Below are positions 1 to 33,497 of a stretch of DNA of 33,497 bases, piece by piece. How positions within the stretch are numbered: the stretch's first letter is position 1; each line of letters begins with the position of its first letter. Below the pieces are notes generated by a model. That model was not told where the DNA came from. It did no database searches and saw only the letters and a list, made by a program, of their open reading frames with translations. The translations under genes were made by a program, and so were the position numbers. Where the stretch lies: contig JAKQHE010000278.1 of the NCBI GenBank assembly GCA_029573155.1, positions 1-33,497 of the forward strand, given 5' to 3'. Source of the DNA: a bacterium. Its GTDB lineage: Bacteria > UBP6 > UBA1177 > JAKLFG01.

Positions 1-550
1 CCTTTTCGCCGAACACGATCGCCCGGAAGGTCTTGAAGCGACAGTCGGGCTCGCGCCATATCTCGGCGGGGAGCCCCGCTTTGCGGGCGAGATGGGTCAG
101 CGTCGTTTCGAGGTCCCACCCCTGTTCGGGCGCCACCTGCGGCAGAAAGAGCGCCTGCCGCCCGCGGTAAGAGAGCAGCATCCCATCCCTGCCGATGACG
201 ATGTCGCGCCACGAGTCGACCGGCGCGAGCGGCGTGAGCAGCGATAGCTCTATCTCTATCTCCGGCAGTTCCTCCGCCTCGACCGGCGGGAAGCGCGGGT
301 CGAAGAAGGCCGACTGTATCGCCATGTCGCGGACCGTATCGCCGAGCGGCCTCTCGCCGACGATGGCGCCGATACAGCCGCGCAGGTCGCCATCCTTCTT
401 AAGCGTGACGAACAGCCCGCTCTTTTCGGCAAGCCATGGCTCCCCCTTGAGCCGCTCCCATGCCGGCGACGGGCGATCGAATATCTTCTCCTCTATCCGT
501 TCGCGCGCAAGTTGCAGTAGGTCGCGTTCCCGTTCGGGCGTCAGGTCCAT
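1..550 (-). CDS. amrA: AmmeMemoRadiSam system protein A (AMMECR1 domain), 3' end cut by window edge
   Basis: Read on the minus strand from ATG at 550-548, the frame is open to base 1, giving 183 codons. The family motif LRGCIG is present, preceded by GLFVTLKKDGD, and the reading ends at RFKTFRAIVFGEK, so only a few C-terminal residues lie outside. A ribosome site (AGGGAGG, 5-6 bases before the ATG) supports the start. AMMECR1 proteins are found with Memo-like and radical-SAM proteins in a conserved three-gene set whose biochemical role is not settled. The gene lies 13 bases behind amrB and is probably cotranscribed with it. The radical-SAM partner (amrS) is not in the window and could lie to the left. 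Confidence 0.9.
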   Translation of the reverse strand, partial: MDLTPERERDLLQLARERIEEKIFDRPSPAWERLKGEPWLAEKSGLFVTLKKDGDLRGCIGAIVGERPLGDTVRDMAIQSAFFDPRFPPVEAEELPEIEIELSLLTPLAPVDSWRDIVIGRDGMLLSYRGRQALFLPQVAPEQGWDLETTLTHLARKAGLPAEIWREPDCRFKTFRAIVFGEK

Positions 551-563
551 CGTAGCCTCCCTA

Positions 564-1418
564 TCAATGGAACAGTATCGTGGCGTAACAGACGAAATCG
601 GCGCTCTTCCCGGCGATATCGCACGAGGTGTAGTAGCCGGCGACCTCTCCGCGCAGGCCGCGCAGATCCATGAGCCGCGACAGCACGAGCGCCGGGTCGA
701 GCCCGCAGATGGTCGGTTCGTCGCGACGACGCGCCTCGAATACCTCGGCGTACCGGTGGTGCGCGATGAGTTCGGCATACCGCCGGTCCTGCGCCGCCAC
801 CTTCGCAAGCACGGCGTCGATGTCGCGCGTCCCGAACGGCGCGTAGCCGAACCGGTCGCCGTAGTGGGTGAAATCGCTCGACGCGAGGAAGATCGTATCC
901 TCGCCGAGCCCCGCGGTCGCCCCGGCGATCGCGTCGGCGAACGAAAAGAGCCGTTCGGCGTCGGTAAGGCGCGGTATCAGCAGTATCGCCGCCGCCGCGT
1001 CGGGCAGGGTCCGGCGGATGAACGGCAGGAACATCTCGGCGCTGTGCTCAGCCGCGACCGCGCGGTCCATCGCGGCGAACGGCGCGCGCCCCGCGAACGG
1101 AGCGGCAAGCCCGGGCACCGGGCCGAGCGGGGTGTCGAGCGCGGCAAAGGCGCCGTACCCGATGCGATCCTCCGGCAGGCGGGCGTAGTGGCTCGGCGCG
1201 AGGATGACGACCGACCGGATGGCGGGCGGCAGATTACGGAACAGCGGCGCGATGCCGCGCCCCGAGAAGGCGTGCCCCGCGTGCGGCAGGACCGCGCCGC
1301 GGACGGCATACGGCAACCCCGTCGCGCCGGCGACCAGCCGGTCCACCGCGCGACCGAGCGCCGTCGGATCGCCTTCGTACCAACTGCCGGCGAACCCCGC
1401 CGGGCGTATCGCGTTCAT
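564..1418 (-). CDS. amrB: AmmeMemoRadiSam system protein B (Memo-like)
   Basis: A 284-aa Memo-family protein, related to extradiol-dioxygenase-fold enzymes. Visible family features are the N-terminus RPAGFAGSWYEGDP, the His-containing LPHAGHAFSG at about residues 44-53, ILAPSHYA, ASSDFTHYG and TICGLDPALVLSRL near the C-terminus. These carry the His and Cys residues that line the metal or active-site pocket in the family. I chose ATG 1418 because the family usually begins a few residues before RPA and a purine-rich site (CAGGGAC) precedes it. ATG 1439 also has a ribosome-like site (GAGGGG) and would add seven residues, but a possible promoter (-35 at 1472-1477, -10 at 1450-1455) would leave it almost leaderless. 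It is the first gene of the amrB-amrA pair and is divergent from the SDR gene. Confidence 0.9.
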   Translation of the reverse strand: MNAIRPAGFAGSWYEGDPTALGRAVDRLVAGATGLPYAVRGAVLPHAGHAFSGRGIAPLFRNLPPAIRSVVILAPSHYARLPEDRIGYGAFAALDTPLGPVPGLAAPFAGRAPFAAMDRAVAAEHSAEMFLPFIRRTLPDAAAAILLIPRLTDAERLFSFADAIAGATAGLGEDTIFLASSDFTHYGDRFGYAPFGTRDIDAVLAKVAAQDRRYAELIAHHRYAEVFEARRRDEPTICGLDPALVLSRLMDLRGLRGEVAGYYTSCDIAGKSADFVCYATILFH

Positions 1419-1449
1419 GCTCGTCCCTGCCCCTGACATTCCGCCCCTC

Positions 1450-1477
1450 ATTAGACGCCGCCGCCATGAAAAAGCAA
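1450..1477 (-). promoter_or_regulatory. Possible sigma70-type promoter for amrB-amrA
   Basis: On the minus strand TTGCTT (1477-1472) and TCTAAT (1455-1450) are separated by 16 bases. This fits a housekeeping promoter placed just before amrB. It is supported by position and partial consensus match only. Confidence 0.4.
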
Positions 1478-1491
1478 GAATGATCGTTCGA

Positions 1492-1519
1492 TTGACATGC
1501 ATCGGTTTTCGACCATAAT
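1492..1519 (+). promoter_or_regulatory. Sigma70-type promoter for the SDR gene
   Basis: A perfect TTGACA -35 box (1492-1497), a 16-base spacer and CATAAT (1514-1519) lie about 30 bases before the SDR start codon at 1549. This is a near-classical housekeeping promoter. It matters because it shows that ordinary sigma70 signals coexist in this genome with the quite different GAATCC/TATCTTATGG motif described below. Confidence 0.7.
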
Positions 1520-1548
1520 CGGATCTCCCTTACGCAACGGAGGATCTC

Positions 1549-2325
1549 ATGACCGTGGCCCTTGTCACCGGCGCTTCGAGCGGCATCGGCCGCGAACTGC
1601 TCGACCGGTTCGCCGCCGACCGGATGGACCTTATCATCACGGCGCGCGACGAGACGGCGCTGAAAACGGCGGCGGACGACCTGACCGCGAAGTACGGCAT
1701 CGCCGTCACCGTCATCCCCGCCGATCTGGCGAGACCCGGCGAGGCGCACCGGCTCTTCGCCGAGGTCGAAAAGCGCGGCATCGCCGTCGAGTATCTCGTC
1801 AACAATGCCGGGTTCGGCAACTACGGCGCGCTCCACGAGGCTGACGCGCGGAAGATGGACGACATGGTGCAGGTGAATGTCGCGTCGCTCGTCACGCTCA
1901 CGCGGCTCTTTCTCCCCGGGATGGTGGCGCGGAAGAGCGGCCGCATCCTGCAGGTCGCCTCGGTCGCCGCGTTCCAGCCCGGTCCGCTCATGGCGGTCTA
2001 CTACGCCACCAAGGCCTTCGTCCTGTCGTTCTCCGAGGCGGTCGCCGAGGAACTGACCGGCACCGGCGTCACGATGACCTGCCTCTGCCCCGGCCCGGTC
2101 CACACGCAGTTCGCGGCGCGATCGAACTTCAACCATTCCCGGGTGTTCCAGAGTCATGCGGCGCAAGCGTCCGATGTCGCCGACTACGGCTACCGCGCCT
2201 TCATGCGCGGCGAGATACTCGCGGTCCACGGCTTCAACAACCGCCTCCTCGTCCTCGCCGGTCGCTTCATCCCGCGCCGGCTCATCGTCAAAATGGTCCG
2301 CTGGATGCAGGAAAAACGGGACTGA
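1549..2325 (+). CDS. Short-chain dehydrogenase/reductase (SDR) family oxidoreductase
   Basis: A 258-aa classical SDR of normal length. The NAD(P)-binding TGASSGIG is at residues 7-14, NNAG at 85-88, and the catalytic Ser138, Tyr151 and Lys155 are all present (ASVAAF, YYATK), followed by CPGPVHTQF. The overall pattern resembles the DltE/YqjQ-like short-chain reductases, but the substrate cannot be told from sequence. The final stretch (RFIPRRLIVKMVRWMQ) is basic and amphipathic and may touch membrane. The start ATG is preceded by GGAGG with good spacing and by a sigma70-type promoter. It is a stand-alone gene, divergent from amrB, and ends 20 bases before the first copy of the 90-bp direct repeat. 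Confidence 0.93.
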   Translation: MTVALVTGASSGIGRELLDRFAADRMDLIITARDETALKTAADDLTAKYGIAVTVIPADLARPGEAHRLFAEVEKRGIAVEYLVNNAGFGNYGALHEADARKMDDMVQVNVASLVTLTRLFLPGMVARKSGRILQVASVAAFQPGPLMAVYYATKAFVLSFSEAVAEELTGTGVTMTCLCPGPVHTQFAARSNFNHSRVFQSHAAQASDVADYGYRAFMRGEILAVHGFNNRLLVLAGRFIPRRLIVKMVRWMQEKRD

Positions 2326-2345
2326 CCGTTCAGTCGTCGCATCTG

Positions 2346-2435
2346 ACGATATTATTCGCCTTTCATTCCAAATAGTTACCTAAATATTTCGGAGCACCTG
2401 AATCCTTTAAGCCGCTCGCCGTATCTTATGGGTGT
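2346..2435 (+). repeat. 90-bp direct repeat, left copy (3' gene remnant plus promoter)
   Basis: Bases 2346-2435 match 7925-8014 with three mismatches and no gaps; the last 71 bases (2365-2435 = 7944-8014) are identical. In the right copy the first 30 bases are the last ten codons of the lipoprotein gene ending at 7954. Here the same frame would read TILFAFHSK and stop, but no gene leads into it, so this is an orphan 3' gene tail. The remainder is intergenic DNA and a full copy of the GAATCC/TATCTTATGGG promoter. The two copies bracket a 5.6-kb low-GC block. Confidence 0.95.
2400..2432 (+). promoter_or_regulatory. Promoter motif copy A (GAATCC-N16-TATCTTATGGG)
   Basis: GAATCCTTTA starts at 2400 and TATCTTATGGG covers 2422-2432, with exactly 16 bases between GAATCC and TATC. 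It faces the 785-aa secreted protein gene at 2597, giving a leader of about 160 bases, the longest among the eight motif copies. It lies inside the left direct repeat and is identical to copy B. Confidence 0.8.
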
Positions 2436-2596
2436 CAGTGGGAGAGTTTCTGAAAAGGACGGAAAGCACTTGATGGGTGGTAGCATATCCACATACAAGA
2501 AAGTTGCCTTTTTTTCATTCCATCAGGGGCCTTCGCCTCCGTATCACAAAATTTATCAAACGGACTTTTTACCTTAGAAAATATGGGGAATAAGTT

Positions 2597-4954
2597 ATGA
2601 AAAAGATTTTTGTTGTGGTGATTGTATCTTTTACTTTTAATCTTTTCGCGATAACTGACGGCATTAGATATTGTCAACATATCGATTTAGGGGGATACTG
2701 CACAGACATTACATCAACTCGATTTGATCTAAGCCAGTATACTTGGACTGGTGGAACACCTCAAAATGATAATGTGTCATCAATTCTGGTTATGAGTGGG
2801 TGGGAAGCATGGGTATGCAAAGATGCTAATCACTACGGGGATTGCATGTTTTTGTCCGCAGGCACCTATAACATGACAAATTATGCTGGATGGAATGACC
2901 AAATTAGCTCCATCACCGTTCAACCGACAACATTTTACGAAGCATGGAGCTACTATGGGAAACGAGAATTCGGTGAATCTGGTACCGCGCCGTATGGGTT
3001 TGCCTATGCTTATGCGTGCTTAAATTTTGTTGGGTGCAAAAGGCTATTTTTGAAGTACCCGGACTCGATCTCAAGTCTATCGAATTACATTGTGAAGAAA
3101 AATCAAATAAGATCCATAGAACTTGATGGAAATGTTAAGGCGACATTACACAGGGATGGCTACTCGTCGAAAATTTTGTTCTCATCTCACAAAAACTTTT
3201 CTATAAGCAATTCGATCACACAACAGTATGGTTACCTTAATCTCACAGCTTTTGACCAGACTGTCGATGGCATAATGATATCTATGGCGCCGTCTATTGG
3301 TTTTTTTCAGTCCGAATTAAGGCAAGATTTTTCGGGTTATCCCTACATTCTCGATTTTTATAATGCATATAACTTTGATAACACGACAATTGATGATGCA
3401 AGACATGAGGCGTATGAGGTGAATTTCAGTTTGGGAGTCGCCGATCCGAACTACGGAAGCCAAACTTCAATGGCTCAAAAGGTGTCTTACTATCAGAATG
3501 ATCAATACACCCAACGATACGGGGACAATTATGATTTGCTTGCAATTGCAGCACATGGCACTCTTGATATAATGGACACAGACCCGACAGTCAGAAATCA
3601 TTGGGTGGCTATTAATTCAGATCTATATCCGGAGGATTCGAACCCTTATTGGTACTACAAAAAATACGGCGGCATATTAAAGGGTTGGTATGAAGAACTT
3701 CCTAATTACGTTGAAGGAGCCTACTCGGATTGGTCGAAATATATAGGTACGAAAAGTACTGAATGGGTTTTGGATAGTAGCTGCGGATCGTTTGGCAACC
3801 ACATTGATCAACATCACGGCAACATTTCATGGTCGGAAATACTTGACATCTATGATGGCCCTTCAACAGAAAACGGTATTCTTGATAACCTGCATGGATA
3901 TGGTGGTACCCGAGGAGATTGGTTTTTCTTTGTGGATGATGGAGAATCTCTTGGCGAAGAGTTTTATTTAAATCTGTCTCAATATTCCGTTTCAAGTGCA
4001 TGGGTCGCCTCCTTTGCTCATCTGTGGACATATGTAAGCGGTGTTCTTATGAACCGCGATGCAAGATATCTTACGAAAGAAACATGTGACTGCTCAAGTA
4101 TATTTTGTGTTGCGGCCTACATGAACAACGACCATTTCCACTTATACGGGACAACCCAACCAGACAAAGGATCGCGAGACAATTATCCCTACACTTGTAT
4201 GAGGAGAAATTCTTCCTGGTACTTGTATGATGGTACTCCATATGATCCCTATTTGAAAATGTCATCTTCTGTGCCGTCGGAAGTGGACGGTGGAGTAGAC
4301 GAAACCATTTATATGTCAAAGTCATTCACGGAAAATGATTTTCTAAACATGTTCTATATTAAAAACTATGATTCCTCACAGAAGATCAATCTCGACGAAA
4401 ACGAATATTATTATTTCAACAAAAACAACGGTCATTTTGGATGGGGGAAAAAAGAGGTTGAATCTGTCATTCCGGAAGACGAGACCGGAATTATTTATGA
4501 ATTTGCTTTGAAAGAATCGGCTGGCCTTTTGGAGAAGTGGTATGACTATAAAATGCAACTGGAAAGCGCATCCTTCGAAACCTTGACAGGCATCAAAGAT
4601 GGCGAGCCCTTAAATGAGGTTGCTATTGGCCTGCATCTCATTTATAAGCCCGCGATAAACGGGAAGTTTGTTGATAACAAAAAAATAAAAATGTATTTTA
4701 CCCGTTCTGGTCTGTCAAAGGTGTTTTCGAATGCTCCAAAAGAAATCTTTGTTTCAGAGGAGAATGTTAGAACGAAAGACCATGAAACTATTCTTTCGGA
4801 GATTGCAAGCCAAGAAAAAATGGATAATATGGAAAACTATGAGTACACAGGTATTTACTACATGGATGAGACTGGTACGATCATCCCTGCGGTAAAGTAC
4901 GTGTCAGACAGGAACATCCTTGCGGAGAAGGTGTTGATCATTACCTCGGACTAA
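2597..4954 (+). CDS. Secreted protein with beta/gamma-crystallin motifs and a caspase-like His-Cys (DUF6345-like) region
   Basis: A 785-aa exported protein with a signal peptide (residues 1-18, ending FNLFA). Residues 19-109 form two Greek-key motifs of a beta/gamma-crystallin domain: Tyr/Cys and GG in each motif and the calcium-site signatures NDNVSS (57-62) and NDQISS (100-105). Residues 135-200 may be a second, degenerate pair (NQIRSIEL). Residues 310-480 resemble clan CD peptidases and DUF6345: a hydrophobic strand ending in AAHG (His320), a second strand ending in LDSSCG (Cys396), then LHGYGG and a SSAW segment. The rest is unassigned. Peptidase activity is inference from this layout. 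The gene is clearly more AT-rich than the flanking backbone, which suggests transfer. It is first in a three-gene run, 5 bases before the next gene. GGGGAATAAG precedes the ATG. Confidence 0.75.
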   Translation: MKKIFVVVIVSFTFNLFAITDGIRYCQHIDLGGYCTDITSTRFDLSQYTWTGGTPQNDNVSSILVMSGWEAWVCKDANHYGDCMFLSAGTYNMTNYAGWNDQISSITVQPTTFYEAWSYYGKREFGESGTAPYGFAYAYACLNFVGCKRLFLKYPDSISSLSNYIVKKNQIRSIELDGNVKATLHRDGYSSKILFSSHKNFSISNSITQQYGYLNLTAFDQTVDGIMISMAPSIGFFQSELRQDFSGYPYILDFYNAYNFDNTTIDDARHEAYEVNFSLGVADPNYGSQTSMAQKVSYYQNDQYTQRYGDNYDLLAIAAHGTLDIMDTDPTVRNHWVAINSDLYPEDSNPYWYYKKYGGILKGWYEELPNYVEGAYSDWSKYIGTKSTEWVLDSSCGSFGNHIDQHHGNISWSEILDIYDGPSTENGILDNLHGYGGTRGDWFFFVDDGESLGEEFYLNLSQYSVSSAWVASFAHLWTYVSGVLMNRDARYLTKETCDCSSIFCVAAYMNNDHFHLYGTTQPDKGSRDNYPYTCMRRNSSWYLYDGTPYDPYLKMSSSVPSEVDGGVDETIYMSKSFTENDFLNMFYIKNYDSSQKINLDENEYYYFNKNNGHFGWGKKEVESVIPEDETGIIYEFALKESAGLLEKWYDYKMQLESASFETLTGIKDGEPLNEVAIGLHLIYKPAINGKFVDNKKIKMYFTRSGLSKVFSNAPKEIFVSEENVRTKDHETILSEIASQEKMDNMENYEYTGIYYMDETGTIIPAVKYVSDRNILAEKVLIITSD

Positions 4955-4959
4955 CCAAC

Positions 4960-6447
4960 ATGTTGCGCCGGTTATTTCTGTTTTTGGTTTGGGGGGGCGT
5001 CTTGAGCGCCTCCCCCTGTCATAGTGATGGTTCGTGCGACTTCGGGTTGGTCTGTGATTCCGGCAATTGTGACGACGCTGTTTCGGTACCGGAGGGAGCC
5101 ATTGGAGAACCCTGTCGTATCGATGGCACCTGTGATGTTTTTCTCAGTTGTGTAAATGCCGTCTGTTGTGAATCGGGCGTAACACAGATATCGACGGTCT
5201 ATCGAGATATGACCGCGCGGCTACTCCGGGACGGCGAGGACAACATGGTGCTTGGATTCACCTCGTATGGCGAACCGTGGAATGTCCCCAACAACGGCGA
5301 TTACGATATTTATCTTGTAAAAATTGACGGCGACGGACGCTACGCATGGAAAGAGTCTTTTGGAACGGAATATTCTGACTTTCTTAAAAGGTTGGCGATA
5401 GGCAAGGATAACTCTATCTGGCTCACGGGATGGACCCAAGGAGAGTTTTTCGGACATGCGAAATCAGACAGTGTGATCCATCCTTACGAAGACATGTTCG
5501 TTGCCCGCTTAGATCAGAAAGGCGCGATCTTGTTTGTCCGTCAGTTTACGCGCCCACTTGCTCTCTCTTTTGCGAAGATGTTTGATCCCGTAGAGATCGT
5601 TATCACTGATGACGGCGCGCTTCTTATTTATAATTCCGGGGCAATGGTTTTCTCGAGTGATAACCATGATGGTATTGGCATAGCAAGCCTGTCTTTAACG
5701 GGAGAGATCACAAAAAATGTCGTTTATGAAGAAACGACCCTCCGCGTACCGCTAAGCGCAAATTCGGCAACAAGTCTGACCAACGGCATGATAGCGGCGG
5801 CGGGCATTACCGATATTAACGATAACGGCGAAGACGCTTTTGTTCTCATCCTAGACAAGGACGCGGCAGTGGTCGACAAGCTGATCGTCAGCCAGTCGGG
5901 GTATATGATGGGGGAAGCCCTTGAATACGCCACGGCTATCATTTCCGATGAGAACGACGATCTATATGTTGCCCTATCCATGAGTTATTACGATGAATTT
6001 AATGGTCATTTTCCCCCATCGGGCGGCAGGGGCACAGGAGCAGACACAGACGCCTATGTGGTAAAATACGACAAAAAACTTAATATGTTGTGGAGCACAC
6101 AGGTAGCATCCAAGGGAAGTGAAGGCATTTCGCATCTTTTCATTCTCGATGACGGAAGCCTCGTTGCCGTTGGAGATACCAATGGTGATATGGCTGTTAC
6201 CGGAGAATATACCGGAGTGCCCTATGGCTTTTGGGTGGATATAGATCGTTCTACGGGTCAGGTGGAAAACATTGAAATGACACCGACACCCCAAACGACG
6301 ATCAATGCAGTGCTCATCCATGGCGGTTACCGGTACTTGGCTGGGACCACTTATGCTTCGTTCGAAGAACAATATGAGGACCGTAAAACCACCTGCGACA
6401 GAGCCGGTTGTTCCGATCTGTATCTGCGGAGGGAGCTCCATGAATAA
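4960..6447 (+). CDS. Secreted Cys-rich/beta-propeller protein
   Basis: A 495-aa exported protein. The N-terminus MLRRLFLFLVWGGVLSAS is a signal peptide. It is followed by two short Cys-rich repeats of the 'C..DG.CD..L.C....C' form (about residues 20-70), like the small disulfide modules found in surface proteins of Myxococcota-type genomes. The remainder (about 75-480) has the recurring 'D.....DG.....G.T.G.F' and 'D.FV...D..G' elements of SBBP-like beta-propellers, about six or seven blades. A pair of Cys near the C-terminus (TTCDRAGCSD) echoes the insert in its neighbour. No clear ribosome site precedes the ATG, and it starts 5 bases after the upstream stop, so translational coupling is likely. 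Function unknown; probably a surface or secreted binding protein. Confidence 0.75.
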   Translation: MLRRLFLFLVWGGVLSASPCHSDGSCDFGLVCDSGNCDDAVSVPEGAIGEPCRIDGTCDVFLSCVNAVCCESGVTQISTVYRDMTARLLRDGEDNMVLGFTSYGEPWNVPNNGDYDIYLVKIDGDGRYAWKESFGTEYSDFLKRLAIGKDNSIWLTGWTQGEFFGHAKSDSVIHPYEDMFVARLDQKGAILFVRQFTRPLALSFAKMFDPVEIVITDDGALLIYNSGAMVFSSDNHDGIGIASLSLTGEITKNVVYEETTLRVPLSANSATSLTNGMIAAAGITDINDNGEDAFVLILDKDAAVVDKLIVSQSGYMMGEALEYATAIISDENDDLYVALSMSYYDEFNGHFPPSGGRGTGADTDAYVVKYDKKLNMLWSTQVASKGSEGISHLFILDDGSLVAVGDTNGDMAVTGEYTGVPYGFWVDIDRSTGQVENIEMTPTPQTTINAVLIHGGYRYLAGTTYASFEEQYEDRKTTCDRAGCSDLYLRRELHE

Positions 6448-7954
6448 GATAGGTGCATATGTGAGTTTTCTTCTCCTTCTCGTGTGTTGTCTCAGTTGCA
6501 GCGATGGAAAACAGAGTGAAGGCGATACGGATGTCAGTCCATTTGATGGTGATTTTTCGGGAGATCAAGATGGTCCCGATAATGACTCGCTGATCGTGCC
6601 GGAAACACTCGATCATTATTCGCGTAGCAAAAGTCTTACAGCCGGAAGTCCGTACAATGAATTTGTGTTCGATGTGGCAATATCAACCACCAATGGTTCG
6701 CTTTTGCTCTCGGGATTTACAGAAGGGAGTTTTGCCGAGTATGCTATGAAGGACACCATGAAATTATCGCCCAAATGCGAGGGCAGGGAATGCCGCGACA
6801 TGTTCTTGGCCACTGTCTCATCCGATATAATAGAACCTATCGCTCAATTCGGGTGGAACGGAGAAACATATGCGGATGACGAAATCGCGAGCATGCTTGT
6901 TGACGGAAATATGGCGATACTGGGTGGTGCGATCTCGGCCATTGCCAACTGCACCGGTCTTTTTTGTCAGGAAGCGGTGCTGGTTGGATATGATTACAAA
7001 GACAAAGTTGTCAACACCATGCTGTATGAGATGGGAAAAGGATTGATCCCGGATCCAATCGTGAATGTACTTCGACCACCGACCCGCATAACAAGTATGA
7101 CGCACGGAGTTTTTTCGGAGATTTACATCGCGGGGTGGGTTATCGGCGATATATATGGTGATCCCGGACAACTCACCGAGGAATCTTACGGCCAAGATGT
7201 GTTCGTGCGTAAAATCGATACCGCAACATGGGGAAATCGTTGGGTGGTGCAACTTAGGACGCCTCAAAACGAATCGGCAGACGCTATATTCTTGCTGTCG
7301 GATGGCGGAATAGTTGTCGCGGGAACAACGAGAGGAGACATGTGTGCCGGCTCACTGAAAGAAACCGTTGACCGCGATATTTTCTTTGCCCGGTATGATG
7401 GCGACGGGAATCTGCTTTCTTGTCGGCAGGTACTGACCGCCGAAGATGAAATCGTCGGTGCGGCGACTGAATTGAATGGGCGGATCATCCTTATCGGAAC
7501 GCGACGCGCATTCGATGCTCTCTCAAAAGGCTCGGTGGTGATAACAGAGTTTGATCCTGCCGATGATACGACGACAAGCCGCCTCCTACCGGAAACAACG
7601 GGGATCAAAATCTCCGCGGCAACGCAAATGAACCAAAAAGTTTTTCTTGCCGCCGGCGCGGTCGAGCATTGTGTCGTCGATGATAAGGAAAAGGATTTCC
7701 CCTGCCTCGTGATGATACAGATGGACGACACTTATACGGAACTTTCACGGCGCTATTTCGGCCGAAAACAAAATGAAAGGATCGCCAAAGTTATCGTTCA
7801 TGATGATCGCTCCATTTCAATAGTCGGTGATGCTTTGACCATTATACCCGGCGGAAAATCGAACCGCGATATCTGGTATGAAAAGTGGGTGGTGAAAGAT
7901 CAGCTGACCGCTCGGCTACCCGCAACGATATTATCCCCCTTTTATTCCAAATAG
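6440..7954 (+). CDS. Beta-propeller lipoprotein with Asp-rich linker
   Basis: A 504-aa predicted lipoprotein. ATG 6440 was chosen because GGAGGGAG lies 5 bases upstream and the N-terminus is then a proper lipoprotein signal ending at Cys20 (VCCLSC). The residues after Cys20 are acidic (DTD, DGD, DQDGPDNDS), a linker type repeated in other lipoproteins of this window. The body carries degenerate SBBP blades (for example VVAGTTRGD with DIFFARYDGDGNLLSC). It overlaps the upstream gene by 8 bases, so the two are coupled. Its last ten codons (TILSPFYSK plus stop) lie inside the right direct repeat, and a near-copy of this tail survives upstream at 2346-2375. Role unknown; surface-exposed propeller inferred. 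Confidence 0.8.
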   Translation: MNKIGAYVSFLLLLVCCLSCSDGKQSEGDTDVSPFDGDFSGDQDGPDNDSLIVPETLDHYSRSKSLTAGSPYNEFVFDVAISTTNGSLLLSGFTEGSFAEYAMKDTMKLSPKCEGRECRDMFLATVSSDIIEPIAQFGWNGETYADDEIASMLVDGNMAILGGAISAIANCTGLFCQEAVLVGYDYKDKVVNTMLYEMGKGLIPDPIVNVLRPPTRITSMTHGVFSEIYIAGWVIGDIYGDPGQLTEESYGQDVFVRKIDTATWGNRWVVQLRTPQNESADAIFLLSDGGIVVAGTTRGDMCAGSLKETVDRDIFFARYDGDGNLLSCRQVLTAEDEIVGAATELNGRIILIGTRRAFDALSKGSVVITEFDPADDTTTSRLLPETTGIKISAATQMNQKVFLAAGAVEHCVVDDKEKDFPCLVMIQMDDTYTELSRRYFGRKQNERIAKVIVHDDRSISIVGDALTIIPGGKSNRDIWYEKWVVKDQLTARLPATILSPFYSK

Positions 7955-8014
7955 TTACCTAAATATTTCGGAGCACCTGAATCCTTTAAGCCGCTCGCCG
8001 TATCTTATGGGTGT
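7925..8014 (+). repeat. 90-bp direct repeat, right copy
   Basis: This is the partner of 2346-2435 (offset exactly 5579 bases, three mismatches, no gaps, 71 bases identical). It overlaps the 3' end of the upstream lipoprotein gene and carries promoter motif copy B, which drives the signal peptidase gene. Recombination between the two copies would precisely remove genes 2597-7954 and leave one intact promoter. Confidence 0.95.
7979..8011 (+). promoter_or_regulatory. Promoter motif copy B (GAATCC-N16-TATCTTATGGG)
   Basis: GAATCC is at 7979-7984 and TATCTTATGGG at 8001-8011, with the invariant 16-base gap. The start codon at 8044 lies about 33 bases downstream, so the leader would be short. It is identical to copy A because both lie in the direct repeat. 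Confidence 0.85.
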
Positions 8015-8043
8015 TCGTAGGAAAAGGTGAAGAGAGGTGCTTG

Positions 8044-8652
8044 GTGACCGGTAACAATCCCCCATGCAACGAGTCGGGACGGGTGATGCATCTGGATCGG
8101 TTGTTCGACCTGTTCTTCAGCGGCGACGACCCGAAGCCGATAAGCATCAAGGGCTTCGCGCACAGCATGATACCCGCCATACTCCCCGGTGAACTTATCC
8201 GCATCCTGCCGGCCGGCGACCGGACGCGCCTGCGTTCCGGCGATGTGGTGGTCTTCCGGTACGACGACATCTTCGTCGCCCACCGGTTGGTGCTGACATG
8301 GCGCGGCCGCGCGCTGACCAAAGGGGACAACAACCCGCTCTGCGACCCGTGGATATCCCTCGCCGATATCGTCGGGGTGGTGGAAGGGAAAAGTTCGCGG
8401 TGGCGGCTCATACGGCATTTCATCGTACGCGAACGCCTGTTGCCGTGCCTGTGGGCGCTGGCGCAGGAGAAATGGTCCTTTCTTCGCAAAGCGGATGCGA
8501 CCGATAGCGTAGCCGTAGGGGGCGATGTCGACCCGGAGGGCTCCGATACCTCCAGACGACCCCGGGAGGCATCGTCCCGCCTTCTTTCCCCCGCCGGTCC
8601 TTCGACACGACCATACCCGCAGGATCATCTGAGAACGGGAGAGACCCCATGA
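8044..8652 (+). CDS. S26B-type signal peptidase-like protein
   Basis: A 202-aa protein with the core of the S24/S26 serine peptidase family. The nucleophile region is KGFAHSM (Ser41), then PGELIRILP, LRSGDVVVF, VAHRLV (His80) and TKGDNNPLCDPW. A His where bacterial enzymes use Lys is typical of the SipW/eukaryotic-like S26B group. GTG 8044 was chosen for AGAGAGG six bases upstream; ATG 8086 would also keep the whole domain. No strong transmembrane segment is evident, although residues after the core (LLPCLWALAQ) are hydrophobic. The last 50 residues are low-complexity. It is driven by promoter copy B, overlaps the HNH gene by 4 bases (ATGA), and may process an exported product of the same regulon; that substrate link is inference. 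Confidence 0.8.
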   Translation: MTGNNPPCNESGRVMHLDRLFDLFFSGDDPKPISIKGFAHSMIPAILPGELIRILPAGDRTRLRSGDVVVFRYDDIFVAHRLVLTWRGRALTKGDNNPLCDPWISLADIVGVVEGKSSRWRLIRHFIVRERLLPCLWALAQEKWSFLRKADATDSVAVGGDVDPEGSDTSRRPREASSRLLSPAGPSTRPYPQDHLRTGETP

Positions 8653-9014
8653 ACTATTTTTACCGCTGTCCGGACTGTCGAAAAGGCATCTCCGTCGAGT
8701 GGAGAACGCGGAGGGAGGAGATCCCCTGTCCCCATTGCAAAAAACGGCATGTCCCGCCGACGCCGCGCGAGCAGTTGGAGGCCTATGTCGATCAGCGCGA
8801 GTGGCCGCAGGAGATGGAGGATACGGTCCGCGCGCTGAAGGGCGACCTGTGCACCGTGCCGGGCTGTACGAACCACGCCGACACCCTCGACCACCGGGTC
8901 CCGTGGGGCGAACGCGGAAAGACCTCGGTCTGGAACCTCTACCCCATGTGCCGCGAACACAACGAGTCCAAGGGCGACCGCGACTATTACGAATGGGTCG
9001 CGGAACAGATATAA
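8649..9014 (+). CDS. HNH endonuclease with N-terminal zinc ribbon
   Basis: A 121-aa protein. Residues 7-30 carry two CxxC knuckles (CPDC, CPHC), a small zinc ribbon. Residues 68-110 form an HNH nuclease core: Cys68 and Cys73, LDHRVP (Asp81-His82), NLYPMC with Asn96, Cys101 and His104-Asn105, then KGDRDY. All key residues are present, so nuclease activity is plausible. The length is typical of stand-alone HNH proteins. It is translationally coupled to the signal peptidase-like gene through an ATGA overlap. Whether it serves DNA repair, defence or mobility cannot be told; no intron or intein boundary is visible around it. Confidence 0.88.
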   Translation: MNYFYRCPDCRKGISVEWRTRREEIPCPHCKKRHVPPTPREQLEAYVDQREWPQEMEDTVRALKGDLCTVPGCTNHADTLDHRVPWGERGKTSVWNLYPMCREHNESKGDRDYYEWVAEQI

Positions 9015-9118
9015 GTACGGCGAAATGAGAAAACAAAATCTGGGAAAAAATAAGGGGATGGTAGCGGGATGGCGCGATGGGTTTTTTTGTTTATCAACAC
9101 GAGGGGACCTCCGCTCTC

Positions 9119-9147
9119 TTGAAAAAGAGGAACGGAAGGAGTAAGAT
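9119..9147 (+). promoter_or_regulatory. Possible sigma70-type promoter
   Basis: TTGAAA (9119-9124) and TAAGAT (9142-9147) are 17 bases apart and lie about 45 bases before the secreted-protein gene at 9193. The surrounding sequence is purine-rich, which raises the chance of a random match. No GAATCC/TATCTTATGG motif is found in this intergenic stretch. Confidence 0.35.
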
Positions 9148-9192
9148 GAGAAAAAAAGTAAAAACAAAACGACAACAAAAGGAGTGAGCATC

Positions 9193-9966
9193 ATGAAACG
9201 GATAGTTTTTCTCGCCTTTATGGTCTTTGCCTTTTCCGGCATTCTTTTCGCGCAGGAGATATCGCTTGACGAAGCGGTGAAGTATCTGGAAGAAAACGGC
9301 TACGAGTACGAGATCGCCTATGACGAAGCGGTGAAAGAGTTGCCCGAAGGAGCGGTGGTTTTCACGCCGTTCATGGTTGAGGCAACGAAAGAGGCGGCGG
9401 AGGAAGCCCTCTCTGGAGGGTATGCCGCGCTCGACTCAACAACCATACAACAGGATTGGGTGTTTGGAGACATCTGGTATCCCCAGTATTATAGACTGAT
9501 GATGGTCGGCGTCTATAGTGTTTCCCCTATAGGGGATCTTGTCAGTTACAAGTTCATGTGGGCTCGAAACACCACATCAAATCCCCTTGCCCCCGTATGG
9601 AGTAATATCACAGGAAGCAATGTATGCACCATAACCGCCCAACGGTACGGTACCCTTAGCAATTGTTCCTGTTCTTCCGGGGAAGGAGCGTATGTGTGCA
9701 CGACCACAACCTTTGGGGAAGAACTGCTTAATTACTACAGCGGTTCTAGTGCATGTTATCAATGTGATCATAGCCCTTATGTTTTTTCAGTTAGATTCAG
9801 TGTTAATCCTCAGTCTCTTACTTGGTCCTACAACCCTATACTGAAAATATGGATACCCATTTATCTCTATCTCGGTTGGGTTCATATCCTCTCAGATGGT
9901 GACGGTGGAGAATTCTCTCCGGTGTGGGATCTGTGTGAAACCAATCTTTATAACTTCTGCGATTGA
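9193..9966 (+). CDS. Secreted protein of unknown function
   Basis: A 257-aa exported protein with a clear signal peptide (MKRIVFLAFMVFAFSGILFA, cleavage before QE). ATG 9193 was chosen for AAGGAG eight bases upstream; an in-frame GTG at 9184 is less well placed. The mature N-terminus (SLDEAVKYLEENGYEYEIAYDEAVKELPEGAV) is acidic and helical, followed by a Trp/Tyr-rich beta region with Cys pairs (NCSCSS, ACYQC, DLCETNLYNFC) suited to disulfides outside the cytoplasm. I do not recognise a family. It is followed after 92 bases by a lipoprotein gene, with a strong hairpin between them, an arrangement seen again at 25194-25260. Confidence 0.75.
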   Translation: MKRIVFLAFMVFAFSGILFAQEISLDEAVKYLEENGYEYEIAYDEAVKELPEGAVVFTPFMVEATKEAAEEALSGGYAALDSTTIQQDWVFGDIWYPQYYRLMMVGVYSVSPIGDLVSYKFMWARNTTSNPLAPVWSNITGSNVCTITAQRYGTLSNCSCSSGEGAYVCTTTTFGEELLNYYSGSSACYQCDHSPYVFSVRFSVNPQSLTWSYNPILKIWIPIYLYLGWVHILSDGDGGEFSPVWDLCETNLYNFCD

Positions 9967-10006
9967 TGATGATCCGGAAAGAGGAAAGGCAGGTTAAATA
10001 AATGCG

Positions 10007-10042
10007 TTCTCCCCCTCCCGCCTGATGACGGGAGGGGGAGAA
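10007..10042 (+). promoter_or_regulatory. Perfect 14-bp intercistronic stem-loop
   Basis: Arms TTCTCCCCCTCCCG (10007-10020) and CGGGAGGGGGAGAA (10029-10042) are exact inverse complements around an 8-base loop (CCTGATGA). No T-run follows, so it is not a standard intrinsic terminator. The next gene's ribosome site (AAGGAG, 10046-10051) begins four bases after the stem. It probably acts in mRNA processing, protection of the upstream message or tuning of the downstream start. Confidence 0.85.
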
Positions 10043-10058
10043 TACAAGGAGACACGAT

Positions 10059-12785
10059 ATGCTGAAACAGAACGGGCGAATTGTGAGAGCCATAGCTCTT
10101 TTGGTTTTTCTCGCTTTTTCCTGCTCGCCTCATGATTCTCTTCCTCATGACGATATCGTAGTGAACGACGATACTCTTGCCTTTTCCGACGATTTTCTCG
10201 CTTCGGATGAGGATGCTGTGCCGGATGCCGAACCTTTCTGGGATTTTCGCATCGATAGGGCCGACCGGGATCTCCTTGCCGGGATGCTTCCGACCGCTGA
10301 TGGCGGGGTCATCATCGCCGTTAAAAATGAGGACACCTTTGTCGGACTCAATGGGGCGCTTCTTATACGGTATAACAGCGATCTTTCGGAGCGTTGGAGT
10401 TATTGTTGGCCCGATATCTATGTGGCGCCTATCGGCCTTGCCTATGGCCCTGATCCATCCAAGGTCATCGTGTCCGGTAGGAACTCGAACACTTTTTACC
10501 TTGCCGCATTCAATGCCGAAGAAGGGACGCTTCTCTGGGAACGGTCATGGAAATACGATTGGCAGGTCGCACTCGTAAATTCTCAGGACGAACTGGGAAC
10601 GCTTGCTGTGGGTGCCAACGGTATCTTTGTGACCGGTTTTTCGGCGAGTTGGCCGGAAGGAGGAGCCGCCAGTTATACCCGTATCTATGTAGCGAAGACC
10701 GATTTTGAAGGCAAACTGATCTGGGAAAAGATATACGGCAACGGGGGCGATATGGGGGGGTATATCGCTCTCGACGGCGAAGGGAATATTTATATTACTG
10801 GCTATACGGTAAGCGGTCTTGGTGATCAGCATAATGCCGGCAAGGTGGGCGATTGTGCCGGGTTGCCTTTCGGTCCCGCCGAGACATCTTCCTGTCCCGA
10901 TCCGTATCTTATGAAGTTGGATGGTGAAGGGAATATGCTGTGGGCTCGTCAATGGGGAAGCGCAACCGCTAATCCCTTTGACTGGGGTGTTTCGGTGGTG
11001 ACCGATGTCGAGAACAGTGTTTACGCATTAAGTTTGTTTGCTCATGCACAATGGGGCGATTCGACCATTCGCAAGTATGATCCGGATGGTGCTCTTCTCT
11101 GGGAGTACCGCGGAGCCACCTCTTTTTATTTCGACAGATCTATCCGGTTGCACTTGGACGACAGCGGCATCCTTTGGGCAGTGGGTGACGGAGGCACACG
11201 AAAACAAGAAGCCCGACATCCAGAACTCATGGTCTTCGATGCCGACACGGGAAGGCGTTTGAAAAAGAATCTATACGGGCCGCTTTCTGAAGAAAAGAAC
11301 GCCTATTTCTCTTTTGCGGACATGGTTGAAACGAATGGGAAATTGTTGGTGGCGGCCAATGAAATGTGGGTCTCTCCCGATACCGGCGAATCCTTTAACG
11401 ATCTTGTTTTCAAATGGATGGACTACTTCTACGAAGAACCACCCTCCTATAAAGACGAGGCATGCGCTGGGGAATCCTACACGGTCCGTCAATTCGGCAC
11501 CGACGGGGAAGACATCCCGGTCGCGGTGGCGGAATCTCACGACGGGACAACGGTCATGGTCGGCAACACCGAAGGAGCGTTCCCTGGCAGGTCTGCCTCC
11601 GGTCTCGGCGATATCTTCGTGACCAAGCGGAAAGAAGACGGCTCGGCGGCATGGACCGTGCAGTTCGGGACAGCGGACAACGACATCGCGGCAGCGGCGG
11701 TAGTGGACGGTACGGGCAACATCTTTGTGACGGGCCACACCTACGGTCACTTCGCGCACTCGTGGTGGCGTCACTCAGACCCCGATGTCTTCCTTGCGAA
11801 GATATCTCCCGACGGTACGGTGGCATGGATAGAACAAATGCGCACCGAGGACGAGGACTACGCGACCGCTCTTGCCATGACCGGGGCAGGCAACATCCTG
11901 ATGTTCGGTCATACCCGAGGGTCGCTCGACGGCCTACCGAAGGACGAGACCGAATGCCATGACAAAGTGAACGCCGACCTGTTCCTCGCCGAATGGACAC
12001 CGAAGGGCGAGGTCGCATGGCTGAAACAGTGGGGCGGCGACAAAGATGATGTGTCGGCGGGAATGACGCTTGACGCCGAAGGGAGCCTCTTCATCACCGG
12101 CTATACGCAGAGCGAACTGGAAGGGAATACGCTTATCGGTGGCCTGAAGTATTTCGGCGAACCGTTTCCCGGCGCATTCGCAAGCAAAAGAACTCCGCTC
12201 GGTGAAAAGGTATGGACACAGGTTTGGCAAAAGGAGAACGGCGTTACCGATGCGGACGCCAATGAAACGAGAAGCGGCGAATACCTGATCATAAAAACAG
12301 ACGGAACCGTTGTCGTTGCCGGTACGGGAGCCGGTGTTTTTCTAGATCCATCTTCGGAAGAATATACTATAAGCCCTTGTTATCCGTCACAGCGTTGTCA
12401 GGACATCTTCGTTTCTGCGTTGTCGCCGGAAGGAATCCTTATTTCAACGCGGTTTGTGGGCACCTTGTTGGTCGAGGAGTTAAAAGGGATGGCCCTTCAT
12501 GAGGATGTCGTCTCGGTCTTCGGGTACACCCTTGGCGTGATGGAAGACGCTGTTTCTCCCGGCGGAACCGACTGTTTCGTCACGACGCTCGGCGAAACGC
12601 CGAAGACCGTACAGTTCGGCACGACGGGTGAGGATATCTGCCGCGCCGCCGTGTGGGACGAGAAAACATCGTCGCTCATCGTTGTGGGCGAGACCCGCAA
12701 TGCCTTCAAGGGGTGCGCGAACACCGGCAACAGCGACGCGTTCGTGGTGAAGATGCCAATGGAAATAACGGATACGAAACCATGA
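10059..12785 (+). CDS. Large double beta-propeller lipoprotein (SBBP repeats)
   Basis: A 908-aa predicted lipoprotein: signal ending at Cys22 (LAFSC), then an Asp-rich linker (residues 30-58). Residues 60-455 form one degenerate propeller. Residues 470-905 hold about seven SBBP blades built on 'QFGT..ED...A......G...V.G.T.G.F...... D.FV.K...DG...W', for example at VRQFGTDGED, QFGTADND, QWGGDKDD and QFGTTGED. The body is expected at the cell surface or in the periplasm and to serve binding or adhesion; ligand unknown. Base composition is mosaic: about 11.46-12.1 kb and the last 200 bases are as GC-rich as the backbone, while the 5' part and 12.25-12.5 kb are less so. AAGGAG lies seven bases before the ATG, directly after the hairpin. 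Confidence 0.82.
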   Translation: MLKQNGRIVRAIALLVFLAFSCSPHDSLPHDDIVVNDDTLAFSDDFLASDEDAVPDAEPFWDFRIDRADRDLLAGMLPTADGGVIIAVKNEDTFVGLNGALLIRYNSDLSERWSYCWPDIYVAPIGLAYGPDPSKVIVSGRNSNTFYLAAFNAEEGTLLWERSWKYDWQVALVNSQDELGTLAVGANGIFVTGFSASWPEGGAASYTRIYVAKTDFEGKLIWEKIYGNGGDMGGYIALDGEGNIYITGYTVSGLGDQHNAGKVGDCAGLPFGPAETSSCPDPYLMKLDGEGNMLWARQWGSATANPFDWGVSVVTDVENSVYALSLFAHAQWGDSTIRKYDPDGALLWEYRGATSFYFDRSIRLHLDDSGILWAVGDGGTRKQEARHPELMVFDADTGRRLKKNLYGPLSEEKNAYFSFADMVETNGKLLVAANEMWVSPDTGESFNDLVFKWMDYFYEEPPSYKDEACAGESYTVRQFGTDGEDIPVAVAESHDGTTVMVGNTEGAFPGRSASGLGDIFVTKRKEDGSAAWTVQFGTADNDIAAAAVVDGTGNIFVTGHTYGHFAHSWWRHSDPDVFLAKISPDGTVAWIEQMRTEDEDYATALAMTGAGNILMFGHTRGSLDGLPKDETECHDKVNADLFLAEWTPKGEVAWLKQWGGDKDDVSAGMTLDAEGSLFITGYTQSELEGNTLIGGLKYFGEPFPGAFASKRTPLGEKVWTQVWQKENGVTDADANETRSGEYLIIKTDGTVVVAGTGAGVFLDPSSEEYTISPCYPSQRCQDIFVSALSPEGILISTRFVGTLLVEELKGMALHEDVVSVFGYTLGVMEDAVSPGGTDCFVTTLGETPKTVQFGTTGEDICRAAVWDEKTSSLIVVGETRNAFKGCANTGNSDAFVVKMPMEITDTKP

Positions 12786-12796
12786 AGGAGCAGGAT

Positions 12797-13117
12797 ATGA
12801 CCATGCCTATCGAGACCGGACGGGCCGGTGAAAAAGCGGTGATCGAGGAATTGAAGACGAAGAGGTTCTCCATCATCAAATGGGATTCTCTGGCGCCCGG
12901 GGCCGCGGACATCGAGGCGGCCGGGGTGGGCGGCAGGAAGATCCTTGTGCAGGTGAAGGCCTCCGTCGAACCGAACCTTCCGACAACGCTTTCCGGCGAG
13001 GAGGAGCGGGGTATCCGGTCGCGGGCGGCGCAACAGGACGCCGATGCGTATGAGGCGCGGGTCCTTTTGGATGAGACGCTTCAGCCGGCGGGAAAGGTGA
13101 GATGGAGAAAACTCTAG
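12797..13117 (+). CDS. Small PD-(D/E)XK nuclease-like protein
   Basis: A 106-aa protein. ATG 12797 has AAGGAG six bases upstream; an ATG at 12782 that overlaps the previous stop has none. The arrangement GRAGEKAVIEEL (Glu12), AADIEA (Asp38) and LVQVKAS (Gln52-x-Lys54) matches the core of PD-(D/E)XK folds: helix with Glu, Asp on the first hairpin, then (E/Q)xK. It resembles small restriction-endonuclease-like proteins such as those near the UPF0102 group. Substrate and role are unknown. It sits 11 bases behind the large lipoprotein gene and may be cotranscribed. It is the last gene before the repeat-rich spacer that leads into the OLD/WYL pair. Confidence 0.6.
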   Translation: MTMPIETGRAGEKAVIEELKTKRFSIIKWDSLAPGAADIEAAGVGGRKILVQVKASVEPNLPTTLSGEEERGIRSRAAQQDADAYEARVLLDETLQPAGKVRWRKL

Positions 13118-13206
13118 TGCGGCGCGGAGAGCGAGTTACGACGAATTTCAGCAGATACGGATCCATCGGGGCATCCCCTGACGGATCGTGCATTTCCCCC
13201 CGGAAT

Positions 13207-13283
13207 GGAGCCGTTCCATGGGGCGGACCCGAAACTTACGCTCGATACCTCCCAAAGGGATTTTCGGGTCCCGCCCCGGCTCC
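13207..13283. repeat. Compound inverted repeat (possible structured RNA or REP/MITE-like element)
   Basis: GGGGCGGACCCGAAA (13220-13234) pairs with TTTCGGGTCCCGCCCC (13262-13277) with one bulged base. The stem is extended outward by GGAGCC (13207-13212) with GGCTCC (13278-13283). Inside the loop TCCC/GGGA (13250-13260) forms a further small hairpin around AAA. Three nested helices in 77 bases point to a folded RNA or a palindromic repeat element. No transposase gene is near. Confidence 0.75.
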
Positions 13284-13308
13284 GCTATGTATGGGGACTT
13301 AGGTGGAT

Positions 13309-13434
13309 GAGGATGGGGAGCGGGGCAGGGAAATATACATTTAGATGTGGCCTCGACAGGGTTCCCGACGGAAGATTTCGGCAGGCGAGGATGGGGAACA
13401 GGAAGCGAAATTATGGTAAAATATAGATGTAACC
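13309..13434 (+). repeat. Imperfect direct repeat pair of about 45 bases
   Basis: Both units begin GAGGATGGGGA(G/A)C (13309 and 13387), continue with a GAAAT segment and end in TAGATGT followed by GGCC or AACC (13352, 13434). They differ by small gaps and substitutions. This may be a decayed duplication of a regulatory segment upstream of the OLD gene. Confidence 0.55.
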
Positions 13435-13444
13435 CCAATAGCCC

Positions 13445-13500
13445 GATGGCTTCGATGGCTTTACCGATAGCTTTAATAGGATAGCTTTTAGGATGGCTTT
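13445..13500 (+). repeat. Five short direct repeats GAT(G/A)GCTT (iteron- or operator-like)
   Basis: Copies of GATGGCTT or GATAGCTT begin at 13445, 13454, 13466, 13480 and 13492, with start-to-start distances of 9, 12, 14 and 12 bases. They end about 35 bases before the OLD start codon. Roughly helical spacing on one face suits cooperative binding of a regulator; the WYL protein encoded downstream is a possible one. Confidence 0.65.
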
Positions 13501-13535
13501 ATAGTAACCATTTAATTTTATTTAGGGAAAACATC

Positions 13536-15311
13536 ATGGCGAAGAAAGTGAAAGCTGTGGAGACCGCACCCGAAGTAACATTGGAACCACGGCCACGCTT
13601 GTCCAAGCTCATCATCAAAAATTTCCGCTGCATCGGAGCCTCTCCAGTCACGCTTGATCTCGATGATATTGTTGTGCTGGTTGGTCCCAACAATGTCGGC
13701 AAAAGTTCCGTGTTGAAGGCCTATGAAGTAATCATGTCTGAAGGCTCGAACGCAGGACATCTCGCGATAGAGGACTTCCCTTTCGGAAAGGTTGATTCTG
13801 GGGCAGTCCCTGAAATCGAACTCCACACCGTGATATACGACAACAGTCCTGGAGCGGAGTGGATAGCAACGACTTCTTCAGGGGAGAAGTTGGTCAGGGA
13901 ACAGTGGCGTTGGCCAGCACCCGGTACACCGGTTCGCAGAGGTTTTAATGTGAAGGAGAACAGGTGGGCAACCGATGAGGACAGAGAGAAAGTACCATGG
14001 GGTGCTGCTGGTGTTGCGAACTCACGGCGTCCACAGCCGCATCGCGTGGACGCCTTCGCCTCTCCGGACGAGCAGGCAGGTGAAATCGTCAAGCTGCTCA
14101 TGATGGCAATCAAGGACCGCGTAAAGTCCCATCAAGAAAACTCCAAGGAAGACAAGGAATCCGACTTCGCTAAACTTCTCGGGGGCATTGCAGCTCTTCA
14201 GAAGAAGATCGTAGCAGAAAGCGAGGAGCATATTGCCGCCGTTCAGGCGGATCTGTCCGGCTACATTGGTCGCGTTTTCCCCGGCCATCGCGTTGTATTC
14301 GACGCCAAACCCGAAGATGACTTAGACAAAGCCATCAACCTCTTCAAAGCGAATCCTCAACTACTCATGGGACCCGAGGATGGCTTCTTGAGCTCGGTTG
14401 GCCGACAGGGTAGCGGGGCACGACGTACCCTACTCTGGACAGCCATACGCCTATTGGCCGAGACCGGAAAGAAGAAACCAGAGGGCGTACAACGCCCACA
14501 CGTACTCCTCCTTGACGAGCCAGAGATATGCCTGCACCCAAGCGCGGTTAGGGAAGCATGCGATCTGCTCTACGGCTTGCCGGGCATCACTGGTAACTGG
14601 CAGGTCATGGTCACGACACACTCCCCTTGCTTCGTAGACTTTGCCCGAGATCACACCTCTATTGTCCGTGTCGAAAGAAGAGAGGACGGCCAAATCACAG
14701 GAACTACCATCTTCCGCCCTGAAAGAGCAATGTTCGACGGAACGGACAAGGAGTGCCTGAAATTGCTGAATCTCTGTGATCCATACGTTGCGGAGTTTTT
14801 CTTCGGAGGGCGAACCATCATCGTTGAAGGAGATACGGAGTACACAGCATTCAAGCATGCGATTGCTGCAGCCCCGAAGAAATACGAGGGTGTCCATGTT
14901 GTCCGCGCACGCGGCAAGGCGACAATTGTCTCGCTCTGCAAAATACTGAACCAGTTCGGGGCACCCTATTCTGTTCTGCACGACAGTGATCGTCCAACGT
15001 ATGTGAAGAATGAGAAAGAGTCGGCAAATCCGGCCTGGGCGCTGAATGACTCGATCCGGATCGAGATGGCGAAGTGCCCAGGGCCAACGAGGATGGTCGC
15101 CTCCGTTCCGAACTTCGAGGGCGCATACCTTGGAGAGGAGGCCAAGACCGACAAACCGTACAATGTCTTAAGCTCGCTCAAGGCGGATTCAGCGATCTTG
15201 ATGACCGTGTCGGAATTGCTTGATGCCTTGCTGGACTTCGATAAACCACTACCTCATGGTGCTGTTTCATGGAAGAATCTTGACGAGTTAAAGGCATCCT
15301 TAAATGACTAA
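13536..15311 (+). CDS. OLD-family ATP-dependent endonuclease (ATPase plus TOPRIM)
   Basis: A 591-aa protein. The N-terminal ABC/SMC-type ATPase has Walker A GPNNVGKS (50-57), a signature-like GRQGSGARR, Walker B LLLDEP (324-329) and the His switch TTHSP. The C-terminal TOPRIM domain has VEGDTEY (Glu431, Asp433) and HDSDRP (Asp483, Asp485), so catalytic residues are intact. OLD proteins are single-protein (class 1) or paired with a UvrD-like helicase (class 2, GajA); no helicase is adjacent here. Many act against phage; that role is inference. Base composition is less GC-rich than the backbone. Only a weak ribosome site (AGGG) precedes the ATG. Upstream direct repeats suggest regulated expression. 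The downstream partner is a small WYL protein. Confidence 0.9.
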   Translation: MAKKVKAVETAPEVTLEPRPRLSKLIIKNFRCIGASPVTLDLDDIVVLVGPNNVGKSSVLKAYEVIMSEGSNAGHLAIEDFPFGKVDSGAVPEIELHTVIYDNSPGAEWIATTSSGEKLVREQWRWPAPGTPVRRGFNVKENRWATDEDREKVPWGAAGVANSRRPQPHRVDAFASPDEQAGEIVKLLMMAIKDRVKSHQENSKEDKESDFAKLLGGIAALQKKIVAESEEHIAAVQADLSGYIGRVFPGHRVVFDAKPEDDLDKAINLFKANPQLLMGPEDGFLSSVGRQGSGARRTLLWTAIRLLAETGKKKPEGVQRPHVLLLDEPEICLHPSAVREACDLLYGLPGITGNWQVMVTTHSPCFVDFARDHTSIVRVERREDGQITGTTIFRPERAMFDGTDKECLKLLNLCDPYVAEFFFGGRTIIVEGDTEYTAFKHAIAAAPKKYEGVHVVRARGKATIVSLCKILNQFGAPYSVLHDSDRPTYVKNEKESANPAWALNDSIRIEMAKCPGPTRMVASVPNFEGAYLGEEAKTDKPYNVLSSLKADSAILMTVSELLDALLDFDKPLPHGAVSWKNLDELKASLND

Positions 15312-15394
15312 TCGACATTCAACCAAAACCATGGAAGCCGTGCCTCATGGCTAATGTTAGATATCCACAAATAGAAACATAAGGAGAAGTTCTC

Positions 15395-15688
15395 ATGAAC
15401 CAAAGTGTGATTGAAGAAGCAATTCGAACCAAAGCAATCATTGAGTTCTACTACTCAAGTCATCACCGAGTAGTTGAACCACATGTCTTGGGTATTCACA
15501 CCGGAATCATCCAATTACTTGGATACCAAATTGATGGAAGCAGCAGTTCCGGCAAGCTCCCAGAATGGAGAAGATTTGATCTCAATAGAATGAGCAATAT
15601 CCAGATAACGGATAAAAAGTTTTCTGGTCAGAGACCGTCTGGTCATCACAGCTCATGGGATCGCACCATACTTGTCGTAGATGATTAA
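15395..15688 (+). CDS. Small WYL-domain protein
   Basis: A 97-aa protein that is essentially a bare WYL-type ligand-sensing domain. Residues 10-29 read IRTKAIIEFYYSSHHRVVEP (Arg25 and Glu28-Pro29), then LGYQIDG (42-48), WRRFDLNRM (58-66) and a basic tail FSGQRPSGHHSSWD. These are the conserved points of the WYL fold, which binds nucleic acid or nucleotide ligands and often controls defence loci. No helix-turn-helix is present, so it would need a partner or act as a ligand sensor. AAGGAG lies eight bases before the ATG. It follows the OLD gene by 83 bases and shares its lower GC content. Confidence 0.75.
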   Translation: MNQSVIEEAIRTKAIIEFYYSSHHRVVEPHVLGIHTGIIQLLGYQIDGSSSSGKLPEWRRFDLNRMSNIQITDKKFSGQRPSGHHSSWDRTILVVDD

Positions 15689-15704
15689 AAAGTCCCCTTT
15701 TTTT
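15687..15704 (+). terminator. Possible weak intrinsic terminator
   Basis: AAAAAG and CTTTTT flank a TCCC loop and are followed by further T residues directly at the end of the WYL gene. The stem is A/T-only apart from one G-C pair, so it would be weak. Confidence 0.35.
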
Positions 15705-15773
15705 GCATCAATTCTACGAAATCCAACAGAGTTCGCCATGAAAATCCGTAACAGCATTTCTCCCACTTCCCGC

Positions 15774-15802
15774 TTGATTTTTCCCCTTTCCCGCACTATA
15801 CT
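15774..15802 (+). promoter_or_regulatory. Sigma70-type promoter for the PilZ gene
   Basis: TTGATT (15774-15779) and TATACT (15797-15802) are 17 bases apart and lie about 30 bases before the PilZ start codon. This is another conventional promoter, unlike the GAATCC/TATCTTATGG motif. Confidence 0.6.
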
Positions 15803-15830
15803 TCGCGGGTCCTAGACACGGAGGGAACCC

Positions 15831-16238
15831 ATGACCGACGACATCACCAAACGCGACCGTGACGATGTGATATTCGACAAGCGGCGCGACACCCGCATCG
15901 GCGCCGAATTCACGGTGTCGTTCGAGTTGGCGGCGGAGGGGCCGCACAAATTCTTCACCGGCATCACGCAGGACATCAGCAAGGGCGGCATCTTCCTTTC
16001 CACCCTGCAGACACTCCCCATCGGGACCAAGATGAAGATCGCCTTCGCGGTGGAGGGGCGGAACATCAACGCACAGGCGGAGGTCCGCTGGGTCCGCGGA
16101 CCGGAGGCGTCCGACTCGATGGGCGTCACCCCCGGGATGGGCCTGCGTTTCGTCGATATCGCCGAGGAGGATCGCGTCTACATCGACGCCTATGTGAAAG
16201 AGAAAGAGACCATCTATTACGACGACGAGGAGAAATAA
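15831..16238 (+). CDS. PilZ-domain cyclic-di-GMP receptor
   Basis: A 135-aa single-domain protein. The two binding motifs of PilZ are intact: RRDTR (18-22, RxxxR) and DISKGG (48-53, D/NxSxxG). The rest (EVRWVRGP, PGMGLRFVDI) follows the pattern of the PilZ paralogues abundant in myxobacteria. It is expected to bind cyclic-di-GMP in the cytoplasm and relay it to a partner protein. It has a good ribosome site (GGAGGG) and its own sigma70-type promoter. It converges on the HD-GYP gene with only 15 bases between stops. A second-messenger hydrolase and a receptor are therefore next to each other, although separately transcribed. Confidence 0.92.
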   Translation: MTDDITKRDRDDVIFDKRRDTRIGAEFTVSFELAAEGPHKFFTGITQDISKGGIFLSTLQTLPIGTKMKIAFAVEGRNINAQAEVRWVRGPEASDSMGVTPGMGLRFVDIAEEDRVYIDAYVKEKETIYYDDEEK

Positions 16239-16253
16239 CGCCGCGCCCCGCCC

Positions 16254-17342
16254 CTAATCCCGCATATCGGTCCTGATCCGGTCGAACTCGGTATCGAGCG
16301 CGAGGAAGGCCGCTATCACCGAAGGGTCGAACTGCGTGCCGCCGTTGCCCGCGAGTATCCCCCGGCTTTTTTCGTGGTCGAACGGTTCCTTGTAACAGCG
16401 GCGCGCCCGGAGCGCCTCGTACACATCGGCGACCGCCATGATGCGCGCCTCGAGCGGGATGGCGTCGCCCTTGAGTCTGTCGGGATATCCGTTGCCGTCC
16501 CACCGCTCGTGGTGATTCCGCGCCACCACGCGCCCCATGGAGAGAAAGGCGTTCCGGGGATATCTCTCGCAGACCGCCTGCAGGGTCCGCCAGCCGATCA
16601 TGCTGTGGGTCTTCATGATCTCGAACTCGTCGGGGGTCAACTTCCCCGGCTTGAGGAGTATGCTGTCGCTGATGCCCACCTTGCCGACATCGTGCAGGGG
16701 GGCGGCGTAAAAGATGTTCTCGACGAACGCCGGGTCGATCCGGTCCCGGAACGCGGGGCTTTCGGCCAGTTTCTCCGCGAGCAGGCGGCAGAATATCTGG
16801 ACCCGCTCGATGTGTTTGCCGGTGTCGTCGTCGCGCGATTCGGCGAGTTTCGCGAGCGCCACGATCGTCGCCACCTGCGACTCGGATATCTCGCGCACCT
16901 GTTCGGCGACCCGGTCCTCCAGTTCGCGGTTGTGCCACGCCAGTTCCCGTTGCAGGCGCTCCAGTTTCAGGTGGGTGTTCACCCGGGCCAGCACCTCTTC
17001 GAACTGGAACGGCTTGGTGATGTAGTCCTGCCCGCCCGCCTCGAAGGCGAGCAGTTTGTCCTGCGTATCGTTCAGCGCGCTGATGAAGAGCACCGGGATA
17101 TCGCGCAGGCCCGCCGTCCCCTTCAGTCTCCGGCAGACCTCGAACCCGCTCATGCCGGGCATGTTGATGTCGAGCAGGATGAGATCGGGTGGCTCGGCCC
17201 CGGCGGCGCGCAGGGCGAGCGCGCCGTTCGGCACCGGCCGGACCCGGTAGCCTTTCGCCCCGAGCAGTTCCGAGAGCAACCGCAGGTTCTGCGGCGTATC
17301 GTCCACGATCATGATATCGGGAACACCGTGCCGTTCAGTCAT
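16254..17342 (-). CDS. Response regulator with HD-GYP phosphodiesterase domain
   Basis: A 362-aa protein. The receiver domain (1-125) has the acidic pair at 14-15, phospho-acceptor Asp58 (LILLDINMPG) and Lys110 (TKPF). A short coiled-coil linker (128-155) leads to an HD-GYP domain with HDVGK (217-221) and HHERWDGNGYP (277-287), the full signature of cyclic-di-GMP phosphodiesterases. ATG 17342 is preferred to ATG 17348 because GGAGG is then six bases away instead of adjacent. It overlaps the kinase gene by 8 bases, so the two are coupled and the kinase is its probable phospho-donor. The likely output is phosphorylation-controlled lowering of cyclic-di-GMP. Confidence 0.93.
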   Translation of the reverse strand: MTERHGVPDIMIVDDTPQNLRLLSELLGAKGYRVRPVPNGALALRAAGAEPPDLILLDINMPGMSGFEVCRRLKGTAGLRDIPVLFISALNDTQDKLLAFEAGGQDYITKPFQFEEVLARVNTHLKLERLQRELAWHNRELEDRVAEQVREISESQVATIVALAKLAESRDDDTGKHIERVQIFCRLLAEKLAESPAFRDRIDPAFVENIFYAAPLHDVGKVGISDSILLKPGKLTPDEFEIMKTHSMIGWRTLQAVCERYPRNAFLSMGRVVARNHHERWDGNGYPDRLKGDAIPLEARIMAVADVYEALRARRCYKEPFDHEKSRGILAGNGGTQFDPSVIAAFLALDTEFDRIRTDMRD

Positions 17343-20130
17343 GGGCATCCTCCGTCAGTTCGAGCAGGGTCTCGTAGGAAAAATCGTCCACCAGCGCGCG
17401 GAGCCGGTCGGCGACCGGCCGATCCCCCTCCCCCAGCGAGCCGAGAAGCCGCAGCATCTCCCCGGTATCGCCTTTGACGACCGCCGCGTGAAGTTCGCGC
17501 CGTATCGCGTCGGGGACCCGGAGCGGCGCCTCGCTCACGCCCGGCGGCGGGACCGCGGGGGGACGGGGCTCTTCCGCGACCGGCGCGGGGTCGCACGGGA
17601 TATCGAGCGCCTTCATGACGGCGTCGCACAACTCCTCTTCGCGGAACGGCTTGCGGATGAAACCGGTCGCCCCGGCGGCCAGCATCTCGCGCCGGGTCTC
17701 TTCGAGCGGGTCCGCCGTTATGACGATGATGGGTATCGTCTTCCCCTCGGGGCTTTCCCGTATCCGGCGTATCGCCTCCCTCCCGTCCATCTCGGGCATC
17801 TGCAGGTCCATGAAGACCAGATCGGGCCGCCATTTCCAGAACACCGCGATGGCCTCGCGCCCGTCCTTCGCCTCGTGGGTGATGAAGCCGCCCTCGGTGA
17901 GCAGTATCCGCAGGATATCGCGGTTGGACGCGTTGTCGTCCACGATGAGCACCTTGTAGAGGAGCCCGGGCGGCAGCCGCTTCATCGGCGACCGGGTCCG
18001 CGCGGTCGCGGCCGCCGCGGTCGCCGGCAGGGCCCGGAAGGAGAACGACACGACGGTGCCGCGCCCCGGTTCGCTCCGCGCCGAGAGCGTCCCTTCCATC
18101 AGGGAGGCGAACTGTTTGCTGAGGGTGAGCCCGAGCCCGGTGCCGCCGCTCCGCGCCCCGCTGCCGGTCTGTTCGAACGGGTCGAACATCCGCGACAGTT
18201 CTTCGGGCGTCATGCCCGGGCCGGTATCGGCGACCTCCACCGTTATCAGGTGATCGTTGCCGTAGAAGGTGGGGCCGTCGTCCCGCACTAAGAGCGTTAT
18301 CCCGCCCCGTTTGGTGAACTTCATCGCGTTGCCGACGAGATTGATGAGCACCTGACGCACCTTTATCGCGTCGGCGTTGATGTAACGCGGGATGGCGCCG
18401 TCCTGCCGCACCTCGAAGCGCAGCCCCTTCTCGACCGCCTGCGGGAGGAACATGTCGCGGAGGTCGGCGAGCAGTCGCGGCAGGTCCAGATCGACGGGGT
18501 TGAGCGTGATGCGGCCCGCCTCTATCTTCGACAGTTCGAGTATCTGGTTGATGAGGTCGAGCAGGTGTTCGCCGCTGCGCAGGACGGTCGAAAGATGCTC
18601 GCGCTGGATGCCGGTGAGCGGCTCGGAACGACGGAGCAACTGCACATAGCCGAGTATCGCGTTCATCGGGGTCCGTATCTCGTGGCTCATGCTGGCGAGA
18701 AAGATGCTTTTGGCCTTGCTCGCCCGTTCCGCCTCGGTCCGCGCCTCGCGCAGCCGCCGGTTCGCCTCCTCGAGTTGCGCGGTCCGTTCCCGCACCCGCT
18801 CTTCGAGCAGTTCCTTCATCTCCTGAATATCCGTTTCGGCCCGCCGCCGGTCGCTGATGTCGCGGACGATCATGAAGACCGCCTCCTCGCCGCTTCTCAC
18901 CAGACGCATCTCGTGACAGCGGACCGTCTCGCCGCTTTCCTCCTCGTATTCGATCGACCGTATCTCGTCGGTCAGGAGCGTCATCGCGAGCGCGGTCTCG
19001 AGTTTTTCGGCGAACTCGGGCGAGAACACCGCGGAGATGTGGCGGCCCAGCAGTCTTTGGGGCGGCGCGAACAGGAGCATCGGGTCGTTCGCGTGATAGT
19101 CGAGGAACACCCCGTCGCGGCTTATCAGGAAGATCAGGTCGGGCACCGACCGCAGGATCGCCGCGGAGCGCGCCGTGCTTTCGCGCAGTTCCCCCTCCGC
19201 CCGTTCGCGGTCGGTGATGTCGCGGACGAATGCGCCGACCCCGAGCCCCCCCTCCCGGAGCGGGACCGGGAATTTCCGGACCTCGTAGACGCGGTCCCCG
19301 ACCTTTTCATGGTAGGCCATATCCTTTTTCGTCCGCAGGACCTCCTGATCGGACCGGAGGTAACGGAGAGCCGTCTCTTCCGGCAGAAGATCGAGGTCGC
19401 GTCTCCCGAGAAGGTCGCCTTCCTTCTTCCCGAGGAACGCGCACTGCGCCCTGTTGGCCATGAGATACCGCCCCCCGGCGTCCTTGAGCGTCACGATGTC
19501 GGCGGTGGCGTCGAAAAAGGTGCGGAAACGCTCCTTGTGCTTTCGCAGGTCCTCGACAAGCCGGAGCCGCGACACATCGTCCGAAAGTATCCTGCCGACC
19601 AGCGCGGTCACCAGCGGCGCGGCGAACAGGAAGACCGCGCCGACCCGTTTGATGGCGAGCAGAGCGATGTCGAAGGGGAGCGTGTAGAGCAGAAGCAGGG
19701 ACGCGACATGGACGAGCAGGCCGAAGAACAGGAGCCGGTCGGTCCCTATCGGCGCCTCGCGGTCGGACCGTCGCAGATAAAAAAGGGCGCCGAGGACCGT
19801 CGAGAGGAGTATGATCAGTATCTCGGTGAGCAGGGTATCGTCGCCCCCCCGCAGGAGTCGCGCCGCCACCGCCATGCCGCCCCCGATCGTACCGGCGACC
19901 GGACCGAAGAAGAGCCCGCAGAGACTGAGCACGATGGAGCGGCCGTCGAAGACCAGCCCGTCGCCGAGCGCCAGCGGGGCCAGCATCCCGACGCCCGCCG
20001 CGCAGCCGAAGATAAGGCCCTGCAGGACCGCGCCGGACCGTCGCCACAGCCAGCGTTGACTCACGAAACCGGAGGCGGTGCTGAGCGCCACCAGCAACGC
20101 GAGATGGTAGATGACCCCGACGCCTATCAT
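17335..20130 (-). CDS. Hybrid histidine kinase (LytS-like 5TM, two PAS, HisKA-HATPase, receiver)
   Basis: A 931-aa membrane sensor. Residues 1-180 hold several transmembrane segments with the FGP..G...GG and R....G pattern of the 5TM/LytS-like module. PAS domains lie at about 203-312 and 322-432, joined by a coiled coil (430-475). The HisKA site is SHEIRTPMN with His483. The ATPase domain has NLVGNAMKF (N box), DTGPGM and GGTGLGL. A receiver domain follows (VLIVDD near 727-732, Asp775 in FMDLQMPEMDG, RKPF). The C-terminus after 845 is short and may be a degenerate Hpt or a linker. It is a complete phosphorelay start whose signal is unknown. GAGG precedes the ATG. It is the third gene of the operon driven by promoter copy H. 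Confidence 0.93.
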   Translation of the reverse strand: MIGVGVIYHLALLVALSTASGFVSQRWLWRRSGAVLQGLIFGCAAGVGMLAPLALGDGLVFDGRSIVLSLCGLFFGPVAGTIGGGMAVAARLLRGGDDTLLTEILIILLSTVLGALFYLRRSDREAPIGTDRLLFFGLLVHVASLLLLYTLPFDIALLAIKRVGAVFLFAAPLVTALVGRILSDDVSRLRLVEDLRKHKERFRTFFDATADIVTLKDAGGRYLMANRAQCAFLGKKEGDLLGRRDLDLLPEETALRYLRSDQEVLRTKKDMAYHEKVGDRVYEVRKFPVPLREGGLGVGAFVRDITDRERAEGELRESTARSAAILRSVPDLIFLISRDGVFLDYHANDPMLLFAPPQRLLGRHISAVFSPEFAEKLETALAMTLLTDEIRSIEYEEESGETVRCHEMRLVRSGEEAVFMIVRDISDRRRAETDIQEMKELLEERVRERTAQLEEANRRLREARTEAERASKAKSIFLASMSHEIRTPMNAILGYVQLLRRSEPLTGIQREHLSTVLRSGEHLLDLINQILELSKIEAGRITLNPVDLDLPRLLADLRDMFLPQAVEKGLRFEVRQDGAIPRYINADAIKVRQVLINLVGNAMKFTKRGGITLLVRDDGPTFYGNDHLITVEVADTGPGMTPEELSRMFDPFEQTGSGARSGGTGLGLTLSKQFASLMEGTLSARSEPGRGTVVSFSFRALPATAAAATARTRSPMKRLPPGLLYKVLIVDDNASNRDILRILLTEGGFITHEAKDGREAIAVFWKWRPDLVFMDLQMPEMDGREAIRRIRESPEGKTIPIIVITADPLEETRREMLAAGATGFIRKPFREEELCDAVMKALDIPCDPAPVAEEPRPPAVPPPGVSEAPLRVPDAIRRELHAAVVKGDTGEMLRLLGSLGEGDRPVADRLRALVDDFSYETLLELTEDAHD

Positions 20131-20137
20131 GCCGACC

Positions 20138-21007
20138 TCACCGCACCGCCAAAAGACCGCAACGCGCCGCCAACACCGGCTCGAGAAGACGCAGAAGCCC
20201 CTGCGCCCGCAGCAGGTCGGCCCGGTCGAACAGGAGCGCGACCGTCTTGTCGCTCAGGTTGAGCACGCCGACGGTCTTTCCGTACAGTTTGATGGGCACG
20301 ATGAGGAAATAGTCCTTGGCGTACGCGTCGAGTTTCTTCTTGAACCGGGGGTAGTTCAGGATATCCTCGCAGAAGAGCGGTTCCCCGCTCTCCATGACGC
20401 TCCACGCCGGCGAGGCGTGGTCGTAGGGCACCTCGATGCCCGCGATGGCCCGGTTGGTCGCCGCCTCGACGATGAGATTGCCCCACCGGTTGACCAGCAT
20501 GAGCGAGCCCTTCTGGGCGAACAGCAGGTCGAGCATCGCCCGCAACGCGGGATCGAGAGCGCCGCCGAAGGTGGCGCCGGGCGCCGAAAAGGGGGCGACG
20601 ACCGCGCCGTGGAGACGGAGGAGATCCTCTTGGGACCGCGCGCGCCGCAACCGGTCGAACAGGCGGGCGACGCGGGGGAGGAGCGACGGGAGGAGCGTCC
20701 GTTCCAGCGGGAGGTATTTGTAGGGGAACCGTACCGTACTGAGCCGCGCGTCGATGACGGAAGGCGGGGTCGTGACGACGATCGTGGGGAGGAAATTGAA
20801 CAGACAGGAATTGTGGAATTCGATGAGGTCGAGGATCGCGTGATAGTCCTCCTCGACGACGAAGAGGGTGTCGTACACGCGGCAGTTGTTGATGACGGCG
20901 TCCAGATGCACCGGTCGGGTATGGTGGCCGGCGGCCTGCGCCGCCGCGGAGACCTTCTGCTCGAACGCGTGGTCGCGCAACGCGAGATGTATGCACAGGC
21001 GGTTCAT
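20138..21007 (-). CDS. GAF-domain protein with degenerate receiver-like N-terminus
   Basis: A 289-aa soluble protein. Residues about 140-280 look like a GAF domain (LDLLFAQKGSLMLVNRWGNLIVEAA, the segment GEPLFCEDILNYPRF, then FLIVPIKLYGKTVGVLNLSDK). The first 125 residues show alternating strands and helices of receiver-like size but lack a convincing phospho-acceptor pattern, so it is at best a pseudo-receiver. GAF domains bind small ligands or act as docking modules. It overlaps the upstream small gene by 4 bases (ATGA) and lies 7 bases before the kinase start, so it very probably acts with the kinase, perhaps as an accessory sensor. The exact role is inference. Confidence 0.75.
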   Translation of the reverse strand: MNRLCIHLALRDHAFEQKVSAAAQAAGHHTRPVHLDAVINNCRVYDTLFVVEEDYHAILDLIEFHNSCLFNFLPTIVVTTPPSVIDARLSTVRFPYKYLPLERTLLPSLLPRVARLFDRLRRARSQEDLLRLHGAVVAPFSAPGATFGGALDPALRAMLDLLFAQKGSLMLVNRWGNLIVEAATNRAIAGIEVPYDHASPAWSVMESGEPLFCEDILNYPRFKKKLDAYAKDYFLIVPIKLYGKTVGVLNLSDKTVALLFDRADLLRAQGLLRLLEPVLAARCGLLAVR

Positions 21008-21369
21008 ACCCCGGCGCCGGAAAGGTGGTTCTTGTCGCGGCCATCCCGGTGCGACGGATCGTCGGTCGGCGGTCGCGGCGGTTCCTGCTCACCGAGCGTT
21101 CCCCGGAACTCATGATAGTCGAGGAGGGCCCGTTCGTAGGCCTCTCCGGGAGAATCGGCATATTCGAAGAAAAAAGAGCGGAAGAAGGAATTGAACGATC
21201 GGTCCCCCGCCTGTTTGAGCAACTCCGTCTGCAGGTCGTCCGACCAGCCGACCTTCCGCACCACCAGCCCGCGCCGGTCGTCCTTGTCGCAGATGCGGAA
21301 ATGGCCGGCCCCCCGCCGTTCGGTCACCAGCGTAACGATGCTCCGGAAGAGATAGAAAGGTCCTTGCAT
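21004..21369 (-). CDS. Small conserved-looking protein, first gene of the signalling operon
   Basis: A 121-aa protein I do not recognise. Residues 1-90 are structured in appearance (FYLFRSIVTLVTERRGAGHF, then KDDRRGLVVRKVGW, LQTELLKQAGDRSFNSFFRSFFFEYADSPGEAYERALLDYHEF); the last 30 are polar and probably disordered. It has no signal peptide or membrane segment. The start has AAGGAG six bases upstream and promoter copy H just before that. It is coupled by an ATGA overlap to the GAF gene. As the promoter-proximal gene of a kinase operon it may be a regulator or adaptor of the pathway. Confidence 0.7.
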   Translation of the reverse strand: MQGPFYLFRSIVTLVTERRGAGHFRICDKDDRRGLVVRKVGWSDDLQTELLKQAGDRSFNSFFRSFFFEYADSPGEAYERALLDYHEFRGTLGEQEPPRPPTDDPSHRDGRDKNHLSGAGV

Positions 21370-21395
21370 GGGCGTCTCCTTTTCCTAGGTTCCGC

Positions 21396-21427
21396 TTATA
21401 AGATACCGGCCGGGGACGAAAGGATTC
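21396..21427 (-). promoter_or_regulatory. Promoter motif copy H
   Basis: On the minus strand GAATCC (21427-21422) is followed after 16 bases by TATCTTATAA (21405-21396). It lies 26 bases before the start codon of the signalling operon. The -10 half diverges from the consensus only at its last two positions. Confidence 0.8.
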
Positions 21428-21483
21428 ACCTGTGCTGAAAAAAACATCTATTTCCGTTTTTTTATCTTTTTTTCATCCGACAA

Positions 21484-21515
21484 GAATCTTTTCACTCCGC
21501 TCCCGTATCTTATGG
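21484..21515 (+). promoter_or_regulatory. Promoter motif copy C
   Basis: GAATCT (21484-21489), 16 bases, TATCTTATGG (21506-21515). The Mor-like activator gene begins at 21544. Copies C and H are about 60 bases apart and diverge, so one intergenic region drives both the signalling operon and the activator. Confidence 0.85.
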
Positions 21516-21543
21516 TCGGACGGATAGAAAGGCGGAGGAAAGC

Positions 21544-21852
21544 ATGGACATGCAGGATAAGGGGATCGCGATCACTATCGAGGACATGCCCAACGATGAT
21601 CTGCTCTTTGTCGCGAAGAACTGCGGGGTCGAGGTGGCGGCCGCGCTGATGTTGCGCCTGCAGGGGCTGAGCATCAGCATCCCCCGGAACGCCCTGCGGA
21701 AGGTCATCGCGCGCTATATCTGCGAAAACTACAACGGCAACAATATCAAGCAATTGGCTGTTGATTGCCGGGTCAGTATCCGTCAGGTGTACGCGATCCT
21801 GCAAAAGAATCGGCGCCTCTCCCGGAGCCGGAGGCCGCTCCCCGGGCGCTGA
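21544..21852 (+). CDS. Mor-like transcriptional activator
   Basis: A 102-aa protein matching the Mor family (Mu middle-operon regulator). The N-terminal half has DLLFVAKNCGVEVAAALMLRL leading to LQGLSISIP, the dimerisation helices and the strand element before the DNA-binding part. The C-terminal half (FNG-like YNGNNIKQLAVDCRVSIRQVYAILQK, about 62-90) is a helix-turn-helix. Mor proteins bind upstream of the -35 region and help RNA polymerase. No other phage gene is nearby, so this is probably a domesticated regulator. GGAGG lies five bases before the ATG, and promoter copy C lies directly upstream. Confidence 0.85.
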   Translation: MDMQDKGIAITIEDMPNDDLLFVAKNCGVEVAAALMLRLQGLSISIPRNALRKVIARYICENYNGNNIKQLAVDCRVSIRQVYAILQKNRRLSRSRRPLPGR

Positions 21853-21927
21853 CCCCGCCGCGTCCCTCTTTTTTCCCTCTTTTGAACGACCTTGTGAAAA
21901 AATAACTGCAAAAATGCAAAATAATGA

Positions 21928-21960
21928 GAATCCTTTTTCCCCCTACCGGTATCATAGGGG
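21928..21960 (+). promoter_or_regulatory. Promoter motif copy D
   Basis: GAATCC (21928-21933), 16 bases, TATCATAGGGG (21950-21960). It precedes the secreted PDZ-like protein gene at 22028. The -10 half has two changes from the consensus, the most divergent of the eight copies. Confidence 0.75.
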
Positions 21961-22027
21961 TGGACCTACGAGGAGACCCACGGGTGACCGTGAACGATGA
22001 AAAACAGACTGCAAAAGGAGGAAGCAC

Positions 22028-23167
22028 ATGAAACATCAACTAGTTAAACTTGTGACCATCATGCTGTTCGCGCTTGCGTTCAGTCCGCTCCATGCCGTCA
22101 ACGACGACGGCAACGCCCCCTGTTTCGGGGTCCACTCGCTCGGCTGGCTGGACGCCGGTTTTTATTGGCGGGAGGGGACGACCTGGTACAAACTGGCTAC
22201 GAATGACTTTTCCTCCATGTATCCCTATCCGAATTCCGGTCAGATATACACCTGCTACCTGACGGCCGACACCGCCGACAAGGAGACCGTATCCCAAGCG
22301 TCGGTCCCCTCGGTATGCGAACCGGCGAGCAGTGGCGACAAGGATTCGTGTCTCGTCTTCTCCACTAAACAGTACGCGGGCGACGCCTACCGTTATTACC
22401 GCGTCTATCTCGGCTCGACCAGCCCGACCGACTGGACCTACGCCGAGACCTGGATCGGGACATGGGGACAATATGAACTGAACCAGCGCATCTGGAGCCA
22501 GATGGCCTACAGCACGACCGGCGGCATCACGACCCCGCTCGTGAAGATATACACCAACCACTCCGACTTCCAGAACCAGCAGAGCAGTTGGAACCCCGCC
22601 GACACGAGTTGGGGCATCCACTCCCTCATGAAAGAGACCGAGGTACAGATACGGACCTATATCTTCGGCATCGGTTATGTCTGGCTCTGGTATGACACCG
22701 ACAGCCGCACCGATTCGTTCAAACAGTTCCAGATAAGCATATATAAGAACGGCGGCGGCGACGCCATGGGGTCGAGCGGCGGCGCGGAACTGCTCTTTTC
22801 ATCCGATCTTTCAGCCGCGGCGGCGATGACGGAGGAGGAGGAGAGTCCCGAGACGATCCCGGAACGAAGCGTCGTCACCGGCGGGTTCGACGGCATCTTC
22901 CCGGCGATATTCCGCACCACCGAACCGGAGGACGAGGATGACACCGAAACGACATCGGTCAAGGTGGAATCGAACGATAAGGGGGAGGCGGTCGCCCTCA
23001 CCGTCGAGTGGGTCGATCCGGCGGCGGGAGAGGAGGCGAAGACCCTGCTGGAAGGGATGACCGTCGTCGCGGTGAACGGCATCGACCTGTACGATATCGG
23101 CGCCGTCGAGGAACAGGTGCTCTATCTGGTCACCGAGGATATCGTCTCGATCACCTTCGCCGAGTGA
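22028..23167 (+). CDS. Secreted protein with C-terminal PDZ-like domain (paralogue of 25260-26327)
   Basis: A 379-aa exported protein with a signal peptide (ending FSPLHA, cleavage before VNDD). The middle contains YVWLWYDTDSRTDSFKQFQISI (about 222-243), which matches YFWLWVDTEAREDSYKDFVVYI in the protein encoded at 25260-26327. After an acidic linker, about residues 325-379 form a PDZ-like unit (VEWVDPAAGEEAKTLLEGMTVVAVNG), again shared with the paralogue. PDZ domains in exported proteins bind peptide C-termini; a scaffold or chaperone role is inference. AAGGAGG precedes the ATG and promoter copy D drives it. Its last 46 bases overlap the 3' end of the opposing LRR lipoprotein gene. Confidence 0.8.
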   Translation: MKHQLVKLVTIMLFALAFSPLHAVNDDGNAPCFGVHSLGWLDAGFYWREGTTWYKLATNDFSSMYPYPNSGQIYTCYLTADTADKETVSQASVPSVCEPASSGDKDSCLVFSTKQYAGDAYRYYRVYLGSTSPTDWTYAETWIGTWGQYELNQRIWSQMAYSTTGGITTPLVKIYTNHSDFQNQQSSWNPADTSWGIHSLMKETEVQIRTYIFGIGYVWLWYDTDSRTDSFKQFQISIYKNGGGDAMGSSGGAELLFSSDLSAAAAMTEEEESPETIPERSVVTGGFDGIFPAIFRTTEPEDEDDTETTSVKVESNDKGEAVALTVEWVDPAAGEEAKTLLEGMTVVAVNGIDLYDIGAVEEQVLYLVTEDIVSITFAE

Positions 23168-25194
23168 TCCGCTTTTCCCACTGACTGAGGCCATGGATCG
23201 GAAAAAAAGGTATCGACATGGAAGAGTTCATCGGAGGAGAAGTTTTCCTGTCGAAGAGATACTCTTTTCTTCGCGATCTCCGCCTCCAGTTCGACACTGA
23301 CCCTGTACTTTGAAAGGAATTGCAGGTTGTTTTCTTCTGTGTCCGGGTCTATCGGGTTGTTCAGGAAATAGAGAACTCGCCCCATGTCAAGATCGCCTGA
23401 GGGCATTTGAATATAAGCGAGATAATCGTCTTTTCGGCAAAGAGACCCGCCATTTTTACAATTCGTCACAAAATCATCAAGCGAGCGAACTCCGCCCATG
23501 TAATCGGTGCAATCGACGAGATACAACAGGTCTTGATAAACAGAGTTGTTGCGCGGGTAGTCCCAGTCATGTGGAAAACAATCTTCGCCACACCACGGTT
23601 GCAACAATACGGTCGAAAGATATTTCTTGTCTTTGAGCCAACCGATGTCGGCGATATCGTAGTAAGGAGAAAAATAAACGGTATTGAGGTTGTTCATGTC
23701 TGACAGTGCTTGAGCATAAATGCCTGCGGGGAACAGCGGCTTCGTGTCAAATTCGGAAGAATATATCAAACTACCCATATCGAGCCCCGCAATCTTTTCA
23801 TCAAGTTTTTCCACGGCATTCCGCATCGAAACGAAAGTGGTATTAGGAAAACGCTCTCGTACGGGGATATCCATCATGTCTCCTTCCATCGTCAAATTGA
23901 TGAGTTTTTCATTGTAGGAGAATTGAGAAAGTCCGATGTTGCTGCCCGGTTCGAGGATAACCAAGGACACGAGATTTGCCATACGAAGGAAAACGGTTGG
24001 GTCGTCTATCTGTATGTTCCTTCCTTCCATGCCAAGCGACTGTAGTTTCTCGGGATACGGAAGCAAGGAAAGGGGTGTTGGTCGCATGGTCTCTTGGTCT
24101 CCCCTGAAAATTAACTGGAGCAACGCAAGGTTTTCGTAATCCTGCAAAAAAGAAAGGTCCACGGGGAAAAGTATTTTACCAAAATTGAGAAATAAATGCA
24201 CCATGCTTTTCTTCGATTTCATTTTGCGGAGAAAGGTCGTATCGCTTCCCGGGAGACCATATATGGCCGCCAAGTGAAACCGTAAAAGTCTATCTAATTC
24301 GGTGACCGGTGAAAGATCCAAGTGGCTCAAATCCATTCCCCAAAGCAAAAAACCTTGAAGATGCTTTAATCCTTTTATCGGTTCGAGAGAAGAGAGATTC
24401 TGCGCCATAGTTAAATACAATTCACGCAGGTTGGGCATACAGCGCAGATCTTCAAGGTTTTTTGCTTGGTCCGTTAGAAAAGAATTCATGTTCGTAAGCA
24501 TTTCCCCGGTGATGGGCGTTGCAGCATCAATGCCGAGATTCTGTCTCACATCCGACTCGAATCCGGCGTCTTTGAACGAGATATTCCCTTCGCACATACA
24601 GTAACCCTTGTCGTTACAGATCAATCCCTCCGTGCAATCGGCGTTGTTTTCGCAGTAGGGTTTCACCGGGCGAAATCCGCCGGGATTATTGGGATAGCCA
24701 CCCTCCGGTAATTCGTCCGCATAATCATCCAGTGGCACATCGCACCGTTCGCCGAACCAACCGGGCTGACAAAGAGCGCAGAGCAGATCGCTCTCCTTAC
24801 TCAAAACAAGCATTCCTCCTTTCCAGAAAGAGGCCCTCGCGGTATAGTTCAAGCCATGGTCATTACAGAAAATCTTGTTTGCCTCTCCGCCATTGATACA
24901 TTTACCTTGATACTTTCCGACAAACCACTTCCGGCTGTCGCAGATACATTCGCCGTAAGGGTTACACACCTCGTCCTCGTTGCATGGTGGGTCGCAGAGC
25001 GGAAGACGAAGGCCATCGTCATTGTAGAGAAAAGGGTCGTCATCGTCGGTTTCTTCCCCCTGTTCGTCGTCGGAAGGAAAAAGATCGTTGTCTCCGGTCG
25101 ATGTGTCGGTATCTGCATACTGAGACGATTCCCCCGTACAGCCGGAAAGAGAAAACAATATCCCGAACAGGAACCATCCGAATATCTGCTTCAT
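23122..25194 (-). CDS. Leucine-rich-repeat lipoprotein with Asp-rich linker and EGF-like Cys modules
   Basis: A 690-aa lipoprotein: lipobox LSGC with Cys19, then a strongly acidic linker (DTDTSTGDND, DDEQGEETDDDD). Residues about 65-205 are Cys-rich and EGF-like (CDPPCNEDEVCNPYGECICD, CQPGWFGERCD, CTEGLICNDKGYCMC). Residues about 205-520 read as irregular leucine-rich repeats (LEDLRCMPNLRELYL, LEPIKGLKHLQGFLL, LDLSPVTELDRLLRF), preceded by an internalin-like cap. The rest is unassigned, with a few further Cys. The build suggests protein binding at the cell surface. GGAGG lies eight bases before the ATG. It follows the PDZ-like gene by 65 bases, with a hairpin in between, and is presumably cotranscribed from promoter copy G. 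It is visibly lower in GC than its surroundings. Confidence 0.8.
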   Translation of the reverse strand: MKQIFGWFLFGILFSLSGCTGESSQYADTDTSTGDNDLFPSDDEQGEETDDDDPFLYNDDGLRLPLCDPPCNEDEVCNPYGECICDSRKWFVGKYQGKCINGGEANKIFCNDHGLNYTARASFWKGGMLVLSKESDLLCALCQPGWFGERCDVPLDDYADELPEGGYPNNPGGFRPVKPYCENNADCTEGLICNDKGYCMCEGNISFKDAGFESDVRQNLGIDAATPITGEMLTNMNSFLTDQAKNLEDLRCMPNLRELYLTMAQNLSSLEPIKGLKHLQGFLLWGMDLSHLDLSPVTELDRLLRFHLAAIYGLPGSDTTFLRKMKSKKSMVHLFLNFGKILFPVDLSFLQDYENLALLQLIFRGDQETMRPTPLSLLPYPEKLQSLGMEGRNIQIDDPTVFLRMANLVSLVILEPGSNIGLSQFSYNEKLINLTMEGDMMDIPVRERFPNTTFVSMRNAVEKLDEKIAGLDMGSLIYSSEFDTKPLFPAGIYAQALSDMNNLNTVYFSPYYDIADIGWLKDKKYLSTVLLQPWCGEDCFPHDWDYPRNNSVYQDLLYLVDCTDYMGGVRSLDDFVTNCKNGGSLCRKDDYLAYIQMPSGDLDMGRVLYFLNNPIDPDTEENNLQFLSKYRVSVELEAEIAKKRVSLRQENFSSDELFHVDTFFSDPWPQSVGKADHSAKVIETISSVTR

Positions 25195-25219
25195 GCCTTT
25201 ACCTCCGAATAGTGAATTC

Positions 25220-25247
25220 CGGGGAGAAGGGTTTATCCTCCTCCCCG
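25220..25247 (-). promoter_or_regulatory. Intercistronic stem-loop (11 bp with one G-U pair)
   Basis: In the minus-strand transcript CGGGGAGGAGG pairs with CCTTCTCCCCG around a 6-base loop (ATAAAC); the single non-Watson-Crick position is G-U. No U-run follows. It ends 25 bases before the LRR lipoprotein start codon and mirrors the hairpin at 10007-10042 in both position and C/G-rich composition. Confidence 0.75.
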
Positions 25248-25259
25248 TAAACGAAAAGG

Positions 25260-26327
25260 TTAATGCAATGTTGTGACCACCCCGGTTTCATCTGTGATAT
25301 CAATCTCATATACTTCGCCATCGGAAAAATACTTGAACAGTTCTTCCAGAGAAGCAAAGTCGACCACGGCGATACCGTTGACCGAGATGATGGTCTTGCC
25401 GTTGAAGAAGGTTACCTCTTTCTCGTCGGCGAATTGAGGCGCAACCTGTTCAATGGTGATCCCGGCATACAGGCCATCCTTGGTTATCGCGGTACTTAAC
25501 ACCGTTCCCGTCTCAAATTCATCGGTGCTGTTGAGGATTCCCTGAATCGTTTTGTCGAGATTCTCGTACTCCCTTTTTTCGCCGGGTTTCAAGGTATCGA
25601 GATCTATATCGGCAACAATCGGTCTATCATCAAGCATCCGATTCATCGCCTTAACCGCTTCTTGGTCCCCCATGAAACTATCTGGGCCGCCTGAATCCCA
25701 TTTTTCGATGTAGACGACAAAATCTTTATAGGAGTCTTCTCGGGCTTCAGTGTCGACCCACAACCAGAAATAAAGCACCTGTACCCACTTGTCGATGTTG
25801 TCCAAAATGTTGTACATACCAAAAATGCCGCCGGGGCTAAAAGTCCCCGAACAGGGAGAAAGAGCACTGGTCATGGTCCATTCACTCAGCGCCCAAGTAT
25901 CCGTTGTCTCAGCATTTTTTCGAACCGAATAAGTAAATGCACACTCTGTAAAAACCTCTATGATTTCCAGATTGCTCGAAGAAACCGGTGAAATGACCGC
26001 GCGATACGATTTTCTGTAATTTCCATAGAGCTTGAGCGAAAGCACATGCGAGTATGTGTATCCATAGTCCCAGTGTTCGCCATACTCTTGAGGAGAATCA
26101 AGAACATCGGGAAGTTGTATCATGCACCAAGTGCTGTTGCCGCTCGGGCGAGAAGAGTAAAAGTCACTTTCGGAGTTGATGTACCCTTCGCCGCCGTACT
26201 GCCACCAGTAATACACATCGATGTTTGTGAGATCCTTGTATCCCTGACAAGGATAAACTGGACTGTCGTTGATTGCGAAGGCGTTCGCAAAGGCGAACAG
26301 AAGCGTGAAAAGGATCATGTTTCTCAT
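25260..26327 (-). CDS. Secreted protein with C-terminal PDZ-like domain (paralogue of 22028-23167)
   Basis: A 355-aa exported protein. ATG 26327 was chosen because GGGAGA is then six bases upstream and the signal peptide is compact (MRNMILFTLLFAFANAFA, cleavage before IND). The open frame reaches further upstream but would ruin the signal peptide. Shared with the 379-aa paralogue are the WLWVDT..R.DS.K.F segment, a GG...FMG element and a C-terminal PDZ-like unit (KTIISVNGIAVVDFASLEEL). Outside these parts the two differ strongly, and this gene is less GC-rich. Promoter copy G gives a leader of about 130 bases. The LRR lipoprotein gene follows in the same operon, suggesting that the two products work together at the surface. 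Confidence 0.8.
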   Translation of the reverse strand: MRNMILFTLLFAFANAFAINDSPVYPCQGYKDLTNIDVYYWWQYGGEGYINSESDFYSSRPSGNSTWCMIQLPDVLDSPQEYGEHWDYGYTYSHVLSLKLYGNYRKSYRAVISPVSSSNLEIIEVFTECAFTYSVRKNAETTDTWALSEWTMTSALSPCSGTFSPGGIFGMYNILDNIDKWVQVLYFWLWVDTEAREDSYKDFVVYIEKWDSGGPDSFMGDQEAVKAMNRMLDDRPIVADIDLDTLKPGEKREYENLDKTIQGILNSTDEFETGTVLSTAITKDGLYAGITIEQVAPQFADEKEVTFFNGKTIISVNGIAVVDFASLEELFKYFSDGEVYEIDITDETGVVTTLH

Positions 26328-26460
26328 GGTCATTCTCCCATAGTGTTGTTTTTCTCTTTTTGTCAAGCACTCGGTTTTGCTTACGATTTCTGTTCGGCGG
26401 CCCTCGGGATTTAAATACCGCACAACACCGTATGCCCATTTAACAACATCCTCCCTTCCG

Positions 26461-26494
26461 CCCCATAAGATACGGCATCGGAAGAAAAGGATTC
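26461..26494 (-). promoter_or_regulatory. Promoter motif copy G
   Basis: On the minus strand GAATCC (26494-26489) is followed after 16 bases by TATCTTATGGGG (26472-26461), a perfect consensus. It faces the PDZ-like/LRR operon and lies back-to-back with the ECF sigma gene. Confidence 0.88.
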
Positions 26495-26593
26495 GGGGTA
26501 AAAAGAAAAAACTTGAACGGGCGCGAAGAACCGGTATTATCGGCGGACGGTACGGCAGGGTGTCGTCATCGGAGCGGGAAACGGGATAACCGA

Positions 26594-27160
26594 TTGGATA
26601 TTCAAGATAAAGACCGCAACGATGAAAAGGCGCTCCTCGAACGGGCGCGCCGCAGCGATGTCGCCGCCTTCGAGACGCTCGTCCGTTCGCACGAAGACAA
26701 ATTGTTCTCGTTCGCCCTCTCCATCACCGGCGGAAAGGACGAGGCGGCGTACGAGATACTACAGGAGACGCTCATTCGCGCCTATCGCGGCATCGCCTCC
26801 TTCCGGGGCGACTGCGCGTTCCCCAATTGGCTGTGGCGGATACTGAAGAACAACTTCGAACGCTACAAGGACCGCGAACATGCGTGGGAGGGGAAGAGGA
26901 AGGGGCCCGGCGACACCCTTGAGGTCTCCACCGAGGAACAGGCCATCCACGAGGAGCGGCTGACCAACATCCGGCAACTCATCTCCCTGCTGAGCATCGA
27001 CGATCAGGAAACGCTTAACCTCATAGAATTCCAGAAGTTATCGCTCGAAGAGGCGGCCGCGCTGACCGGCATATCGATCGAGGCCTTCAAGTCGCGACTC
27101 CACCGGGCCCGGGAGCGGCTCGCGCGGTCGGTGAAAAAAAATAAGAATCTTTTTCTCTAG
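26594..27160 (+). CDS. ECF-type RNA polymerase sigma factor
   Basis: A 188-aa sigma factor from the TTG at 26594; an alternative in-frame TTG at 26513 would add 27 unconserved residues. Neither has a strong ribosome site, so the start is uncertain. Region 2 spans about 26-92 (FETLVRSHEDKLFSFAL, EILQETLIRAYRGIASFRG, FPNWLWRILKN) and region 4 about 130-182 (LLSIDDQETLNLIEFQKLSLEEAAALTGISIEAFKSRLHRAR). There is no region 3, as expected for the ECF group. The downstream gene encodes a zinc-type anti-sigma factor. Promoter copy F overlaps the 3' end of this gene and copy G lies back-to-back upstream. I infer that this factor reads the GAATCC-N16-TATCTTATGG motif. No copy of the motif points into the sigma gene itself. 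Confidence 0.9.
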   Translation: MDIQDKDRNDEKALLERARRSDVAAFETLVRSHEDKLFSFALSITGGKDEAAYEILQETLIRAYRGIASFRGDCAFPNWLWRILKNNFERYKDREHAWEGKRKGPGDTLEVSTEEQAIHEERLTNIRQLISLLSIDDQETLNLIEFQKLSLEEAAALTGISIEAFKSRLHRARERLARSVKKNKNLFL

Positions 27161-27178
27161 ACGATGTATCTTATGGGG
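27145..27178 (+). promoter_or_regulatory. Promoter motif copy F, driving the anti-sigma operon
   Basis: GAATCT (27145-27150), 16 bases, TATCTTATGGGG (27167-27178). The -35 half lies inside the last codons of the sigma gene and the -10 half lies between its stop and the anti-sigma start at 27196. If the sigma factor uses this site, it activates its own inhibitor. Confidence 0.88.
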
Positions 27179-27195
27179 TGACCAAGGAGAAGGCC

Positions 27196-27921
27196 ATGGA
27201 CGAACGGTGCCGACGGATTGACGAGTTACTGACCGACGCGATGACGCGGGAACTTTCTCCCGAAGAGCGCGCGATCCTCGATGACCATTGCGCCGCCTGC
27301 CCCTCCTGCGCCGGACAGTACCGCGCCCTCACCGCGGTGCGCGAGACCCTGCGGCGGCACCGCCCCGAGGATGACGCCCTTTCCGAGGATATGCGCGCCG
27401 CGCTCCACCGGCGGCTGGTCGAAGAGTCGGCCCGGCCGGAACGGGCCGTCGGCGCTCTGCCGTTCGGTCCCCGCTGGAAACTTGCCGGCGCGATGTTCGC
27501 CCTTATCATGCTGACGCTCTGCCTGTTCTCCTTCCTCGCGACGATCCCCGACGGGGCCGACGAAGGGACCGTCGTTTCACGCTCGGTCGTCAACGCCGGC
27601 GAGCCGCTCACCATCCGGCTGACCTATACCGCCGACCGGTCGCTCGCCGATGTCCGGGTAACGGTCCAACTGGACGACGGCGTATTTTTCCATACCGACG
27701 ACGAAACGCTCCGGCGCCTGAAGGAATATGTCTGGAAAGGCGACCTGAAGGAAGGGAGGAACGAGATACCCTTCGTGGTGGAGGTGGCCCGGACCGGCAC
27801 CCACCGCATCCGTACCGCCGCCGCGTACGACGGGATGCTGCACCGGCACGAGGTCGAACTGCAGGCCGGGCCGGGGACCGTCGCCGTCATCTACCGTTCC
27901 TTCCCGGAAAGACCGTTATGA
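27196..27921 (+). CDS. Membrane anti-sigma factor with zinc-binding (ZAS-like) domain
   Basis: A 241-aa protein. ATG 27196 is preferred because AAGGAG lies six bases upstream; the GTG at 27178 falls within the promoter. Residues 31-38 give HCAACPSC, the His-x3-Cys-x2-Cys motif of zinc-containing anti-sigma domains. One transmembrane segment follows (96-117, LAGAMFALIMLTLCLFSFLATI). Residues 120-241 would be outside the membrane and look like a beta-sandwich sensor (EPLTIRLTYTADRSLADVRVTVQLDDGVFF). It should hold the ECF sigma at the membrane until an envelope signal releases it. It overlaps the next gene by 4 bases, so anti-sigma and envelope genes are coupled. Confidence 0.9.
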   Translation: MDERCRRIDELLTDAMTRELSPEERAILDDHCAACPSCAGQYRALTAVRETLRRHRPEDDALSEDMRAALHRRLVEESARPERAVGALPFGPRWKLAGAMFALIMLTLCLFSFLATIPDGADEGTVVSRSVVNAGEPLTIRLTYTADRSLADVRVTVQLDDGVFFHTDDETLRRLKEYVWKGDLKEGRNEIPFVVEVARTGTHRIRTAAAYDGMLHRHEVELQAGPGTVAVIYRSFPERPL

Positions 27922-28457
27922 GACGCCTCGGCGTCGCGGCGCTCCTGCTGGTCCCCCTGTTCTTCCTGTACGCGGGGAAGAAAGATACGCTCAAGAGCGA
28001 CATCACGGTCGAACCGGGCGTGTACAAAAAAGGGTGGGAACGGGACTTTTTCCGCGACCTTCCGCCGCATGACCCGCCGGAAGAGAGCACCGACGCCGTG
28101 CCGGTATCTCCCGATGCCGATGCGATGAACCACCGGCGCGCCGTAACGGCCCCCCGCAGGATGCCGACACCGACCGTCACCCCGGAACCGGTCGTCGAAC
28201 CGGCACCCGGCCCCGCCACGACGAACCCCGAAGAAAAGGGTCTCGACGATACTCCGCCCCCTCCGCATGAGGAACGGCGGGCGCCGCGCCGACCGCCGGA
28301 ACCGGTCATCCTGCCCGACCTGCCCCCGGAGGAAAAGACACCTCCCGCAACCGGGACGCCCGCCGCCGATCCGGAAAAGAAACGGAAAGAGCGGCTCCGG
28401 GAACTGGAGAATAAACGGAAAAAAGGGAATTTCCGTGATCCGAAGATCACTTATTAG
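27918..28457 (+). CDS. Proline-rich single-pass membrane or exported protein
   Basis: A 179-aa protein with an N-terminal hydrophobic segment (RLGVAALLLVPLFFLYAG) that is either an uncleaved anchor or a signal. The rest is rich in Pro, Glu and Arg (PTPTVTPEPVVEPAPGP, PPPPHEERRAPRRPPEP) and ends in a basic helix (KKRKERLRELENKRKK). This is the make-up of a periplasm-spanning linker, as in TonB-like or wall-spanning proteins, but no TonB C-terminal domain is present. It is coupled to the anti-sigma gene (ATGA) and overlaps the barrel-like gene by 23 bases. It may carry a signal between the outer membrane and the anti-sigma factor; this is inference from position only. Confidence 0.72.
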   Translation: MRRLGVAALLLVPLFFLYAGKKDTLKSDITVEPGVYKKGWERDFFRDLPPHDPPEESTDAVPVSPDADAMNHRRAVTAPRRMPTPTVTPEPVVEPAPGPATTNPEEKGLDDTPPPPHEERRAPRRPPEPVILPDLPPEEKTPPATGTPAADPEKKRKERLRELENKRKKGNFRDPKITY

Positions 28458-29436
28458 TCTGCTTCTCCTCTGCTCGGTCGCGCGCGGGGTCGAGACCTCG
28501 TGGGAAGGGCAGGTGGCCGTCGGCGCGAAGTACAACAGCAATGTCGAGTATCTCTACCTCATCGACCGTCTTTCGGGCGATGATCTGCCGCGCAAAGAGG
28601 CGTTCTTCGCGCTCCTGAACGGCGATGTATCCCTTGTCATCGGCGAGGAGTACACCGGCAAGATCGGGTACTCGCTCGTCTCGGAATCGGGACTCGACCG
28701 GCCCGAACTCTCGCGGTTCGACCAGTATATCGCCGGGAGTTTCTCCCATCTTTTCGATGACGCGCTCCTGCTCGACTGTTCGCTGGTGCTCCATCACGCC
28801 GCCGAACGGTGGCCGGTACCGCGACAACTTTCCATCGACCTGTTCGGCTGGGTCACCGTGCTGTACGACCTTAACGAGCATTTCTCCCCGTATGGCTCCG
28901 CGCGGTTCGGGTACTATCACGACATAGACCCGTTCGGCGACCGGCGGCTCGACTATTTCCGGGGTCCGGCGGGGGGTGTCGAAGGCGGGTGGTACATCTA
29001 CCCGGCGGCCGACACCAGTTACCTCAAAACGGGGACCGGGCTGGACCTGAACTGGCTGCGCGACGAAGAATACGATCGCTTTACCGACCGGACGGGCGAT
29101 GTGTTGGGGGTCAGCAACAAGCACCTGCGCATCACGGCGCTGGTGGAGGGGGCCTTCGTCGACGAACGCGTCACCGCAGCGGTCGCGCTCCGGTATGTCT
29201 ATCAGTACTGGCTCGGCGTCGACATGTTCCGATACCTTGACTGGGAAAAACGGCGCATCGAACACACCATCTACCTGCAACCAGAACTCGAGTACCGGTT
29301 CCTCGAACATTACGCGGTCCGGGTGACCGGCAGCGTCATGCGAAAACTATCCAACATCGGCGAGCATAGAGATGATTACACCGATTATTCGTTCCTTCAG
29401 TTCACCGGGGCGGCCTCTTTCTCTTACACTTTTTAG
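28435..29436 (+). CDS. Outer-membrane beta-barrel-like protein
   Basis: A 333-aa protein from GTG 28435, chosen because AAGGGAA lies upstream and the N-terminus is then a signal peptide (IRRSLISLLLLCSVARG). The mature part is a series of amphipathic strands rich in Tyr, Asp and Gly (VAVGAKYNSNVEYLYL, YTGKIGYSLVSESG, YGSARFGYYHD, LQPELEYRFLEHYAVRVTGSV) and ends in the aromatic FSYTF, as expected of outer-membrane barrels recognised by the BAM machinery. The family cannot be named. It overlaps both neighbours, so it is one transcriptional and translational unit with the anti-sigma gene. It could be the envelope component whose state is sensed, or merely a regulon member. Confidence 0.75.
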   Translation: MIRRSLISLLLLCSVARGVETSWEGQVAVGAKYNSNVEYLYLIDRLSGDDLPRKEAFFALLNGDVSLVIGEEYTGKIGYSLVSESGLDRPELSRFDQYIAGSFSHLFDDALLLDCSLVLHHAAERWPVPRQLSIDLFGWVTVLYDLNEHFSPYGSARFGYYHDIDPFGDRRLDYFRGPAGGVEGGWYIYPAADTSYLKTGTGLDLNWLRDEEYDRFTDRTGDVLGVSNKHLRITALVEGAFVDERVTAAVALRYVYQYWLGVDMFRYLDWEKRRIEHTIYLQPELEYRFLEHYAVRVTGSVMRKLSNIGEHRDDYTDYSFLQFTGAASFSYTF

Positions 29437-30700
29437 TGCGATCGCCGCCCTGTGCATAGCCTGCGAAGCGCCGGTGCGCATCGAGATGGATGCGATGCTT
29501 TCCCCCGCCGACGCCGCCGATCGGGATGAAGCGGCGACGCCCGACGGCGATATCCTCGTCTCCCTCGTCACCGGCGGCGGCGCCGGCATTGACCGCGGCA
29601 CGGCGATACTCGATGCGGGTGACGGGGCGATCGTGTTGGGCGGCGTCACCGACGGGGAACTCGAACCGGGTAAAAAGAAGGGGGGGATCGATATGTTCCT
29701 CGCCCGGTACGAGGCCGACCGTTCGCGTGCGTGGCTCCGTCAGATCGGGAGCGGCGGCGACGACACCCTGACCGCCGTGGCGCGCGACGCAGAAGGGGCG
29801 CTCTACGCCGTCGGTCATACTTACGGCGCGCTGGGGGGAACGGCCTACGGCAAGGCCGACATCGCGGTCGCCAAGTTCGACGCCGACGGCGCACCGATAT
29901 GGATAAAACAGTTCGGCTCCGCCGAGGAGGACCGTGCTTTTTCAGCCGTTGCTATCGGCACAACGCTCTATGTCGGCGGTTCGACCACCGGGAAATTCCT
30001 GCCGGGCACCGTGCCGCAACAGGAGGATGGCTTCATCGTCGAGATCGACCCCGACGGTAATATCGTCCGTTCGACGCTTATCGGCAGTGAGGGGGTCGAC
30101 CGGGTCACGGCGCTGTTCCCCGGCGCGGCCGACACCCTCTACGCGGCCGGGACCACGACCGGCGCGATCCACGGCAACGGTTCGTTCGGCAATACCGACG
30201 GTTTTCTCGCGAATTACGATCTGTCCTTGGAACGGCGCTGGACCCGGCAGGTCGGCACCTCCGAAGCCGACATGATGATCACGGGGGTCGCCGGGCCGGA
30301 GAACATACTGCTCGCCGGGATGACCTTCGGATCGTTCGACGACGAGATAAACGCGGGGAACTACGACGCGCTCCTGCTCGCGTTCGACCTGAACGGCGAC
30401 CGCCTGTTCAGCCGCCAGCACGGCAACGACGGTCCCGACGCGTTCCACGGCATCGCCGTCGCCCCCGACGGATCGATCGTCGCCACCGGCTCATCGTTCG
30501 GCCCGGTATTTTCGCAACCGGCGACGGGCGGGTATGAGATCATTACGGTCCGGTACGACCGCTCCGGCCGCCTGCTCGACACCCTGCAGTACGGCTCCGC
30601 CGGGGATGACGGCGCGTACGCCGCGGTCGCGAACGGCGCCGGCGCGACGCTTACCGGGGTCGTTGACATGAATTATTTCCTTATGGATATCAAATGGTAA
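29372..30700 (+). CDS. Beta-propeller lipoprotein (SBBP repeats)
   Basis: A 442-aa protein with a long basic-start signal and a lipobox-like end at Cys31 (ALCIAC). About seven SBBP blades follow from residue 65, for example RQIGSGGDDTLTAV, VGHTYGALGG, KQFGSAEEDRAFSAV, RQVGTSEADMMITGV and LQYGSAGDDGAYAAV, each with a D.F/A....D..G strand. This is the same repeat as in the 908-aa lipoprotein at 10059-12785 but with backbone-like GC content. It overlaps the barrel gene by 65 bases and starts at an ATG with only a weak ribosome site, so coupling is likely. It is the last gene of the anti-sigma operon. A surface location is inferred. Confidence 0.8.
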   Translation: MITPIIRSFSSPGRPLSLTLFSAIAALCIACEAPVRIEMDAMLSPADAADRDEAATPDGDILVSLVTGGGAGIDRGTAILDAGDGAIVLGGVTDGELEPGKKKGGIDMFLARYEADRSRAWLRQIGSGGDDTLTAVARDAEGALYAVGHTYGALGGTAYGKADIAVAKFDADGAPIWIKQFGSAEEDRAFSAVAIGTTLYVGGSTTGKFLPGTVPQQEDGFIVEIDPDGNIVRSTLIGSEGVDRVTALFPGAADTLYAAGTTTGAIHGNGSFGNTDGFLANYDLSLERRWTRQVGTSEADMMITGVAGPENILLAGMTFGSFDDEINAGNYDALLLAFDLNGDRLFSRQHGNDGPDAFHGIAVAPDGSIVATGSSFGPVFSQPATGGYEIITVRYDRSGRLLDTLQYGSAGDDGAYAAVANGAGATLTGVVDMNYFLMDIKW

Positions 30701-30721
30701 CCGTTTTTTTCGCCCGGACCG

Positions 30722-30755
30722 GAATCCTTTTGCCCGCGCCGGGTCTCTTATGGGG
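30722..30755 (+). promoter_or_regulatory. Promoter motif copy E
   Basis: GAATCC (30722-30727), 16 bases, TCTCTTATGGGG (30744-30755), one change from the consensus -10 half. It precedes the 631-aa secreted protein gene by 28 bases. Confidence 0.85.
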
Positions 30756-30782
30756 TGAGAAACGGATGGAGGGAAAAGGTCG

Positions 30783-32678
30783 GTGAAACGGTCGGTCGTT
30801 CCGCTCATGACGGCGCTTTTCTGCGCCCCGCTCGCGGCCGCCCTGTTCGGCGGCGGACCGTACGAGGTGTTCGATCAGGGGGGGACCGATCATTTCCTGT
30901 TCGGCAACACCTTCCTCGCGGACCAGCGGACCATCGACGGCCTGTCGGGAGACCGGCAGGGCGACACCTGTGTCGAAAAAAGCGCTTCTGCTCTGACCAT
31001 AGATATGTTTTTTCCGGACGCCATCGTTGACAAGGCCTATCTCGTCTGGACCGGCGCGGTCGATCCGGCGAAACTCGAAGAACCGACCGACCATACGGTC
31101 CATCTTTCGTTCGTCCGGGAGGACGGATACGGCTATGAGGCCGACATCGCCGCGGGCGCCGCGCCGCGCCATCTCGGCGACACGGAGGATCCCTTCACCT
31201 TCGAGAGCGTCCGCTTCACGACCGATGTCCGCGTCGGTTGTTCCGAGACCTCGCCGGGAACGGTGACCGCCGCCGAACTCGCCTATTTCACCTACCGGGC
31301 CGATGCGACCGACTTTTTCGAACGGATACTGCGCGACAATGCGCTGACCGAGGCGCCGATGATGCCGGGTCAGGCGGTCGCGGGCGAATATGCCGTGAGC
31401 GGACTCGACTGCACCGACGACGAGATATATCGCTGTTCGACGCTGATGGTGTCGAACTGGGCGATGCTTATCGTGTACCGCTCTGAAGAAATTGTCCCTC
31501 CTAAAAATATCTACCTCTATCCCGGGTTCGCTTTCCTGAAAGAAGAGAGCGTCGATACCCGCCTCGAAGGGCTCGTTCTTCCGGCCGATACGCCGGTGCG
31601 GATGACGATGCTCTCCGCGGAGGGCGATCCGGCGCTCATGACGGCGCGCGAAGGGTCCGAGATGGTGGCGGTGCGGGGGAACGACGGGGCCGTCGTCCCG
31701 ATAACGGGCGACTGCGACCCGGAGGACGAGGCGGTCAACGAGGTATGGGATTCGCGCCGATCCTTCTTTGCGCTGTCCGAGAGCGGCGCGTACTGTACCG
31801 CATACGATGACGAGCCCTACACCTTCGGCCTCGACATCGACCGCTGGGAGCTCGACCCGACGATCGATACGCGGTTGGCGGGGATATTTTCCGAAGATGG
31901 CGACACCATCGATCTCCGGTTCCGTTTCGCCGCCGACGAGGTGCTGACCAACCTTGTCGTGCTCGCGGTGGAACGGCCCGTGTCCGATTTCGATGTCCCC
32001 GGCGCGGATGAACTCCGCGACTGTCCCTGCGTGCCGGAAGGGACACGCGACATCTTTTGCGAAGGAGAGCCGCTTTATATCCTGCTGACCGTCGAGAACT
32101 GGGGAGAGACCTTCGCCGAGTCGGTGTATGTCCGGGCGGAGTACGACCGGGCGGTCTTTGACTATCTTCCCGGCTCCACCGAGATCGCGACGCGATTCGA
32201 CCGGGCGGGTAACGGCACGAACTGGCAGGTGTTCCTCGACGGCCCGGCGGGGGGATTCCCGCTGGCCGAACCGAACCTCATCGCCAATACGCTCCCCAGT
32301 TCCCTTTCGGCGCCGGACGAGGCGCTTTCCTACCTGATCCGCTTTCAACTGGTGCCGAAGACCGGTCTCCCGAAGAACACGGTCGGGAAAGTAAGCGCCG
32401 TCATCAGCGACACGAATGGGTCTTACCGGACCAATCATCACCTCCCGTTGAGATTGTATCCGGGGGCGTGTCTCCAGACCTGCACCGAAAAAGAACTGCG
32501 GGAACGGTGCGGCGGCATGACCGCCGACAACCCGCAGATATACGATCCACAGGAGAAGGAAGGAGACCCGCCGGACGCCGACGAGACCCCGGACCTTGTC
32601 CCCGACGACATCATCGATCCCCGGGCGACCCATCCCATGAGCGCGCAGGAACCGGGGTGTGCGCTGATCCTGTTCTGA
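30783..32678 (+). CDS. Large secreted surface protein (DUF3344- and DUF11-like regions)
   Basis: A 631-aa exported protein from GTG 30783, with GGAGGG nine bases upstream and a signal peptide (MTALFCAPLAAALFG). The first half has the pattern of adhesin-like domains of the DUF3344 sort: KAYLVWTGAVDP, a Tyr-rich DATDFFERI segment, NWAMLIVYRS and NIYLYPGFAFL. About residues 415-545 resemble a DUF11-like Ig domain (PLYILLTVENWGETFAESVYVRAEYD, LSYLIRFQLVPKTG). Cys are scattered in pairs (RDCPC, CLQTCTE), fitting disulfides. The C-terminal 50 residues are acidic and disordered. A single gene follows promoter copy E. Its role as an adhesin or S-layer-like protein is inferred. Confidence 0.75.
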   Translation: MKRSVVPLMTALFCAPLAAALFGGGPYEVFDQGGTDHFLFGNTFLADQRTIDGLSGDRQGDTCVEKSASALTIDMFFPDAIVDKAYLVWTGAVDPAKLEEPTDHTVHLSFVREDGYGYEADIAAGAAPRHLGDTEDPFTFESVRFTTDVRVGCSETSPGTVTAAELAYFTYRADATDFFERILRDNALTEAPMMPGQAVAGEYAVSGLDCTDDEIYRCSTLMVSNWAMLIVYRSEEIVPPKNIYLYPGFAFLKEESVDTRLEGLVLPADTPVRMTMLSAEGDPALMTAREGSEMVAVRGNDGAVVPITGDCDPEDEAVNEVWDSRRSFFALSESGAYCTAYDDEPYTFGLDIDRWELDPTIDTRLAGIFSEDGDTIDLRFRFAADEVLTNLVVLAVERPVSDFDVPGADELRDCPCVPEGTRDIFCEGEPLYILLTVENWGETFAESVYVRAEYDRAVFDYLPGSTEIATRFDRAGNGTNWQVFLDGPAGGFPLAEPNLIANTLPSSLSAPDEALSYLIRFQLVPKTGLPKNTVGKVSAVISDTNGSYRTNHHLPLRLYPGACLQTCTEKELRERCGGMTADNPQIYDPQEKEGDPPDADETPDLVPDDIIDPRATHPMSAQEPGCALILF

Positions 32679-32692
32679 TCCGCCCGGCGCCT

Positions 32693-33497
32693 TCAGGCCG
32701 GCAGAAGCACCTCGAACAGTTCGCGCCGCACCGCCTTTATCCGGTCGCGCCAGTTCTCCTTGTCCGGGTCGGGATGAGTGCGGTTGGTGAGGACGACCGC
32801 CGCCTTTTCCTTTTCCGGGTCGAGCAGGAACGCGGTGCCGGTGAAGCCGAGATGACCGACCGTCCGGGCGTGGGCGGTGCGGCCGTAGTGCGAATCGAGC
32901 CCCTGCGGCCGGTCGAATCCGGCGCCGCCCAGCCGGTCGAGGGCGGAGCGGAACCACGGCCGCCCGAGCAGTCGCATGAGATAGGAGGCCACGCTTCCCG
33001 CCGATCCGAAAAGCCCCGCGTGACCGGTTACCGAGCCGAGATACCAACAGTTCTCATCCTCGACCTCGCCGTGACAGAGCCGCCCGCGCTCCTTCGAGAA
33101 CATCGTCGCGACGGTATGCTGTTTCAGAAGCGGTCGTTTCGCGAACACGATATCTTCCTGCGGGAAGTTCAGGTCGTCGAGGAGCCGGGCCCACACCGCG
33201 TCGAGCGGTTCGCCCGTCACCTTTTCGAGCACGAACCCGAGCAGGATGAAGTTGAGGTCGCTGTAGATCGGCGGCTCGATGTCACGGAGCGCCGCGATGC
33301 GCGCGAGCACCGCCGCGCGGCGGTCGTCGTACCGTTTTGCCGCGGTGTCGCGGAAGAATTCGAGGTAAGCGGGATACCCGGAGGTATGATTGAGGAGCCG
33401 CAGGAGCGGCACGGGACGCTGGCCCGGGAAGAAGCGGTCGAGCGTATCGTCGGGCCGAACGAGGCCCGTATCGAACAGGAGATAGCAGGCGGGCGCG
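32693..33497 (-). CDS. Serine hydrolase, class C beta-lactamase-like family, 5' end cut by window edge
   Basis: The frame is open from the right edge and stops at 32695-32693, giving about 267 residues. Early residues (ACYLLFDTGLVRPDDTLDRFFPG, then LLRLLNHTSGYP) follow directly on the usual SxxK motif of the family, which must lie just outside the window. YSD (in IYSDLNFILLG) fills the place of the catalytic YxN/YxS triad member, GHAGLFGSAGSVASYL is typical, and GHLGFTGT near the C-terminus corresponds to the HTG/KTG box. It is probably an esterase or peptidase-type enzyme rather than a resistance enzyme. It converges on the secreted-protein gene with 14 bases between them. Confidence 0.88.
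   Translation of the reverse strand, partial: APACYLLFDTGLVRPDDTLDRFFPGQRPVPLLRLLNHTSGYPAYLEFFRDTAAKRYDDRRAAVLARIAALRDIEPPIYSDLNFILLGFVLEKVTGEPLDAVWARLLDDLNFPQEDIVFAKRPLLKQHTVATMFSKERGRLCHGEVEDENCWYLGSVTGHAGLFGSAGSVASYLMRLLGRPWFRSALDRLGGAGFDRPQGLDSHYGRTAHARTVGHLGFTGTAFLLDPEKEKAAVVLTNRTHPDPDKENWRDRIKAVRRELFEVLLPA

Follow-up and report, generated by a model that had tools for sequence, protein, structure and literature searches.

Near-identical ECF-type promoters most likely connect surface and secreted-protein genes to a sigma factor encoded among them in the candidate phylum UBP6

We found eight near-identical start signals that most likely switch on genes for surface and secreted proteins via a dedicated sigma factor of the stress type, whose gene lies among them. 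The repeated element is, with high confidence, a promoter of the ECF (group IV) sigma type. The signals lie in a stretch of 33,497 nucleotides (hereafter the window), which is the whole of contig C225 and accounts for 1.25% of the assembly of its genome (G000; 2.69 Mb in 288 contigs). For comparison, we used five genomes of the family (G000–G004), among which G001 belongs to the same genus as G000. The ECF regulon and its promoter motif are apparently undescribed, and a literature search for the motif itself returned nothing specific. Switches of this kind are well known, but this one occurs in UBP6, a phylum without cultured members. This candidate phylum was reported from methanogenic reactors (PMC7382037).

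The preliminary description of the window had listed eight copies of the motif with a gap of exactly 16 bases between GAATCY and TATC, each lying 20–170 bases before a correctly oriented gene start. All eight were present at the places given, the gap was exactly 16 bases in each (the second box reads TCTC at 30722), and every copy lay 21–167 nt before a gene start on the same strand. The sites and the genes behind them are as follows.

2400..2430 (+), ECF-type promoter GAATCCTTT-N12-GTATCTTATG before the gene of an exported 785-aa protein (2597), which starts 167 nt downstream; in copy 1 of a 71-bp repeat
7979..8009 (+), ECF-type promoter identical to the copy at 2400, before a signal-peptidase-like gene (about 8041); in copy 2 of the 71-bp repeat
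21397..21427 (-), ECF-type promoter before a kinase operon running from 21369 down to 16254
21484..21514 (+), ECF-type promoter before a Mor-like HTH gene (21544), forming a divergent pair with the site at 21427
21928..21958 (+), ECF-type promoter TATCATAGG before the gene of an exported 379-aa protein (22028)
26464..26494 (-), ECF-type promoter before the gene of an exported protein (26423/26390-25260), followed by 25194-23122
27145..27175 (+), ECF-type promoter lying across the 3' end of the sigma gene, before the anti-sigma gene (27196)
30722..30752 (+), ECF-type promoter GTCTCTTATG before the gene of an exported 631-aa protein (30783)

The copies were not all independent. Positions 2365-2435 and 7944-8014 form a perfect 71-bp direct repeat that holds the sites at 2400 and 7979, and the eight copies therefore represent seven independent sites. 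The long -10 text TATCTTATGGG was exact in four copies (2400, 7979, 26494 on the minus strand and 27145), and the variant texts were TATCTTATGGT (21484), TATCTTATAAG (21427, minus strand), TATCATAGGGG (21928) and TCTCTTATGGG (30722). The two repeat copies bracket a 5.5-kb stretch of 40–50% GC in a contig that elsewhere reaches 65–69% GC; this stretch resembles an acquired group of three genes for exported proteins, with a copy of the promoter on either side.

Among the genes behind the sites, the signal-peptidase-like gene matched TIGR02228 below the cut-off of that model. The kinase operon (16254-21369, minus strand) encodes a 121-aa protein, a 289-aa ORF, a hybrid histidine kinase with a 5TM sensor and a response regulator that carries an HD-GYP-like motif. 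A PilZ gene (15831-16238) adjoins this operon, and a gene for an OLD-family ATPase/TOPRIM nuclease is located at 13536-15688, followed by a short WYL-domain ORF.

A scan of the whole genome, as the preliminary description had proposed, was run with GAATCYTTT-N13-TATCTTATG at up to 3 mismatches, and 13 matches were obtained, compared with 0 for the reversed pattern used as a control. Eight of the 13 were located in the 33-kb contig. We took this genome-wide search with the full motif as decisive. Applied to the window only, the looser pattern GAATCY-N16-TATC, allowing 1 mismatch, was just moderately above chance (9 found versus 4.6 expected). When the spacer was left free (N8-20, 13 spacings), all 24 exact matches in G000–G004 had a spacer of N13, and the controls gave 0. 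The preliminary description had held that a motif occurring without bias towards gene starts would speak against a promoter. Such a bias was evident here: a position 15–170 nt before a start on the same strand is true of only 5.8% of the position/strand combinations in the window, versus 8/8 sites. In G003, whose genome is 65% complete, no site rose above the control level.

The -35 box reads GAATCYTTT (-35 to -27, the first G being -35) and the -10 box reads GTATCTTA with a C at -10. This C (C26), the position of predicted melting, was present in 29/29 distinct sites, a count to which the search pattern itself partly contributed. Further, a GR dinucleotide occurred at the predicted +1, ten bases after the -10 C, in 21 of 32 distinct sites; the GR columns played no role in site selection. 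The element thus combines a bipartite motif with a near-fixed spacer, a conserved -10 base of the kind that is often C in ECF promoters, a purine at the predicted start and a bias towards gene starts, and a paralogous ECF module shows promoters of the same geometry, all of which agrees with the ECF-type assignment made earlier. The -35 core at these sites is GAATC and not of the AAC type, which excludes the classical AAC subtype only, since ECF motifs vary (the paralogous module B has GRAAC). Readings of the boxes as AAC-type or as TATAAT were rejected on conservation. The boxes had also been called unusually long and conserved. Stringent boxes and rigid spacers are an established trait of ECF promoters (PMC6411747, PMC3817407); because ECF sigma factors demand these, boxes of this length are not odd in themselves.

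The operon in which the sigma factor is encoded comprises the following features.

26512..26539 (+), housekeeping-type promoter TTGAAC-N16-TATTAT before the sigma gene; counterparts in G004 and G001 align with it
26594..27160 (+), ECF sigma factor (sigma2 + sigma4), from TIGR02937, PF04542/PF08281 and PDB relatives
27196..27921 (+), membrane anti-sigma factor with zf-HC2, an HxxxCxxC zinc-finger-type N-terminus and an extracytoplasmic C-terminal domain
27918..28457 (+), small exported or anchored Pro-rich protein
28438..29436 (+), outer-membrane beta-barrel of about 14 strands, from the predicted structure and Foldseek
29372..30700 (+), SBBP beta-propeller lipoprotein (NF047494, 2e-36, below the cut-off of that model)
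30783..32678 (+), exported 631-aa protein, the last gene of the module, with its own promoter

The sigma factor scored 72.9 bits against TIGR02937 (cut-off 42.9), and its PDB relatives include SigH, RpoE and SigW. As in ECF sigma factors, its domains are sigma2 and sigma4 only (PF04542, PF08281/PF04545), besides an overlapping HTH model (DUF134), and a cognate anti-sigma factor is encoded next to it. This anti-sigma factor combines zf-HC2, with the H..C..C conserved, with a hydrophobic stretch and an extracytoplasmic domain; the curated anti-sigma models NF052375 and NF052368 matched below cut-off. AlphaFold2 modeled the barrel with a pLDDT of 79.5, and Foldseek related it to CymA, OmpG and FadL (E about 1e-8 to 1e-7); the structure model of the 631-aa product of the last gene was poor (pLDDT 53) and was set aside. 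For the sigma gene, a TTG start at 26513 was rejected, as it falls inside the gene's own promoter. For the anti-sigma gene, a GTG start at 27178 was rejected, as it precedes the predicted +1; the ATG at 27196 has AAGGAG upstream.

No GAATC site was detected upstream of the sigma gene, that is, no sign of positive autoregulation. Note that autoregulation is not a required feature of ECF sigma factors, since around 55% of those with predicted targets are autoregulated (PMC8103513). The codons KNLF of the sigma gene form the -35 box of the promoter at 27145, and a site occupies the same position before the anti-sigma gene in G004 (C67:4254). A K/N-x-LF tail is common at the ends of the ECF sigma factors of this order, and in the sigma allele of the window the tail codons (27130-27160) also serve as the -35 box for the promoter of the anti-sigma gene. 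A literature search for internal anti-sigma promoters returned nothing specific.

The sigma gene of this operon occurs in two forms, allele A in G000 and G004 and allele A' in G001 and G002. In G001, the barrel (93% identical to that of G000) and the genes on either side of the sigma locus (the preceding SDR gene, 92%; the following gene, 94%) are well conserved, versus 54% for the sigma factor, 48% for the anti-sigma factor and 50% for the last gene. The allele A' sigma factor of G002 is 49% identical to that encoded at 26594. In the sigma tree, G001 grouped with G002, apart from its congener G000, and a topology holding G000 and G001 together was rejected for both the sigma and the anti-sigma factor (p-AU 0.0005 for each). 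Sigma groups B and C, by comparison, follow the genera. Further, G001 lacks at the same locus the 24 kb of 2357-26507 of the window, which hold six of the eight sites; a short segment carrying a GTACC site and a lipoprotein gene takes their place.

The promoter of the last gene reads GGAATCCTTTT.. in G000, GGAATCTTTT.. in G004 and GTACCTTTT.. in G001 and G002, so that the same place carries GAATC with allele A and GTACC with allele A'. This pattern suits a promoter and a sigma factor that change together, although few promoters bear on it: a single position compared across four genomes and an additional GTACC site in G001. A genome-wide search for the exact GTACC -35 gave one match in G001, and the pattern with 3 mismatches remained at the control level.

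The paralogous modules A', B and D hold a sigma factor, an anti-sigma factor and a barrel as the module at 26594 does, and A' and B also share the Pro-rich protein, the beta-propeller lipoprotein and a last-gene promoter of the same geometry. In module B, this promoter has other letters (GRAACTTCT..GGTCTAT, in three genomes), and the TC core of the -10 box is kept. The -35 positions 2 and 4 read A..T in the window module, T..C in A' and R..A in B. Sigma factor, anti-sigma factor and module promoter may form exchangeable specificity alleles (A reading GAATC and A' reading GTACC) that have moved together between close relatives at a single conserved operon for envelope signalling while the barrel and the flanking genes stayed; we regard this as possible and rather doubtful. 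A sister species, G001, shows a strongly diverged sigma factor together with altered letters in a matching start signal, and the A, A' and B pairs, with the same geometry and different -35 letters, provide a natural experiment on the evolution of ECF promoter specificity.

The reader of the GAATC sites is probably the ECF sigma factor encoded at 26594-27160, as had been proposed. It is favored because the sites cluster around it, the anti-sigma gene and the last gene carry sites, and the promoter of the last gene changes with the sigma allele. In G004 (C67), four sites surround the orthologous sigma gene, located before the anti-sigma gene, the ortholog of the 22028 gene (56% identical), the ortholog of the 30783 gene and a response-regulator operon of related genes. 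Two Mor-like orthologs in G002 (C4 and C43) are likewise downstream of a site. The proposal is not thereby settled, because relatives with another sigma allele still carry GAATC sites, 3 in G001 and about 9 in G002, which precede genes for lipoproteins, Mor-like proteins and large exported proteins. Since these genomes lack allele A, a second sigma factor may share the motif. Reading of both motifs by A', reading of GAATC by another ECF sigma factor, or survival of the sites as relics would each explain the GAATC sites of G001 and G002.

The persistence of GAATC sites beside allele A' supports the idea that the promoters are read mainly by another ECF sigma factor, such as that of group C (C128 in G000), which occurs in each of the five family genomes and lacks a site-bearing target nearby; the cluster around 26594 would then be its target or be shared by two sigma factors. 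We consider this unlikely. The sigma gene at 26594 is surrounded by 8 of the 13 sites of the genome, and, judging from module B and from the comparison of A with A', the last gene of a module appears to be read by the module's own sigma factor. Further, G003 possesses group C but shows no site, within the limits of its incomplete assembly. Near the ECF groups C and E-H, we detected no sites with a gene start behind them.

It is far less probable that the sites are housekeeping sigma70 promoters, with TATCTT as a poor TATAAT (a 4/6 match) and GAATCYTTT as an activator site at -35, perhaps that of the Mor-like protein, whose gene is among the targets. The rigid spacing speaks against such a pair, the -10 box conserves GT-TC--A including the C rather than TATAAT (only the TC core being kept in module B), and proper sigma70-type promoters occur beside the sigma genes. 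Lastly, the 71-bp duplication and one class of sites in relatives that sits in longer similar sequence recall a dispersed repeat whose copies precede genes by happenstance, a notion that hardly deserves weight and is largely refuted by the unrelated flanks and spacers of the other sites, in which both boxes are constant, and by the retention of the boxes at orthologous targets across genera.

With the sigma factor at 26594 as the reader, we propose the following mechanism. The sigma factor is probably made constitutively, as its gene is preceded by a housekeeping-type promoter rather than by a GAATC site, and would be held by the membrane anti-sigma factor (27196). An envelope signal would free it, perhaps via the co-encoded beta-barrel and beta-propeller lipoprotein. 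Domain sigma4 would then read GAATCYTTT and sigma2 the -10 box with melting at its invariant C, and transcription would start about 10 nt past this C, at the GR dinucleotide. The freed sigma factor would turn on the exported proteins, the signal-peptidase-like gene, the Mor-like regulator and the kinase/HD-GYP operon. It may also turn on its own anti-sigma factor from the promoter in the 3' end of the sigma gene, as a negative feedback.

Escherichia coli RpoE and Mycobacterium tuberculosis SigH resemble this system in the sigma2-sigma4 protein, the membrane or zinc-finger-type anti-sigma factor, the stringent -35 and -10 boxes with rigid spacing and the key -10 base, and RpoE also shares envelope targets. 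In contrast to both, whose -35 is GGAACTT/GGAAYA, the -35 here is GAATCYTTT, the sigma gene itself has no site upstream, and the anti-sigma gene has its own sigma-type promoter within the sigma gene. The FecI/FecR/FecA system likewise has a sigma gene that is not visibly autoregulated and an outer-membrane barrel in the operon. However, that barrel is a 22-strand TonB-dependent receptor, whereas the operon at 26594 encodes a predicted CymA/OmpG-like channel of about 14 strands and an anti-sigma factor with a zf-HC2-like domain.

Several further observations concern the sites in relatives. Many sites of G002 and G004 are less than 700 bp from contig ends. One class of GAATC sites (L084:14419, L088:5635 and L101:6434) has an A-tract directly upstream and a repeated housekeeping-like promoter, TTGATT-N17-TATATT, about 40 nt downstream. 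Several sites in different genomes (L103, L088 and L097) have a dispersed repeat like GGGCGATCACGAGGATCGCCCCTACA nearby. The orthologous promoters L104:1126 and L108:5568 are identical in G000 and G001, and a different lipoprotein gene follows directly in G001, within about 0.6 kb of extra sequence. Finally, a promoter of another flavor, GGAACTTTTT..GTATCCTA, precedes orthologous lipoprotein genes in G001 and G000 (L199:4249, minus strand, and L241 near 1127, minus strand) and is perhaps a target of the module D sigma factor.

Follow-up and report, generated by a model that had tools for sequence, protein, structure and literature searches.

A low-GC predicted surface-protein operon between two copies of an ECF-type promoter segment, and surface-gene exchange behind such promoters in related bacteria

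How the same promoter-bearing segment comes to stand at both ends of a single operon, and where that operon came from, are the questions raised by a locus in a fragmented bacterial genome assembly (G000, the host; 2.69 Mb in 288 contigs). The locus lies in a 33,497-nucleotide stretch of DNA, referred to here as the window, which we analyzed and compared with related genomes. The nearest genome compared, G001, is a sister species in the same genus, and G002 and G004 belong to another genus. The features on which the analysis turns are as follows.

1549–2325, + strand: SDR oxidoreductase gene, a conserved anchor gene (PF00106, E=4.6e-48)
2322–2443, + strand: left copy of the repeat, SDR 3' flank plus ECF-type promoter, read as resident; position of the promoter relative to the SDR stop kept in G001
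2400–2431, + strand: ECF-type promoter by family motif, GAATCCTTT-N12-GTATCTTATGG (also given as GAATCCTTT-N12-GTATCT)
2444–26508, no strand: stretch of ~24 kb without a match at this place in G001
2597–4954, + strand: g1, secreted protein with a beta/gamma-crystallin-like N-terminus (weak Crystall match, E=0.0034, below cut-off)
4960–6447, + strand: g2, surface protein with a Cys-rich N-terminus and a beta-propeller, SBBP-like (partial NF047494 match, E=1.4e-11, below cut-off)
6440–7954, + strand: g3, lipoprotein-type signal and beta-propeller (partial NF047494 match, E=2.3e-5, below cut-off)
7904–8022, + strand: right copy of the repeat, SDR 3' flank plus ECF promoter, before sip; probable duplicate
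7979–8010, + strand: second copy of the ECF-type promoter, by motif
8044–8652, + strand: sip, signal peptidase I-like, SipW/archaeal type (TIGR02228, E=1.9e-10, below cut-off)
26594–27160, + strand: ECF sigma factor (Sigma70_r2 and r4_2)
27145–27176, + strand: ECF promoter before the anti-sigma gene, conserved in G004
27196–27921, + strand: zf-HC2 anti-sigma factor (PF13490, E=9.3e-5)

The repeat pair, its promoters and the operon between them

An earlier note on this DNA had reported that positions 2346–2435 match 7925–8014 at 87 of 90 positions, and recomputation returned exactly that figure. Without gaps the match extends to 2443 and 8022, giving 94% identity over 98 bp. Mismatches fall at 2356, 2358 and 2364 and again at 2436, 2437 and 2440 (left-copy numbering), which confines them to the two ends and leaves an identical core of 71 bp (2365–2435). 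The segment is present at exactly two places in the host assembly and was not found in the 20 relatives searched. Among exact repeats of at least 16 bp the window holds just one other, a 17-bp pair, and a chance repeat was rejected.

Each copy had also been claimed to contain a promoter, which as a motif is real: the pattern GAATCYTTT-N10-16-TATCTTATGG has five matches in the window and none in shuffled sequence. A family promoter profile was built from 24 sites, mostly with a fixed 27-nt span, and family genes behind such promoters encode lipoproteins, a Mor-family regulator, a response regulator and an anti-sigma factor. As in an ECF regulon, a sigma/anti-sigma pair is accompanied by a motif shared between target genes and the pair's own locus. 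Each genome has several ECF paralogs, and it is the sigma factor encoded at 26594–27160 that probably recognises these promoters. Among the sites compared, no further pair of promoters with long identity within one genome was found, and the promoter pattern was not found on those contigs of the family that hold sip homologs. A gene for a Mor-family transcription activator (a phage-type late activator) lies at 21544–21852, directly behind an ECF promoter, and an apparent Mor-family homolog is similarly placed in G002:C43.

The products of the three genes between the copies are presumably located at the surface. In an alignment of g1 with homologs, comprising six sequences of which another family of the order supplies five, H320-G321 and C396 are invariant, and this His-Gly and Cys pattern suggests a caspase-fold cysteine peptidase. 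A PDB profile search with the same alignment returned nothing significant, the best match being a weak one to a short carbohydrate-binding protein (3hzb, E=0.068). No match to g1 was found in plasmids or phages, and an origin of this gene from either was set aside. Both g2 and g3 resemble LipL53-type beta-propeller lipoproteins at scores under the model cut-off. The claim that the three genes are lower in GC than the backbone was borne out, with 45% for the block (g1 40%, g2 50%, g3 49%) against 62–68% in MEMO-SDR, sip-HNH, the sigma locus and the right-hand genes; further stretches of the window, at 9.2–15.7 kb and 23.2–26.4 kb, are also low, at 47–53%. The composition of the g1–g3 block is foreign, and we infer that the block was acquired horizontally.

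Direct repeats flanking foreign-looking DNA are also what an integrase- or transposase-borne element would leave, as attL and attR or as a target duplication. We consider such an element very improbable here: profile searches of the window genes scanned revealed no integrase, recombinase or transposase, the repeat is 98–120 bp long, mosaic, present nowhere else and itself contains a promoter motif, and g1, as mentioned above, gave no plasmid or phage match.

Origin of the two copies

According to the earlier note, each copy holds the 3' tail of a gene. This holds for the right copy, which contains the tail of g3, but not for the left copy, which starts 20 nt past the stop codon of the SDR gene and corresponds to the SDR 3' flank. 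The SDR gene is 93% identical in G001 and 85% identical in the other genus. Nucleotide identity between G001 and the host is 92% up to position 2356, within the left copy, where homology stops, and downstream of the G001 SDR stop there is an ECF-like promoter (GTACCTTTT-N12-GTATCT, 27-nt span) spaced almost as in the host. Because G001 homology enters the left copy and the two promoters are equally placed, we regard the left copy as resident. A remnant tail of a g3-like gene was considered for the left copy and rejected, the homology with G001 favouring the SDR flank.

The right copy, followed upstream to 7904, carries CTGACCGCTC, which is sequence of the G001 SDR flank; 19 of 20,000 random windows score equally. 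Comparing the upstream parts of the left and right copies directly gives a weaker result, equalled by 520 of 20,000 random windows, and the outer extension of the repeat (2322–2345 and 7904–7924) rests on about ten matching bases. On these alignments the right copy is probably a duplicate that starts at the SDR stop codon. Since it carries SDR-flank sequence, the last ~17 residues of g3 probably represent in-frame read-through of the copied flank.

We therefore favour, at a probability of roughly 0.55, the insertion of a horizontally acquired g1–g3 operon behind a resident ECF promoter, with duplication of the flank and promoter. The low-GC operon would have entered just behind the promoter 3' of the SDR gene, by a single crossover or a duplicative insertion within the flank-promoter segment. 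About 120 bp, consisting of the flank from the SDR stop codon and the promoter, would have been duplicated and the 3' end of g3 joined to the copied flank; through this duplication both the newcomer operon and sip would have a promoter. Single crossover or duplicative insertion is plausibly the likeliest mechanism, with other histories possible; mismatches at the ends around an identical middle are what an exchange in the centre of the repeat would leave. The locus as a whole would be the sigma/anti-sigma locus of an ECF regulon whose surface genes often change from one species to another, the promoters and anchor genes being retained.

The chief caveat on the arrangement is the phasing of short reads across the 71-bp core. 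It is perhaps shorter than, or close to, the k-mers of the assembler, the assembly is in 288 pieces, and exchanging exits at the core would yield exactly the alternative structures that a phasing error requires, namely a chromosomal SDR-flank-promoter-sip and a separate circular or tandem g3-flank-promoter-g1, or else two merged strains. Such an error is unlikely, in that mismatches on both sides of the core fall within a 150-bp read, making phasing feasible, and the junction of g3 with the flank lies away from the shared k-mer and is likely to be real DNA.

The locus and its promoters in related genomes

None of the relatives searched has the block, and the outcome that the earlier note named as refuting its proposal, with block and both repeats present in all related genomes, did not occur. 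We did not find g1 in other genomes of the family, its homologs being found only in another family of the order, and g3 is confined to the host, with no homologs in 25 genomes of the order. In G001 the SDR gene is followed by a single promoter, the block is absent, and the DNA 3' of the promoter differs from that of the host as well. Only ~0.7 kb separates the SDR and sigma genes there, and from there to a beta-lactamase-like gene the rest of the locus keeps the gene order of the host, on two contigs. Positions ~2356–26508 of the window are unmatched in G001 except for a small hairpin-like element. As this island measures ~24 kb and not 5.6 kb, the repeats do not bracket the whole of it. Moreover, the pre-insertion order SDR-promoter-sip was not found in any relative examined, and the insertion of g1–g3 is therefore inseparable from that of sip and the DNA downstream. 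In G002 and G004 the SDR and beta-lactamase-like genes are separated by 1–3 kb that holds other surface-type genes, and the sigma locus is on other contigs. The interval between the SDR and beta-lactamase-like genes has the look of an insertion hotspot.

The hairpin-forming element (86 bp; 13195–13295) is 80–84% alike in G001 and at two places in G002. In G001 it stands in the interval from the SDR promoter to the sigma gene, and one G002 copy lies downstream of an ECF promoter; the element is possibly a marker of an ancestral 5' leader. An Rfam search of the window, the element included, gave no match. Elsewhere in the island, at 13536–15688, a gene for an OLD-family ATPase/TOPRIM nuclease (PADLOC Old, E=7.9e-85) is followed by one for a small WYL-domain protein, and these may be phage-defence genes. 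Between the SDR promoter and the sigma gene of G001 there is an apparently broken small lipoprotein gene with a GCGCALAF-like tail (L038 3540–3880, minus strand).

The sigma and anti-sigma genes depart from several of their neighbours in identity and in tree topology. Between the host and G001 the beta-lactamase-like gene and a predicted outer-membrane gene (28453–29436) are, like the SDR gene, 93% identical, in contrast to 55% for the sigma factor, 48% for the anti-sigma factor and 50% for 30783–32678; nucleotide identity returns to 90% at ~27982. In the tree of the pair (26594–27921) the host, G000, sides with G004, and G001 with G002. The pair rejects the species tree (AU p=5e-5), which trees of the SDR, beta-lactamase-like and outer-membrane genes support. 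Trees of the SBBP and o30783 genes gave no resolved topology. Because the sigma/anti-sigma alleles contradict the species tree at this same locus, the data suggest a common site of diversification for regulator and surface cargo.

Among the promoter sites compared between species, cargo or flank changes adjoin ECF promoters at four other places in the family, and at several sites homology between species ends near the promoter. G004:C7 and G002:C233 have a common upstream gene to about -60 and then continue into a subtilisin-like gene or a lipoprotein. G002:C187 and G004:C74 have 61 bp in common at 98%, centred on the promoter, and G002:C187 has ~1.8 kb extra between the promoter and the upstream genes that the two share. 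At G001:C30 a 7.4-kb insertion consists of promoter, lipoprotein and large protein, and G000, G002 and G004 are contiguous there, giving an empty site; the promoter-leader-signal peptide segment of this insertion (235 bp, 94%) recurs elsewhere in G000 attached to a body of 25% identity. These alignments support the exchange of surface genes behind a retained promoter at several loci of the family, in agreement with the proposal that surface operons are swapped while regulon control is kept, since surface genes change behind conserved ECF promoters between species.

The related proposal, that the promoter segment is the recombination site, fared less evenly: cargo does change near promoters, but the insertion at G001:C30, the one case checked for them, has no flanking direct repeats. 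Flanking repeats were accordingly discarded as a general hallmark of cargo insertions, and on this one case a dedicated promoter-recombination system is unsupported. That ECF promoter-leader segments act as recombination modules trading surface operons between loci and species, with the sigma/anti-sigma pair traded as an allele, is a tentative reading that we think doubtful.

A collapsed tandem array had been proposed as another origin of the 5.6-kb block, and a collapse of this kind is indeed apparent in the family, for a lipoprotein array behind an ECF promoter at another locus. G001:C1 carries tandem lipoprotein genes in the order A-B-A' (L201 6068–8700), reduced in G000:C173 (L190 1126–1330) to an in-frame fusion of the beginning of gene A with the signal peptide of gene B, which brings gene B immediately behind the ECF promoter. 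For the window, a tandem duplication of the unit SDR flank-promoter-operon, with the second operon later replaced or deleted down to sip, predicts the same final anatomy. Against it, no remnant of a second g1–g3 lies 3' of 8022, the two stretches have no further repeat in common, and homology between the copies ends at most ~12 bp past the promoter; we judge it clearly less probable than insertion of an acquired operon behind the resident promoter, if the foremost of the alternatives. Taken together, the observation in the earlier note holds, and its interpretation holds in part.

Comparison with known systems

Campbell-type integration leaves the inserted DNA between direct repeats formed by duplication of a homologous segment, and the original order would return if the DNA between them were deleted. 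The present locus is similar in that its end repeats derive from one homologous segment (94% over 98 bp, the right copy with SDR flank). It differs in that the copies are mosaic, SDR-promoter-sip was not found in the relatives, and no circle is seen; the Campbell-type integration of a circular cassette proposed in the earlier note is no more than a possibility here. Polymorphic insertion hotspots between core genes, such as capsule or O-antigen type loci, likewise have variable surface genes set between core flanks, which here are 93% identical, and the island also carries the OLD-family nuclease gene; unlike those loci, the variable region here includes a sigma/anti-sigma pair and its promoters.

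At the sap surface-layer locus of Campylobacter fetus, inversion within one genome takes place at conserved 5' regions. Surface proteins are exchanged behind a kept promoter or leader segment in both cases, whereas here the differences are between species, there is one direct-repeat pair, no inversion is seen, and the promoter is of ECF type. The vpma locus of Mycoplasma agalactiae holds a family of surface lipoproteins varied through DNA rearrangement by Xer1 site-specific recombination (PMC5634654). A family of surface lipoproteins altered by rearrangement is common to both; the difference is Xer1 there and no recombinase among the window genes scanned here. Where sap- and vpma-type systems have several cassettes or recombination repeats per genome, the host has two repeat copies only.

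The locus offers a concrete footprint of surface-gene exchange without loss of regulation, in which the promoter stays with the anchor gene and the cargo changes. Should promoter-leader segments prove to be recombination modules, the family would possess a regulon-wide surface-exchange system, and the window would hold an operon still bracketed by two module copies and possibly able to leave as a circle.
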